Assembly (NCBI GenBank): GCA_022414725.1
Contig: CM039464.1
Coordinates: 20,883,820 to 20,947,819 of the forward strand
Reading direction: 5' to 3'
DNA: 64,000 bases
Source of the DNA: Microglena sp. YARC
Lineage: Eukaryota; Chlorophyta; Chlorophyceae; Chlamydomonadales; Chlamydomonadaceae
The notes beneath the pieces were generated by a model. That model saw nothing but the letters and a program-made list of their open reading frames with translations, was not told where the DNA came from and made no database searches. Shown one piece after another: positions 1-64,000 of the stretch (positions are counted from its first letter, which is position 1; each line of letters opens with the position of its first letter). The position numbers and the translations under genes are program-made.

Positions 1-192
1 GGGGGGGCTACACATGGCAGCTTCCAGCCAGCCCCATGAGCCAGACACTGGGGCAAGCCCAAAGCTTCCAGCTGCATTTGAATGCCTGTCATATCAGCTT
101 TCAGACGTACTAGCTACCTTCAGGTTTGGCTCAAGGACAGGGGAAGGGAGCTGCCTAGAAGCTGCAACATGTAGCCCAAAAAAGAAACAGTG
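1..192. mobile_element. MITE of the CACTGTTTCTTTTT family, left end cut by the window
   Basis: Ends with GGGAGCTGCCTAGAAGCTGC and a terminal AAAAAAGAAACAGTG, the reverse complement of the end CACTGTTTCTTTTT seen in better copies at 9066-9268, 38878-39096 and 42482-42688. It lies just downstream of exon 3 of the Nudix gene. Internal words (AGGTTTGGC, CAGCTGCATTTGAATGCC) recur near 9500. Confidence 0.6.
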
Positions 193-205
193 GGATGCAG
201 CTCAC

Positions 206-3200
206 CTCATTTTCATTAAAGCTAATTTTTCCATCATAGTCGCGCAGCTGGTAGCTCTCGACAAACTCATAATCTTTGATACCTGACATGAGAGAGTGAT
301 ACTGGTATGTATAGATGTATGTATCAGTCTATATTACATTGTACATGGTTGCATAGTCCTCGGCAAAGATGAGTTTCAGCCGTTCACATATCTGTATCCT
401 CATCAGTGGGCTCTCGTCGCAATTAGTAGGTAGCTCTCGACTAACTCATAATCTTTGATACTTGACATGGGAGGCAGCAGGGATTTTTTTTTCAAATCTG
501 AAATTGGTTTTTTTCTAGCTCTGTGGATTTAAGCCTCCTCCAGGGACAGAATTGTACAGCTTTGTACAGCTCTTAATAGCTTTTATAGCTTTTAGGGCCA
601 TTTAGGGGGGGGGGGGGGGACTTTGGTTTTTACATTTGTACAGCGATAATTTCACCAAAACGGGGTCAAAACAAGCAATCTATATACATAGCAGAAAAAT
701 ATCCATGGGAGGCAGTGAACCTCATTGAGAAGGAGGAAGGCCATCGTTTTTCTTTTCAGCTACCAGCTGCAGCTTCTTGACAGCTCCCTGAGCCAGCCAT
801 TGGGCCAAGCCCCAAGATGTCAACAATACAGGAAAGCTGGTTGTGTCAGCTTCAAGGTGCACTAGGTTGCATCAGGTTTGGCTGCCTAGCCTGACAGGGG
901 AGCCGCCTAGAAGCTGCTGCTCGTAGCTGAAAAGAAAACTATGATGACAGCTCATAAGGGGGATGCAGCGAGATCCCTGTTATTATCGATGGCAATCTAA
1001 TATATTTTATTATGAATGGCAATCTAATCCAGGGTACTACATTTTGTCAAATTGGTCAGCGCTTGAAGCACACAAACGTCAAATTGGTCAGCGCTTTCTG
1101 GTGCGATGAGCGCAAAAACTGCGGGCTGCGCCCACAGGGGGTCGAAAAAACTGCGCGAAACGCACAGTGGGGTGCAATCTAATCCCTGTTATTATCAATG
1201 GCAATCTAATCCATGTTACTATGAATGGCAATCTAATCCATGTTACTATGAATGGCAATCTCATCTCTGTTATTATCAATGGCAATCTAATCCATGTTAC
1301 TATGAATGGCAATGTAATTCCTGTTTATGAATGACAATCTAATCCCTGTTATTACGAATGGCAATCTAATCCCTGTTATTATCAATGGCAATCTAGAGTA
1401 GACCTAGGGACCATGTTGGAGCTAGCTGACCTCAATCAAGTGTTTCTTTCAATCAGCTCATCCTAGCAATCTAGAGTAGATCTTGATTGTTTGAGGTTAG
1501 GAAAGTCCCTGAAGCGTCTTCGCCTATCCCTGGACTGCAACATCCATAAAATTGCGCAGGCAGGATAATAAAAATGTACAGAAGCAGGATAATAAAAATA
1601 GACATAGACATAAGGCCCCCATAAGGCAAAATAAAAAGGAGCACCAATTTGTAGGGAACGGCATATTATACGGTGTTGACCAAAGGCGAGTATGATATCA
1701 TATGATATCATACAAATTGCATCATGTGATATCGTATATAAATAGTAACTTAAGCCTTGTCAGGCTGCCGGCATCATATGATATCATATTGCCGTTCCCT
1801 ACCTATTTCTAGGGAAAGGCTAAGTTAGTTAATATTAGTGAATGAATAATATTAGTGAATGTTCATATTAGACCAAATACCCATCTCACCAGAATTTTGA
1901 ATTTATTTGAAAAACTAATATTATTTAGATGCTATAACAGGCACTATAATAATATTAGTTAATATTAGTTTTTCAAACACTAATATTAGTTGCCATTCCG
2001 GCGTTCCGTACCTATTTCTGGCAGATCCAGTTTGCGCATGTGGCAGAGTTGCACGGGAGCTCCTAGGGACTCAGGCAACTCGCTCTTCAGTATCCCCAGC
2101 TCCTCCTGAAGGCCCCTTAAAGCAGCGGCACCAAAGCTCTCTCCAGCTTCCAGGTGTTCTACGTTCACATGCAAAGGGGCAGCAGTTTGACAGTCACTTT
2201 ACATTATGTTACATTACGTTGTCATCAGCAGGCCATTGTTGACCCAAGACAAGCCCGCTCCACAACATCTGGGGGGTCCTCCAACTAATCCTTAAAGTTG
2301 GAAGAGAGGCTTTGGGGCTGCAATGAGTCATTTGTGGGATTGTACAAATATAGGTAGTTTTGCAGACTCCTCAGTGCAGCAGCACCATAGCTGTATCCAG
2401 CTCCCATGTTTTCTGGGGTCACATGCAAAGGGGCAGTAGTTTGGCGTTCACTTTGGAAGAGAGGCTTTTGGGTTGGCCAGTCATTTGTGGGATGGTATAA
2501 ATTAAGGCAGGGACCGGCATATCATATGATGTTGACCTAAGGTGGGCATGATACAATTTGATATCATACAAATTGCATCAGATGATATATAAATGGTACA
2601 TTTAGGCTAGCCAGACTGCTGGCATCATATCTTATTATATAAAGTAGCGCGTAGTAGGTTGTCTGGGGGTTGGCGCGTGCCCGGCGCGTGTTTGGGACTT
2701 TGGTTCCATATCTTGCTGACCTGTCGCTGACGTGGCCATGGGGGTCCTCCCGTCGGAACGACGGGCTCAATGCTAGTGATATCATATGATGACATGATTT
2801 CATGTGATATCACATTGCCGTTCCGTTCCGTTATTGTAGTTTTGTAGACCCCTTAATGCAGCAGCACCACAGCTCTATCCAGCTCCCAGGTGTTCTGGGG
2901 TCACATGCAAAGGGACAGCAGTTTGAAGATCAATTAGGAAGAGAGGCTTTTGGGTAAAGCAGTGATTTGTGGGGTGGTCTAAATATAGGTTGTTTAAATG
3001 TATGTTCTGGGCCCCCAGGCCCATTGAAGGGTTTATTTCCTATGCCCATGCAATTGATGATCCCCCGTGCCCATGTACAAGGGATTCTTACCAGCAACTG
3101 ACAGATCCCATTGCTTTGGCCCGACCTTCTTCTGAGCAGATCTCCGCTGGATCGCCAGGTTGCCCTCCAAGTTGAAAACAAAGCAATACACGGCTCGGTG

Positions 3201-3341
3201 AAAGATCCCGTTCTTGTGAACCACTCCTCGATGCTCCGTGCCGATGTGCCTCCCCTTCTCGTCGAATATATCGAATAGCTCGCGGTCGTTCTCAGCTGCC
3301 ACTGCTTGAGGCTGCTGCAGCTGCTGCACCGCTGTTGCCAT
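206..3341 (-). CDS. Nudix hydrolase, IDI-like subgroup (5' part, three exons seen)
   Basis: Exons on the minus strand are 3341-3092, 2158-2012 and 282-206; phases agree (250 nt, then 2+144+1, then 2+75) and every intron is GT-AG. The first exon gives ELFDIFDEKGRHIG and QWDLSVA, the second completes the Nudix box (EHLEAGESFGAAALRGLQEE, then LGI), the third gives DYEFVESYQLRDYDGKI. Nudix enzymes cleave nucleoside-diphosphate-linked compounds using the box glutamates for Mg2+; the substrate cannot be read here. The box has RGL where many families have REL, and E before H where many have G; I believe this is normal for a subgroup with SVAEH...RGLxEELGI, not decay. Start ATG 3341 is the first good one in frame; the frame stays open upstream to about 3503, so a longer N-terminus or another exon is possible. 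About 158 residues are visible and the C-terminus lies left of base 1. Both introns contain MITEs and copies of the following exon. Confidence 0.82.
427..469 (-). repeat. Copy of the Nudix exon 3 acceptor region
   Basis: Read on the minus strand, this repeats the start of exon 3 (TATCAAAGATTATGAGTT, then GTCGAGAGCTAC) with its intron edge CATGTCAAG in place of CATGTCAG. The copy sits upstream of the real acceptor, inside the intron, about 180 bp away. Confidence 0.7.
478..707. mobile_element. hAT-like MITE, CAGGGATTTTT family, with perfect 8-bp target duplication
   Basis: Starts CAGGGATTTTT, ends ATATCCATG, and is flanked by GGAGGCAG at 470-477 and 708-715. Contains a run of G at about 606-619. 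The related copy at 33399-33612 is in the opposite orientation (shared: GCGATAATTTC, GGGGTCAAAAC, TAGCTTTTAGGGCC). No coding capacity. Confidence 0.8.
735..945. mobile_element. MITE-like TIR element (CTTTTCAGCTACCAGCTGC ends)
   Basis: Left end TTTTTCTTTTCAGCTACC and right end GTAGCTGAAAAGAAAACTAT are inverted repeats of about 35 bp ending in the shared GGGAGCTGCCTAGAAGCTGC motif. Related to, but distinct from, the CACTGTTTC family; another copy is at 38640-38825. I could not identify a clean target duplication. Confidence 0.6.
968..1395. repeat. 25-27-bp minisatellite with a fragment of the CAGGGTACTTCC MITE inside
   Basis: Units follow GGCAATCTAATCC plus TGTTATTATNAAT, about nine copies. 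Between about 1029 and 1170 the array is interrupted by a decayed piece of the hAT MITE seen at 8583, 9664 and 39378 (shared AAATTGGTCAGCGCTT, GCGCCCACAGGGGGT, ACTGCGCGAAACGCACAGTG). The Nudix intron spans all of this. Confidence 0.75.
1653..1801. mobile_element. hAT-like palindromic MITE, TAGGGAACGGCA family
   Basis: Terminal inverted repeats TAGGGAACGGCA and TGCCGTTCCCTA. The interior is built of ATATGATATCATATG palindromes, a GTTGACCAAAGGCGAGTATG motif and GTCAGGCTGCCGGCATC. Copies lie near 2513, 20224, 27313, 30055, 33093 and 34590. The right flank CCTATTTC is shared with the adjacent element. Confidence 0.75.
1810..2010. mobile_element. hAT-like MITE next to the Nudix exon 2 donor, perfect target duplication
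   Basis: Begins TAGGGAAAGGC, ends GGCGTTCCGTA, flanked by CCTATTTC at 1802-1809 and 2011-2018. The AT-rich interior repeats TTAGTTAATATTAGT; a relative lies at 31291-31375. Read on the minus strand the gene-side end is AAATAG, then GTACGG: the splice donor GT spans the boundary between target duplication and element. Confidence 0.8.
2360..2445 (-). pseudogene. Decayed copy of Nudix exon 2 inside intron 1
   Basis: Minus-strand acceptor CCCCAG at 2413 is followed by a copy of the Nudix-box exon start. It translates as NMGAGYSYGAAALRSLQK, so the first metal-binding Glu of the box (GES) is Tyr. The flank GGAAGAGAGGCTTT is shared with the other copies, so a unit of exon plus intron was duplicated. 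Confidence 0.72.
2513..2820. mobile_element. TAGGGAACGG-family MITE with an inserted unrelated block
   Basis: Starts GCAGGGACCGGCATATCATATG and ends GATATCACATTGCCGTTCC. Its right half is interrupted at about 2636-2775 by GC-rich DNA (GGCGCGTGCCCGGCGCGTG) not present in other family members. Confidence 0.6.
2843..2925 (-). pseudogene. Second decayed copy of Nudix exon 2, with a stop codon
   Basis: Minus-strand acceptor CCCCAG next to 2894 and the exon start AACACCTGGGAGCTGG, then TAG in frame exactly where the real exon has the catalytic GAG; the rest reads SCGAAALRGLQ. It lies between exon 1 and exon 2, on the acceptor side. Confidence 0.72.
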
Positions 3342-3518
3342 CGCTCGGAATGCTGCGTGGGTTTGACTATCCTCGGTAGTTAGCTGCTTCGCCGATGGGC
3401 AAATAATTTGTTGCAATACCTGGCACCCAGCCAATAAATGAACTCTAAGTGAAGGTGCCTGTTGTATGCTGGCTTGAAACAGTTTTGAAGATTGATGAGA
3501 CACGGAACTCCAACCGCC

Positions 3519-3773
3519 TTAGTCCAACCTAAATAGCAGGTAGAAGTTTTCCCTTATGGTTGTGGACTTTAAAAGCTCAGGCGGAGTTCCTGTAGGGTTT
3601 TTTTCAAATCTTACGGGGAGACTGATCAATCCTTTTGGCGAGTAGTAGCTGAATCCACCTCGGCAGTAGCTGAACTTCTGCTGATCATATTTGTCGAAAC
3701 TTCGAAACCACCGGGCGATTGTGCACAATACCTCTATCACTGCTTCAAACCTCTTCTTTACCTCTCTAGCCAT
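3519..3773 (-). CDS. Unrecognised 84-codon ORF upstream of the Nudix gene
   Basis: Open from MAREVKKRFEAVIEVL to LLFRLD. I recognise no family. It could be a 5' exon of the Nudix gene or a chance ORF; its composition (Phe, Tyr, Lys, Arg rich, no low-complexity runs) is compatible with coding. No splice link to 3341 was resolved. Confidence 0.25.
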   Translation of the reverse strand: MAREVKKRFEAVIEVLCTIARWFRSFDKYDQQKFSYCRGGFSYYSPKGLISLPVRFEKNPTGTPPELLKSTTIRENFYLLFRLD

Positions 3774-4948
3774 CTACAATCATTCTGATTAAACGGCAAG
3801 ACTAACCCAAACCACAGTTCCTGATCTTTCGTGACGCAACTCTCGAGTTCGCGATCGTCCAATACCAGACTTGAATCAAGGGTTGCGCGAAACGGTAATG
3901 CTAGCCTATCCCTTCAGTATAAATCGTGATTGCCGACTTGATCAATTGTCATAACTGGCGAAGCAGTCTTTCTTGTCAAACGGACCGACACGTTGGTCGG
4001 GACAACTCGGCAGTTGGAACTAACCCTACCGGGCAGACAAGGGCTGCCAGCCGTTTCTCTGGATATCTGTCAGAGGCGACAGGTGAAAATGTATTATGGA
4101 TGTTTACTCAACTGCAATTGAGCGATTGAGAATGGTTGTCCTGGGCTTGCCCTGTGGGGTGTTCTGTGGGGGGGGTGGGGGGTGGTGGGGGGGGGGGGGG
4201 GGGTTGGGGGGAAGGGGCTGATGTGGGAGGGATGGGGGTGGGAGGTGGGAGGTGGGGAGCCTTGAAATAAGGAATCTGTTTTTAGGTGGTTTCTACAAGT
4301 TAGAATGCACCAGACACAACTTATCCAACTATCCCTCCTGGCCGAGCCACCCAATTACTCAGCCGAAGTACCCACACCAATTACTTTATGTGCAAGACAT
4401 ATTTGGAAGGCAGCGAGAACTAAAAGTGCTTCTATGTATGCATCCATCAATATATACCTTTGCTTCAAGTGTGAATCTTCCTCAGCCTCGTCACCAATCG
4501 AATTTCTGGTGTAACCCTCTCGCTACTCATTCTCCTTCTTAGCATTCGCGTGCCTCTTCGTATATATGCTTCAATCCATGGGTATCCACTTTGTCTAAAG
4601 GGGATTGCCCAACCTTAACAATCAAGGCCAACTCTAGAATTTCAGAAGGGGCTCAGGATTGAAACACACAACTTTGGGAAATGACCCCCAAACAAATCTT
4701 AAGCATGATGCACATGAAGGAAGTCCTGAGTTCAAATGCTTAACAGATATTTTGATTCTACGTTTTCTCTCATACCTCTCAATACATCTGCCTCTGTTTG
4801 TCAATGATCACATGAAGAGATTGGACCAACACTATGTGTATAAGAGTAATGCTTTGAATGCTGATGCTGCTCCCGAAGACGGCGAGCAGCTATGTAGCCA
4901 ATCTCAATTTCGAGAATACACACCAAACCTACCCCAAACACAGTTTGC
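3774..4948. other. Intergenic region between the divergent Nudix and F-box genes
   Basis: The two genes are transcribed away from each other, so both promoters should lie here. I see no convincing TATA element. 4160-4260 is a G-rich block (runs of up to about 17 G) able to form quadruplexes. No recognisable gene. Confidence 0.5.
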
Positions 4949-5128
4949 ATGAGCGATGCCCTTGGAGGCATGGAAGCTGGTACATCAAGCACCAGCCTCT
5001 TAGATCTACCCAATCAAGTGATTGATGCGATCGCCGACCAGCTCTGGGGCAGGGACGTCCTGTCACTACGAGCTGTACACACAACATTGAGATGGCTACA
5101 GCCCAGAGGCAAGGTACGTGCATGTGAT

Positions 5129-5161
<33 letters not shown>

Positions 5162-5297
5162 TATTTTTGCAGTCTTGCCAAAGCTGAAGCTACATGGGAT
5201 TGGGTCATCTATATCTACCTTAATCTCTTTCTCTATCTATCTGTCTATCTTTCTATCTCCCTATCTCTATCTCTCTATCCTTATCTTTATCTATCTA

Positions 5298-5364
<67 letters not shown>

Positions 5365-8300
5365 CATCCATCCATCCATCCATCCATCCATCCATCCATC
5401 CATCCATCCATCCATCCATCTGTAATGTTTAAATGGTCAAGGGTATTCAGTTTTTATGTGTCAGTGTCTGACAGATTTGTTTTCCCTTATGTATAGCTAT
5501 CGCAACTTTGGGCAAAACGTGTATGGTTTCGGTGGCTACAGAGAGGAGATGGATACATAAACTCTCACATTTCAATCAAACTAAGGCACACTGCTGGGCA
5601 CAATCATAAAAGAATCCCTCTACAGCTCTTCCCCCTTCTCCAGTCCTGGTCTAACCCACAGAAGAAGAAAACAAACGTGGTAGGAGAATCCTGCCAGTCT
5701 GAAATTTATAATAATCCCATGCCCTGTCCGACCAGTGCCCAGGACATCAGTGCTTTTTATTTTTAAGCCCTTCCTATCACGGTTGGCAAGTCCCTTTAGC
5801 CTATTTGGCCTACCCTTGGACTGTAACACACATGCATACATACAAACAAATAAAAAACATAATCCAAATAGCATGCGCTGTCATGTGCATGGATCGCATG
5901 CCAAATTAGATGCCGCTGCTGCTAGACAGGACACACGCATGTGCACTATCTGGCCTACCCCTGGATTGTAACATACATACATACAGTGCCAGCTTGACAT
6001 GAAAAAGCTAGGTAGGGGGACGTTAGCCCCCACTTACCTTAACCCGAAAAACACCCAATCACTACTAAACCTTCGATTCAAAACTCAAACCACTAAACCC
6101 TAAACCCTAAACTCCATAACTTAATTAGGTTGGGTTACCTTCCCCCCACCAAAAAGCTCCTTCATTAAAGAATCCTGCCAGTCTGAAAATATCCCATGCC
6201 TGACCCATTTAAGTGTAAACAACGCGGATGTGCACATTGTAGCTACAGCACTTTCTGAGACCTCCCACCACCTCCCACCACCCACCGCCCCCAAACCTCC
6301 CCCCCCACCACCTCCCACCACCTCCCCCCCCACACACACCCCACCCCACCCCACCCCCCACACACACAAGCACCACACACCACACACACACACTGCCTCA
6401 CTCCCCTGGACAGTGCCCACTTGACCTGCAAGAGCTTTTGCAAGTCATGACCAGTGCTGATAGTCCACTATTGGTCGACCTGTGTGGGAGGTGCCTGAGC
6501 AGCAAGAAGCGCACAGTGGGGCAGCTCCTGCTGAGTGTTGCTGGAGTACATCTGAGAGATGGCACTATCGAGCTCCCGAGCGACAAGGATGAGTTGGTGA
6601 TTTGTGGACAGGATGTCCTGCTTGAAGCAGTCACCATCCGTCGGAAAAGTGGGACCAAGGATGCCAAGGTGAGCTTCCAGGCGATAAGGATGAGTTGGTG
6701 ATATGTGGACAGGATGTCCTCCTGGAGGCTGTCAAAATCCATCGGAACAGCGGGACTAAGGATTCAAAGGTGAGCTTCCAGGCGATAAGGATGAGTTGGT
6801 GAGACCGGTATGTAGACAGGATGTCCTGCTGGAGGCGGTCGCCATCCTGCGTAAAAGCAAGGCCAAGGAGGCAAAGGTGAGCTGCAGACCGATAAGGATG
6901 AGTTGGAAATATGTGGATAGGATGTCCTCCTGGAGGCGTTTACCGTCCGGCAGAAAAGCGGGACCAAGGATGCAAAGGTGAGCCTCTAATCAATAAGGAT
7001 GAGTTGGTGATATGTGGATAGGATGTTCTACTGGAGGCTGTAAAAATCCATCGTAAAAGCAGGACCAGGATGCATAAGTGATGCGTTGCAACCAATAGCA
7101 CCACACACCTCTTTGCATATATCAGTGAATGAAACTATCACTGCACATACCAGTGAATAAAACTATCACTGCACATACCAGTGAATGAAACTATCACTGC
7201 ACATACCAGTGAATGAAACTATCACTGCACATACCAGTGAATGAAACTATCACTGCACATACCAGTGAATGAAACTATCACTGCAGCACAAACTCAGGGC
7301 CCCCATCGGTAAAACGATTGTTTGGGGTTCAGCTCATCAATACTTTTTCTTGTTAGCCTTTCCTGTCACGGTTGGGCAAGTCCCTTTAGCCTATTTGGCC
7401 CACCCCTGGTAACATACATACATGCACCAGAACAGCATCACACACTCCCCAGCACCCAAAACAACCAACCGCGCAACATGTATATTGTTACAGTCCAGGG
7501 AACCAAATGTGCTAAAGGGACTTGTCCAACCATGACAGGAGGGGCTATAACGAAAAGGCACTGATGAACAGAGCCTCAAATAATCGTTTTACTGACGGGG
7601 GCCCTGAGTTCGTACTCCAGTGAAAATTTAAAATGTGTGTGTACGGTATGGGGGGGGGGGGGGGGGGGGCTTGGAATTGGAAGATGGTGATTAGCCCAGA
7701 GTTGGGCTGAAAACCATGTAATAATCCATTCAACTCTAAAGTTCGTGCTACAGTGAAAAGACATGTAGCTCTGCACCTACAACAGCTGCATCACACACTC
7801 CTCAGCATACAGCGCAACAAGCAGCGCCACACAAATATATCAGTACATGCAGGATCGCCCTGAGTTCGTCCTGCATTGATAATTTACAGCACCTGCCCCG
7901 CCACTCTTTTGTCAGGCACCGGAAAATCCACAATCACCGCGGGTATCTTAGCCGAACTTGCTGAAAATCTCTCTGACAAGTTCTATGCAGCGTCGCAAGC
8001 GACGCAAAAAATTGGCGGAGAGTGTTCGCGACAGAGCGACAGGTGGCAACAGAAATGAGTTAGTTACAAGACTATTGGCTGGCGTGTCAGGCTTCGTCTC
8101 AGGGGGGCGGTCGCACAAACGGACAACGGGGTGACCCTGGGGGCTCCCACCCCCCAGAAGGGGGGGCTCCGCCAAATATATCAGTGCATGCAAGATCGCA
8201 CAGCAACAAACAGATGATCAACTCTTACTGTACCACGTATCAGAATGAACTCGGCACTTTCACTCCACATTCCACTTTCCACTTTAACTCCACTTTCACT

Positions 8301-10989
8301 CCACTTTCCACTTTCCACTTTCCACTTTCACTCCACTTTCCACTTTCCACTTTCACTCCACTTCCCACTTTCCACTTTAAGTCCACTTTCCACTTTCACT
8401 CCACTTTCCACTTCCCACTTTCCACTTTCCACTCTCCACTATCACTCCACTTTTCGAGGTGGAAGCGGCTGAACAAATCTGCTTTCATGTCACTATTAGA
8501 TATTGCAGGTTCTGCTGCCCCAGCTTCTGGCTACCATGCTATTCAACAAACTGCAAAGATGTGGAGATCCAAGGAGTACAACCAGGGTACTTCCAAGCGC
8601 GCGCTTATTCACACTGGCGCGCTGCCTTTTTGAGCCCCACTGCGCGTTTCGCGCAGGTTTTTGCAACCCCCTGTGGGCGCGGCAAGCAATTTTTGCGCTT
8701 TGGCACTACAAATCGCAGTTAATTTGTTTTCAAGTGCGCTAAAGCGCTGGCCAATTCGGCCAATAGAAGTACCCTGAGTACAAGCATGAACTAGACATCA
8801 AATTGGTGGAAGGGTACCCCCCTCAGTCTTGGGATATTAATAGGTACTGCTGTGCCAGTTGCTGGCTACCATGCTAGTCAACACACCGCAAAGATTTCCA
8901 AGGAGTACATGCATGAGCTAGGCATCGAATAGGTGGAGGGGTTTCCCCCTCAGTCTTGGGATATTAATAGGTACTGCTGTGCCAGCTACTGGATACCAGC
9001 AGCCACCATACCAAGGCCATTTACAGCAGACCTTGACAAAAGTAAACATTTGATTTCACCATATGCACTGTTTCTTTTTCGGGTGATGAGTATCAGCTTC
9101 TAGGCAGCTCCCTTTACCTATCCTTGGGCCAAATCTGAAGCTAGCTAGTGGGTATGTAAGCTGTCATGGCAGGCATTCCAATGCAGCTGCAAGCTTTGAG
9201 TTTGAGCCGTTGGCTGGCTGATGGGGCGGAAGGGAAGCTGCCATAGGTAGCTCAAAAAAGAGACAGTGACCACATGCACACCTTTTTCCGGCTCAAGAAG
9301 GGGATCTTCTGGGAGCGGAGAGGATTTGGTGTCTGTCGAAGTTGGGCTCCTGGTGGGTTATTTTACATAAGCATCCAACAGATCATCCATTTTGCCAGAT
9401 TTCATAGGATAAATTCAGATTTTCTGTTTATTTTGTGGGCTTTGCATGGCAGCTTCCCGCCAGCTCCGTTAGCCAGCCACTGTGCCAATCCCACAGTTTT
9501 CAGCTGCATTTGAATGCCTTTTATGTCAGCTTTCAGGCTTCAGGTTTGGCCCTAGGACAGGGAAAGGGAGCTGCCTAGAAGCTGCTGCGTGTAGCCCCCC
9601 AAAAGTAAGTGGTCGGTTGAAACAACGAAGCGTGCAGTCCCGCGAGCTCAGGCTGGTTGGTTCCAGGGTACTTCCATTGACCAAATTGGCCAGCGCTTTA
9701 GCGCACTTGAAAAAATAAAAACTGCGCTTTGTAGTGCAAAAAGCGCAAAAAATGCTTGCTGCGCCCACAGGGGGTTGCAAAAAACTGCGCGAAACACGCA
9801 GTGAGGCTCAAAAAGTCAGCGCGCCAGCGCGCAAAAGTGCGCGCTTGGAAGCACCCTGGTTGGTTCAATATAATTCATCAGCCTGACAAGTCTGTGATTT
9901 GAGCCCTTTCCAGGTTCCCAAATTTCAGACCTGCCGCCTTGGAATTGGTTGAGACCTCCCCTCCACCGTGGCGCAGTGATCCAAGCTCAGGCACAGTAGC
10001 GGTGTGCGAAACAAAAAACCTGTAGTAAGCATTCCCCAGTGCAAGCGAACGGGAAGGTTCCTTCAAACTCACGCCCCGTGGCAAGACGTATGAATTCTCA
10101 TTGTGCAGTCCGATTGTTGCACACTGTGACTGTAATGGGGCGAGACGGTCGCTCAAGGCCAGTCGGGCGCAAGGGGATACTTGCATGAGAGTCACCGCCC
10201 CATTCGATTCCAATTGATCCCAATCAAAGCCCTCAAATTTATTCTGCATCCATGATATCTTCAGAGCTCGTGGTTGGCCCCTGTGCAAGCAAGCGGCTGG
10301 CCCCCTCAACCTCACGCCTCAAAATAAGGTGTACCATTTATTTGTTATGTCTTGAGAGCCTGGCCTTGGGCACAAAGCCTGTTAGCTTCGCCTAGCCTGG
10401 TTGCCTTGTGGCCTGTTAGCTTTGCCTAGGCTGGTAGCCTGGTAGCTCACATTACGTTTTTTGCGGTGCCCCCCCTTATGGGAGGCGGTGGCCCCCAGGG
10501 TCACCGCATTGTCCGTTTGTTCGACCACAACAAACAAGAAACAAGAAACGCTGGCCCTAACTGTCCCGGAAACCCTGGCTTTGGTCTGCTGCCCTCGATT
10601 CCGTTGCCACCTGTCACTCCGATAGCCAACACTCTCCGCCAATTTACCACATTGCTTGCGATGCGCCTAGGACTTGTCATCAGTTGCTTGCATGTATACA
10701 ATCCCTACAAACACACCTATACACTAACCGCCCCTGTCCCCATGGCTCCATGCATGCTCACAGGTTATGGCCCTGGAAGTAGCGCGCAGAGGACTCACTT
10801 CAGTTCGCAACCTGGTCAGCGTAGAGGGAGTGAAAGGGGCAAGCTTTGTTGGATGCAATGTGCACGGACTGCTGGAAGTAGTGCGAGGTGGAATCCTGCA
10901 TCTGGCGGAGTGCCTGGTGGTTGGCCCCACGCGTGTAAGCCGAACGGACTCGCGCTTGTACGCTTCAGGTATGCAGTGTGTGTGTTTGT

Positions 10990-11041
<52 letters not shown>

Positions 11042-11208
11042 CCCTGCCGTAGGTTCTGGAAGTGACACTCACACACACACACACCTGGTGGTTGGCCCCA
11101 CTCGTGTGAGCCGAACAGACTCGTGCTTGTATGCTTCAGGTATGCAGTGTGTGAGTGAGTGTGTGTGTGTGTGTGTGTGGTGTGTGTATGCAGTGTGTGT
11201 GTGCTTGT

Positions 11209-11241
<33 letters not shown>

Positions 11242-12864
11242 CCCCTGCCGTAGGTTCTGGAAGTGACACACACACCGAGCTTCCACCCAGCTCCTCTCAC
11301 CCACCTTCCCATCCACCATATTTGATGGCATGGGATGAAGGCAACTCTGTACTTGTGTGCTTCAGGTATGCAGTGTGTGTGTGTATGTGTGTGTATGGTG
11401 GTGGTGTGGGTGTGGCATGGGATGCAGGCGACTTTGTACTTGTGTGCTTCAGGTATGCAGTGTGTGTGTATGTGTGTGTATGGTGGTGGTGTGGGTGTGG
11501 CATGGGATGCAGGCGACTTAGTACTTGTTTGCTTCAGGTAAGCAGTGTGTGTGTATGAGTGTATGGTGGTGGTGTGGGTGTGGCATGGGATGCAGGCGAC
11601 TTAGTACTTGTGTGCTTCAGGTATGCAGTGTGTGTGTATGTGTGTGTATGGTGGTGGTGTGGGTGTGGCATGGGATGCAGGCGACTTAGTACTTGTGTGC
11701 TTCAGGTATGCAGTGTGTGTGTATGTGTGTGTATGGTGGTGGTGTGGGTGTGGCATGGGATGCAGGCGACTTAGTACTTGTGTGCTTCAGGTATGCAGTG
11801 TGTGTGTATGTGTGTGTATGGTGGTGGTGTGGGTGTGGCATGGGATGCAGGCGACTCTGTACTTGTGTGCTTCAGGTATGCAGTGTGTGTGTATGTGTGT
11901 GTATAGTGGTGGTGTGGGTGTGGCAATGGATGCAGGCAACTCTGTACTTGTGTGTGTGACTGTGTGTGTGTGTGTGTGTTTATGTGTGTATGTGTTTGTG
12001 TGTGTGCATACCTGTACTCGCAACTCTGTACTTGTAACTATGTACCTGCAGCTCTGTACTTGCAAGTGGTGGTATGGTGGTGGTGTGGGTGTGGCATGGG
12101 ATGCAAGCAACTATGTACTAGTGTGCGAGCATACCTGCTTTGTCCGTTCTGCTTGTTGCACTGTCTTATCTTGCTTGCAACCTAACTGTGTGCTGCAGGC
12201 TGTGCGTTCCGAGGGAGTCTGGTGAACTCATCACTATCAATGCTCTCCCCACCACCACCACCACCACCACCACCACACACACACACACACCTACTCCCAG
12301 TCCCACCCCCACACACATAAGCACCACCCACCTCCTCCACCCCTTTCCCACTCCCCATCCCAGCCCACACACATAGTCACCATACACCCACCTACTACTC
12401 CCCGTACCCCCCACACACACATAAGCACCTTGAACCCATACTCCTTCTTGCTTGCAACCTAACTGTGTGCTGCAGGCTGTGTGTTCCGAGGGAGTCCGTT
12501 GAATGGATTGTTTGTCAGCGAGTCATGTTCCCTTCACTTAAGCGGATGTACCATACACAGCCATGCGGCCAGCGGTGTGGTGGCATGTACTTGGAGCGAG
12601 GTGCTGCTTGAGTCTTGTGAAATCCGGGGGAATAAATGCCATGGGGTGGCTTGCTTCCAAGCGCGGCTGCAAATGGAACATTGTGAGCTGCGCTCGAACA
12701 GGGAGAGTGCCCTGGAGGTGGAGATGGGAGCTGATGTGCGACTGAGCAGCTGTACAGTAGAGGGTGGGCGCAGGCCGGCCATCCATGGTTTTGATGCCAA
12801 GCTGACCCTGAGTGAATGCTCCTTGGACCACGAGCCAGATGTGCAGTGCTCAATGAGTGGATAG
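4949..12864 (+). CDS. F-box protein with right-handed beta-helix repeats, five exons
   Basis: Exons 4949-5113, 5497-5679, 6414-6668, 10764-10968 and 12476-12864 join in frame (165+183+255+205+389 nt, 398 aa, stop TAG). Exon 1 encodes an F-box ([20 protein letters not shown], then [14 protein letters not shown], residues about 16-50), the surface that binds Skp1 in SCF ubiquitin ligases. Exons 4 and 5 encode parallel beta-helix turns of about 22 residues ([83 protein letters not shown]), the carbohydrate- or protein-binding fold found in FBXO11-type proteins. The likely job is substrate adaptor of a ubiquitin ligase; the substrate is unknown. Exons 1, 4 and 5 are secure. The exon 2 donor (GTG then GTAGGA at 5680) is the least certain. 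Introns 3 and 4 are full of MITEs and of copies of the exon edges. Confidence 0.78.
5130..5420. repeat. C homopolymer and (CTAT)n/(CATC)n microsatellites in intron 1
   Basis: A run of about 31 C at 5130-5160, then CTAT/CTNT repeats from about 5210, turning into pure CTAT from about 5300 and CATC from about 5362 to 5418. The order suggests stepwise expansion by slippage. Confidence 0.95.
5750..5985. repeat. Dispersed repeat: GGCAAGTCCCTTTAGCCTAT family
   Basis: Contains CACGGTTGGCAAGTCCC, TTTAGCCTATTTGGCCTACC and TGGACTGTAACA with CATACATA repeats. The same words recur at 7358-7560, 36640-36720, 37545-37605 and 46385-46430, in both orientations, often as an inverted pair. Probably TIR-proximal parts of a MITE family. 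Confidence 0.6.
6086..6112. repeat. Interstitial telomere-like motif
   Basis: CTAAACCCTAAACCCTAAA, two to three units of the plant-type telomere repeat TTTAGGG, inside intron 2. Other short cases are near 29607 and 42178-42215. Confidence 0.6.
6669..7085 (+). repeat. Four tandem copies of the exon 3 end plus donor
   Basis: The last about 80 bp of exon 3 with its donor (GATGCCAAG then GTGAGCTTCCA at 6669) is repeated downstream with donors at 6770, 6877 and 6978 and a damaged one near 7076. Spacing is 101, 107, 101 and about 100 bp. Each keeps GATAAGGATGAGTTG and GGATGTCCTNCTGGAGGC. All but the first lie in the intron. Confidence 0.88.
7110..7285. repeat. 28-bp minisatellite
   Basis: Six near-identical units beginning ATCACTGCACATACCAGTGA and ending ATGAAACT. 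It lies in intron 3 directly before the MITE at 7295. Confidence 0.92.
7295..7606. mobile_element. hAT-like MITE, CAGGGCCCCCATCGGT ends
   Basis: Left end CAGGGCCCCCATCGGTAAAA, right end the inverted TTTTACTGACGGGGGCCCTG. The inner arms carry the GGCAAGTCCCTTTAGCC repeat in both orientations, so the whole element can fold back. No convincing target duplication; the flanks are themselves repeats (GAGTTCGT at 7607, 7736 and 7862). Confidence 0.7.
7945..8175 (-). repeat. Dispersed repeat with CGGTCTCGTAA/CACTCTCCGCCA words, copy 1
   Basis: Shares GGCGGAGAGTGTTCGCG, GACAGAGCGACAGGTGGC and CAAACGGACAACGGGGTGAC with inverted copies at 10450-10660, 25590-25770 and 62395-62585. The conserved blocks span about 200 bp. 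Element type not recognised. Confidence 0.65.
8258..8456. repeat. CCACTTTCACTCCACTTTCC minisatellite
   Basis: About 16 imperfect 6-12-bp units of CCACTTT(C/A)(A/C)CT. It is open in several frames but of no coding character. Confidence 0.9.
8498..9000 (+). repeat. Three diverged copies of an exon-like unit, the first split by a MITE
   Basis: Copy 1 begins after TTAGATATTGCAG at 8510 and, without the MITE, reads on through [10 protein letters not shown] and [19 protein letters not shown]. Copies 2 and 3 (from about 8836 and 8955) repeat GATATTAATAGGTACTGCTG and TACCATGCTAGTCAACA; copy 2 has an in-frame TAG. The protein family is not recognised. Either a lost exon or a repeat that happens to be open. 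Confidence 0.55.
8583..8776 (+). mobile_element. hAT-like MITE, CAGGGTACTTCC family, copy 1
   Basis: 194 bp from CAGGGTACTTCCAAGCGCG to GGCCAATAGAAGTACCCTG. Flanks AGTACAAC (8575-8582) and AGTACAAG (8777-8784) match in 7 of 8. CAGGG ends and 8-bp duplications are diagnostic of hAT transposons. No coding capacity. Confidence 0.85.
9066..9268. mobile_element. hAT-like MITE, CACTGTTTCTTTTT family
   Basis: 203 bp; ends CACTGTTTCTTTTTCGGG and AAAAAAGAGACAGTG; inner arms CAGCTTCTAGGCAGCTCCC and GGGAAGCTGCC. Flanks ACCATATG (9058-9065) and ACCACATG (9269-9276) match in 7 of 8. Confidence 0.8.
9430..9610. mobile_element. Older CACTGTTTC-family MITE copy
   Basis: Same interior as 1-192 (CAGCTGCATTTGAATGCC, TTCAGGTTTGGC, GGGAGCTGCCTAGAAGCTGC, GTAGCCCCCC) with decayed ends. 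Confidence 0.6.
9664..9858 (-). mobile_element. hAT-like MITE, CAGGGTACTTCC family, copy 2
   Basis: 195 bp in the opposite orientation to copy 1, with perfect duplications GTTGGTTC at 9656-9663 and 9859-9866. Internal GCGCTTTAGCGCAC and TGCGCCCACAGGGGGTTGCA match the other copies. Confidence 0.88.
9880..10335 (+). repeat. SINE-like dispersed repeat with (TATT) tail
   Basis: The 3' part (GCAAGCAAGCGGCTGG, CCTCAACCTCACGCCTC, AATAAGGTGTACC, ATTTATTTG) recurs at 13870-13960, 29455-29548, 32085-32170 and 42895-43000, always ending in an ATTT-type tail. GTGGCGCAGTG at about 9970 resembles a pol III A box, but a proper B box is not seen, so SINE is only a suggestion. Confidence 0.45.
10450..10660 (+). 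repeat. Dispersed repeat with CACTCTCCGCCA words, copy 2
   Basis: Shares CCCAGGGTCACCGCATTGTC, CGTTGCCACCTGTCACTCCG and AACACTCTCCGCCAATTT with 7945-8175, 25590-25770 and 62395-62585. In intron 3 of the F-box gene. Confidence 0.65.
10969..11965 (+). repeat. Array of exon 4 end plus donor copies in (GT)n
   Basis: One long copy (11082-11141) repeats GGTTGGCCCCAC, GAGCCGAACAGACTCGTGCT and TATGCTTCAG then GTATGCAG. Then a roughly 85-bp unit ending ACTTGTGTGCTTCAG, GTATGCAGTGTG follows eight times (TTCAG at 11361, 11448, 11533, 11616, 11701, 11786, 11871; GCATGGGATGCAGGCGACTT between). Each keeps a usable donor. CCTGCCGTAGGTTCTGGAAG also occurs twice. Confidence 0.88.
12155..12220 (+). repeat. 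Copy of the exon 5 acceptor
   Basis: CTTGCTTGCAACCTAACTGT GTGCTGCAG then GCTGTGCGTTCCGAGGGAGT matches the real acceptor at 12446-12500 almost exactly, some 278 bp upstream of it, so the copy is in the intron. Related words (TTGCTTGCAACCTACTATCT) occur at 21440 and 22390. Confidence 0.82.
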
Positions 12865-13280
12865 CAGGGTAGGGAGTGCACACCACACAAAACCCTACAC
12901 CCCGTGCTGTAGGTAAAGTTTTGTTTTGAGAAAATGATAGGTGAACCTGAACAGGTGGATAATGACTCCAGGAAAGCTGGTCATGAATCCTGATTCCTTT
13001 GATTATATATAGTTGATTTCTCTCCAGATCTGTAGTGTGCGTTGTAATCAATAATAAGGTGTAACGTTGATAAATTAGACGGTCGTCTTTGAGTCAATCC
13101 AAAGGCTTTCGACTGCATTGAAAGACCTGCCATGCCAGCCTTCCGATGCGCATTTGCTCAAGCTACTGAGTCGGTGAGGGGACAAAGTGACTAGCTGGCT
13201 AGATGCTTCTGCATGTAGTCAAAACAAGACGCAAGGCTGGTGCATCTTCTCATCTTCGGTTTTTTATTTTATGACGGTAT
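12865..13280. other. Intergenic, 3' of the F-box gene
   Basis: No gene or repeat recognised; AT-rich with ordinary complexity. Confidence 0.4.
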
Positions 13281-13287
13281 TGCAAGG

Positions 13288-13795
13288 GATTTTCGCCCCA
13301 GGAAGTGGGACCCCTCACACAAAACAGCGACCACTGAGGATTCAGAACAAAAGGCGGAGAAAGTCCTACAGAAGTAGGAAGCTCACAATAAGGCATCAGC
13401 TCATCTTTCATGTTTCATCCCGGGAGGAAAACGGGGGGGGTCGATCCTCCCCATAGGGCCGCGGTACACAGGCGGGGTGCGGGTCTGATCAGTACTAAGT
13501 TGCCCCCAACGTAAGACCATACCGAAAGCTTGGCAGTGGATTAGTGGAACCTCTGGGTAATCTGTCTTCCTCCCGGGGCATGCATTATTGTCAGTGTATA
13601 CTACAAGGACACGAGTGCCTTGTCCTTGTAGTATACACTGACAATGAGGTGCCGATTATACCTAAGGGGTTGGCGTCGACCGAGGCCTTCTTACCACGCC
13701 ACCTACCGCGCATGAACCCGCGATATGGGCCGTTCACTTAAGGTGTCGCTGGATTGTATCGTGAGACCCGCCTCCCGGGGTGAAATTCGTTTCCC
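13288..13795. mobile_element. Possible TIR element with a central hairpin
   Basis: Left arm GGGATTTTCGCCCCAGGAAG TGGGACC and right arm the inverted GTGAGACCCGCCTCCCGGGG TGAAATTCG; the same arm occurs once more at 14005-14045. The hairpin at 13587-13645 lies near the middle. No transposase and no clear target duplication. Confidence 0.45.
13587..13645. repeat. Perfect 25-bp inverted repeat (hairpin)
   Basis: Arms ATTGTCAGTGTATACTACAA GGACA and its exact complement, separated by a 9-base loop (CGAGTGCCT). Confidence 0.97.
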
Positions 13796-14647
13796 AACCA
13801 AAAAAAAAAGTTGATAAGGGCGATCAGTTTTTTTATGTCATCAGCTCATCACCTTGGTTATCAACCAATCAATAAATAGTATGCCTTATTACGATGCGTG
13901 ATATGAGTTTGAGGGGGACCGCTCGTTTGCTTGCACTGGGCCAACCACCTTCCCAATGCCTACACAACTCAGGGAGTACGTGACTTTTTTAGTTGTGACA
14001 GGTTGTGAAAGGAATTTCACCCCAGGAGGTGGGTCTTCCACAGCAAACCAACGACACCGAGCATTCAGTCCGACTGGCCTTGCCACTCCTGCAAAAGAGT
14101 GGGCACATTTAGATGTAAGTTTGTAGCTCCAGTTGGAACTAGCAACTTTGAAGTTCTTGTGGATTCTACCCGTCACCCCCCCGTTCTTGTGGATTCTACC
14201 CGTCACACAGCAGGGTACCCCCAGGTCTGCTGCCTGAGACGCAACCATTTGTGTAGCCTGCGTCCTGCGACGCAACGGATGAACGGACCCTTTGCTCGTG
14301 ACGTAATATATTGGATAAAAATATACGCGAGACGGAGCCAATTTGAACGGTTTGACGATGTGAGTAGTCAGCAGATCCCGGGGAGTATTTTCGAGTTCTA
14401 CACCGCACTGGTCGTACTTCGGCAATACGTAAACCGTGCTAATCCGTGCATCTATGCAGGATCCTCGCATCTATGTATCTATATAGAATTAAAATAGCAA
14501 TGTTCAGAAAGCCAGCTGTAGGGTGTATTAGCTTCGTCGCCGTCGACCTGAGGTGTTTCGCTGTCGGACCCCTGTATTGCTGCCAATCGTAGCGACGTGG
14601 CAGATAAAATATGGGCACCGCTAGATTACGCCTTAAACGATATCGTT

Positions 14648-14905
14648 GACGTCAGCAATTCTGGGGGGCGGCCCAAATAAAATATCTTATCCTTATACCA
14701 CGCCTGAAGTCGTTCAGTTGTATTGATTTATATCGTGCAATAACGGATGCCGATATTTCCGACAAGTTCCGGTTCTTCCTGGAAATGGGGGCTCCTGTTG
14801 AGGTGACATTCATGATCGCGGCTAATCAGCTTCTGCTCCAAGGGTCGAGGAAACGGCGAACGTGCCATGAGCGACGCCGGGAACGGCTGAGGAAAGACTG
14901 CTTTG
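14648..14905 (+). CDS. Possible unrecognised coding exon
   Basis: An open frame without ATG start reads YRAITDADISDKFRFFLEMG, then APVEVTFMIAANQLLLQG and a basic tail RRTCHERRRERLRKDCFE, ending at a donor-like GAG, GTGCGA at 14906. The composition looks protein-like but I recognise no family. It may belong with the stretches at 15923-16020 and 16600-16715. Confidence 0.3.
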
Positions 14906-16350
14906 AGGTGCGAATGGATTTACATCCTCCTGTTTTTTAGGCTCCATATATCTTCATTTTTGCTTCTATCTATTAAAAGCAAACACATAAGGCAACGCTC
15001 CGAAGAAGAAGCACTCGTCTAACAACCCTACTTCTTGTTAGCATCTTCTTGCTTGCTTGACGTCGCTCGACGCGCTTACACGAACCCACAGCGCTCAAGC
15101 AATCCTTCGAAAACATTAGTTAATCACACGATTTCTGGACCGTCAGCAGCCAGCTTCCCGCTTGCCCTTGCCTTGCATCCGCTTGCTGCTCTTGTCTTTC
15201 CTGGCTATTACCGCAGATCATGAACAACAACGTGAGTTTGGTAGGAGGGTACGTCGACCACGGATCCTGATCCTAACTACCTTTTCCTCCGACAAACTCG
15301 CAGGTTCTGTGCTTGACGTCGAGATGTACGATCAACCTCCATCCCATCTAAATGGCTTACAGGACCACATACTGCCTTGAAGAAGCTCCCGTGGTCTTAC
15401 TCCCGCGAGTTCTAGGTAGGGTGACGTTTTGACAGTTTTCGGAATTGACAGCACAAATTCTTACGTATCCTGTACTCTGCTGTTTGTAACTTCCCAACTA
15501 GCCACATAAATTGTCATGTCGTCGGTCACCATCCCACACTGGAACATACTTCACCACCTTCTAGCATACCTTGCCTATAAACCCTGCATATCACTACATC
15601 CCGCTACTTCCTTAAGTTTGACTTCTATGACATTTGTTCACAAGTCAGGATGAATGAGACAAGTCCAGTCCAGGTTACAAAGAGACTAAATTCTTACATG
15701 GCTGTCTCTAGACATTCATAATCATGCCATTGTCCCCTTCATTAATGTAATACCGTCATTTTGCTTTTGGTCACCAGTCGTCATAATGCGCAATGAATGA
15801 TACCCAATTTGTAAGCCCTCCGCAGAAGGTTAATTATTATACATGTAAATACAAAATGGTATGTGTGTAACTATCAACCCTGATAAAAAAAAAAAAAAAA
15901 AAATTCATGTGGTTTCCTGTTCAGGACCGAGGCATGGATCATCATCAATTAGTCACACATGGAGTGACGCAGGAGCAGCTTCTTGAGGGCATCGAGTGCT
16001 TCACCATGGACATGGAGCAGGTCCTTTAAAGAAGAAGAAGGACATTGGGCCAGAGAGCATCCTCACTCAGCTTGCTATGGACAAGGAATACAACTGCAAG
16101 GAGCTGCAGACATGGCCCCCGTACGCCTGCTGGCTCGTGTGTCTGGGAGCGAAAAGTATTACCCAAAGGCCGAGACAGGAGGGGTAGCCAACAGGAGGTT
16201 GAAGCCATTTGAGAGATTTGATTAAACTACGAGTAAGTTCCCCTTCTCTTGTTTTCTGTTTGCTCTGTCATGCCTTTTCGCCTTCCACAATTCCAACTCC
16301 CATCTGAATTGGACAACTTATCGATAATGCAGTCTAAAATATGTCTTTCT

Positions 16351-16385
<35 letters not shown>

Positions 16386-16990
16386 TAGGTCCTATGCATT
16401 GTCAATGTCGTACTTTGTTACATGGTGAATTGGCTGCTCCGAATGGGACACAAACAAAATTTACAACCATGTCACCTAACAATTGACTGTATCAACCAAA
16501 CATGAGGCACAACAAAATAGAAGCAATGCCAGTGCCACGTCCATTTACTCATTCTTCTCTACTCCTTTAACTGTATATCAGGAACTGCTTAGACGGGGCT
16601 GGTCGCTTCATCGTGTATAGCCAAGAGGATAGCATCTACCAGGCCAAGAACGCCCCAGGATCAGAAGTTTGTAGAGAAGGACAACTTATGGAGGGCGTTG
16701 TCGCAGTATGGACTGATGCATTGGTTTCTTCTTCTAGGCAGCTCCCTGAGCCTGCCACACCTCGCTCATGAGAACTGTATGTATAATATAACAGATAATA
16801 GAAATATGGTTGTAGGAAAGTATTTGATTGTTGCATTTCTACTTTTGAGCAGCAGCGCCTAGGCAGCTCCCCTGCCTGCCTGTCCGGCCAAAGCGAGCGC
16901 AGGCTGGTGCACCTGGGCGTTGATGCCATCAGTATTTGACACCTGTTCAAATCTGGGCAGATAGCCCAGTTGATAAGTCAAGAGGCTGCC
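14906..16990. other. Region with weak exon-like stretches, C homopolymer and MITE remnants
   Basis: After TCCTGTTCAG at 15925 a frame reads MDHHQLVTHGVTQEQLLEGI, ECFTMDMEQ. At about 16618-16700 another reads RPRTPQDQKFVEKDNLWRAL, SQ, ending before GTATGG. Neither is recognised and their connection is unproven. Also (A)18 at 15886, about 31 C at 16355-16385 and CACTGTTTC-family MITE debris (TTCTTCTAGGCAGCTCCC) at 16720-16990. Confidence 0.35.
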
Positions 16991-17332
16991 TGGAATCTGC
17001 TGTTGGTAGTTGATCCCACACGTCGCCACTCCAACTTAATTATTAGTGATATACTTGCACATTTGAACACCAGTTTCCCGTGCGATACCCACGGAAATAA
17101 ACATTACAGTGTTTGAAAACGATTTTTTTCATACATTTGAAATGCTTATTTTCGTGCGATTCGTAATGTGATTTTCCAGGCAGTTCACGAATATACAATT
17201 TGAATGCCTAAAGAATCAGATTATGGAATTAACGAAATTAAGATTTTTCAAATGTTTCAAAAATTGAGCTGGAAGTGCCTGGGAAATCGTCGAAGGTGTG
17301 GTCGTCTTGCATGGAAACTTCCAGTTTAATAA

Positions 17333-17520
17333 CGGGGCGACGCTATTAAACAGCAATAATATAGGTTTTCTGGCCTTGATTATTACATGTGTAACTTTTC
17401 TTAGATTTTTAAAATTTGTGATTTTTAGAAAATCGGGGAATCGGCCGTATCGTCTAACGGGGCGACGCTATTAAACAGCAATAACATAGGGGCGACGCTA
17501 TTAAACAGCAATAATAATTG
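17333..17520. repeat. GGGGCGACGCTATTAAACAG repeats
   Basis: Three copies of GGGGCGACGCTATTAAACAG CAATAA at about 17334, 17458 and 17488. Followed by GACGCAACGC-type inverted words that recur at 14240-14300 and 24925-24970 (CTGCGACGCAACGGA). Confidence 0.75.
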
Positions 17521-18873
17521 ATCGAGGGTATAGTTAGACGTCGCGTTGCGTCTGCGACGGAGGACGCAGCGTCATGAACAACCCTGCCCACGGTTATACC
17601 CTCCAAACCCTCCCCTAAACACGCCCCTCCTCTTGATCCCGAATTAACGATGCCTCAATGCGTTATACGAATTTGCGACTCTTCCAAGGGAGCAGTTCCT
17701 TGACACAATCTGCATGTCTTGTCTCCCGCATCCCAGCCTCCTGGCGATCTCCTCCTCTCTACTTGTCAAAGCGTGCCATGCGATAATCCAAACTGACCAG
17801 CCGACCACCCATCCACCCCGATCCACCCAGCCCAATTATGTTCATTTCGAGACTTCGAACTTGCACTGGTCGGACCATGGCATCCTGGAGTTTCTATGTG
17901 CCTCGAGCTCTAGGCAAATCTCCCATTCGCAGTTGTCGAGGCGACACTGTCCGACCATCGAGGCAACACTCTATAACCATCAATTATCGAGGCGACAAAC
18001 TGCTTACATCTAGGCAATATCTCCCGCAACCCCAACTGAGCCCCGAAGGCGAAAAGGCCTGCATACAAGGCCTGGAAATGCTGCACATCCAGGCTAACAA
18101 AGCATAGATCCGACCATCCTGCCCGACCGCACTTGACAGAACATCAGATACCTGACTAGCTAACTCGTGTGACGTAGCTCCCCCCCCCTTCCCGGACCCT
18201 TTCCTCCACCTTAAATCAGACGGCTTGAGGAAGGCGAGAACCACCGAACCACCGAACCACCGACCGACCACCTGGTGAGTAGAGAGGCTTTCTGTCGTGA
18301 GACAAACTAATGACCTCGTCAGCCCATCAACGCAATCCCCGTATGAGGATGGGCGATTGGACAGACCTCTTTCTCCTCTAGATAGGTTTGTATATGTGTT
18401 CGAGATTGGACAGGTGTGGGTGTGTAAGTGTGTGTGGGTGTTTGTTTTGTACGTTGGTGCGTGTAATTGTTAGCGAGTGTGTGTGTGTGTAAGTGTGAGT
18501 GCAAGTGTTAGTATGTGTGTACGTGTAAGTGTGTATGCATGTAAGTGTGCGTGGGGGTGCAAGTGTGCTTGTAGGTCTGTGTGTAAGTTTGTGTGCCTGT
18601 GTAAATGGGTGCGTGGAAGTGTGTGTGTGTGTAAGTGATCATCACAACAAAGGCGTCATATACCATACTGCCTAACCGCTCATCCTACCTCTTCGCCCGT
18701 CTCACTTTGTAGGATGTATTTCTTCTACCCCCAATCCGCCAAGAAAGTCCTTCCAGCATAACGGTGGCCAGCAAATCCTTGTTCTTAGCGTCACCAAGTT
18801 GTCAACAAGGCCTAGCAAGAGATTGTAAGCTGAGAAGGTGACTGACCTAGCTGTCTCAATACCATCTGATCAA
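17521..18873. other. Upstream region of the glycosyltransferase gene
   Basis: No gene recognised. 18410-18640 is an imperfect GTGTAAGTGTGTGTG microsatellite. 18240-18270 has CCGAACCACCGAACCACC. A promoter for the gene at 18874 must lie here or in an unseen upstream intron, but no element stands out. Confidence 0.4.
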
Positions 18874-20187
18874 ATGATGTCCCTTCTTGCGATATTGCGA
18901 TCGCTTGCCTTGATACATTGCCTAGTTCAAGGCGTCGAGGGCAAGCAATTATCGGTGGAAGACAAACTAGGTTGGAATCATGTGCTTTCTCTCCCATCAG
19001 AAGGCTCTGCATATCACGACTGGAAGCTAAAAACTCGAGAGCTGGTGCGAGGGCGTCCCTTCGACAGCTACGACGGACACATTCCAGTTCTTGGCTTAGG
19101 TCTAAACAATGACCCAAACAGCCTCCTCATGCGGTTATTCTACAGTATTGATTATCCCATTGACAAAATTGTATTGTTGACGGGCACCTCTGTTGACGAG
19201 CATGTACAACGCGAGCTGGATCACATCACAAGGCACTTCAAGAATGTTGTGGTCAGGCAGGGCCAGGATACCTGGTTGGGAGTTTCAGAATCGTGGAATG
19301 CCATCATGACAGAGGTCCCAGATGCTCCATGGGTGTTTATAGTGTCTTTGGATATTGAGTTTGCACCTGGGTCTTTGCAGCGCCTGGCGCACCATGCATG
19401 GGAAGATTGGGACAAAAACCAGCTTGATCAGGCCTTCATTGAGTACTGCAACGATGAGCTCAGTGGCGGATACTCCGCATTTGTCATGTCCCAGTCTATG
19501 ATTTCCAAGTTGGGATTGTTTGATGAGAACATCTTCCCTGCATACTATGAAGACACAGAGTATGCTTTACGCGTGAGGAAATACAAGGAAAGCACTAGCC
19601 TTAGCAAACACATACAGTTTTATGGTAACGTTGTTGCACTTCATGGTTTGCCCACTGAGCAGGGTGGCGTTGTTGATCATCATGGTGTAATCAGTGCGAT
19701 GGATAAGCAGGTTTCAGCTGTCCCAAAGGAGAATATACAGAAAGCTAAAAGCCATTTCACCCAACCATACCTTGCCAAGAAGTGGGGATGCAATTTCAAT
19801 CCATATAATCCTAAATGGATGGAAGAATGCACGTTTGCAACTCCGTTTAACAAGAAGAACGACATTTCATTTTGGCAGCTTGACAAATTGCTGAGGGCAG
19901 AAATCCTGCATTTCCTTAAACCAACCATCTCAGTCCGTCCGTCCATGGACCCAGCTCAGCCCAGTCCAGCACAGTCCATCAGTCCAGCTCCAATCCATCC
20001 ATCCAAGGATCCAGGGAGATCAGCCAAGCCAACCCTGACAGTCTCTCTCTTGTTAGTTGGGTGCTCGATCTTCATGATGCTTTCAGTTCTAGGGTTGTGT
20101 ACTTTCTTCATCACAGTCATTAAGAGGAGGCGTCCGTCTGCTCCTCGGGTGGACAGCCACAAGGATGTGGTTTCTAGCAATGTATGA
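18874..20187 (+). CDS. GT2-type glycosyltransferase with C-terminal membrane anchor, intronless
   Basis: 437 residues from ATG 18874 (a second ATG follows at once; the frame is open a little upstream without ATG). Residues 1-23 form a signal peptide (MSLLAILRSLALIHCLVQGV). Residues about 55-290 are GT-A like: PVLGLGLNNDPNSLLMRLFY, DKIVLLTGTS, an acidic SLDIEF segment where a DxD-type motif is expected, and GLFDENIFPAYYEDTEYALR, the GLFDE...YEDTD block typical of GT2 enzymes. A Pro/Ser-rich stem (residues about 360-388) leads to a membrane helix (SLLLVGCSIFMMLSVLGL) and a basic tail KRRR. It probably acts on the lumenal side of the secretory pathway. Signal plus C-terminal anchor gives type I topology, unlike most Golgi transferases (type II). 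Donor and acceptor sugars are unknown. It is one of the few repeat-free stretches in the window. Confidence 0.8.
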   Translation: MMSLLAILRSLALIHCLVQGVEGKQLSVEDKLGWNHVLSLPSEGSAYHDWKLKTRELVRGRPFDSYDGHIPVLGLGLNNDPNSLLMRLFYSIDYPIDKIVLLTGTSVDEHVQRELDHITRHFKNVVVRQGQDTWLGVSESWNAIMTEVPDAPWVFIVSLDIEFAPGSLQRLAHHAWEDWDKNQLDQAFIEYCNDELSGGYSAFVMSQSMISKLGLFDENIFPAYYEDTEYALRVRKYKESTSLSKHIQFYGNVVALHGLPTEQGGVVDHHGVISAMDKQVSAVPKENIQKAKSHFTQPYLAKKWGCNFNPYNPKWMEECTFATPFNKKNDISFWQLDKLLRAEILHFLKPTISVRPSMDPAQPSPAQSISPAPIHPSKDPGRSAKPTLTVSLLLVGCSIFMMLSVLGLCTFFITVIKRRRPSAPRVDSHKDVVSSNV

Positions 20188-20223
20188 ATTGCAGTTAGTT
20201 TCTAAGTACTGGGCAGATATGGC

Positions 20224-20410
20224 TAGGGATAGGCAATATGATATCCTATGATATCATGTCATCTCACGATATCATATGATATCATATGATGCCGGCAGTC
20301 TGACTAGGCTAAAGTTACCATTTATATTCGATATCATATGATGCAATGTGTATGATATCATGTGATATCATACTCACCTTTGGCCAAATCATATGGTATG
20401 CCGATCTCTA
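20224..20410. mobile_element. hAT-like palindromic MITE, TAGGG family, perfect target duplication
   Basis: 187 bp from TAGGGATAGGCAATATGATA to GGTATGCCGATCTCTA, with GATATGGC at 20216-20223 and 20411-20418. This copy fixes the family as hAT-like rather than TA-inserting. Just 3' of the glycosyltransferase stop. Confidence 0.88.
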
Positions 20411-20546
20411 GATATGGCACATTTGGTGCCTCAGGATAGGCTCAGAAGCTTATCTACAGAGCCGGTATGCAAGCTATCTGCTGCATCTCACGAGTTGGTT
20501 GTCTGGCCAGGTGATTTCCACTGTAAAGGTCATCCGACACTGTACT

Positions 20547-20744
20547 TCAGGTACCCACACATTCATCCTTAGAGATCCTTTCCAAGTCAGAAGCGTAACT
20601 CTCAATATGTCCACCCTTGCACTTCTCACGGCTCAAAAGTCTGCCATGGCGACCCCTGTCTGGTAGATCGCTGTTTGCTCTAGAGCGTACAAAGTTGAAG
20701 CTCAACTGACGGGCCAGGGCATAGATTGAGGTGTCGTTAGGCAA
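20547..20744 (-). CDS. Unrecognised 65-codon ORF
   Basis: Reads SIYALARQLSFNFVRSRANS, then DLPDRGRHGRLLSREKCKGG. Complexity is protein-like, but there is no known domain and no resolved splice partners. Could be an exon or a retroelement scrap. Confidence 0.25.
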   Translation of the reverse strand: MPNDTSIYALARQLSFNFVRSRANSDLPDRGRHGRLLSREKCKGGHIESYASDLERISKDECVGT

Positions 20745-20783
20745 TCAAGCCAGCCCATGATGGCATGTAACTTGGACTTGAAC

Positions 20784-20880
20784 TTGGTTACATAGCTACA
20801 GCCAGCAATTTGGCTGCTCGCCGTCTTCCGCAGTAAAAAACATTACCACCAGGAAAATGTAAACGCGAACAAATCACTAG
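20784..20880. repeat. Dispersed element with GCCGTCTTCGGC hairpin, copy 1
   Basis: Words ACTTGAACTTGG, ATAGCTACAGCCAGCAATTT, GGCTGCTCGCCGTCTTC, GCAGTAAAAA and GAAAATGTAAACGCGAACAA. Copies at 22892-22998, 24578-24640, 35503-35578 and 46058-46118. Element class unknown. Confidence 0.65.
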
Positions 20881-21740
20881 ATGGCATGTAAACTCAGTGT
20901 ATCATATCCCACAGAATGCGTGTAATTAATCAACACGTATCCCTAGGGTGGTAGCATTTCGATAATGGATGTTTCAACATCCATAATACAAATTATACAT
21001 TTATAAATGTTGGTTCCCGCATAAACATTTTTGCCTACGAATGGACAAGCCTTATGGTAACATGATTTCTGTCACACTCTAGACACGAGCTTGCCTGCTT
21101 CTTGTTGTCAACAAGTTCTAGGTAATCCCTCTCTGTTCATGCACTGCCCATTCGGGGAGTGGTATATTTACTAGCCTGTCTAAGACCGTGCAGTATTTTT
21201 TTGTTTCCAAGCTTTCTTGCACTCTTTTGTTGCCGAACGAAAGATGGTCTAAGGACCCATCTAGGATGTTGTGGTGTGGCCTTGTATTGGGGCAACAATG
21301 GCTTTCCTATTACAATGAAACGTACGGTGATGTATTTATGGTGGGCATATGCGATTCGTGCTATATTACGGCCAGCCATCCATACATGTATGTATGCACA
21401 TATGTATGTATGTTACTGTCCATGCTTTTTGTTTTGCCTGATCTTGCTTGCAACCTACTATCTGAATGTATTCTACGTGAAATGCTAGATCCTAGTATCT
21501 GACCAATAGATTGGCTAGTCACAGTACGGTTCTAGTCGTGAATCTGTTGAGAGTATTCCCTCTTGAGCGCACATGCTCATCATTCCCCAAGGCTTAATTA
21601 GCTTGAGGGAAGTTGCATTCACCCCAAGGTTTCATAACCATCTTTTTCGGGCATTTCCTTGCATATTTTCTTAGGTCGACCTTAGTGTTCAGGATTTACT
21701 TTGATACCGTGCAGCGAGGCTGGTGTTGCTGGTAATTGTT

Positions 21741-21810
21741 GGACCATGCAGTTCGGGTGCCTTCTAGGCATTTAATTAGATGTCCACAAGGCACCCGAAC
21801 TGCATGGTCC
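21741..21810. repeat. Perfect 23-bp inverted repeat
   Basis: Arms GGACCATGCAGTTCGGGTGC CTT (21741-21763) and its exact complement (21788-21810) with a 24-base loop. Confidence 0.97.
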
Positions 21811-22891
21811 ATCACATTGGCCCGGCACTTTGAGTATGTGGGCTAGGGGACTTTTCTACGCACTTAGAGTTCTGCCTGGGAACCAGAACGCTCCTTCCAC
21901 GATTCCCTTGGAAAGGAGGGACGGTTGCACTGCAGGGTACACAGTTCACTGTTGTTGGCTTCTTCCCTCGTTTTGGGCCACCCCATGGGGATGTGGTAGG
22001 AACCGTGCATTAGTCTAGTCCTTCTAAACCTTGTACTCCCTAGTTGACACCTCTTTTAGTAGCTAACATAGCCGTTCAGCTACTCTTGCGTGAGCATATA
22101 TCTTGACGCTACGCAACTCGTACACCTGTTTTGTGTCCGAGGATCTTCCTTCCGAGATCTTCTACAGCAGTTGCCTAGAGTCCTTGGTTGGTTTCGTTTG
22201 CACGTGCACAGTCAATCGCATGATGCCTTGGCATCAACTTGAGGCCGCGCGGGGCATAATCCTTGAGGCCGTTGTCTGTTGGTGGACCGGTACCCTAGGT
22301 CTTCTGACAACACCATCAGGCCTCATTGATACAAGCACCTTGGGCGCGTACCTGCTTTGTTCATTCTGCTTGTTGCACTGCTTGATCTTACTTGCAACCT
22401 ACTATCTGCATATATGTCACGTGGGAGTTCGTCTTTGCTAGACTAACAAGCTAAGTCAAGCGGACTTTGGTTGTAAGTGAGTGTGGGAGATGTTGGATCT
22501 GAAGGAGTGTGGATAAGAGCATAGAGAACCCAGATCCTGGAGCTGACAGACCTTTGGACTGAGCTAAGTGTGACTCACCTAAGTGTTACTGAGCTAAGTG
22601 TGACGTAGGGAGAGGTACTATGAGGAAGTACCATCCCATTTCAACGGTCCCGGAGGGCCGTTTGCTGAGATCTAACTACCTCTAACTTCCCGGTCTCTGA
22701 CCAGTAGGTCTTGGGAGGTACCAGAAAGGTAATCCATCCCGGACTTACAACCCGGCGGTCGGTTCCTCGGTACCGTGTCAGAAGGGTCACGACCCGGCCC
22801 CAAGGTCCCGATCTGGCGGCGGACCTGCAACGGGAGTTATCCCGTCACAATATATCTATGTTACAGTCCAGGCATACTAGAGAGCATATGT

Positions 22892-22998
22892 ACTTGAACT
22901 TGAACGTGGTTGTATAGCTTCAGCCAGAAATTTGGTTGCTCGCCGTCTTAGGCAGTAAAAACAAATGCCAAGAAAATGTTAACGTGAACAAATCACTT
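22892..22998. repeat. Dispersed element with GCCGTCTT hairpin, copy 2
   Basis: ACTTGAACTTGAACGTGGTT, CTTCAGCCAGAAATTTGG, TTGCTCGCCGTCTTAGGC, AGTAAAAA, GAAAATGTTAACGTGAACAA: same order of blocks as at 20784. Confidence 0.65.
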
Positions 22999-23054
22999 TT
23001 TCATTTTTCCATTTTGTTCTCCTCTTCATATGAACGATACAAACTTGGGATGTG

Positions 23055-23931
23055 TAGGGCTGTCGAGGACTTAATCGCCCGGTACATTTATCGTATGATT
23101 CTCGTGCGATATAAAAACTGACGTCGTACGATATCACGATATTGCCATTTATCGCCCGACTATTGTGCGATATGTAGCGAACTGATTATCGCTCTGATCG
23201 CCCCGTACAGAAACAAACTGAAAAAGAGAAAGAAAAAATCAACTATGCAAACAACCAGCTTGGTATACCGCTTTACGCCCTATTTGGGGGGGGTCCCGGG
23301 TTCGATGCCGGCAGGCGCCTTCATGCTCGCTCGCTCGCAGACGCTCTCAAGGGCAGCATGCCCCATGGCAGCAGCAATGGGAGGGGTGATTGTAATTGTC
23401 CCATTTCATGTCATGCACTGTTGGTGCTATTTGGTGGGCGCTACAGGTGGAAGTGTGGTTTGAGGCTTCAGGACCTATAGATCTAGTGACAGCTCCTCCT
23501 TTTTAACAAGGCTGTATGCTGGCTGTGGACCTGTAGATCTAGTGGCAGCTCCTCCTTTTTAACTTTCCTTCAATAAAACGGGGTCTGGGAGCCTGGGAGC
23601 TACAATAAAATACCGGTAGAACAGTATTAAATTTTGTAGTACACAGTAGTACAGTAAACAAAGTTATACACATAATATTAAATATTAAAAAATATAAAAT
23701 ATATAGTATTAAATATCGTGGTATTGTACGATATATCATTCGATAATAGAGCACGATATTATCATCTTCTCTATCTTCGTCAGGATTGATTTTACTTGTA
23801 TGGACGTGTAAATGGTATTTCCTGTAATATCCTCATGGTCTCATACTGATTTTCAAAAGAAGGACAGGGCGACACGATATTATTACGATCATCGTACGTC
23901 AATTGAAATTATTATGATTGCGACAGCCCTA
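23055..23931. mobile_element. 877-bp TIR element, TAGGGCTGTCG ends
   Basis: Begins TAGGGCTGTCG and ends CGACAGCCCTA. Subterminal CGATAT/ATCGCACGAT palindromes (GTCGTACGATATCACGATA). Flanks GGGATGTG and GTGATATG agree in 6 of 8, compatible with an old hAT insertion. No transposase reading frame seen. Confidence 0.7.
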
Positions 23932-25430
23932 GTGATATGCAGTCTATTTGCCCATTGTAATCGTACAAAAGAAATCGCCAACACTCCTATTCATCCAGCC
24001 ATAGTGATCAAGAAGGGGAGGCAAAATGGGGGTGCTGACTGCTGAGATCTACAGGCTCCTTGTAGTGGTACAAAGAGGATGCTGACATGGAATGGTTACT
24101 TTCAGTGTTACAGAAAGGATGCTGATATCAAATAGTTACTTTCAGCTGTACAGAAATGATGATGAGGTTGAATGATAACATCAAACGAAACACAGAGGAC
24201 TCCATATTTGAAAGGTCACATTGAGGTTACTGGGATGGAATGGTTAATTTCAGCGGTACAGACATTGAGATCGAATAACTTTTAACGATACACAGAAGAC
24301 TCTGAGATTGAATGGTTACAATGGGTGGTGAAGAAAGGGTGATGAGATTGAATGGTAGCCTGTGACGTTATCCTACTAATATATCGGGTTTGATAGTTAT
24401 TTATTTAGCAGCTAAAATTTGATTAGTCAGCTTACTTTAGCTTATGTTTTCATTGAATGTAATTAGTAACTTAGACGCCTTAGAAATAGAAAAATATAAA
24501 ATTTGAAAACGCTGAATTCGAGGATTCGAGGAAGAGAGCATCGCCGATTAACAGAGGAATCTGAGAATAGATACCGGTACATAGATTCAGCCAGCAATTT
24601 GGCTGCTCGCCGTCATCGGCAGTAAAAACTATTATGACCGCCCAGATCAGCTGGCTTTTGGTATTTGTGTTGTGTTGTGTTTGTTGAGTTGCGAGTTGTT
24701 AAGTTGAGTTGAGTTACGAGTTGCTCAGTTGTTGAGTTGCGAGTTGCGAGTTGTTAAGTTGTTATTAATTTTTTGTTGAGTAGTTGTTGATTTGTTGACT
24801 CGCGAGCAGGGTTCTTTAACTAGTAATTTGGTATTTTCAATCAAATCCTTTGGCTGCGTCCTACTATCAACAGAAACCGTAGCCCACTTAAATGGAGTGG
24901 TGGTGGGCCAATTAACTGCTGGGTGAGACGCAAACAACATCCTGAACTTGCGTCTGGGACGCAACGGACCCTCCCATGTTGCTTTGTGTGCACGGTGCTT
25001 TGCGCACGGTGCTTTGTGTGACCGTTGCAGATCCCCAGTACCTCTATGTGACTAATGGAGTGAGTGGCCGAAGTTTTGGGCTACCTGTCCGTCTGGCACA
25101 ACTTTTGTTGGCCCTTAAAGTAGGTTATGTAGTTTGCCATGCAAATACCGGTATATTTTAAAATGTCTACTAAAAAATGTCTACTTTTCAGGTCAAATCT
25201 CGGTACTTCTGATTTTACCAGTTTTACGGTCATTTCGCTCCCCTTCAGATTAATTCGGGTCCAAAAAGTTTTTGTTTTGTTTTTGAAAATATTTAGAAGA
25301 TGAGGGATGAGATTTTGAAGGCGAGGGATGAGATTTGAACTATTCCCGGAGCTGGTCCCGATTTGACGAGGTCACTTCTGTCAATGAAACGCCCTCTGAG
25401 AGGGGAGCCCCCGGGGACTCGGGGAGCCCG
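23932..25430. other. Intergenic with degenerate satellites
   Basis: 24045-24360 holds degenerate roughly 45-bp units (GATGCTGATATCAAATAGTT, ACTTTCAGCTGTACAGAAA). 24578-24640 is copy 3 of the GCCGTC hairpin element. 24660-24800 is GTTGAGTTGCGAGTTG repeats. No gene recognised. Confidence 0.45.
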
Positions 25431-25433
25431 TTG

Positions 25434-25640
25434 TCCGTCCGACCGACCGGACGACCGACCGACCGACCGACCGACCGACCGACCGACCGACGACCGACCG
25501 ACCGACCGACCGACGACACGACCGACCGACCGACGACCGACCGACCGACCGACCGACCGACCGACCGACCGACCGACCGACCGACCGACCGACCGACCGA
25601 AGTGTTACCCCCGTTGTCCGTCCGACCGACCGAAAAATTG
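25434..25640. repeat. (GACC)n microsatellite
   Basis: About 35 GACC units in two tracts with slips, bounded on both sides by CCGTTGTCCGTCCGACCG, a word of the dispersed repeat that continues to 25770. Confidence 0.95.
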
Positions 25641-25770
25641 AAGCCTGACACGTCAGCCAACGGTCTCGTAACAACTCGCTTCCGTCGCCACCTGTCGCTC
25701 CGTCGCGGAACACTCTCCGCCATTTTTAGCGTCGCATGCATAAAAATTGTTGCTAGGCGATTGCGCATCG
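25590..25770 (+). repeat. Dispersed repeat with CACTCTCCGCCA words, copy 3
   Basis: CCTGACACGTCAGCCAACGG, TCTCGTAACAACTCGCTTCC, GTCGCCACCTGTCGCTCCG, AACACTCTCCGCCATTTT; matches 62395-62585 best. It lies about 240 bp upstream of the RPA2 start codon. Confidence 0.7.
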
Positions 25771-26008
25771 CAGGCGGTTGAGCCCAGGGGAGGGGAGGGG
25801 AGGGTGCCAGAAACTGCGCTGGGTGGTGTGGTGTGGTGTGGGGGGCGGGGGCGGGGAGACAGCAACCGGCAACCGTTTCTGTTGCAAAATTTCGAAGTTT
25901 GAATTTTTCCCTCGTGAGGTTTGCTTCAACACTTCCGACTGCACATTTCTGTCTATATCTGATTCCTGCCCTGCCCCGCCCCTCTCCACTTGTATTCCTA
26001 ACATAATC

Positions 26009-28635
26009 ATGAGCTTCGGAATGGGCGACACTCAGATGGCTGGATACATGACTGGGTAAGGTGTTGGGCTTCGTGGAACATGCAGCTCTCCTGCGTTGTC
26101 GCCAACTAACGCAATTCAACTCACCTTGCGCTAACGCATAGCTCTGCAACTCAAGGAGGAGATGCCAAGGTAGGTCGGACCTCGAATTGGCACCCATTCC
26201 ATGCAATGCGTTCAATAGAGCTCTCCGCTGCGCCCATGGCTTAAGCTTTCGCATAACACGAATGCTCAGGCAATTTAGCTGGCGTTCCTGCGATAAATTG
26301 CTTAAGTGATGTGAGAGTTGCTTTCCCGTGCGGGGAGCTCCTGATGCTCATCGATGAAAAGATCTTCACTGTGCCCCGTTCCCTCGTGCCGCAGAGATCC
26401 AACACCTCGCAGACCTTGCGAGCTGTCACTTTCCGCCAGATAATTAAGGACAACATGGACGTCGACAACGACGAGTTCAAAGTGGACCACATCGACGTCA
26501 GCGCGGTAAGGCCCTGGCACGATCCATTGTCTCAGTGCTTGGATTGAATTGAATTGTTACATGGTTTTTCAGCCAACTCTAAGCTGCTCGCCAATCCCCC
26601 CCATGCGATGCCCACGGGAACCAGGGACCGTACTAAGCGGATTATACACTTTAAACATTTGTCCAGGTCTCAGTGCTTCTGTCCACCTGCCTCCGCCACA
26701 GGGGGCGAATGCAACTTTGTTTGGACAAAATTCACCTACCTAACGACTCTAACCCAACCTTTTTTGTACAAATACTTTTGCTGCCTTTTCTACAGCCTTA
26801 GAATCTGCCCACCTTAGCCACAAATATGAAAGACAGAGCCACCATGTGCACGATGCTCCCACTTCCCCCTGGACACTGACAAGCTACCGGCACAATTGGA
26901 GTCCAATAAGGCACCAGGAAACATGTAACCATCATTATCATTGTCAAAGCCATGACAGTCACTCCACTCTCTTCCGCCACTCCACTCCTGCATGCGTGCA
27001 TCCACCCCCACCATCCCAACCTGTATAAATCCACCCACCCACCTACCCACCTGCTCACCTACCCACCCATCCACCCCCGAATCCTGTTGACTATCTGTGG
27101 GTTGGGACAAGGATGTTCAAATGTCTCGAGGAAGATCAGGAGGGGGGAGAGGCAAGGAATGGAAGGGAAGTGCAACAGAGAGAAGGGGAGAGGAGAGGGA
27201 GGCAAAGTGGAGAGGAGATGGAAGGGCAGAGAAGAGGAAAGAAGAGAGGAGAGGGAAGGGGAGAGAAGAGGGGAGGTATGGAGAAAGCGGTCCACTTATC
27301 TGCAGCTTATCCTATACCATACCATTCCGACGGCAATATGATATCATATAATGCCAGTAGTCTGACTAGGCTAAAGTCACCGCTTAAAAATAACATATTA
27401 TGATGCTATTGTATCATATATATGATATATACTTGCCTTTGGTCAACATCATATGATATGCCGGTCCCTAAGTATAACCCATACCATATACATACACTAC
27501 TTTACTTCTGCAGGTCACCAGTATATCACCCCATACCCCCCACCACCCACATGCACCACCCACTTGTGCAGGTCACCAGGATATCACACCTCATACCCCC
27601 CACCACCCACATGCACCACCCACTTGTGCAGGTCACCAGGATATCACACCTCATACCCCCCACCACCCACATGCACCACCCACTTGTGCAGGTCACCAGG
27701 ATATCACACCTCATACCCCCCACCACCCACATGCACCACCCACTTGTGCAGGTCACCAGTATATCACACCTCATACCCCCACCACCCACATGCACCACCC
27801 ACTTGTGCAGGTCACCAGTATATCACACCTCATACCCCCCACCCCCCACATGCACCACCCACTTGTGCAGGTCACCAGTATATCACACCTCATACCCCAC
27901 CACCCACATGCACCACCCACTTGTGCAGGTCACCAGTATATCACACCTCATACCCCCCACCACCCACATGCACCACCCACTTGTGCAGGTCACCAGTATA
28001 TCACACCTCATACCCCCACCACCACATGCACCACCCCACTTGTGCAGGTCACCAGTATATCACACCTCATACCCCCCACCACCCACATGCACCACCCACT
28101 TGTGCAGGTCACCAGTATATCACACCTCATACCCCCCACCACCCACATGCACCACCCACTTGTGCAGGTCACCAGTATATTACACATCATACCCCCCACC
28201 ACCCACATGCACCACCCACTTGTGCAGGTCACCTGTGTAGGAAGGATAGTCAGCATCCAGGAGAAGAGCAACCGCACTTTGTACATGGTTGATGACGGCA
28301 CCGGAAAGATTGAGCTCAGCCAGTGGAGCAACGCTAATGATGAGGAGGTGAGTTTGTGACGATTTATACATCGTAGCAGCTGTAGATATAGGCAGAGAGA
28401 GGGAGAGAGAGAGAGAGACGGTGGACCAAATATTGAGCTGAGCCAGTGGAGCAATAGCACAGAGGAGGATGTGAGGTTGTGACGATAAAGATATTGTGGC
28501 AGCCGTAGATATAGGCAGAGAGAGAGAAAGAGAGAGACGGTGGACCATAAGATTGAGCTGAGTCAGTGAGGCAACAGCACCAATGAGGAGGTGAGTTTGT
28601 GATGGTTTATGTATCGTGGCAGCTGAGTTATAGGC

Positions 28636-28685
<50 letters not shown>

Positions 28686-31600
28686 GCCTAGAAGCTGCTA
28701 CTCATGGCTGAAAATAAAAATAACTATGTAATCTGTACAAGGGGACCCATCTCCTGGGGTGACTCTTAAACACTCAAATGAACAAAAAACATCCTAAACA
28801 ACAAACATCCAAAACAACAAACATCCTAAACAACAAACATCATAAACAACAAACATCATAAACAACAAACATCATATACAACAAACATCATAAACAACAA
28901 ACATCAAAAATAGAAAACACCCTAAATAGAAAACATGAAAGAAAAAACATGAAACAATCGAAAAGAAAAAACATGAAACAATCGTAAAGAAAAAACATGA
29001 AACAATCGCAAAGAAAAAACATGATTAAAAAAGCGGGAAAACCTCCAGCAGCAAACAAATGAACATCTAATATCCTGAACGGCAAAATGAAGAAAAAGCC
29101 AATCGCAACATATCACAACATAACACAACAAATCGCGAGATGGTTGACAAACGATTGACCCACGTAATGTTTAAACTTTGTACAGTCTTTTGATAGCCCG
29201 CTGCTTCACGGGACCTGCCCACGTTTCTGATCACCACAACCAAGCCAATCGCAACAACCGTGTACTCCTTCTCACTTTTGAGCGCAGAAGCCTGACGTCA
29301 GAGTGGGTTCCTACATCCGAGCATACGGAAACCTCAAATCCGTTGATTGTAAGGACGGCAGCAGAAAGACATTCATCAACGCATACAATGTCAAGCCTGT
29401 GCATGACCACAACGAGGTGTGTATGAAGAGAAGTTAACACATACTCTTCCCTACTTTTGGTGCTTGGCCCCAGTGCCAGCAAACAGGCTGGTCCCTTCAA
29501 CCTCATGCCTCGTAATAAGGCGTACTATTTATTTATTTATTTATTACTTCCCTACCTTAAAGACCCTCATGCTTTCATGTTATAAAATAGTATGGTTGGC
29601 TGGCTGTGCTGTTTAGGGTTTAGGGCTTAGTCTTGGCTCGTTAGTGATTTGCTGGGTTTATGCAACGAATCTTCTCTCAGTTTGAAATTAGTTGACTTCA
29701 GTTTGAAATTAGTTGACTTGTATTTGTGTTTGAAATCATTTGAATTGTGTTTGAAATTAGTTGACTTGTGTTTGTTTTTCAGTTTGATATTAGTTGACTT
29801 GTGTTTGAAATTAGTTTACTTGTCCTTGTGTTTGAGTTTGAAATTAGTTGACTTGTACTTGTGTTTGAGTTGGAAATCAGTTTACTTGTACTTGTGTTTG
29901 AGTTGGAAATTAGTTTACTTGTGTTTGAGTTTGAGTTTGAAATCAGTTGACTTGTACTTGTGTTTGAGTTGGAAATTAGTTGACTTGTTCAAGTTGGGAT
30001 GAGACCCGCTGCCCGATGACAGCGAGTCTTCTCAAATATGACCACAAATATGACACTACCGTGTTATCACATGATATTATGCCATCACACGATATCATGT
30101 GATGCCGGAAGTCTGACTAGGCTAAAGACACGATTTGTACACAAGATCATATGATGCAATTTGTATAATTTCATGTATACAACACACTCGTCTCTGGTCA
30201 ACATCATATGATATGCAGGTCCCTACAAAAATGACGCCATTATGTTGCTGCCAACAGCTTCAGGAGCCCCTTATAAACTTCCTTCTTTCAAATAAGAGAC
30301 CCCACTAAGTAAATACCCCCACCCCCACCCCACCACCCCCCTCCCCAAACACACACCACATCCACCACACAAATAAGTGTTACCTTACGTTTCACCTTCC
30401 GAATACTTTGCAGGTGATGTATCACTTCTACCAGTGCATCGCCCAGCACCTGCAGCTCACCAAGGGTTCCCCACCAAGCGTTCCTAGTGCCTCCCCAGCG
30501 GTAAGCTCCTCTGTTACTTTTTGGGGCTGAGTGGTAGGGTCTCTTTTTGAATAGGGTGTTACATGATGCCTGTTCTGAAGGGGCGTGTGTGTGGGAGGGG
30601 GGGGGGGGGGGGGGGGGCTGAGTGGTAGGGTCTGTTGTTGAATAGCGTGTTGCATGATACCTGTGCCGAGGTGTGTGGGGTGGGGGTGGGGGGGGAGCTG
30701 AGTGGTAGGGTCTGTTGACGAATAGCATGATGCCCAGCCGCACTGCCTCCCCAATGGTAAGCTCCACTGTTTCTTTTTGGGGCTACGCATTGCTGCTTCT
30801 AGGCAGCTCCCTTTCCCTGCCCTTGGGCTAGACCTGAAGCTAGCTTGTGCGTTTAAAAGCTGATATAGTGATATGACATGCATGCCACTGCCTTTTGAAG
30901 ATATGTCCAGGCCAAGCATGTCCCTTGAAAGTAGTGAACTACAGATTGTGACTGACTCCCAGAAGTCCCTTGAAAGTAGTGTAGTGTAGTTCATATTGTA
31001 ACTGACTCATAACTCCCAGAAGTCCCTTGAAAGTAGTTTGGTACATATTGTAACTGACTCATAACTCCCAGAAGTCCCTTGAACGTAGTGTAGTACATAT
31101 TGTGACTGACTCATAACTCCCAGAAGTCCCTTGAAAGTAGTGTAGTACATATTGTGACTGACTCATAACTCCCAGAAGTCTCTTGAACGTAGTGTAGTAC
31201 ATATTGTGACTGACTCATAACTCCTAAGTATGTGTTCACTCTATGTTCCTTGAAAGAAGGATTAAAAGTAGTATTGGAAGTAGTAGAATATAGGGAACGG
31301 CAACTAATATAAGTGTCTGAATAACTAATATTAGCATAGTGTCACAATAAGATTAGTTTTTAAAATAAATCAGAATCAACTGACTCACTCACTCACTCAC
31401 CCAACTGGCTCACTTCACTGACTCACTCACTCAACTGCACCACTTCTGTCCCTGTAGCCTGTTAAGAGGGAAGCTACCGCCGGGGCTCCTGCTGCACCTG
31501 CCATGAACTCTGGCGGAAACATCAATGAGGACATGATGGCCATCTACAATGACCCGGAAATCATCGCCAGCCAACCCAGTGGAGTTCACATTGATGAGGT

Positions 31601-34360
31601 GCGATATCTATATATTTATATAATGGAATATATTGATATTTATAAACTCTGGCAGAAACATGAATGAGGTTATGATGTCTATCTACAATGACCCGGACAT
31701 CATTGCCAGCCAGCCCACTGGAGCTCACAGTGATGAGGTGCGCTCTCCTCCTCCCCTCCTCCCTCACCTCCTACCCCCCCTCCCCCCCCCCCATCCTCAC
31801 CCCCCCTCCCTCACCCCCATCTCCTCTCCCTCCTCACTCACCTCCTCCCCGCCCTCCCCCTCCCCCTCTCCACCCCTCCTCACCCCCCACCCCAACCACC
31901 CCCCCGGCTTTACTGCATCTGCCTGTTGGGATGGTAAACATTGTCAAGAGCTCTATTGAATCTGTTAGGCTTCCAGCACCTTTTGAGCCTAGTAGGATAT
32001 TAGGACAGTTCAGACATCATCATTATTTTTAGGGAGGTCAACCACTTGACCATACAATGCTGACAACAATAAGTTCCGGGTGGTTAAGGTAAATAAATAG
32101 TACGGCTCATTACAATGGTTGGTTTTCAGGGGGTCAGCTGCTTTGCTTGCGCTGGGGCTGACCAATGATGGGGGAGTGCCGCATTATATTTACGAAAATC
32201 GTACTGTCATCTCCCTCAGTGACCGCCCTCAGCCAGCCAGCCCCCCAGGAGTCAAACTAGCTGCCCACTGCCTTCTGATTCCGTTGACTACGTGTGTATC
32301 GTTTTTTAGAAAGTGGAGTATTGAGCTCAATTGCGCTGAGAACCATCTGTCCAATCATTCTTACTTGCAAGTGCACCACATGTTGTACTTAAACCTCAAT
32401 TGCGCTGAGAACAATCTGTCCAACCATTCTTACTTGCAGGTGTATAACATGTTGTACTTCAACCTCAATTGCACTGAGAACAATCTGTCCGACCATTCTT
32501 ACTTGCAGGTGTATAACATGCTGTACTTCAACCTCAATTGCGCTGAGAACAATCTGTCCAACCATTCTCACTTGCAGGTATATAACATGTTGTACTTCAA
32601 CCTCAATTGCACTGAGAACAATCTGTCCGACCATTCTTACTTGCAGGTGTATAACATGTTGTACTTCAACCTCAATTGCACTGAGAACAATCTGTCCGAC
32701 CATTCTTACTTGCAGGTGTATAACATGTTGTACTTCAACCTCAATTGCGCTGAGAACAATCTGTCCAACCATTCTCACTTGCAGGTATATAACATGTTGT
32801 ACTTCAACCTCAATTGCAATGAGAACAATCTGTCCAACCATTCTTACTTGCAGGTGTATAACATGTTGTACTTCAACCTCAATTGCGCCGAGAACAATCT
32901 TTCCGACCATTCTTACTTGCAGGTGTACAACATGTTGAAAAAGCAGGGATCGAAGTACACTACTCAGCAAATCAGGGAGGTAGGTTCCTTGCTGCGTGGC
33001 GTTCAGAGTGGGTGTATGGAGCTGTCGAAAGCGTGTCCCGGTATGTGGGCAACTTATGTTCCAAAGCTGCAATGGTATAGCAATCTGATATGTTTAGGGA
33101 CCGGCATTTTGTTTGGTGTTGACCAAAGGCGAGTATGATATCATACAAATTGCATCATATGATATTGTATACATATGGTAACTCTGTCCCAGTCAGACTG
33201 CCGGCATCATATAATAATATATTGCCTTTCCTAGATATGTGTCTCTGCTTGTTGCCCACAACCCGATTGATGATTGATTGAATTTTTTAGACCCCCTCTG
33301 GGCGCAGAGCGCAGATTTCCGTTTTCAGTTGAGTCAAATGCGCAACCCAAAGGGAAGCAGTTGCTTCATAAGTGCAAAATGTAGTACCGTGACCACTACA
33401 GGGATTTTTATTTTCGCTATGTATAGCGATCGCTAGTTTTGACCCCGTTTTAGCGAAATTATCGCTATAAAAAAAGTAAATACAAAGGTTTTGTTTTTTA
33501 ACCCTCAATGGCCCTAAAAAGCTACAGAAAGCACTAAAAGCTGTCCCTGGAGGAGTCCTAGAACCATAAAGCGAGAAGAAACCCACTTTCGGATTTGAAA
33601 ACAAAATCACTGGACCACCACCTCACGTCACCCTTCCACCTGGGTGGATGGATAGAACGATACATGGCTCCAGCCTTTAAGGCTGCACACCGTCGTATAC
33701 AGTAACAATATGCAAGGCACCCACCCTGCCATCTGAAATTTGCCTCTGCTTGTTTCCCATGTCCCCCACCTCGCGACGTCCTCCCACCTACCCTGCGCTT
33801 CTTGAACATAGATACCTGGCTCTAGCATGCAAGGCTGCTCTCCATCCTCTGCAGTAACAACAACACGCAAATCTGATGTGTGGCTCTGCTTGTTCGCCAC
33901 AACCCCCCTCACAACACCATCCCACACACCCTGCCATCTGATGTGTGGCTCTGCTTGTTGGCCACAACCCCCCTCACAACACCATCCCACCCACTCCGCC
34001 ATCTGATGTGTGGCTCTGCTTGTTGGCCACGACAACCACCTCACAACACCATCCCACCCACCCTGCCATCTGATGTGTGGCTCTGCTTGTTGGCCACGAC
34101 AACCACCTCACAACACCATCCCACCCACTCCGCCATCTGATGTGTGGCTCTGCTTGTTGGCCACGACCCCCCTCACAACACCATCCCACCCACCCTGCCA
34201 TCTGAAATGTGCCTCCGCTTGTTGACCACAACAACCACCTCACAACACCCTCCACCCCTCCACCTTGCGCTTTTATCAGGCCGCCGAGATCCTTTGTAAC
34301 GAAGGTATTCTGTTCTCCAGCACAGACGACTTCACTTATAAGAGCGCCAGCGCAGAATAA
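26009..34360 (+). CDS. RPA2: Replication protein A 32-kDa subunit (RPA32), nine exons, complete
   Basis: Exons 26009-26055, 26142-26169, 26395-26505, 28228-28347, 29288-29416, 30414-30500, 31458-31598, 32923-32979 and 34280-34360; all GT-AG, all phases agree, 801 nt, 266 aa, the normal RPA2 length. RPA2 is the middle subunit of the ssDNA-binding trimer of replication and repair in the nucleus. A short Gly-rich head (FGMGDTQMAGYMTGSATQGG), which in other RPA2 proteins is phosphorylated, leads to the OB fold (about 30-165): LRAVTFRQIIKDNMDVDNDE, VTCVGRIVSIQEKSNRTLYM, VDDGTGKIELSQW, GSYIRAYGNLKS, FINAYNVKPVHDHNE. The C-terminal winged helix (about 195-266), a docking site for repair proteins, is complete: IYNDPEIIASQPSGVHIDE, VYNMLKKQGSKYTTQQIRE, AAEILCNEGILFSSTDDFTY. 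The introns total about 7.5 kb and carry copies of five of the gene's own splice junctions. The CDS looks intact and functional. Confidence 0.95.
27120..27290 (+). repeat. Purine-rich GGAGA tract in intron 3
   Basis: AGGGGAGAGGAGAGGGAGGC-type sequence over 170 bp, polypurine on the sense strand. Confidence 0.85.
27313..27475. mobile_element. TAGGG-family palindromic MITE in RPA2 intron 3
   Basis: GGCAATATGATATCATATAA, AGTCTGACTAGGCTAAAGTC, TTTGGTCAACATCATATG, TATGCCGGTCCCTA. Left end decayed. It ends about 40 bp before the acceptor array. Confidence 0.75.
27500..28227 (+). repeat. Array of twelve exon 4 acceptor copies
   Basis: Unit of 58-60 bp: ACTTGTGCAG then GTCACCAGTATATCACACCT, CATACCCCCCACCACCCA, CATGCACCACCC. 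The base after each CAG is at 27514, 27572, 27632, 27692, 27752, 27811, 27871, 27929, 27989, 28048, 28108 and 28168; the real exon starts at 28228 with the same CAG, GTCACC. The three nearest copies are in frame with exon 4 and open (VTSISHLIPPTTHMHHPLVQ per unit). Confidence 0.95.
28380..28685 (+). repeat. Two copies of exon 4 end plus donor, with (GA)n
   Basis: ATTGAGCTGAGCCAGTGGAG, CAATAGCACAGAGGAGGAT then GTGAGG (donor 28471), and a second ending CACCAATGAGGAG then GTGAGTTTGTGA (donor 28591), match the real end at 28348. Spacing is 123 and 120 bp. Each is followed by CAGCNGTAGATATAGGCAG and a GAGA tract. The second copy has TGA in the exon frame. Confidence 0.9.
28790..29030 (+). repeat. 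AACAACAAACATC short tandem repeats, intron 4
   Basis: About nine units of AACAACAAACATCNTA, then GAAAAAACATGAAACAATCG units of about 28 bp. Confidence 0.85.
29680..29995 (+). repeat. GTTTGAAATTAGTTGACTTG minisatellite, intron 5
   Basis: About ten degenerate 20-35-bp units of TTTGAAATTAGTTGACTTGT with an interspersed ACTTGTGTTTGAG. Confidence 0.9.
30055..30224. mobile_element. TAGGG-family palindromic MITE, intron 5
   Basis: ATGATATTATGCCATCACAC, GATGCCGGAAGTCTGACTAG, CTGGTCAACATCATATGATA, TGCAGGTCCCTA. Flanks CAAATATG and CAAAAATG agree in 7 of 8. Confidence 0.7.
30501..30775 (+). repeat. Copy of exon 6 end plus donor; 3x GGCTGAGTGGTAGGG
   Basis: CTGCCTCCCCAATG then GTAAGCTCCACTG (donor 30757) repeats the real TGCCTCCCCAGCG then GTAAGCTCCTCTG (donor 30501), 256 bp downstream. 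Between them GCTGAGTGGTAGGGTCTNTT occurs three times, with about 21 G at 30597-30617. Confidence 0.85.
30760..30900. mobile_element. CACTGTTTC-family MITE, partial
   Basis: CACTGTTTCTTTTTGGGGCT then GCTTCTAGGCAGCTCCC and CTTGGGCTAGACCTGAAGCT. The right end is missing. Confidence 0.65.
30920..31240 (+). repeat. 53-bp minisatellite, intron 6
   Basis: Six units with AGTACATATTGTGACTGACT, CATAACTCCCAGAAGTCC and CTTGAAAGTAGTGT. Confidence 0.9.
31599..31740 (+). repeat. Copy of exon 7 end plus donor
   Basis: About 100 bp repeating exon 7: AAACTCTGGCAGAAACATGA to GCTCACAGTGATGAG then GTGCGC (donor 31738; the real donor is 31599 GTGCGA). It still translates as MMSIYNDPDIIASQPTGAHS, a close copy of the winged-helix start, and carries a new CTGGCAG acceptor-like site in place of CTGGCGG. 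Confidence 0.9.
31745..31905 (+). repeat. C/T-rich low-complexity tract, intron 7
   Basis: Polypyrimidine, mainly CCCCCTCC and CACCTCC, with C runs up to 10. Confidence 0.85.
32330..32922 (+). repeat. Exact 69-bp array of exon 8 acceptor copies, in frame
   Basis: Seven intact acceptors TACTTGCAG then GTGTATAACATGTTG with following base at 32440, 32509, 32578, 32647, 32716, 32785 and 32854 (69 bp each), plus a damaged one at 32371; the real exon starts at 32923 with TTGCAG, GTGTACAACATGTTGAAA. Every unit is open in the exon frame (VYNMLYFNLNCAENNLSNHS, YLQ), so any of the acceptors would insert a multiple of 23 residues. Confidence 0.96.
33093..33234. mobile_element. TAGGG-family palindromic MITE, intron 8
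   Basis: TAGGGACCGGCATTTTG to TATTGCCTTTCCTA; flanks GATATGTT and GATATGTG agree in 7 of 8. Confidence 0.8.
33399..33612. mobile_element. hAT-like MITE, CAGGGATTTTT family, intron 8
   Basis: 214 bp from CAGGGATTTTTATTTTCGC to GAAAACAAAATCACTG; flanks GACCACTA (33391-33398) and GACCACCA (33613-33620) agree in 7 of 8. Internal CGATCGCTAGTTTTGACCCC. Confidence 0.82.
33860..34255 (+). repeat. 65-bp minisatellite, intron 8
   Basis: About six units of ATCTGATGTGTGGCTCTGCT, TGTTGGCCACAACC, CCCTCACAACACCATCCCAC. Unlike the other RPA2 arrays it does not contain the exon 9 acceptor. Confidence 0.92.
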
Positions 34361-35700
34361 GGGGAGCTTAAGTAATGGTAGATCCCTCTCTGCCTCTCCT
34401 AACAAAGCCTTTTCCTCCGTCGACAATTGGTGATCTAAAGAAACGTCCAAATCCAGTTGGTGATCTAAAGAAAAACCCAAGGTGTCAAAGCAAAGGCGTC
34501 GAAGCAAGCAGGCAACGCACTATTGCCGCTAGCCTTCCAACTTTGTGTGTCTCCTTAACCCCTGTCCACGGCCATCGCCTGTGGGTAGGGACCGGCAAAT
34601 CATTTGATATTGGCCAAATTTTCTGGGCTTCAGCCACAGCCTTGTATGCGTAGGGACCGCCATATCATATGATATTGGCCAAAGGCGAGTATGATAACGG
34701 CAAGTATGATATCATACAAATTGCATCATATGATATTGTATCTAAATGGTGACTTTAGCCTAGTAAGACTGCCAGCATCGTATGATATCATATGGTGACA
34801 TTATATCATATGATGCCGTTCCCCACCTAAAGGCCATCTTCTACCATACAGCACCGTGCACCCTGTTCAAGTTGTTAAACAGTTGCTCAGGTTGTTCAAC
34901 AGTCGTTCACCTCTTTATGCACATCATTGGTTGTACATGTTCTTGAACATAACACCCTGATCACCTTTTAACAACCTGGACAGGTGCAGGCTGCCGTAGG
35001 GTCGCCTAGGCTGTCCACGGCCATCGCCATGTGCCATCGCCTAGGTTGTTCACTCGGATGTATGCATGCATACAGGTCTTATCAAGGAACGGAAGCGCCT
35101 CAGGACTGTGTGTGTGTGGAGGGGGGGGGGGGGGGGGCAGCCCTCCTCAAGTTTTTTACACAGGGTGACAGGTCCAATGATTTGTTTACTACTGCGTATG
35201 CCCAGATAAACTCATTTAGTCACACTTGAATCTGGTTTGAATTGGAAAATGTAAAAATAATTCCGCCATTGGTAACCTGAGCCAATTTATGGAGCACCCC
35301 AAATCTCGTCCGCCAACCTTAAATTCCGCCATGATTTTAGCCCCTTTTGGGTGCCTTCCGCCATCTCTATTTTCCGCCAACATATAATGCGCCTACGGTA
35401 CTTCCCCCCTTGTAATAGCCACAAAAACCAGGGAGTGTGAAAGGGTTTGAACTAAGACAGTTTGCGGACAAGTCCAGGTCCTTAGCCTTGCCTCCTGCAC
35501 TTGAACTTGGTTTTATAGCTTCAGCTAGCAATTTGGCTGCTCGCCGTCTTCGGCAGTAAAAATACATAAATGCTTTGAGAATGCTTGGTGGGGCGTGGTT
35601 TTAAGGGAGCCCCGTCTTACGGCGGAAGAGAACGGGCTGCTACTTAACCTGGACAAAGCTACCATGGCGGTTGACAGCAACCGCGTACACTAAAGCGCAC
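34361..35700. other. Region 3' of RPA2
   Basis: 34592-34825 holds one or two TAGGGACCGGCA-family MITEs, apparently nested. CTGTCCACGGCCATCGCC occurs at 34563 and 35013. About 17 G at 35121-35137. 35503-35578 is copy 4 of the GCCGTCTTCGGC hairpin element. No gene recognised. Confidence 0.5.
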
Positions 35701-35704
35701 TCTT

Positions 35705-36502
35705 AGGGTGGATTTCCATAGGCCGTGGATGGGTCTGGATCAGAGTCTCTGGTCTGGATGGGTCGAAAAGTACGAACAACCGACGATCCATCCAGGCCTT
35801 CCATTTCCACAGAGCCCCTGGATGATTCGTATTTGTACAAATTGTACCGACGAAACACCCATCCAGATGGCAAAATCCATCCCTGCCATCGACCGAGGGG
35901 TGGATTGGAAGAGTCTGGATGAGTCGCAAACTTTCCGGTGCAGCCCGGCGCAGCCCGGCGCCGGTCTCTCTAGCGACCTGCCTCTACTAGTTTCGATTCC
36001 CTCTCGTCCCCTCTGCTAGTTTGACCTCCCGAAATCTGCGACCTTCCTCAGTTTGACCCCCCTCACCCCGAAATCTGCGAACTCCCCCTGCTAGTTTCAA
36101 TTCGATCTGCTAGTTTGACCTCACGAAATCTGTGACTTCCCTCTGCTAGTTTCACTTCCCGAAGTTTCGAATTGCGTCAGATCTGATTCGAGGAGCGGAA
36201 AATCCGAGACATTCTGCATCTTAAGATTCCTCGGCATTTAAGCCACAGTGGATGGCCAGGCGATCATTCCCCTGCGGACAAGTTGTCTTGCAGCAATAGC
36301 TCCAGCTCAAGTTATGGCACCCGGCCCACCCGGCCATCGCGGAACCATCCATGCCGCATTTCCACAGAAGGGGAACTGGATGATCGACTGCGTACGGATG
36401 CACGAATCATCCATGACCCATCCACGAGGCGTAACCGAAAGTAAACCAATTTAGCTACCCATCCAGTACTACACCCATCCACGCCCTATGGAAATCCACC
36501 CT
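35705..36502. mobile_element. Roughly 800-bp TIR transposon, non-autonomous
   Basis: Inverted ends AGGGTGGATTTCCATAGG plus CGTGGATGGGT. The inside has TGCTAGTTTGACCTC and CCGAAATCTGCGAC repeats and a second inverted pair around TCCACAGAGCCCCTGGATGA / CCACAGAAGGGGAACTGGAT. The flanks TTA and TCA would fit a 3-bp duplication (PIF/Harbinger-like), but this is weak. No transposase. Confidence 0.65.
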
Positions 36503-36974
36503 CAGGGATGCGAACCCCGCACCTTCATACTCATCGGTTCAGCGAGCTCATCCATTGAACCTTTCGTCGAGATCATTCCTTCCTGTCCCGCCCTAATATA
36601 ATTTGTAGGTGCTGTGATACTGTGGTTTAGGGTGGGAGTCAGTGTTGCATGTATGTCACAGACCAGGGGTAGGCCAAATAGGGAGTTGCCCAACCGCGAC
36701 AGGAAGGGCCAAAATACCGTATGCGCCTGAAGTATTGGCATTACAACAATTGATTATCACGCATTCCCTGTTTGGGAATTCTGAGGATGCCATTGTGTGT
36801 ACCTTGATGAAAAGACCCAGAATCCATATATAATTTCAAGTCGTGTCTTTTATTTATATTTAGGGAGGGTGGGGGGGGAGGGATGGGGTCAGCCAGCAGG
36901 TTTTATAGGGATAGATGGTCAAACTTTTACTCTTGATCTCAGGGATGATAATTTAATTGTGCGATTCTTATCGT
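36503..36974. other. Intergenic with dispersed repeat
   Basis: 36640-36720 carries the CAGGGGTAGGCCAAATAG / GACAGGAAGGGCC repeat seen at 5750, 7358 and 37545. A minus-strand GGGGTTCGCATCCC at about 36512 resembles a tRNA T arm, but no cloverleaf forms. No gene. Confidence 0.4.
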
Positions 36975-36978
36975 ATTT

Positions 36979-38620
36979 TTAATAAAAACATATCAGGTAT
37001 TTCCATCTTTCAAAGGAAGCAGGATTCATGACCAGCTTCATGCTGGAGTCTTTATCAACTAATTCAGGTTTAATTTTCATTTTCTCGAAATTATTTTTTC
37101 TATCCTCAGCGTATAAAGGAAATTCTAACATGAAATGCATTTCATCTTCTACCTCTCTTCTACCGTCCACCACCTTATCATAGCACCTGCAAATTCTGCC
37201 AGAACGAGAGATTCAACATTCAAATTGTGAGCTCGAAGACGTAGTCTTGCTATGCATTTAATATCATCCATAGTATTTTATAGGTTAGTGTATGTGGATT
37301 GTGGAACTATGGCTCCTATCCTCTGACATCATCCAAGTCGCATACGGTACGTAATATATGATATATGTGATACCGACTCCTTGGAAATCATCAAGTTTCC
37401 TGGGGTTCATTGTACTTAGGGATTGCCAGTCAATGCCTGTTATTTTAGAGATGCCTTTATCAATTTCCCGAGTCAATCTTGCACAGTGACTTCTGGTTAT
37501 CTGAAAGAATACCAGAACAACTTTAGATAACACCTTATCTCTGAATGCATGTATGTATGTTACAGTCCAGGGGTAGGCCAAATAGGCTAAAGGGACTTGC
37601 CCAACTGTTAGGAATGCATATCAGTAATCCACGAGACCAGCTTGTTGCTATGTCTGGTTGACATTAGAACACTCTCTAGCAAGTATTTTCAAAAAATAAT
37701 CATCCATTCGGTCTGCATTCGGTCAACAATTTTGTTCCAAAAGCCAATGCATGGTCTCAACCATTGAGCCCATGTAGATGCTATATTTTGTTCATTAAGG
37801 AACAAGTCGATAGAGGTGTTATCTCTAACGCTAAGAGCCCTTTGCATAAACTTATTCTGAATAGTTCCACATTTACCTTCGAGACAATGAGAAGTATTAA
37901 TATTACCCAGACGGTCTGGAGCCCACACTTCACACCCGTAGTTAAGGATAAGTTGGATAAGTGTGCCATAAAGGTAACTTATAATATTGGCATTTGCGAG
38001 ATCCATCTGTTTACACCGTTTCCAAAGTGCATGATTAGCCCTGTTGGTGGCAACCCGTTGTCTTTCACCGTCATCGTGTGTGCAGCCATTCCTGCCGTGT
38101 TTCCCCGTCAAGAAAAAGTAAACAAACTCCTCCTTAATGGGATGGTCTTGGCCTTTAAATTGCCATCTACAGGTAATTCTTCCATTTATAAGGTCTCTAT
38201 TAAAAACTACCACTTCAGATTTAGATACCGGTATGTTCAATTCCATTTTGTCAACTTGACAGAATTCTTCCAGACATTTGAGCATAATCTGTAAGCCTGA
38301 GGGTGACTCACTCACAGTAGCTAGATCAGCGGCATACAAGATTACTCTGCAAATGTTATCAGCAATTCTGACACCTTCCTCTTCACCACATTTCTCGGTA
38401 AAGAACTTCTTCAATTGGTCAACAAAGGGACCACATAAAAGCTATCTCCTTGTCTAACACCTGCCTCTGCTAAGAAGGCAGAGCTAATTCGATCGCCGAC
38501 ACGTATTCTCATACATACTTGTTTACGCATGTTTCTCAGGGTATTCAGAAAGTTGCCGTGAATACCCATCTGTTCAAGGAAGATCTGAAGGGGAATCTTC
38601 CTCAACTACGTGACGCACAA
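36979..38620 (-). pseudogene. Decayed non-LTR (LINE) reverse transcriptase
   Basis: Order on the minus strand: 38605-38411 contains AGVRQGD (RT motif before the active site), 38414-37689 contains VILYAADLATVSES where the active site should read YADD, followed by LEEFCQVDKMELN and KSEVVVFNRD (thumb side, LN..K..V pattern), then HALWKRCKQMDLANANIISY and LNYGCEVWAPD, the usual RT-to-tail signature of such elements. 37580-37285 looks like further ORF2 tail (ARLTREIDKGISKITGIDWQ). 37260-36979 has RLRLRAHNLNVES and EVEDEMHFMLEFPLY, the C-terminal EDE.HFL.ECP block, with the Cys replaced by Phe. Frame breaks and loss of the second catalytic Asp show it is dead. A dispersed repeat interrupts it at 37545-37605. 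Confidence 0.85.
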
Positions 38621-38639
38621 AAGCTTTCCATTTTCGCTA

Positions 38640-38825
38640 CGAGCAGCAAATTATAGGCTGCTCCATGAGCCAACCACTGGGATAAGTGCCAAGATTTCAC
38701 TAGTACTGGAACGATAATTCTGTCAGCTTCCAGGTGCATTACATTGCTTTAGGTTTGGCTGGGTAGCAAGTCCGGGAGCTGCCTAGAAGCTGCAGCTGGT
38801 AGCTGAAAATAAAATCTATGACGTC
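38640..38825. mobile_element. TIR element (CTTTTCAGCTACC family)
   Basis: TTTTCGCTACGAGCAGC at left, GCAGCTGGTAGCTGAAAATA at right; same family as 735-945 (shared TTAGGTTTGGCTGGGTAGC). Confidence 0.6.
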
Positions 38826-38877
38826 AAGGGCCTTTATCCTGCGTTGCCATTTCGTGTTCCGCTACCATGGCTACCAT

Positions 38878-38920
38878 CACTGTTCATTTTTTGGGCTACG
38901 CGTATCATCTTCTAGGCAGC

Positions 38921-38966
<46 letters not shown>

Positions 38967-39096
38967 CTTGGGCGGAACCTGAAGCTAGCTGACATGACGG
39001 GTATTCCAATGCAGCAAACTGCTTTGGGTTTTACCCAGTAGCTGACTGATGGAGCTGACTAGAGGGTACCTTGCAAAGCCCCCAAAAGATGCAGTG
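38878..39096. mobile_element. CACTGTTTC-family MITE with a 43-C run
   Basis: CACTGTTCATTTTTTGGGCT to CCCCCAAAAGATGCAGTG; interior GAACCTGAAGCTAGCTGACA. The homopolymer at 38921-38963 replaces the usual CTCCCTTTCCCTGCC segment. The surrounding DNA (GCTACCATG...TCACCCCCTG) matches 39826-39842 without the insertion. Confidence 0.75.
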
Positions 39097-39370
39097 GTCA
39101 CCCCCTGCCTATCCTCAACGTCAAGGGCCTTCGGCGATCAGTGGATTCTTTGAGCATGAGCTGGTGTCAAGATTGTCCCATGCTAGTTCACCTCCCAACT
39201 GTGGGTAGTCGTGAATGAGGCCAGTCGTGAGGCTGAAGCTTGGCCAGCGCATTGATGTGCTGGCCATGTCCTGCTGAAGCGCCGCTGATGCGCTGCTGAG
39301 GTGCTGCATTAATGTGTTGCTGATGTGCTGTGCATGAGTGGATGCTTTCAGCTTGGGCTGGTATCAAGAC
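39097..39370 (-). repeat. Decayed copy of the 3' end of the OPR-like gene
   Basis: Shares ACGTCAAGGGCC, GTCGTGAATGAGG, GCTTGGCCAGCGCATTGATG and GGATGCTTTCAGCTTGGGCT with 39634-39930, i.e. the last OPR repeat and stop region. Lies downstream of the gene on its strand, split by the MITE at 39378. Confidence 0.6.
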
Positions 39371-39377
39371 TGTCTCA

Positions 39378-39633
39378 CAGGGTACTTCCAAGCGCGTTCT
39401 TTTTTGCACTCGGGCTCTGCCTTTTTGAGCCCCACTGCGCGTTTTGCGCAGTTTTTTGCACCCCCGTGTGCACTACAAAGCGCCCTGTGCACCCCCTGTG
39501 CAATACTAAGCGCCCTGTGCACCCCCTGTGCACTACAAAGCGCCCTGTGCAACCCCCTGTGCACTACAAAGCGCAGTTTATTTTTTTTAAGTGTGCTAAA
39601 GCTCTGGCCAATTTGGTCAATGGAAGTACCCTG
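39378..39633 (+). mobile_element. hAT-like MITE, CAGGGTACTTCC family, copy 3 with internal expansion
   Basis: 256 bp; CAGGGTACTTCCAAGCGCG to GGTCAATGGAAGTACCCTG; perfect duplications CTGTCTCA at 39370-39377 and 39634-39641. Longer than its relatives because a 30-bp unit (GCGCCCTGTGCACCCCCTGT, GCACTACAAA) is repeated about four times. Confidence 0.9.
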
Positions 39634-39846
39634 CTGTCTCATGCTGCCTGACCTCCTGAATGAGGGCAGTCCTGATGCTGCAGCTTGGCCAGCGCATTAA
39701 TATGCTGGCCATGTGCTGCTGATGTGTTGTGCATGAGCCTGTAACGTTGCTGCTGTCACTGTGGGTGTCGCAGCTGACGCAACAGTGTGTTACGCTGCTG
39801 TTGCTGCCATATTGTGTCACGCTACCATGCTCACCCCCTGCCCCTC

Positions 39847-42141
39847 TTAAAGGTTTAGGGCTCTCATCGACCACTGGATGCTTTCAGCTTGGGCTGTTGT
39901 AAACGCTGCCCACTGCTGCCTCACCTCCTGAATGAGGTCAGTCGTGAATGCGGGAGCGTGGTGCTGCAGCTTAGCAAGTGCATCGAGAGTGTACACAAGC
40001 TCTCTCGGCTCAAAGTGGGAGAGGCCAGGCTTAGCCCCATTTAGCATGACAGATATGAATCTGGCATCGTAGTGCTCCAGCACAGCAAGCGCCCACAGGG
40101 TGTTGGCCACCTCCTCAGGGCAGTACATCCCAGCGTCCTCCTCACCCTCAGACAGAAGCGCGGCGGTGAGATCTGCATCCTTGTAGCCCAGCCTCCCCAT
40201 CGCCCACACCAACTCTTGGGGGTTGTACGCCCAAAGTCGAGGTCTTGCTTGCGCAAGTATCTCACCCATGAATGCATCATCCCTGTGCCCCAGTGTTGCT
40301 AGTGACCAAGCCAGTAGCGACAACTCGTCCGGCTTCATAGATCGCATCAAAGGTGTCGTGGCCTTGCATAGGTCAGAGATGAACTCATGCTCCTTGGACT
40401 TCATGCTAGCTAGGGCCCACAAGGTGGCCACCAGACCCTCGGGTGCAAATTCCCTGATTCGTGGCTTGGCTACAGCCATGATCTCATTCACCAGGCTGGC
40501 ACTGTTGCTAGGCCCAATCTTAGCAATCGCCCACAGCACGTTGGCCATGTCGTGGGTGTTGAAGCTAGCTAGCTTGCAGCTTGACTCCAGCATGAGCCCT
40601 TGGATGAATGAGCCCCCAGGTACTTCAAGTTTGGCAATGGCCCAGGCAGAGGTTGCTAGATTCTTGGCAGTGAAGAGGGGCAGCAGATGCTGTGCCCTGC
40701 TGAGTAGGGCGGACACAATCTGGTCCCCCTGATACTTCTTCGTTGTCCTCCTCTTTGCCAACGCCCACAGGGTGTTGGCAACGTCCTGCGAGTTGAAGCT
40801 GTGTATGTGCGCCTTGGCGTGAAGGAGAACGGAAGACACAAAGGGATCATCCTTGTGCCCCAGCTTCACCATGGCCCACAGGATGTTGGAGTAGCCTTGG
40901 GGGCTGAAGTTGGAGAGTTGGGGTTTGCAGGCTGAGATAAAGGAAGATACGCATGCCGGATCACGGTGCTCTATCTTGGCGAGGCCCCACAGCATGTTGG
41001 ACAGACCCTGGGGAGTGAACGCACCCAGGCGGGGTCGTGCTTGAGACAGCAGGGCTACTACAAACTTGTGATCTTTGTGCCTCAGGACAGCTAGGGCCCA
41101 CATGCAGTTTGACAGGTCCTGGGGCAGCATGGAACCTAGCAGGGGGGTTGCACTGGCAATGATAGCTTGCACTGTGCTACTGTCCTCATGGCCTAATTTG
41201 GCAAGAGCCCACAGGCAGGTGCTCAACTCTCCCTGTGAGAGGCCTGCCAATTTAGGACGTGCGGCTTCACACCATGGTCCAAGCAAGCTGGTGCTACGGC
41301 TCCCCAACGTGGCTGCGGCCCAAATGAGGTTCTTGAGGTCGAGGGGCTTGTACCACTTCAGGTGAGGCACTACAGCGGTTGACACGGCTGACACCAAAGC
41401 GTCATGCTGACTGTTCAGCTTGGCTAGGGCTAACATCAAAATGACCAGCTCTCGGGGTTTAAACGTGGAAGTGCCACGTGATTGCATCTCTTCGACAATG
41501 GCATGAGCGAACTTGGTGCTATCATCATGCTGCAGGACAGCTAGGGCATGCAGGGAGTTAACCAGCCCTTGGGAGCACATGTCCGGCAGCTGGGGCTGAG
41601 CATGGGAGATGAGAGCAGAAAGGAACGCTGAATCTCTGTACTCCATCTTCCCCAACGCCAACAGCGTGTTGCTTAGGCCTAAGGGCTGGAACTCTGCCAG
41701 CTTCTGGCTAGCTTCCCTCAGAAGGGGGGCCACAAACAGGCTGTCGCTGTAATCAAGTGTTGCCAGTGCCCACAAGCTGTTTGAGAGCTCTTGAGATGAG
41801 AACTCATTGAGCTTCACCAGCGCGGCAGCTATAAGCTTGGGCAGTAGTTTGTTGGAGGGGGCATGCCCTACCTTGGCGAGCCCCCACAAGGTATTGGAGA
41901 TCCCACGCGGAGCCATCTGTTCCACGGACTGCGCTGCTACCTTGCTCAAGCACTCCTCCAACAGGCGTACTGACAAGTCGCGGTTGGACGGCTGCAGCTT
42001 TCCCAGCTTGTTGATTGCTGTGGCCCCGTTGATTGCGTTGAATGAGTGCTGGTACATGCGGCTCAGTTCACTCAGCTCTGCGACGGTATCGCATGCTAGC
42101 AGCATGCGATTCAGCTCGTAGTTACGGATGGGCTTCGCCAA
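39847..42141 (-). CDS. OPR-like helical-repeat protein (Tbc2-type), large last exon
   Basis: 764 codons from a clear acceptor (TTATCTACGCAG, then TTGGCGAAGCCC at 42141) to TAA at 39847-39849; the start codon lies in unseen upstream exon(s). Residues from about 60 on form some 18 degenerate 36-38-residue repeats with the pattern L..F.PQ.LSN.LWALAKL.H.D..F (LSNTLLALGKMEY, LSTCLWALAKLGH, LSNMLWGLAKIEH, VANTLWALAKRRT, MANVLWAIAKIGP, VANTLWALAVLEH). Such arrays are known from octotricopeptide and related proteins of green algae, which bind specific chloroplast or mitochondrial transcripts and promote their stability or translation. No RAP domain follows the repeats. Location in chloroplast or mitochondrion is inference because the targeting peptide would be on the missing exon. 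The exon has no frame break. Confidence 0.85.
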   Translation of the reverse strand: MAKPIRNYELNRMLLACDTVAELSELSRMYQHSFNAINGATAINKLGKLQPSNRDLSVRLLEECLSKVAAQSVEQMAPRGISNTLWGLAKVGHAPSNKLLPKLIAAALVKLNEFSSQELSNSLWALATLDYSDSLFVAPLLREASQKLAEFQPLGLSNTLLALGKMEYRDSAFLSALISHAQPQLPDMCSQGLVNSLHALAVLQHDDSTKFAHAIVEEMQSRGTSTFKPRELVILMLALAKLNSQHDALVSAVSTAVVPHLKWYKPLDLKNLIWAAATLGSRSTSLLGPWCEAARPKLAGLSQGELSTCLWALAKLGHEDSSTVQAIIASATPLLGSMLPQDLSNCMWALAVLRHKDHKFVVALLSQARPRLGAFTPQGLSNMLWGLAKIEHRDPACVSSFISACKPQLSNFSPQGYSNILWAMVKLGHKDDPFVSSVLLHAKAHIHSFNSQDVANTLWALAKRRTTKKYQGDQIVSALLSRAQHLLPLFTAKNLATSAWAIAKLEVPGGSFIQGLMLESSCKLASFNTHDMANVLWAIAKIGPSNSASLVNEIMAVAKPRIREFAPEGLVATLWALASMKSKEHEFISDLCKATTPLMRSMKPDELSLLAWSLATLGHRDDAFMGEILAQARPRLWAYNPQELVWAMGRLGYKDADLTAALLSEGEEDAGMYCPEEVANTLWALAVLEHYDARFISVMLNGAKPGLSHFEPRELVYTLDALAKLQHHAPAFTTDLIQEVRQQWAAFTTAQAESIQWSMRALNL

Positions 42142-42481
42142 CTGCGTAGATAAGAACAAATGGAGTTGGTGGGGTGAACTCTAAACCCTCAACCCTGCCA
42201 AACCCTAAACCCTGGATGGGTTTTGCCAACATGCGTAAATAAAAAAAGAGCAGGTGGCAAGCGAGGAGTTGATGATGTGAACCTTAAACCCTGGATGGGT
42301 TTCGCCAACTGCATAAATAAGGACATGCGAGGAGTTGGTGAGGTGAACCCTAAACCTTGGATGGGTTTCGCCAACTGCATAAATAAGGACATGCGAGGAG
42401 TTGGTGAGGTGAACCCTAAACTTTGGATGGGTTTCACCAACTGTGTAATAAGGACAAGCGAGGACTTGGTGAGGTGGCAGG
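42142..42481 (-). repeat. 66-bp array of OPR-gene acceptor copies
   Basis: Minus-strand TTATTTATGCAG then TTGGCGAAACCCATCC repeats the real acceptor at 42141. Copies at 42308, 42374 and 42440 keep the AG and are spaced exactly 66 bp; one near 42229 has lost it (GCATG). GTTTAGGGTTCACCTCACCA, ACTCCTCGCATGTCC fills the units. The copies are upstream of the exon, offset 2 modulo 3 from its frame. Confidence 0.9.
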
Positions 42482-42688
42482 CACACTGTCTATTTTGGGG
42501 GGCTACGCGCAGCAGTTTCTAGGAAGCTCCTTTCACCCTCCCTTGGGCCAAAGCTAGAGCTGGCTAGTGCGTCTGAAAGCGAACATGGAAGGCATTCCAA
42601 TCTCAGCTGCAATCTTTGGGCTCGACTCAGTTCCTGGCTAATGGAGCTGGGTGGAAGCTGCTACACGTAGCCCCAAAAATAAATAGTG
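42482..42688. mobile_element. hAT-like MITE, CACTGTTTC family, perfect target duplication
   Basis: 207 bp, CACACTGTCTATTTTGGGG to CCCCAAAAATAAATAGTG, flanked by GTGGCAGG at 42474-42481 and 42689-42696. It lies at the outer edge of the acceptor array. Confidence 0.85.
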
Positions 42689-43010
42689 GTGGCAGGTAGG
42701 GCACAGGTCACCACACACCCCAAAACAAACCCTAACCCACCAACACCAACCCTCACAAATCCAGTTCCCCAAACCAAAACCAACCCCCCTCCACACACAC
42801 ACAAACCCACCAAATCCAACAGTGGTGGTCGACATGTCAGCATGGCTTGTGCCGGGATGGATGGCTATAGGAAAGGGAAATAGATAATCAAATTGACATA
42901 AATAAATCAATCAATAAACAAACAAATAAAATGTACACATTATTACGAGGCGTGATGTTGAGAGGGCCAGTCCATTTGCTTTCACTAGGGCCAACCACCA
43001 ATCCAACTGA
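42689..43010. repeat. Low-complexity CCAACACC tract and SINE-like tail
   Basis: 42705-42815 is C/A-rich (CCCCAAAACAAACCCTAACC). 42895-43005 is the AATAAATAAAC tail plus TATTACGAGGCGTGATGTTG, GAGGGCCAGTCCATTTGC, the inverse of the repeat ending at 10335 and 29548. Confidence 0.55.
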
Positions 43011-43039
43011 GAAGTCCCTAGGAGTATCATCTTAAACAT

Positions 43040-43795
43040 TGTTGTCAATATCGTCATGGATCAAGATTATCCTGCTACACCCTCTGATTCAGGACCATGT
43101 TCGTCCTGGGTCAGTAACGTCCTGGTACACCCTCTGATTCAGGGCCATAGTCGTCCTGGGTCAGGATCGTCCTGGCACACCCTCTGATTCAGAACCATGA
43201 TCGTCCTTGGTCAATATCGTTCTAGGTCAAGATTATCCTGCTACACCCTCTGATTCAGGACCATGTTAGTCCTGGGTCAGTAACGTCCTTCTACACCCTC
43301 TGATTCAGGACCATGTTCGTCTTGGGTCAGTAACGTCCTGGGTCAATGTCGTCCTTCTACACCCTCTGATTCAGGACCATGTTCGTCCTGGGTCAATATC
43401 GTCCTGGGTGAAGATTATCCTGCTACACCCTCTGATTCAGGACCATGTTCGTCCTGGGTCAGTAACGTCCTGGGTCAATGTTGTCCTTCTACACCCTCTG
43501 ATTCAGGACCATGTTCGTCCTGGGTCAGTAACGTCCTGGGTCAATATTGTCCCTCTACACCCTCTGATTCAGGACCATGTTCGTCCTGGGTCAACATCGT
43601 CCTGGGTCAAGATTATCCTGCTACACCCTCTGATTCAGGGCAAAATTCGTCCTGGGTCAATAACGTCCTCGTATACATCCTGATTAAGGACCATATCTGT
43701 CCTGGGTCGATAACATCTGGGGTCAATATTATCCTGCTACACCCTCTGATTCAGGACCATATCTGTCCTGGCTCAGTATCGTGCTGGATGAAGAT
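43040..43795. repeat. Composite CTACACCCTCTGATTCAGGA minisatellite
   Basis: About ten higher-order units of 60-95 bp: CTACACCCTCTGATTCAGGA, CCATGTTCGTCCTGGGTCAG, TAACGTCCTGGGTCAATATC. Higher-order variants alternate, showing block duplication. Confidence 0.93.
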
Positions 43796-44235
43796 TATCG
43801 CGCGATATATCAGATGATCTAAAAACATATCGCGACATATCAGATGATTTGAACATTGTTTGATCAATTTCGGGAATCCTGAGATTTCTGGGGATATAAT
43901 CGTAAATTTTACCTGAAAAAAATGAGGCTTGAAGCACAACCTACGACCTTAATTCCCAAATGATCCGCTGAACGACAAACTCCATTGACATGGGTATCCT
44001 CTTCAGCGGGCTTACTCGAATACTACTTAAGACCATATGTTCCACATGCATACCAAGCCAAGCCATTCATTATCATAGACAGGCCATAGTTGACCCAAGC
44101 CAAGCAAAGCCATTCATTTCATTGTCATAGACAGGCCATAGTTGACCCAAGACAAGCCCGCTCCACACTATCTAGGTTTTTTTTCCAACCATCCTCAAAA
44201 TAAATAGTTGATATGCATAGCACAATGTAAAATAA
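43796..44235. other. Intergenic with short repeats
   Basis: ATATCGCGACATATCAGATG twice near 43800. CAGGCCATAGTTGACCCAAG twice at 44085-44150, also at 2228. No gene. Confidence 0.4.
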
Positions 44236-45177
44236 CTACCAAGCTGCATTGGATACACAAAACATATGTATTTCCTTTATTAATATAATTTGATATCCAT
44301 CAGCACTTCCAATAGCAGGGGTACTTATCATTCTAGAGGTCTGTCTTATTTTTTTCAGTTTGTAGGTCCAGTTGTGCAGCAAAAGTTGCGACGCAAGCCT
44401 GATTGTAGGGTTGTGGCATAGCACGGTATAAGGCAGACTGCGGAGCCCCTGGGGGGGGGGGGGGCAGCGCGTCGCACTGGGTCGCACTGAGTCACTAAAT
44501 TTGCCACGCGTCGCACAAAAAATAACTCGTACAGGGCAAATCCAAACTCCCACCTTCTGCTTTGCTGCGCCATTGCCAGCTGTACCACTTGTCTTGTCAC
44601 CACCCTCTAAAGCTTGCGACCGACCAGCTGCCGCAGCATGCTGGCTTTTGCGCTGACTCCTTGCAGGCTGGCCGCCGAACTGAGAGACTTCCACAACGGA
44701 CGTGTTTACGCTTGTAGATGATAAACATCTGGGCTGAAGTCTGCTCAACTTCCTCCTACCCCCAAAGCTACTGCTAAAGCTACTACTGCTACTCCTACTC
44801 CTACTACTGCTGCTGCTGTATATCAACGAGCTAACACAGCTGCTACTGCTAGCATCGGCATTGCTGTTGATCCTGCTGCTTCTAGCACCAGCGTTGCTGC
44901 TGGTCCTGCTGCTAGTGCTACCAGCCACCAGCTGCCAGGATCTGCAGCTAGGGCTGGGGGCGTTCAGCGGAGTGATGGATTTCATTACATGCAGCGTGGA
45001 AGCCCCTAGGGTGAGGAAGTACGCAGTGGGTGGTGTTTTAGTTTGATATGCGGTGTGGTGTGGTGCTGTGTGGTGTGGTGTGGTGTGGTGTGTGGTTCTT
45101 GGTGTGGTGCTGTGTGGTGTGGTGTGGTGTGTGGTATGGAATGGTGTGGTGTGGTGGTTGCTCAAAGCTTTGAGCAC
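44236..45177 (-). CDS. Long Ser/Arg-rich ORF, probably not a gene
   Basis: 313 codons open on the minus strand, but the first third translates TGTGG repeats (TTPHHTT), the middle is a Ser-rich stretch encoded by GCT/ACT repeats and the end crosses a G homopolymer and a dispersed block (GTCGCACTGAGTC, also at 54835). No domain. Most likely an ORF through simple sequence. Confidence 0.15.
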   Translation of the reverse strand: MLKALSNHHTTPFHTTHHTTPHSTTPRTTHHTTPHHTAPHHTAYQTKTPPTAYFLTLGASTLHVMKSITPLNAPSPSCRSWQLVAGSTSSRTSSNAGARSSRINSNADASSSSCVSSLIYSSSSSRSRSSSSSFSSSFGGRRKLSRLQPRCLSSTSVNTSVVEVSQFGGQPARSQRKSQHAAAAGRSQALEGGDKTSGTAGNGAAKQKVGVWICPVRVIFCATRGKFSDSVRPSATRCPPPPQGLRSLPYTVLCHNPTIRLASQLLLHNWTYKLKKIRQTSRMISTPAIGSADGYQIILIKEIHMFCVSNAAW

Positions 45178-46852
45178 AATCCAATATAACTAGGCAAAAG
45201 CCATTGAAAGAGAAGTTTAATTTGAAGGTTAATTAACAAATCATGCAATCAAATCCATTGAGTGGTGGTGGGCAAGGGGGACATGCAGAGATTGGACATG
45301 CAGTGCAGGGAGGCATAGTGTAGAGGAGCAAAGATGGACAGTGCTCTGTTAGAGACTAGCACAAGCTTATTCACGGTTCATGGTGGGGAACGACGTGACG
45401 CTGCTGCCACGGAAGAGGATTTTAGCGAGACTAAGTTGAATGCCCGACCCGGTCCCTGGCTCATCTGGGAGAGATGGAAGGTTTGCTACAGGGCATTATC
45501 GAGTGCTAAGTCTTGCATCTGTACCTTACACAGCTATCGTGCAGTTCCAAGCATATCTACGGCTGAGTGGCCAAGAGGAAGCGATGGATGACTAACTGCA
45601 CAAGAGTGCGTATGCGCGCGCTTGAAAAAATGACTGCTGCGCTGCTACTGGGGCTGCATGATTGAGACCGGAGGCGTTCGGCTGCTTGGAGTGGACCGTC
45701 GCTTATCTCACCATGCAAGTTAACAACAGCTGGCGTGTGGCCAAAGGTAAGACTGGGGGGCGGGCTACAAAGGGACGTCGGATGTTGCAGGAGAAGATTC
45801 GCAAGAGACTGTGGTGATAGGCAAGAAGGACGTAATTTTTAGACGAGTCGACGTGCTGTTGCGATACCAGACCAGGGCACGCATTTAGAGGGTTCAGGGC
45901 AGAGGTTCAGGGCTTAGGCGGCCTAGGGAACTATCGAGGGACCCGAGTCCCGGATTCACGGTGGGGGAGAGGGAGAGGGAGGAAGAGGTTCGAGCTTGGG
46001 TTCGAGCGCTGCTTCGTGGTGCTTGGGTCAACACGCACAGAAAAGTGGTCAAATAATAAACGTGAACTTTGCTACATGGCTACAGCATACTGATGCTTGC
46101 CGTCTACGGCAGCCGTAGTATCATTCCAAGCATTCATACAACTATTCAATTGATAAAGCAAAGGCAGTTGCACATGTCCTCATGCTTCTGCACGACAAGT
46201 AATGTATCTAGAATTGTCTCGATTACCGTATTTTAGTTCATTATTAACTTTCAATTAAACGTTTTAAACCTCAGGAAATATTCCCGTAGACAGAAATAGG
46301 AAGCTCATGTTGGAAAGGCGGGGCATGCCAGACCACTGCCGATTGAGACTGCCCCTGACGACCTCGACAAATACAAAAGATTGGGCTGTTGGGCAAGTCC
46401 TTTTATCCTAATTGGCTACTCCCTGGATAGATCAAGTAATGAAGTGGATTGTTTTTTGTTTTTGCACATGAAGCATTGTTCTCTTAATGAATGAGTCTGC
46501 TTGTGGCAATTTTAAGAACTCAGCAATTCAGCATACTATTGACAATTTGGCATTCCTAGGCTCTTTTTCTTCAGTAGGGCAAGTACAGATTTATACCACA
46601 GCTGCTGTTGTTAGGATTTAAGAGCATAATGATTTGCAAAACCTAACCTGGATCCTGTAGCTACCGCCAGTCTAATGCTCCGTAAGGCCACAGCGCAAGG
46701 ACCCAGTCGACCTCGCACCCATAGTCGGGGTCGCCCCCAGTCGCTTCAATCCTATTTAAGAAGCGCACGACGACGCGCCAAGTGTACGACACACAACCGG
46801 CAACCGAAACCGTTCATCGTTCATCCGTCCAGCTGCTCCCTCTCAACAGTAC
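45178..46852. other. Region left of the copia insertion
   Basis: An 85-codon ORF at 45334-45591 is not recognised. 46058-46118 is the fifth GCCGTC hairpin element (GCTTGCCGTCTACGGCAG). 46385-46430 is the GGGCAAGTCC repeat. A TATTTAAG at 46753 with downstream CGTTCATCGTTCATCCGTCC could be a promoter, interrupted by the retrotransposon. Confidence 0.35.
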
Positions 46853-46857
46853 CATAC

Positions 46858-47251
46858 TATCAGCTATTAAGCACTTCTAAGAGTGGACAGAGATGTATGC
46901 AGCGGAGACAGACGCGCCAATCTATACACAGAGACGAGAATAACGTTACAAGCAAGGACGTACACTAAAGGACACCAGCGGTGGGCGAAGTGGATGCCTG
47001 TAACCTGAATAGACCCTAAGCCCGGATCTTGTCACCCTGACACCGTTTAACACAGGACATGTCAGGGAGAGACCGATAAGACACAGAGAGACAGGCAGTC
47101 AATAGGAAGCTGACACTGAGTCACTAAAGGATGACTCAGTTCTACGGGAAGCTATCACTATGGGAAGCTATCAGGGCCGATAGTTCTAAGGGAGTACATA
47201 AGTAGTCACCAAGTCATAAAACGCTTGAGAGCACCGCAATTCATGCTGACA
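46858..47251 (-). repeat. 3' LTR of the copia element
   Basis: 394 bp, identical to the right LTR except one base. On the minus strand it begins TGTCAGCATGAATTGC. Confidence 0.95.
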
Positions 47252-47573
47252 CTCCACCTATGACACAGGTGACATACAATACTACTACTCCACCTATGGC
47301 ACTGGGGACATAGAACTATATGTAACAGATTAAAAAAAAAAAATTAAAGAACTCCGAAAAAACGAGAGAACTTCAAATGTAACCCAAAGGGTGTAAATGA
47401 AGGAATGGACCAAGGCAAAATACCAAAGAGTGCCAAGGGAGAAAAGAGGATAACCGAATATCAATGACGGGTAACAACGGTATAGAAAACCCGATCCGGG
47501 AATAGGAACCTAATGCCATACAATGATACCAAAAAACAAGAAACGTATGTAACCAAAAAACAAAAAAATGACC

Positions 47574-49670
47574 CTAAGAAGTAGCGGTCATTCCAAGCAT
47601 ACGGACAAACCGCCAGAACACAGCAGGATCAAGGGGCTTGGTGAAGGGGTCAGCACAGTTATCCACAGTGTTAACATAGGCAACAGCCAGTTGGCCATCC
47701 TCCACCAGCTCCTTGATGTAGTGATGAATAACATCAATGTGCTTGCTGCGAGGCAGAAGCTGCCAGTCAGTGGCCCAACTCAGGGAACCTAAGTTGTCAC
47801 CCTGAATTGTAACCAAAGCACAAGGCAGACCCAGATCCACCCTCAATTTCTTCAACCATTGGACCTCCCTGGCAGCCTGGGACAGGGCCTGATACTCAGC
47901 CTCACTAGAGCTAATAGCAACAGTAGGCTGTCGCTTGCTCATCCAGTTAACAATGCACCCACCAGCTAGAACTGCAAAGCCAGTCTGAGATCTCCTGTCA
48001 GACCCATCATCAGCATAAGATGAGTCACTAAAGACAGTAAAAGTGAAATCAGGGCTGTGGGTGTAAGTGAGACCCAGGTGAGAATGTGTTCTCAAATACA
48101 AGAGTAACCGTTTGGCAGCCCCCCAGAGAGGGACTGTAGGGTGAGCAGAGAACCTGGATAAATAGCTAACAGCAAAGGAAATATCAGGCCTGGTGCAAGT
48201 GGCCAGGTATAGCAAAGCACCTACAAGAGAGAGGTACTGGCTATTAGACGGCAGGGGCTCTCCAGGGGCGTCAGAAACAGTGGATTTGGCCATGGGAGCA
48301 GCAAACTTGGGTGGGGCAGCAGCAGTAAGACCAAACTGCTCCACCAGATCAACAATGTAGGTGTGCTGAGAGAGATTGATCTGAACGCACCTGCCTTCAG
48401 AGTCAAGGGTAACATCCATGTCCAAAGAGAGGAACTGAATTGGAACACCCATCTCTTTGACCTCCCAGCCAGCTGCTTCCATTGCCTGGATCAGCAACAC
48501 ATACCTATCCAGCTCACTAAAAGCACAGATAAAGTCATCAACATAGGTCAGGACATAGCTCCACCCACCATCAGAATCCTTCCTAAAGTACAGAGCAGGT
48601 TCTGCCTTGCACATAGTAAAGCCATGAGCAACCAGAACCCGCTTGACATCCCTACTCCAAGCTCTGGGTGCCTGCTTCAATCCATAAAGGGACTTGATCA
48701 GTTTGCAGACAAGTGGAACACCGTTAGGACCAAGGTGCCTAAAGCCCTCAGGCTGGTGGCAGTACAGGTCCAGACCAGGCTCCAGCTTGGCATTTAGGAA
48801 TGCAGTCTTGATGTCTAGCTGCCGAACAAACATCTTCCTATGAGTGATGGCAGCCAGGAGCACCCTAAGACCTGCTTTGGAGGAGACAGGGGCATATACA
48901 TCATGAAAATCCAGCCCAGGACGCTGCAGAAAACCACGGACCACAAAACGTGCCTTGAAGCGTATAGTACCATCAACACCAATCTTCTTCACAAATAACC
49001 ACCTGCCAGACAGGATCTTCTGCTTACGAGGCTGTGGAGTGAGAACCCATGTACCATGGGCATGAAGGGAAGCCATCTCATCCTTCATGGCAAGAAGCCA
49101 TTGATCCCTGTCAGGGTTGGTATGCAACATGGCAGCTTTGTAGGTCAGTTCAGTGGTGGATGCAACAGATGCTCCCACGTACAAGCAGTTTACTTGTACA
49201 TGGGCAGCGGGGGTATCAGCAGTATCAGCAGTAACCATTAGTAAAGCCCCCAGGGCAGAACTACTGCCTGGTTGAACAGGGCCGGCCTTCTTTGCCTCTA
49301 AATCAACGAAGCCTGGGTCGACCGGAACACCCCAGCCATACGCAGTATCGGAGCCTGACCACGGTTCAAGATCATCACTTGCATCATCTGCAACGGCTAC
49401 ATCATCACCCGGACTCCTGATTAATCTATCAGAGACGGCAGGAGGTGAAGCGTTCACCAACTCCATCGAGCTATCAGTGATGATGGGAGTATGATGACTA
49501 GTAGGCAATGGATCTAACAAAGGATCCACTATGGTCTGAGTTGGTGTAAATCCAACGACTTCACCGACGGAATGTGACGCAGAGGAGGGCCTGGCGACCC
49601 CCTGAGATTCGGCTAAGATTTTGTCCGTAGGAGCCGCAGAAACTCGCCCGCCCAGTGTGTTCTCACGCAA
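47574..49670 (-). CDS. copia reverse transcriptase and RNase H
   Basis: The RT domain runs from WLLAMKDEMASLHAHGTWVL through RFKARFVVRGFLQRPGLDF, DIKTAFLNAKLEPGLDLYCH, GLKQAPRAWSRDVKRVL and the active site YVLTYVDDFICAF. RNase H follows (CTRPDISFAVSYLSRFSAHP, SDSSYADDGSDRRSQTGFAV, KRQPTVAISSSEAEYQALSQ, RSKHIDVIHHYIKE). Catalytic residues look intact. It is in a different frame from the integrase, with overlap at 49613-49670, so a frameshift, real or from sequencing, separates them. Confidence 0.93.
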   Translation of the reverse strand: MRENTLGGRVSAAPTDKILAESQGVARPSSASHSVGEVVGFTPTQTIVDPLLDPLPTSHHTPIITDSSMELVNASPPAVSDRLIRSPGDDVAVADDASDDLEPWSGSDTAYGWGVPVDPGFVDLEAKKAGPVQPGSSSALGALLMVTADTADTPAAHVQVNCLYVGASVASTTELTYKAAMLHTNPDRDQWLLAMKDEMASLHAHGTWVLTPQPRKQKILSGRWLFVKKIGVDGTIRFKARFVVRGFLQRPGLDFHDVYAPVSSKAGLRVLLAAITHRKMFVRQLDIKTAFLNAKLEPGLDLYCHQPEGFRHLGPNGVPLVCKLIKSLYGLKQAPRAWSRDVKRVLVAHGFTMCKAEPALYFRKDSDGGWSYVLTYVDDFICAFSELDRYVLLIQAMEAAGWEVKEMGVPIQFLSLDMDVTLDSEGRCVQINLSQHTYIVDLVEQFGLTAAAPPKFAAPMAKSTVSDAPGEPLPSNSQYLSLVGALLYLATCTRPDISFAVSYLSRFSAHPTVPLWGAAKRLLLYLRTHSHLGLTYTHSPDFTFTVFSDSSYADDGSDRRSQTGFAVLAGGCIVNWMSKRQPTVAISSSEAEYQALSQAAREVQWLKKLRVDLGLPCALVTIQGDNLGSLSWATDWQLLPRSKHIDVIHHYIKELVEDGQLAVAYVNTVDNCADPFTKPLDPAVFWRFVRMLGMTATS

Positions 49671-51196
49671 AACAGTACCACTGGCCCCGACCTAGGTCGC
49701 AGAGTCATCCTATGGCCAGGACAGTGGTCAACAATTGGGGAAGACAAAGGGTCTAGGGAATCAACCGCAACCTCAGGCATGTGTCCGCTGATGGCGGCAG
49801 GGATGCTAGAGACATATGGCGACCCATCATAGGGAGTTAGCCCAGGAATGCAGTTATGATCAAACTGCTCATAGAAGAGTACATCACGACTCTCTACTAC
49901 CTGGCGCAACTTAGGAACCCAAACAAAATAACCCTTACTCACCAGAGAATACCCAACCAGTCTACCAGATAACGCCCTTTCGTCTAGCTTATTACGTTTC
50001 TTCCCATTGACTTGAGTAACATAGCGGGGGCATCCAAACACACGTAATAACGACACATCAGGTTTCACCCCATAAAACAACTCAAAGGGTGTCTTGCGTC
50101 CCTGGTTAGGCAGACGGTTTCTAAGGTAACAAGCAGCCAGGAAGGCATAGGGCCAAAAGGACTTAGTAAGCTTAGACTCCAAGTGGATACTCCTAGCTAT
50201 ATTCTGAAGGACCCCATTATACCTTTCCACAGTTGCATTCTGCTGTGCAGTGTATGCCAAAGACAACTCATGTACTGCCCCAACCGATTCTAACCAATCC
50301 TCGAACCATTTAACTATAAACTCTTTAGCCCTGTCAGATCTCAGACACTTAAAGGCAAACCCCTGCAGCTGATTTGACCATCTGAGGATGATAGTCTGGA
50401 CTGCTAAGGGAGCTTCATCCTTGGTCCTCAAGCACAATACCTCAGCATAGCCAGAGAATTGGTCTACAAGGCACAAGATATAAAACTCCCCACGAAGACC
50501 CCTAATATGAACCGGTCCCATGATATCCAAGTGAAGGCGTTGGAGGGGTGCAAGGACCTCAGTCATGCTTTCTTTAGGAAAAGGGAGACGCTTTCCCTTA
50601 GCCTTTTGACAAGCATCACATGGGATCTTACCCATCTTTTGTACTTGATGAAGGCTGAGGGGTAAGTTCTTAACCATACCACGCTTGACAAGGTTGTGCA
50701 AGGCATCATAACCGGGATGACCCAGTCGCCTATGCCACAACCATGCAGGAGTGGTAGGGATAATAACTCCACCGTCCTCATCAACATCAAGTGCAAAAGC
50801 TGGATAATATTCAGCAACCCTCAAACAACGACTGGAGGTGTGACAAGGCCTACATGCAAACTTATACACACCATCACTGGAAGCAGGAAAGGACCAGAGC
50901 ACAGAAGAGCCCTGAGTGGCAGTACAACTAATACTATCAAAAGCAATCTTGCAGTGGAGGGAATGAGCTACAGCATTTACGGACAGGAGATTTACTGGAC
51001 AGTGGGGTATGTATAGAACATTGGTTAAGGTGATTGATGTTGGTAACCAATCACTACATAACACAATGGACCCCATACCCTCTGACCGTTGAATCACCCC
51101 ATCAGCAAATCGAACTGCAGGCCCAACAGCAGAGGATTCAAACACAGTGAACAACGACCTATCACCTGTGATTGACATCCCAGCTCCTGAGTCCAC
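49613..51196 (-). CDS. copia protease and integrase
   Basis: Starts in the protease active site WHVDSGAGMSITGD, then the integrase zinc region (HRRLGHPGYDALHNLVKRGM, CDACQKAKGKRLPF) and catalytic core with D (LHLDIMGPVHIRG), D (FKCLRSDRAKEF) and E (QQNATVERYNGVLQNIAR), and the GKP-type tail (LRVFGCPRYV, SRDVLFYEQF). The frame is continuous upstream to a TAG at 51278-51280 that ends Gag, so Gag and Pol are in the same frame separated by one stop. Confidence 0.93.
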   Translation of the reverse strand: MDSGAGMSITGDRSLFTVFESSAVGPAVRFADGVIQRSEGMGSIVLCSDWLPTSITLTNVLYIPHCPVNLLSVNAVAHSLHCKIAFDSISCTATQGSSVLWSFPASSDGVYKFACRPCHTSSRCLRVAEYYPAFALDVDEDGGVIIPTTPAWLWHRRLGHPGYDALHNLVKRGMVKNLPLSLHQVQKMGKIPCDACQKAKGKRLPFPKESMTEVLAPLQRLHLDIMGPVHIRGLRGEFYILCLVDQFSGYAEVLCLRTKDEAPLAVQTIILRWSNQLQGFAFKCLRSDRAKEFIVKWFEDWLESVGAVHELSLAYTAQQNATVERYNGVLQNIARSIHLESKLTKSFWPYAFLAACYLRNRLPNQGRKTPFELFYGVKPDVSLLRVFGCPRYVTQVNGKKRNKLDERALSGRLVGYSLVSKGYFVWVPKLRQVVESRDVLFYEQFDHNCIPGLTPYDGSPYVSSIPAAISGHMPEVAVDSLDPLSSPIVDHCPGHRMTLRPRSGPVVLFCVRTHWAGEFLRLLRTKS

Positions 51197-51277
51197 ATGC
51201 CAGATACCTTCAGAAAGACTTGGGCTGCAAATGTTTGAGAACTTAGTCGTGCAAGAAAATAGGACAGAGCTTACCTC

Positions 51278-52555
51278 CTAGTTCTTTGAAATAGCGTACC
51301 CATCGATCTGAGCCTGCAAGGACGACAGCTGCTTACGTGTAAGCGACCCTGGAAGGGCCAAAGCTACGGGCACCGGTTCAGAACCAGGTGCACGTCCCTT
51401 GGCCTTTCTGAGTTCCGGATACTTTGTAAAGCAGCGGTCTTCCGAGTGGCTCGTTTTCGAACGACAGGGTCCCCAAGTGCAATCCAAGCGCCTCTTGGTG
51501 CCCCCGGAACTCTGAGAACCAGATCCCTTGCCCCGCTGGAAAGCAGCATTAGCAGGGATCTGGGGAGGGTCGCGGGACCAGCCAGGATGCCTTGGATCAG
51601 ACCTGGGGAGAGACACATTTAAGAAATCTAACGATCTATAAGCATCAAGACAAGACCAGTAGTCTACGGTCTTGTTCTGGTACAACTCAAAGCCAAACTG
51701 GAGGCGCAGCGAATCGAATCGAGGGTGAGTGATACCATTGATTATAGTGTGCATCGCGTGACGCTGCGGCTGCGGGTATCCCGCACTGCGAAGATCAGTG
51801 CACAACTGCCGCACCCTGCGAAAGAACACATCCACGGGTTCAGAGTTGTTCATGGTCACACTACGAAGCTCAACAAGCATGAGGGGAACCCGAGCAGCAA
51901 GGGCATCAGAATGCTGCCTCTTGATATGCAGTAAGATATCGCGAGGTGTAGCAAAATCCTGATACACCTGTACCATCGGTTCCGTCATGTGCGCGAGCAT
52001 CATGGTGAGACACATGAACTCCTGGCGTGCAAGGGGCAGGGTACTAAATCCTAACAGTGCAGGATCTACACGAGTCTGACTAGGAGAGGCAGGTGGTGAG
52101 GCAACAGGCGAAAACGGCGTGGCATCATACATAGCGCGAACCGACAGAAAGTACTCGGCAGCGATGCCAGCATCATATGCACGCTGGTCATCAAGGTTCT
52201 CAATCTCATCCAAAGAACTCGCAACATTTACGAGTAGCTCAAAATCTGGCCTAGGAGGTACAAAGCTGAGAGGAACTTTGGCAAACTGGTACTTGCGTAG
52301 ATTTGCATTTCGAACTCCCAATCCACCAAAGGTAGCACCACCAGGAGGGGGGTAGTCAATCCCTGCCTGCACAGGCCCCAGATAAGCACGGCATGCATGA
52401 CCCAACTCAGAGAACACCATCACTCGCCTAGCCCGCCCCTTTGTATCTAGATTAGCCCGAGTGGCAGCCTGATCCATCCTACCGTTCAAAGTGCGGTCCA
52501 AGGAGTCACCAGCTTTCTGCGCCTGGCGAATTTGGCGGCAACTCCGCACATCCAT
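51278..52555 (-). CDS. copia Gag
   Basis: 425 codons from ATG 52555. Gag-like core: EFMCLTMMLAHMTEPMVQVY, LHIKRQHSDALAARVPLMLV, VDVFFRRVRQLCTDLRSAGY, the helical capsid pattern of copia Gags, and a Cys/His knuckle CTWGPCRSKTSHSEDRC (C-x4-C-x5-H-x4-C). Ends with TAG directly before the pol frame. Confidence 0.85.
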   Translation of the reverse strand: MDVRSCRQIRQAQKAGDSLDRTLNGRMDQAATRANLDTKGRARRVMVFSELGHACRAYLGPVQAGIDYPPPGGATFGGLGVRNANLRKYQFAKVPLSFVPPRPDFELLVNVASSLDEIENLDDQRAYDAGIAAEYFLSVRAMYDATPFSPVASPPASPSQTRVDPALLGFSTLPLARQEFMCLTMMLAHMTEPMVQVYQDFATPRDILLHIKRQHSDALAARVPLMLVELRSVTMNNSEPVDVFFRRVRQLCTDLRSAGYPQPQRHAMHTIINGITHPRFDSLRLQFGFELYQNKTVDYWSCLDAYRSLDFLNVSLPRSDPRHPGWSRDPPQIPANAAFQRGKGSGSQSSGGTKRRLDCTWGPCRSKTSHSEDRCFTKYPELRKAKGRAPGSEPVPVALALPGSLTRKQLSSLQAQIDGYAISKN

Positions 52556-52773
52556 GCGCGAAGGTGTGGAGCCATCAAGCAGGTGCTCCCAGGATAAGCA
52601 TCCCAGCGAGCGATTCGGGTAGTAGGGCAGGGGGGAGGAAAAGGAGAAGGGGCAGGAGGCTGCTCCACCGGTGGAGGTGGAGGTGGATTCAGGGAGGGGC
52701 CAGCAGCATCGCTGTGGACACTCGAGGCAGCAGCAGCAGTCTCACGAGACCGCGTGTGGTAGCCAGCCAGAGC

Positions 52774-53481
52774 TCACTCAGAAGGGTTGCGAACAAAGGG
52801 GAGGGGAGGAATCAAAGGACCAAGTGACGAGCTTCTCAGCAAAGTCGGCATAGCCAACTCAGGTACCGCAGGTGGATGCGGAGGAGCAGTCGGAGGCTTG
52901 TAGACAGGAGGAGGAGGAGGAGGAGGAGGAGGAGGAGGAGCCGACTGGTGCTCAAACACCGGAGACTCAAAAACACGAGTGGCAGTGGAAGGTGTGACTC
53001 CACCGAAGTCACCACTCCGCGCACTCTGTAGGTCTTCCTCTTCGTCGTCATCGTCATCCTCAGTGTAGTAGCCATCTTCATGCTTATGGCGAGCCAGATC
53101 AGCATTGTCATACTCAAAACGGGCATCAGGAGGCGGAGGAGAAGACTTGTATTTGATGATCTGAGTCGAGACGCAGCATAGACGCATCAGAATATCCTCT
53201 ACCTCAGGAAGGAGGCGTTGGACAAGAGGAGAAGGAGGGAGAGAAATGGAGGTTTGGTAGGGGGGGATGTCTTCCATGATGGCGGAAGGAGACTCATCTA
53301 AGGCAGCAGAGGCCGCTGGCGCGCAATCATCAAGCCAATCAGTGGGAACACGAGTCTTGAACGGAAGAATGCGGTCGCAGCCATTGGATACAATGACGCT
53401 CTCCATACCGCGCGACCAAGACAAACCATTCTGTGGGGTTAGCTTTTCGAAGCCGGCAGGAGGCCCACGCGGAAGTTGCAT
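52774..53481 (-). CDS. copia leader ORF, acidic and proline-rich
   Basis: 235 codons right after the primer site: MQLPRGPPAGFEKL, an acidic cluster (EDDDDDEEED) and a Pro11 run encoded by CCT repeats. Ends at TGA; the same frame then stays open to 52486, overlapping the Gag ATG in another frame. Either the N-terminal part of Gag cut off by a stop and a shift, or a separate leader protein. Confidence 0.7.
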   Translation of the reverse strand: MQLPRGPPAGFEKLTPQNGLSWSRGMESVIVSNGCDRILPFKTRVPTDWLDDCAPAASAALDESPSAIMEDIPPYQTSISLPPSPLVQRLLPEVEDILMRLCCVSTQIIKYKSSPPPPDARFEYDNADLARHKHEDGYYTEDDDDDEEEDLQSARSGDFGGVTPSTATRVFESPVFEHQSAPPPPPPPPPPPVYKPPTAPPHPPAVPELAMPTLLRSSSLGPLIPPLPFVRNPSE

Positions 53482-53518
53482 TATAAAGCAGTGGTAGATC
53501 GAGATGAAGCCCAGAACC

Positions 53519-53912
53519 TATCAGCTATTAAGCACTTCTAAGAGTGGACAGAGATGTATGCAGCGGAGACAGACGCGCCAATCTATACACAGAGACGAGA
53601 ATAACGTTACAAGCAAGGACGTACACTAAAGGACACCAGCGGTGGGCGAAGTGGATGCCTGTAACCTGAATAGACCCTAAGCCCGGATCTTGTCACCCTG
53701 ACACCGTTTAACACAGGACATGTCAGGGAGAGACCGATAAGACACAGAGAGACAGGCAGTCAATAGGAAGCTGACACTGAGTCACTAAAGGATGACTCAG
53801 TTCTACGGGAAGCTATCACTATGGGAAGCTATCAGGGCCGATAGTTCTAAGGGAGTACATAAGTAGTCACCAAGTCACAAAACGCTTGAGAGCACCGCAA
53901 TTCATGCTGACA
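53519..53912 (-). repeat. 5' LTR of the copia element
   Basis: 394 bp. Promoter and polyadenylation functions are expected here; no TATA box is obvious on the minus strand. Confidence 0.95.
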
Positions 53913-53917
53913 CATGC

Positions 53918-54210
53918 AATAACTTCACGTGCTGACGAGATCACTCCCCCTCAAAATACCCAGAGTCACTTGCTTCTTTCCTCGCCTTCTCCCATTCCTG
54001 CACTTTTTTCGCTCGCCATATGATTCACCAGCTAGCTCCTCCTCGTTGAATGCTTAGTCCGCAGATCTGGAACCCTTGTAACCCACGTTGACTCTGCAAA
54101 CACGAGGATGCTTTTACGTACTTTGCGTCGCAACTGGCGAGGACGTCGAGAACAGCTCCAATTAAATCAGATTCGAGCCATGCGACAGCGAAAAAGTGCT
54201 GTGAATGCCA

Positions 54211-54249
<39 letters not shown>

Positions 54250-55100
54250 GGGGAGTAGTCCAAAAAATAATCAGCCATGCGTTAATAAGTTACTAAACCA
54301 CTATTTTATGGGCTGGAAATACTCCCATTTCCTTGTCACTTAGACCTTAAGATTAGAGCTTCCAGGTCTAGATGGGGGAACCCTAAATCTAGCTTGGGTG
54401 GGTGGGTGCTGGCATGAATGTGAGAGGGCTGTAAACTAGGGGTACTATTAGTTTTTAGGGTTTACATCTCGCAATTCTGGGGAATTACAGGATCTGTTTT
54501 GTTTTTCTTGACCATTGTTTTTTCATGTTAGATGGGGCTAGCTTGTTCTCTCGTGTCTTACTCAATTGTACCTTACCACTTCATGGTTGTTGGTGTCACT
54601 GTGTTTGTCTAGTCACCAAGTGTGTGTGTGTGTGAGAGGGGGTAGGTGCGGTAAAATCTGCAGGGCCAACCTCTTCACACCTGTGTGCCTTGGACCATAA
54701 AGGCCTTTCATAGCAATACACTTTGGAGCTGAGCATGGATGCATGGGTCCAGCTAAATTAGTCAGAAATGCTCCCCCAACCCCTCTGGGCTCCGTGCTTC
54801 GCGATCCGCGGGGTTCAGGGGACTGAGCATCGAGCTGAGTCGCTCAATTTGCAACACGTCGCACGAAAAAAAATTGTGCTCCAGAAGACAGAATTCCTGC
54901 TGAACTAAAGGAAAAATTAGGGAGCCTTAATTATATTCCTTACAGCCCAGAAAATAAAAAGTATTTTATTTTTTGGGCCAGTTCCTAGTGAAAAAATACA
55001 GAAAAATAGTAGTTCCAATTCCTTCTCCAGACCCAGCTACAATTAAAAAAAAAAAATACCCTATTTATTCTATTTATTGAATAACAAAAAAGCATTATTA
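53918..55100. other. Region right of the copia element
   Basis: A short ORF from ATG 54108 (MLLRTLRRNWRGRREQLQLN) runs to 54210 and into about 38 G at 54211-54248. It could be a 5' exon or chance. 54785-54880 shares GAGTCGCTCAATTTGC and GTCGCACGAAAAAA with 44470-44530. Confidence 0.35.
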
Positions 55101-55139
55101 AAGTACCCTATTTATGTAGGTGGTAACAGAGGTCATGGA

Positions 55140-55765
55140 GAAGTCACAACCCAGCATGCATCCAATGGTGATGGCACTAGTATCTCTGCAGAGAATGTGA
55201 AAATATCGGTGTCAGCCCCCCTGGTCATAAGTGTACGGGTACGTCGATTGAATTTGTTTGGATTGGATAGGATTGCATGTTAAAAAAGGGCTGTGCAGCT
55301 GCGAGAGGTGGATGGGCAAGAGGGGGATGCATGCTGGTGATGGCACTAGTATTTCTGCAGAGAATGCAGAGATGTCATTGTCTGCCCCCCTTGTCATCAG
55401 AGTGCTGGCAGGTTTATTGAATTGTATTGAATTGAGTTGAGGTTCGTGTTGAATTCTTGAGCACTATTATCTTAGCAGATAATGCGCAAATGTCGCTGTC
55501 AGCCCCCCTGGTCATCAGTGTGTTGTTAGGTTTATTGAATTGGTTTGGATTGGATTGAGTTGAGGTTTGTGTTGAGGTCTTGAGCACTATTATCTTTGCA
55601 GATAATGCGTAAATGTCGCTGTCAGCCCCCCCTGGTCATCAGTGTGTTGGTAGGTTTATCGAATTGGTTTGGATTGGATTGAGTTGAGGTTTGTGTTGAG
55701 GTCTTGAGCACTATTATCTTTGCAGATAATGCGTAAATGTCGCTGTCAGCCCCCCTGGTCATCAA
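55140..55765 (+). repeat. Array of roughly 125-bp exon-like units
   Basis: Five units with a CTGCAG or TTTGCAG acceptor-like word, then AATGCGNAAATGTCGCTGTC, AGCCCCCCTGGTCATCAGTG, GTAGGTTTATTGAATTGG. The first two translate alike (GDGTSISAENVKISVSAPLV and GDGTSISAENAEMSLSAPLV); later ones have stops. Two more units follow at 56655-56830 after the inserted element. Confidence 0.8.
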
Positions 55766-55772
55766 TCATCAG

Positions 55773-56546
55773 AAGGGTTGGGCCGACCTATAAACGTATA
55801 ATATACGTTTTAAAGTTTGTACGTATGAATACGCCGAATATTGTTTCTCGAATCGACCTTATATGAGTCGTAAAAAAACATATATTTTGTACTTCGTGAT
55901 GTACAGCAAGCATCCCGGCACTTCACTTTCTTGGTTTTTATTCAATATCTGATTTGGATAGCTCATTGGAAAGCTATTGACCTCCTCTACCACAATATGC
56001 AAGAACATTAACCTTTCACTCACACCATTTTGTATACATCTGGTAATTAAGTTTGATTTAGATAGCCAGGATGGCACACATATCAGAGCGCCACCTAGCC
56101 TTCCATTCCACAAGCTGTGCTTTTGCATGGGCTTGAAGGATTGATGGTGCAAGCCTATTGCAATGTGAAGATGGACAATATTGCAATACAGATATATACT
56201 TATATTATTGTACACTTGTACAGTTATATAATAGACCAACTGGCATTTAATGACTCCATTAGATTGGCACCGCGCTCCTTGGTTGATACGCTTTCTGGTC
56301 GTGATTTCTTTTTCTGAGAGTTGAAGAAGCTTATGTTGCAAGATTTTTTTCTGAGAGTTGATATAATGATATGAGATGCCAATGAAATCAGCAACGCGGC
56401 AATACCTTTAAACCCATGTGAAATTGTTTTCTCCAGAAGTGCAAAAACATTACATACGTTTGTATACGTTTATATGCATACGTTTATAATTGTATACGTT
56501 TATACGGCTTATGCAAATACAAATATACGTTTGCTTCCCAACCCTA
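55773..56546. mobile_element. 774-bp hAT-like element with perfect 8-bp duplication
   Basis: AAGGGTTGGGCCG at left and TTCCCAACCCTA at right, flanked by ATCATCAG at 55765-55772 and 56547-56554. Subterminal TATACGTTT repeats on both sides, as expected for hAT. A 160-codon minus-strand ORF (56341-55859; NQILNKNQESEVPGCLLYIT) is not recognised. It sits within the exon-like array. Confidence 0.82.
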
Positions 56547-56554
56547 ATCATCAG

Positions 56555-56914
56555 TGCACTGGTAAGTCCATTGGATAGGTTTGGATTGGATTGGATTGGA
56601 TTGCATGTCAACACGGGACCGTGTAGCTGTGAGAGGTGGATGGGGAAGAGGAAGATGCATGCTGGTGATGGCACCAGTATCTTTGCAGAGATTGCGGTGA
56701 TGTAATTGTCAGCCCGCCTGGTCATCCGTGTGCTGGTAGGTTTATTGAATTGGATTGGACTGAGGTTGAGGTCTTGAGCACCAGTATCTTTGCAGAGAAA
56801 GCAAAAATGTTGTGTCAGCCCCCGTCGGCCCCTCGGCCTAGTCATCAGTGTAGTAGTAGGTTGGATTGTTTTTAGCTTTCTCAGCCAACTCTGGACTGCT
56901 CACCGTCTTCCAAT

Positions 56915-56945
<31 letters not shown>

Positions 56946-57220
56946 ATGCGATACCTCCTGGCTAAACCCTGATTATCAGTGAAGTGGTAGGTTGGATTGT
57001 TACATGCTTTTTTAGCCAATTCTGGGCTGCTCACCGTCTTCCAATTCCAAGTCTGCCCGCGCAATAGCCACTGGCTAACCCCTGACGATCTGTGTGCTGG
57101 TAGGTCCATTAAATCGGTTTGGATTGGATTTGCTTGTTACATTGTTTTCCAGTCTACTCTGAGCTGCTCACCATCTTCCGATTCCAAGTATCCTCATGTG
57201 ATATCACGGAAACAAGGGAG
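56555..57220. repeat. Diverged units with GCTGCTCACCGTCTTCCAAT
   Basis: Continuation of the array (GGTAGGTTGGATTGTT, TTTTAGCCAATTCTGGGCTG, CTCACCGTCTTCCAATTCC) in about three units. About 29 C at 56917-56945. Confidence 0.7.
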
Positions 57221-57234
57221 CGTACAACTGGTGA

Positions 57235-57640
57235 GCGGATTGAATTGGTTTGAGTTGATTTTGAGTTATTTTTGTTGTTTTTGAGTTGATTTTGTTGAGA
57301 ACAAGTTGATTTTGAGTTGTTTTTGTTGATTTTGAGTTGATTTTGAGTTGATTTTGTTGATTATAAGTTGATTTTGAGTTGATTTTGTTGATTCTAAGTT
57401 GATTTTGAGTTGTTATGTTGAATTTGAGTTGATTTAAAGTTGATTTTGTTGACCATAAGTTGATTTTGAGTAGTTCATGTTGATTTGGAGTTGATTTTGT
57501 TGATTTTGACTTGTTTTTGTTGATTTTGAGTTTTGTTATTTAATTTGATTGATTGAGTTGATTGATTGAGTCGATTAATAGTGTTGATTGGGTTGATTGA
57601 TCGTGTTTATTGCGTTGATTGATTGCGTTGATTGATTTTC
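57235..57640. repeat. GAGTTGATTTTGTTGATTTT minisatellite
   Basis: About 25 short units of TTTTGAGTTGATTTTGTTGA decaying to GATTGATTGAGTTGATT. Confidence 0.93.
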
Positions 57641-57869
57641 TGATGGGGTGTCATAGACTGTGACGCAACGACCAGCTTTGTTGTACAAAAGGAACCATGT
57701 TGCTCCTGGGAGCATTTCGAGTGGACCTAGGAGCAGTTTTTATTTATTTCGGATTTATGTGGGCCAGGTTGAGTAGCTACTTGTGCTACTCAAGCCTGAT
57801 TTCAGGATTGTTGTGTAGCCATCGCATTGTGGAGTGTGAAGCGCAAAGCCCGGGGAGTTCGGGGGGATC

Positions 57870-58265
57870 ATGTATGTTGTATGTTGTATGTATGTATGTT
57901 GTGTGTTGTATGTATTTATGTTGTATGTATGTATGTATGTTGTATGTATGACCGGTTGACTCAGCCCGTGGCTTGATTCCAAATGCAGCTCAGCCTGTGG
58001 CTTGAGTCCAAATGCAGCTCAGCCTGTGGCTTGAGTCAAAATGCAGCTCAGCCTGTGGCTTGAGTCCAAATGCAGCTCAGCCTGTGGCTTGAGTCAAAAT
58101 GCAGCTCAGAAGGTGAATGCCTGCCATTGCCTTGTATGCTGTATTGCATCTTGTCATGTATTTGTATTGTATGTTGTTACATATGTTGTATGTTGCCAAG
58201 TATGTTGCATTGTATCTTGTTACATATGTCGTATTGGATGTTGTAACGAATGTCGTATTTAGACT
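57870..58265. repeat. TATGTTG microsatellite and 30-bp satellite
   Basis: 57870-57950 GTATGTTGTATGTAT; 57958-58110 five units of CAGCTCAGCCTGTGGCTTGA GTCCAAATG; 58145-58260 further TTGTATGTTGTTACATATG. Confidence 0.9.
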
Positions 58266-60392
58266 TCAAAGATTAGGGCTAATCGCGGACCAAATTAGCC
58301 CTCATAGGGCTAATACCGGTAGCTAAATGAGATCTATTAGTTTACAAGTAATTCAGCAAAACGAAGCCAAAACAACCCAGAAAAGTTGCCATGTGTTCAG
58401 GAGAGTGTTGTTATACAACCTAATGACTTTTGGAGCAATTGGGTATGATCTGGCCATCATGAATTTATGATAAAGTAGCTCATAACTGCAGCAGGGAACG
58501 GATATCACCACATCCTTACATGTCTGGGTTCACAGTCCCTTGGCTGCTTTCATATATATGATTTACGTCTATTTCCTGGCTCCTGTATGCTTTTGAAGGT
58601 TGTTGTAGGTTGTTTCAGGTTATTTCAGGCTATTTCAGGCTATAAATAGCTTTAATCACGGAATCGCCTATAGTGCTATTTAACGCTCAGCTTCTACCCC
58701 CCACCCCACCTTACCCCACCCAACACCTCAGTGCTCCCCCGGGGTGCTCCCCCCTCCCTCTTTTCTGTCTCCCATCCTTCTTTACTTCCCTTTCACCATC
58801 CCTCCATCTCTCCCCCTCCTGTGTTTTCTCTCCTATCCTCCTTGGCATCCCCTTGACCCTACCTCCATCTCTCCCTTTTCCAACTGTCACCTGCCCTCCC
58901 TTATACGCAAAGGGCAGGGAACAAGGGCGTGACCGCCCTTGTGTTGGCAATTGAATGGGGATCCGCTGGAGGTATGAGGAAGCCTTGCTGAGCCCCGCTG
59001 TCACTAGGGTTGTTTTGTGTGCGGTGTGCGATGTGCGGTGTGTGTAACCTTGTTGCTGCCCTCGTGGCTGTTCTTGTAGAATGTGTGTCTCGTGTACCGC
59101 GCTTTGGTACACAGTTGCGCGTTACCTCATAAACTGGGGCTGTGCACCCTCCGGCTGTGACTAGGCAGTCTCCTTCGAGATGACTTGACTGTCGAATCCC
59201 AACGTCAAGTGGTTCGGGGCGCAGTTTGACTTAAATCTACCTGGAAGATGAGGTGACGTGACTGAAAATACAAGTTGTCTGAAAATTGCTACGAGTCAGA
59301 GAATATGTGACTGCCTTTGCGAGTTTATCGAGCTGCCTGCCGTTTGCAAACATCAGTTAGTGCGGTCCAAATGCAATTTTTAGGGCGAACCCTTAGGGTC
59401 CCTAGCGCATCCGTTTGGCGCACCCGTTTCGTGCATTCGTTTTGCTTGTCCGGCAGAACGGCTGTTGTACCGAAGTCGCTACCCATGGAGGGGCGGTAAC
59501 GATTGGGCGCTGAGCCACGGACCAGCCGGATTCGAGAAAGGATTGTAAGATTGCGATTAATTCAGTCAAGTTTCGATTGCCTCTGAAAGCGATCGAATCA
59601 TCAACTCGAATGATTCCAAAGGCTCGGTGGTCCTGTCTCTTTATTTGCGCATCGGGCCGAAGGGTGAAGGAGTCAAATTGGCTCTTGGAGAGAGGATAGA
59701 GAGGATAAAGTTACATACTCAGCAAAAATCAATGCCGAGACTGAACAGCGCCGGGGCAGCTGGACAGTTTTATAACAGTGAGGGTTTGGGCAACATACCC
59801 CTCAGAACCTGGTCCAGGAGGTGACCTCCAAAAAGCGTACGAAAGAGCAAATGAAAAGGCTTGACAACAAGCAAAGCGAACTACCAAGGCATAGAGAAAG
59901 TAGCGAATTAAGTGTATATTGTAGAAGGGCTGAGAGTTGCCGAGGCCTGAAAGGCGAGATTCTACAAGAAGTCGTACAGGACAAAAGGCACAGGAAAAAC
60001 ACCAAACAAACAAGGAGAGAGGCATAGAGCTCTAAAAAGGCGGCCTTAACACTCCCTATCTAAAGGCAAACACAAGGCCAAGCCGTCAGCCAAAACGCCA
60101 CAAGGAAAAACACAGCTAAGAAAGGACACTTAACAACCTAAGCACAACTACTAACACGATAAGAAGCGTGAGGAAAAGCGAAAGACCAAGACCAGCGGGG
60201 AAAAGCTAAGAGAGTCCAAAGCCTATCTGTCAAGAAACCATCAAGCTAAAGGACGGAGAGAGGGCACAGGAGAGCAGTCAAATAGGTCAAGAGTCAAACG
60301 GAGACTCGAGAAGTGAAAACAGAAGCTACCCCCCATCACCTATACCGCCAGAAACAAGACGGTTGCTACAAAGGGACAAGAACAAATCCAAG
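58266..60392. other. Intergenic, no gene recognised
   Basis: 58680-58920 is C/T-rich. 58600-58640 has GTTTCAGGTTATTTCAGGCT. The remainder (59000-60390) is ordinary-complexity DNA without a convincing reading frame; 60000-60380 is A-rich (AAGGACACTTAACAACC). Confidence 0.4.
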
Positions 60393-62084
60393 CTAGTCAT
60401 CCAGGCTGTCAGGGAGGATCAGGGGAAGAAGCTCATTCTGGGAGAGAAGCAAATGGTCAGGGGAATGATCCTGGGCCATCGGAGGATCCGCCACTGACAT
60501 ATGTGGAGGGTTGGGAATTCCCATGTTAACACGGGACCCACCGTGGCTGATGAAGGGGTGATCATCTCCCACCGTGTCCTCCCACTCATGAGGGGGCTCT
60601 TCTGTAGCAACAAAATCAGCAATGCGAGCCCAGAAATCAGCCACAGCAAGTGCTCCAGCCCGCTCTGAGAGGGGGCGAACAGCTGGCACCTGAGGAGGTG
60701 GAAGGCCCCACAACTCATACAGAGTGGCCTGGCGAGGGCCGGAAGTGGCCTCACCACGGACAGAGGAGGCCAACCTTTACAATTGCCGGCGGCTTTGATC
60801 CATAGCTGACAGGGCCGCAAGGCAAACAATTCCCCACACATCGGTATCCATGGCTGAGGAGGGGCGGGGGTTGCACACCCAGAGGCTAGCTCTCTGGATG
60901 GGGCGGGGCAGAAAGGGTGGCCAAGGGAACCTGGAGAGCCTCACGGACCGCTAAAAGCAACGGGGCACGTCCAAAAGCAGTGGAGGCGGGGGTCGCAGTC
61001 AGAAGGCACATCAGGGCAACACGGGCAGCGGAACTGTACCCGGGAGGAGGCCCCTGGAACGCCATCGGCCATAAGGCGCCACAAAATGTCCTTTTGGCTG
61101 TTTTTCCCAAGGAAGGACCAGAGTGAAGGAAGCAGCCTAGCAAACGCCCGTGTCCGGGCAGAGAGATACCGTGGGCAGTGAGGTGGACCCAAGGCAAGGC
61201 TCACGTACGTAGCCCGTGCCTCAGATTGGAGGCCCTTTGTTGCTACACTCTGCAAGGCGGTGCCATGCTTAACCTTGAGTTTGGTTAGAGTGACAGGGAA
61301 CCCTGTGGAGTGGGGAGGTGGGGCGCGAGCGGGGGAGGACCCATCCTAGGCGTGGGCTGAGGAGGTGCAAGAGGGATACATGGGGGGGGCTGGAGGAGAA
61401 GGCAACTGCCCACTGATAGCGGCCGGGATATTCAGGCTGGGCATGTGTCAGGTTGGAGGGATGAGGAGGAGGGGGTGAGGGGGGAGGAGGAGGAGGTGAC
61501 CGCCAATTTTGGGGGATGCTATCAAGCAAAGAGCTCAGCAGACCCTGCACATGAAGGGGGTCCTCTACAAACGTGGACGTAGTAAGAGGCATGTGCATGA
61601 GTCCAGTGCGGGTAACTTCATACTGCCAAACGTGGCGGCGGCAGAAGTTCCGCCGAACATCACCAGTCCATGCAAGTCGGGAGCACACCCTAAGGGCGGC
61701 AGAGAGGGAGGCTGAGATGCGGACGGCGTCCGAGACACAGACTAGGGAAGGAATTTGTATCAAAGGATAGAACACATAATCTAGAAAAGTGCCTGGGATA
61801 CCACTCAAAGGGGCATTATGAGTAGCATCCTGGGGCGGTGGGGGTGGGGCTGGCAAAAGGGGGTTACCCCACAGCGGTGATGCAAGACACCAAGGACCCA
61901 GTTTTAGTGGGCGATGTGAGACATCCCGCAATGGCCCAGCAATAGTGGAGAGGGCAGCTATTCCAAGCGCCATGCGGCGGAGAGGACCATGGGGGAGGCC
62001 TTGGCCACAGGCTGAGGTTTGGAAGCGAGTTGTGTCCCAGCAAGCATGGAGAAATCTTGGAGATTCATTCTCAATCCTCCTCAA
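60393..62084 (-). pseudogene. C-terminal part of a decayed non-LTR type retroelement
   Basis: Minus-strand frames switch at about 61260 and 60860. 61255-60941 contains SQKDILWRLMADGVPGASS and RCPCCPDVPSDCDPRLHCFW, TCPVA, which fits the Cys-Cys-His-Cys zinc region that follows reverse transcriptase in many non-LTR elements. 62084-61269 upstream reads as a Pro-rich, Arg-rich ORF (WDTTRFQTSACGQGLPHGPL), and 60773-60393 (ASSVRGEATSGPRQATLYEL) as the tail. No RT active site is inside the window. Assignment rests on the zinc motif and its surroundings. Confidence 0.55.
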
Positions 62085-62394
62085 GATTCTGTTAACGTCG
62101 CTAACGGTTGCGTCATATGATTATGCTGGGATGGGACTCTTTGGTCGAGCAGTGTTGGTGCCAGCTTGTTGCTAGTTCGGAAGAGCGTGGGTTCAAATGT
62201 CACAGGAGTCACAATCGAACAACTGATGGCGTGATTCTTTTTGCCAGAATGGCATGGAATTCGCAAAATTGTATATAGTCAGTGGGACTTGGGTGTATAC
62301 AGGGTCATGTTTAGGACAGAGAGTACTTGATATATACATATATACTTATACAGAGGGTTTCGGCACTATCTCCTGTTTGCCCTGGTTTCGTTTT

Positions 62395-62585
62395 TTTGCT
62401 GAGCACCCTCTTCAAGGGGAGGGGAGCCACCAGGGTTACCCCGTCGTCCGTTTGTCCGCCCACCCCCTTCCCCGGGACGAAACCCGACATGTCAGCCAAC
62501 GGTCTCGTAAATAACTCGCTTCCGCTGTCACCTGTCGATCCGTGGCGAACACTCTCGCTTGCGTCGCTGCATAGAACTTGTTTTG
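62395..62585 (+). repeat. Dispersed repeat with CACTCTCCGCCA-type words, copy 4
   Basis: GTTACCCCGTCGTCCGTTTG, CGACATGTCAGCCAACGGTC, TCGTAAATAACTCGCTTCCG, CGTCGCTGCATAGAACTTG. Its left boundary runs into ATATATACATATATACTTA. Confidence 0.7.
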
Positions 62586-62597
62586 TTTCTTTTCATA

Positions 62598-62606
62598 ATT
62601 TTTGGC

Positions 62607-62650
<44 letters not shown>

Positions 62651-62694
62651 GTTGTTATTATTATTATTATTGTTATTATTATTATTATTATTAC

Positions 62695-62730
<36 letters not shown>

Positions 62731-62735
62731 TGGTA
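62598..62735. repeat. (ATT)n microsatellite
   Basis: About 43 ATT units with single-base variants. The dispersed repeat copy 4 ends directly before it. Confidence 0.97.
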
Positions 62736-63465
62736 CGGTAGCCCGTGTGGCCGGTGGCCACATCTACTCTCATGAGGACCCCCCCCCCCCCCCCCCCCCC
62801 CCCCATCATAGTACAATGCCCGTTTGGCCTTTGGCCACACCTATTTGGGGCTGGTTACATAATGGTTAACACTTGAAGCCCCCACCCATTCACACACCAC
62901 CACCACCAAACCATTATCCGCCCCCTCCCCCCTTCCTCCCGTTGGCCATTCCTGTTTTGGGCTGGGTTGCAAAACGGTTTTTCTCTGCAGTACATGCAAC
63001 TTAAAACATTGACGGACGCATATCCCTTGCGATGGTCTCCCTTGTGCACCCCACAAGCACACTAACACCACCGTACTCCCCCCCCCCCCCCCCTCCTAGT
63101 TATCTCCACCCCCACCCCCACCCAACCATGTTACCCCCGCCAACAAACATACTCCCTTACTCTTCCTGACATGTTTCCTGACTCCATCCCTTCCCCCAAC
63201 CCAGCCATCCCACCAGCCCCCACCCTCTCCCCACTCTCATCCCTCCCCTCCCTCCTACACGCACCCACCAGCACACACATACTCCATATCTGCCCCCTCC
63301 ACTTCAGCTGTGGGCTTTGCCATTGCTGAAAGGCAAACGGGACGATGAGCATCGACAACGTTTGCGCATCATCCGACTCCGCTATAAGCATCGGACCTGC
63401 TTCCCTGCCACCTCAGCTGTGATCGATAGTCGACCCCACTGAAAAGGCTGAACCTGCGCAATCGC
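62736..63465. other. C-rich low-complexity region
   Basis: C runs at 62779-62804 and 63077-63093, CACCACCACC and CCCTCCCC tracts. No gene. Confidence 0.6.
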
Positions 63466-64000
63466 AACTGTATATAACTAAAGCTTCTTCTTAGCGAGCA
63501 TGTATTCCGTTCAGCCGAAGAACAATCCTGTTCACCGCAACTGCTCCCGAAGTCAACTCGATCTGGGACTTGGAAACATCGCTAGGTTCATCCATTCAAC
63601 TTTGCCGCGTGCTCGCTTTAGCACAACGCACAGCGACGACATGTTTCTCGATGCAGTGGGAAGAAGTTACAGTCAAGTTGCTGATTTGAGATGTTCGGTC
63701 AAGTTAGGGCGAGAATGCTCAGCGAGATTTTTCATCCGGTCAACTTTGATGCGTACTTGCTAAGGCACAATGCGGTGCGACATGTTTCTCAATACAGTGG
63801 GAAGAATTTGCAGTCAAGTTTGTGACATGGGATGGATGCGATTCGGACATGTCCGCTGACTCACCACGTCACCTCCCGTTGTGCGCAGCGACAGGTCTCT
63901 TGACGCAAGGGAAAGGTCTTGCAGAGATGCAGGGGAAAAAGCTTGTAGGAAGACGAACTGTAACGCTACCGAAATCAGGTGGATGAACTCAGGCGGGAAA
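63466..64000 (+). other. Possible promoter and repeated unit at the right edge
   Basis: CTGTATATAACTAAAG at 63467 is TATA-like. 63600-63900 repeats a roughly 110-bp unit (GACATGTTTCTCGATGCAGT, GGGAAGAAGTTACAGTCAAG) twice, with a third diverged copy ending TCTTGCAGAGATGCAGG. An 87-codon ORF from 63500 crosses the units and is not recognised. Confidence 0.3.

Follow-up and report, generated by a model that had tools for sequence, protein, structure and literature searches.

Tandem repeats lying across intron-exon boundaries have been described in amphioxus as "mirage" minisatellites (PMC3087553, PMC3902484). In the parts of those two reports drawn on here, the genes concerned are Adh3, the globins BflGb6 and BflGb9, TnC and PGBD5, the units measure 10-72, 108 and 150-160 bp, splicing is reported to be undisturbed, and array length differs between haplotypes. 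Introns can also originate by tandem genomic, or internal gene, duplication of segments carrying splice signals (PMC3443670, in part). In human UBC and VCX3A, splice signals are repeated within a tandem array as tandem dual-specific splice sites; the authors, in the sections used here, take the view that a repeat able to be spliced out is less harmful (PMC10809524). Intron length and satellites are treated in the portion used here of PMC8226300, a paper whose title is off the subject.

In the alga Microglena sp. YARC, roughly one in two of the exon-intron boundaries sampled has additional tandem copies of itself in the adjoining intron.

Repeated junctions in the window

The window is the whole stretch of 64,000 nt of Microglena sp. 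YARC (GCA_022414725.1, CM039464.1, 20,883,820 to 20,947,819, forward strand). Of the four genes RPA2 has the complete exon model; for Nudix and F-box the exons were taken from translations, and the model of the OPR/FAST-like gene covers the acceptor side, without the upstream exon. All nine RPA2 exons are in frame and encode 266 aa, of which residues 6-266 match RPA32 chain 2pi2 (E 2.7e-19), and its introns were recovered identically by a spliced aligner given the RPA2 protein. Pfam domains found in the window genes were RPA_C, NUDIX, Beta_helix and FAST_1. The same search found no F-box domain in them, and the gene is called F-box-like/beta-helix here.

The initial annotation had named eleven junctions with copies in these four genes, and self-blastn found copies at all of them (E<=1e-3, 71-95% identity, above chance), with RPA2 donor 7 missing the 8-nt minimum of the spanning rule. 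The features are as follows.

26009..34360 (+), RPA2 (RPA32) gene, 9 exons: 26009-26055, 26142-26169, 26395-26505, 28228-28347, 29288-29416, 30414-30500, 31458-31598, 32923-32979, 34280-34360
27504..28233 (+), RPA2 acceptor 4 array: 60-bp unit, 12.3 copies, reaching 6-12 nt into exon 4
28305..28660 (+), RPA2 donor 4 array: 123-bp unit, 2.9 copies, 43 nt of the exon 4 edge repeated
30488..30786 (+), RPA2 donor 6: true edge near 30488-30527, single distant copy near 30744-30786 (position read from the sequence); 1 spanning match by self-blastn, with 13 nt of exon
31503..31745 (+), RPA2 donor 7: a single copy, at an offset of about 142 bp, holding roughly 96 nt from the edge of exon 7 and some 5 nt of the intron (positions read from the sequence); the intron part is below the 8-nt rule, so the copy is not counted as spanning
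32326..32937 (+), RPA2 acceptor 8 array: 69-bp unit, 8.9 copies, which take in 15 nt of exon 8; open in frame
6570..7081 (+), F-box-like/beta-helix donor 3 array: unit of about 101 bp, 4 copies past the true edge; first intron base 6669
10913..11954 (+), F-box-like/beta-helix donor 4: the intron begins at 10969 and holds one long copy followed by an array of 85-bp units; 8 matches
12169..12503 (+), F-box-like/beta-helix acceptor 5: true 12446-12503, copy 12169-12226; 1 match, 95% identity
2107..2926 (-), Nudix acceptor 2: exon start 2158; true 2190-2107, copies 2454-2376 and 2926-2843; 2 matches, 87% and 82% identity
250..473 (-), Nudix acceptor 3: exon start 282; true 294-250, copy 473-429; 1 match, 93%
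42126..42476 (-), OPR/FAST-like acceptor: true edge 42186-42126, 66-bp array upstream to 42476; 3 matches; junction position used in the test 6 nt upstream of the AG

The EukProt predicted protein P0001, identical to RPA2 at 201 of 202 residues over the best stretch, contains five full units of the 69-bp array. The window has seven units of the P0001 type and one divergent unit; the P0001 count comes from the predicted protein. This is a warning for annotation, as P0001 reads five decoy units of RPA2 as protein.

Sampled introns across the genome

The final sample was 67 introns from 16 genes, ie RPA2 together with dynein and CCT genes chosen by family and not by repeats. Fourteen dynein loci were found and 13 regions analysed (the C6 locus was left out). 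Five of the 13 supplied reference sequences, were aligned as single exons and had no introns; the other eight gave 39 introns, with two skipped for a one-base exon. One dynein donor, at C1:42396001, is misplaced by about 40 nt (in-frame stop) and was kept in the sample. Nine CCT regions were built from 44 of 64 matches, and seven of these yielded introns. Twenty were kept, seven having been dropped for model gaps and others for weak exon scores, together with one 62-nt pseudo-intron. An earlier set of 69 introns, overlapping the final 67, is the basis of the figures for GT/AG retention, decay, breakpoints, unit length mod 3, identity >=95% and intergenic DNA.

Junction copies are not confined to the window. 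They covered 35 donors and 35 acceptors, 70 of the 134 junctions, and were present in 50 of 67 introns and 15 of the 16 genes. Units are about 150 bp and collapsed introns about 470 bp; the smallest offsets range from 59 to 648 bp, 53 of 68 falling between 100 and 225 bp with a peak at 150-175 bp (17/68). At C1:61043188, for example, a match to dynein model 1-110 is followed by seven matches within model 63-108, spaced about 166 bp apart. Junction-spanning families occupy 31,500 of the 65,921 sampled intron bases, and the proposal that introns grow from their ends holds in that growth is largely at the ends. A spliced dynein piece, C1:61041001, with 11 of 14 junctions duplicated, aligns to solved axonemal dynein with E=0, and no inserted copies appear at its exon joins in that alignment. 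Such contiguity of the protein suggests that the outer splice site is the one used in vivo.

State of the copies

Most copies keep the splice dinucleotide, as had been claimed: GT is present in 70 of 86 and AG in 74 of 92. Identity to the true site is 0.87/0.85 for GT and 0.89/0.91 for AG, against 0.89 on the exon side, ie the GT and AG of copies decay like copied exon sequence. The position of the junction within the unit shows no departure from uniform (KS p 0.93 for donors, 0.11 for acceptors), and no clustering of duplication edges at splice sites was seen in the sampled introns. Unit lengths show no frame preference (23/21/21 for mod 3 classes 0/1/2), and frame selection was rejected on this flat distribution. 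Inverted repeats across a junction were found in 0 of 67 introns and exon-edge probes matched their own intron almost entirely on the plus strand (64 of 134, with 1 on the minus strand); inverted copying was rejected on these grounds. At >=95% identity only four junctions remained, most copies being below that level. The copy counts looked only for intronic copies, and tolerance predicts the intronic location that the initial annotation had ascribed to all of them.

Placement of the duplications

The null was placement over all tolerated positions, exon starts allowed; placement within introns only was rejected as an unsuitable null, since exons too can hold the start of a duplication. Families that reached an exon without covering the junction were excluded (six in the first set). 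With units of about 150 bp and collapsed introns of about 470 bp, roughly half of tolerated duplications should cross a junction. When low-complexity sequence was counted, 64 of 108 families spanned a junction at >=70% identity (58.7 expected, p=0.13), 60 of 104 at >=80% (50.9 expected, p=0.025) and 18 of 44 at >=90% (17.5 expected). The strict-consensus subset of 62 introns, treated in the same way, gave 59/101, 55/97 and 16/40 against 53.6, 47.3 and 15.5. TRF arrays gave 27/115 against 21.1 (p=0.08). Masking of low complexity increased the difference, to 65/94 against 47.5 (p<0.0001), 60/86 against 40.3 at >=80% (p<0.0001) and 18/35 against 12.7 at >=90% (p=0.03). Across treatments the odds ratios were 1.22-2.19, 1.42-2.62 and 1.05-1.86 at the three identity levels. 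Per site, about 52% of junctions were duplicated compared to 17% inside collapsed introns. Strong targeting, suggested by that contrast, was rejected, as the contrast becomes smaller when account is taken of unit length, of detectability and of the masked low-complexity arrays.

Neutral simulations were built on simple random sequence, with exons fixed at 150 nt and rates set by hand, and were put through the same kind of detection as the real introns; none fits all features of the data. In them exon copies remain recognisable longer, and odds ratios were 1.5-2.0 at >=70%, 1.2-1.4 at >=80% and 0.6-1.2 at >=90%, which accounts for part of the observed excess. Simulated junction counts at >=90% (95% ranges 8-29 of 134) include the observed 18-19. 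At >=80% the 95% ranges lie within 23-59 of 134 and fall short of the observed 62-64, and at >=70% no more than two of the six runs attained the observed 70-71 junctions, one of these two having introns that were far too long. These figures leave room for a residual junction preference of up to about twofold.

Origin of the arrays

We think it probable that the junction arrays are mirage-type minisatellites produced by random local tandem duplication, of which the harmless cases survive. Direct duplications, with units mostly of 100-225 bp, would land randomly along genes and later expand and contract, a turnover which slippage or unequal exchange may drive. Those within an exon would alter the protein and presumably be removed, those within an intron would be neutral, and those straddling a donor or acceptor would be neutral while the outer, original site is used. 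The last would leave an intronic decoy of exon edge plus splice site, which would then decay neutrally. As the unit is close in size to an exon and to one third of a collapsed intron, straddling would be expected of about half the tolerated duplications. The frequency of junction arrays would be largely the outcome of random duplication filtered by tolerance, and tolerance does play a part, as the initial annotation had offered. The density of the copies, their direct orientation, decay of GT and AG at the exon-side rate, edges unrelated to the splice site and a frequency close to that expected from uniform placement were observed directly in the sample.

The duplication process might itself prefer exon-intron boundaries, with R-loops, DNA breaks linked to transcription or splicing, or exon-edge slippage of nucleosome or Okazaki-fragment size among the conceivable causes. 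The masked odds ratios (1.9-2.6), those for 100-200 bp units (1.7-4.0 in all nine treatments) and the peak of offsets at 150-175 bp speak for it, as does the share of collapsed sites in tandem duplications, 20.2% in introns (those of >=900 bases only) against 3.7% in 28.8 kb of intergenic DNA of the window, a difference to which transposon turnover may contribute. However, the junction can lie anywhere within the unit, and counting and collapsing the low-complexity arrays brings the odds ratios to 1.05-1.42. These values do not rise above the simulated 95% ranges, apart from one of six runs at >=90% (0.38-0.95, under the lowest observed value of 1.05). A junction-favouring mechanism, as initially suggested, is not needed, the odds excess being 1.05 to 2.6 compared to 0.6 to 2.0 in the neutral simulations, and we consider such a preference rather unlikely. 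The same low expectation attaches to the wider picture of duplication bound up with transcribed genes in units of 150-175 bp (about nucleosome or Okazaki-fragment size), in which exon edges would be genuinely favoured 1.5- to 2-fold, introns would grow chiefly at their ends and the spliceosome would routinely have to tell the true site from near-perfect decoys.

Selection for redundant splice sites, on the ground that they protect splicing, had also been put forward. The retention of GT and AG in most copies agrees with it, but they are conserved no better than the copied exon sequence beside them and are missing from 16 of 86 and 18 of 92 copies; this explanation is disfavoured and very improbable. 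Introners are known to create new introns (PMC9860276, in part), and the copies might be mobile introns of that sort, or an element bearing splice sites might have inserted repeatedly. Against this, 64 of 134 exon-edge probes find a copy in the intron of their own junction, only two matches fall in another intron of the same gene, and sequence is shared between different genes in 27 of 2211 intron pairs (E<=1e-10). A further 56 probe matches fall in the introns of other genes and are tentatively taken as copies made in paralogous genes. We give this origin almost no weight, and the same applies to assembly artefact. Long tandem arrays are prone to mis-assembly, and the number of 69-bp units differs, P0001 having five full ones and the window seven of that type and one divergent; yet the copies are mostly less than 95% identical (four junctions left at >=95%), they occur in 15 of 16 sampled genes, and the separately predicted P0001 includes the RPA2 array.

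Overall, the initial annotation was right as to the pattern, its commonness in the sampled genes, tolerance and growth at intron ends; a targeting mechanism and splice-site selection were not supported, and novelty of kind did not stand. If decoys do accompany about half of the splice sites in this alga, its genome offers a natural experiment on spliceosomal choice among near-identical sites, on the lengthening of introns and on how new exons or introns could be seeded by exon edges.

Comparison with known systems

Tandem genomic or internal gene duplication reportedly gave rise to introns in work by Rogers, by Gao and Lynch and by Hellsten et al. As far as the portions of the literature used here extend, that route and the algal one both duplicate segments with splice signals; the former turns exonic segments into new introns, whereas in the alga an existing intron gains decoys and grows. 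The UBC and VCX3A arrays, in the sections considered, likewise hold splice signals in a tandem array, but they are coding with variably spliced units, and the algal arrays are intronic.

The amphioxus mirages are closest and answer the remark that no such system had been described. In the parts of those reports used here, as in the alga (70/134 junctions and the named window junctions), tandem repeats span exon-intron boundaries at both 5' and 3' ends (35 donors and 35 acceptors, of 67 each, in the alga), and in both organisms many units, though not all, retain AG or GT (74/92 and 70/86 in the alga). The algal units, at 59-648 bp with 53/68 between 100 and 225 bp, overlap the 10-160 bp of mirages, many being longer. 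Normal splicing and haplotype length variation are amphioxus reports, whereas the alga is known from DNA and protein contiguity; its unit number may vary, P0001, a predicted protein, having fewer RPA2 69-bp units than the window. Mirages are described in individual amphioxus genes, the algal copies at about half of the sampled junctions. On the parts of the reports compared, the algal arrays belong to the kind already named mirages, and it is the lineage and the density that are new.

Junction copies in the window

The window (C3:20883820-20947819) belongs to an assembly that comprises 568 Mb in 2390 contigs. In the window, Pfam supports RPA2, a Nudix protein, a right-handed beta-helix protein and a FAST_1/OPR-like protein; the beta-helix gene had been taken for an F-box gene, and no F-box match was found in Pfam at E ≤ 0.01. 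RPA2 is the only complete gene model. It has nine exons, all in frame, residues 6-266 of its protein match the RPA32 chain 2pi2 (human RPA), and its introns were reproduced by a spliced aligner supplied with the modelled protein. The Nudix and beta-helix exons were taken from translations, and the OPR acceptor has no upstream exon model. The initial annotation claimed junction copies at Nudix acceptors 2 and 3, beta-helix donors 3 and 4 and acceptor 5, RPA2 acceptors 4 and 8 and donors 4, 6 and 7, and the OPR acceptor, and copies are present at all eleven. At RPA2 donor 7 the common intron sequence is only about 5 nt, below the 8-nt rule for spanning.

Other elements of the window are:
18838-20187, plus strand, 449-aa open frame with no Pfam match at E ≤ 0.01
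43070-43800, composite minisatellite with nested 16-, 50-, 66-, 116- and 182-bp periods, outside the modelled genes
47574-52555, minus strand, Copia-like retrotransposon with a reverse transcriptase domain (RVT_2, Pfam)

By eye, the Copia-like element lies between LTR-like direct repeats, one at about 46.85-47.25 kb and the other at about 53.52-53.92 kb.

In 900-base chunks, duplicated collapsed sites amounted to 20.2% in introns versus 3.7% in the window's intergenic DNA (28.8 kb), a comparison biased toward array-rich introns because those shorter than 900 bases yield no chunk. TRF arrays numbered 23 in the 22.4 kb of hand-set gene spans and 17 outside them (34.8 kb). The contrast comes from a small sample, and may reflect gene-linked duplication or a faster turnover of transposons between genes.

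Junction copies beyond the window

Further genes were chosen by family, repeats being ignored: dynein heavy chains (PF12774) and chaperonins (PF00118). Spliced alignment gave 67 introns from 16 genes (39 dynein, 20 CCT and 8 RPA2 introns). Junction duplication is a strong and real feature in 15 of the 16 sampled genes of the Microglena sp. YARC genome. Copies covering the junction were observed at 35 donors and 35 acceptors, ie at 70 of the 134 junctions (95% range by gene bootstrap, 43-61%), and at least one was found in 50 of the 67 introns. When RPA2, which came with the finding, was left out, 65 of 118 junctions were duplicated. Collapse of the repeats shrinks the 65,921 bases of sampled intron sequence by 52%; junction-spanning families account for 31,500 of these bases and other families for 8,770.

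In the PF12774 hit table, the match to model positions 1-110 at dynein locus C1:61043188 is followed by seven matches inside positions 63-108, spaced by about 166 bp, and at locus C1:29822771 four extra matches trail the first one. These two paralogues carry separate copy arrays, apparently at the same exon edge (model about 57-109), which suggests recurrent events.

In the dynein gene region C1:61041001, five of seven donors and six of seven acceptors are duplicated. Spliced at the outer sites, this piece is stop-free and matches the solved axonemal dynein 8glv_Me (E = 0, 1046.7 bits) from the Chlamydomonas reinhardtii axoneme, a close alignment that fits a green-alga source; no inserts occur at its exon joins, gaps being confined to the first exon. 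Likewise, the RPA2 protein shows no 23-residue insert against 2pi2 at duplicated acceptor 8. The 69-bp array of RPA2 (window 32326-32937) is open in frame through every unit, and callers can therefore mistake it for coding sequence. The EukProt prediction P0001 reads through five in-frame units, and is taken for a product of the gene caller since its start derives from RPA2 intron 2 sequence. Against its five full units, the window array shows seven of the same type and one divergent; the lower number in P0001 fits either unit turnover or a collapsed assembly.

Origin of the junction copies

Under the null, a duplication of unit p starts anywhere that leaves the mRNA unchanged, ie within the intron or across either junction, and it straddles a junction with probability 1-(I-p+1)/(I+p-1), where I is the length of the collapsed intron. 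Unit offsets were 100-225 bp in 53 of 68 cases, with a peak at 150-175 bp (17 of 68, 67 introns), close to nucleosome spacing. With such long units and collapsed introns averaging about 470 bp, about half of all tolerated duplications must straddle a junction. The initial annotation suggested, as one option, a duplication mechanism that favours AG/GT junctions. Over the 67 introns, at ≥70% identity, the excess over random placement was larger with low-complexity repeats masked (65/94 junction-spanning families versus 47.5 expected) than with them counted (64/108 versus 58.7, p = 0.13). The masked values were 60/86 versus 40.3 at ≥80% and 18/35 versus 12.7 (p = 0.03) at ≥90%; the counted ones were 60/104 versus 50.9 (p = 0.025) and 18/44 versus 17.5 (p = 0.50), respectively. 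Mixed treatment gave odds ratios of 1.63, 1.71 and 1.13, and 27 of 115 TRF arrays crossed junctions versus 21.1 expected (p = 0.08). The size of the excess hinges on the treatment of low-complexity sequence, because including it raises the number of interior arrays and leaves a shorter collapsed intron. For units of 100-200 bp, odds ratios were 1.7-4.0 in nine of nine treatments.

A neutral forward model (uniform duplications, of which the mRNA-preserving were retained, with substitutions, deletions, insertions and synonymous exon drift) was run under ten parameter sets, with the same kind of detection as for the real introns. Simulated odds ratios were 1.5-2.0, 1.2-1.4 and 0.6-1.2 at ≥70%, ≥80% and ≥90% identity, so part of the apparent excess arises because copies with an anchor in a conserved exon stay recognisable for longer. 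At ≥90%, simulation and data agree in the number of junctions (18-19 of 134 observed; 95% ranges of the runs inside 8-29). At ≥80%, the ranges of six runs lie within 23-59, short of the 62-64 counted in the real introns; at ≥70%, two of six runs attained the real count of 70-71, one of these having far too long introns (median 2575). The ≥90% odds ratios of one run (range 0.38-0.95) fall under the lowest observed value. These misfits, together with the 100-200 bp odds ratios, count against random duplication with tolerance, and a residual preference for junctions, up to about two-fold, may therefore remain.

Selection for redundant splice sites, also proposed initially, left no sign. Identity of copy to true site was 0.87/0.85 for GT and 0.89/0.91 for AG, compared to 0.89 for exon-side bases and 0.77-0.81 for intron-side ones, ie splice signals in the copies decay at the pace of the copied exon bases. 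The dinucleotide is missing from 16/86 donor and 18/92 acceptor copies. Unit lengths fell 23/21/21 into the classes modulo 3. Within the unit, the position of the junction was compatible with a uniform distribution (KS test, donors p = 0.93, acceptors p = 0.11), thus unit edges do not match splice sites. Reverse splicing or lariat insertion would presumably predict edges at those sites; no sign of such splicing-linked copying was seen. No inverted repeats were found across junctions in the 67 introns. Of 134 exon-edge probes, 64 found a plus-strand match in their own intron and one a minus-strand match; elsewhere the probes matched another intron of the same gene twice and introns of other genes 56 times. 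Junction duplication is mostly accounted for by random tandem duplication combined with tolerance.

Comparison with known systems

The initial annotation knew of no described system of this kind, but the kind is already named: minisatellites spanning exon-intron boundaries are the mirages of amphioxus (PMC3087553, PMC3902484). PMC3902484 adds TnC and PGBD5 as mirage genes; intron gain through tandem duplication (PMC3443670) and tandem dual-specific splice sites (PMC10809524) are related ideas. A search by title, mainly of open literature, returned no green-alga report of such junction arrays. Within this scope, what is new is the lineage, together with the density and the quantitative test. 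The unit peak of 150-175 bp in the alga resembles the 150-160 bp of amphioxus globin mirage units reported in PMC3087553.
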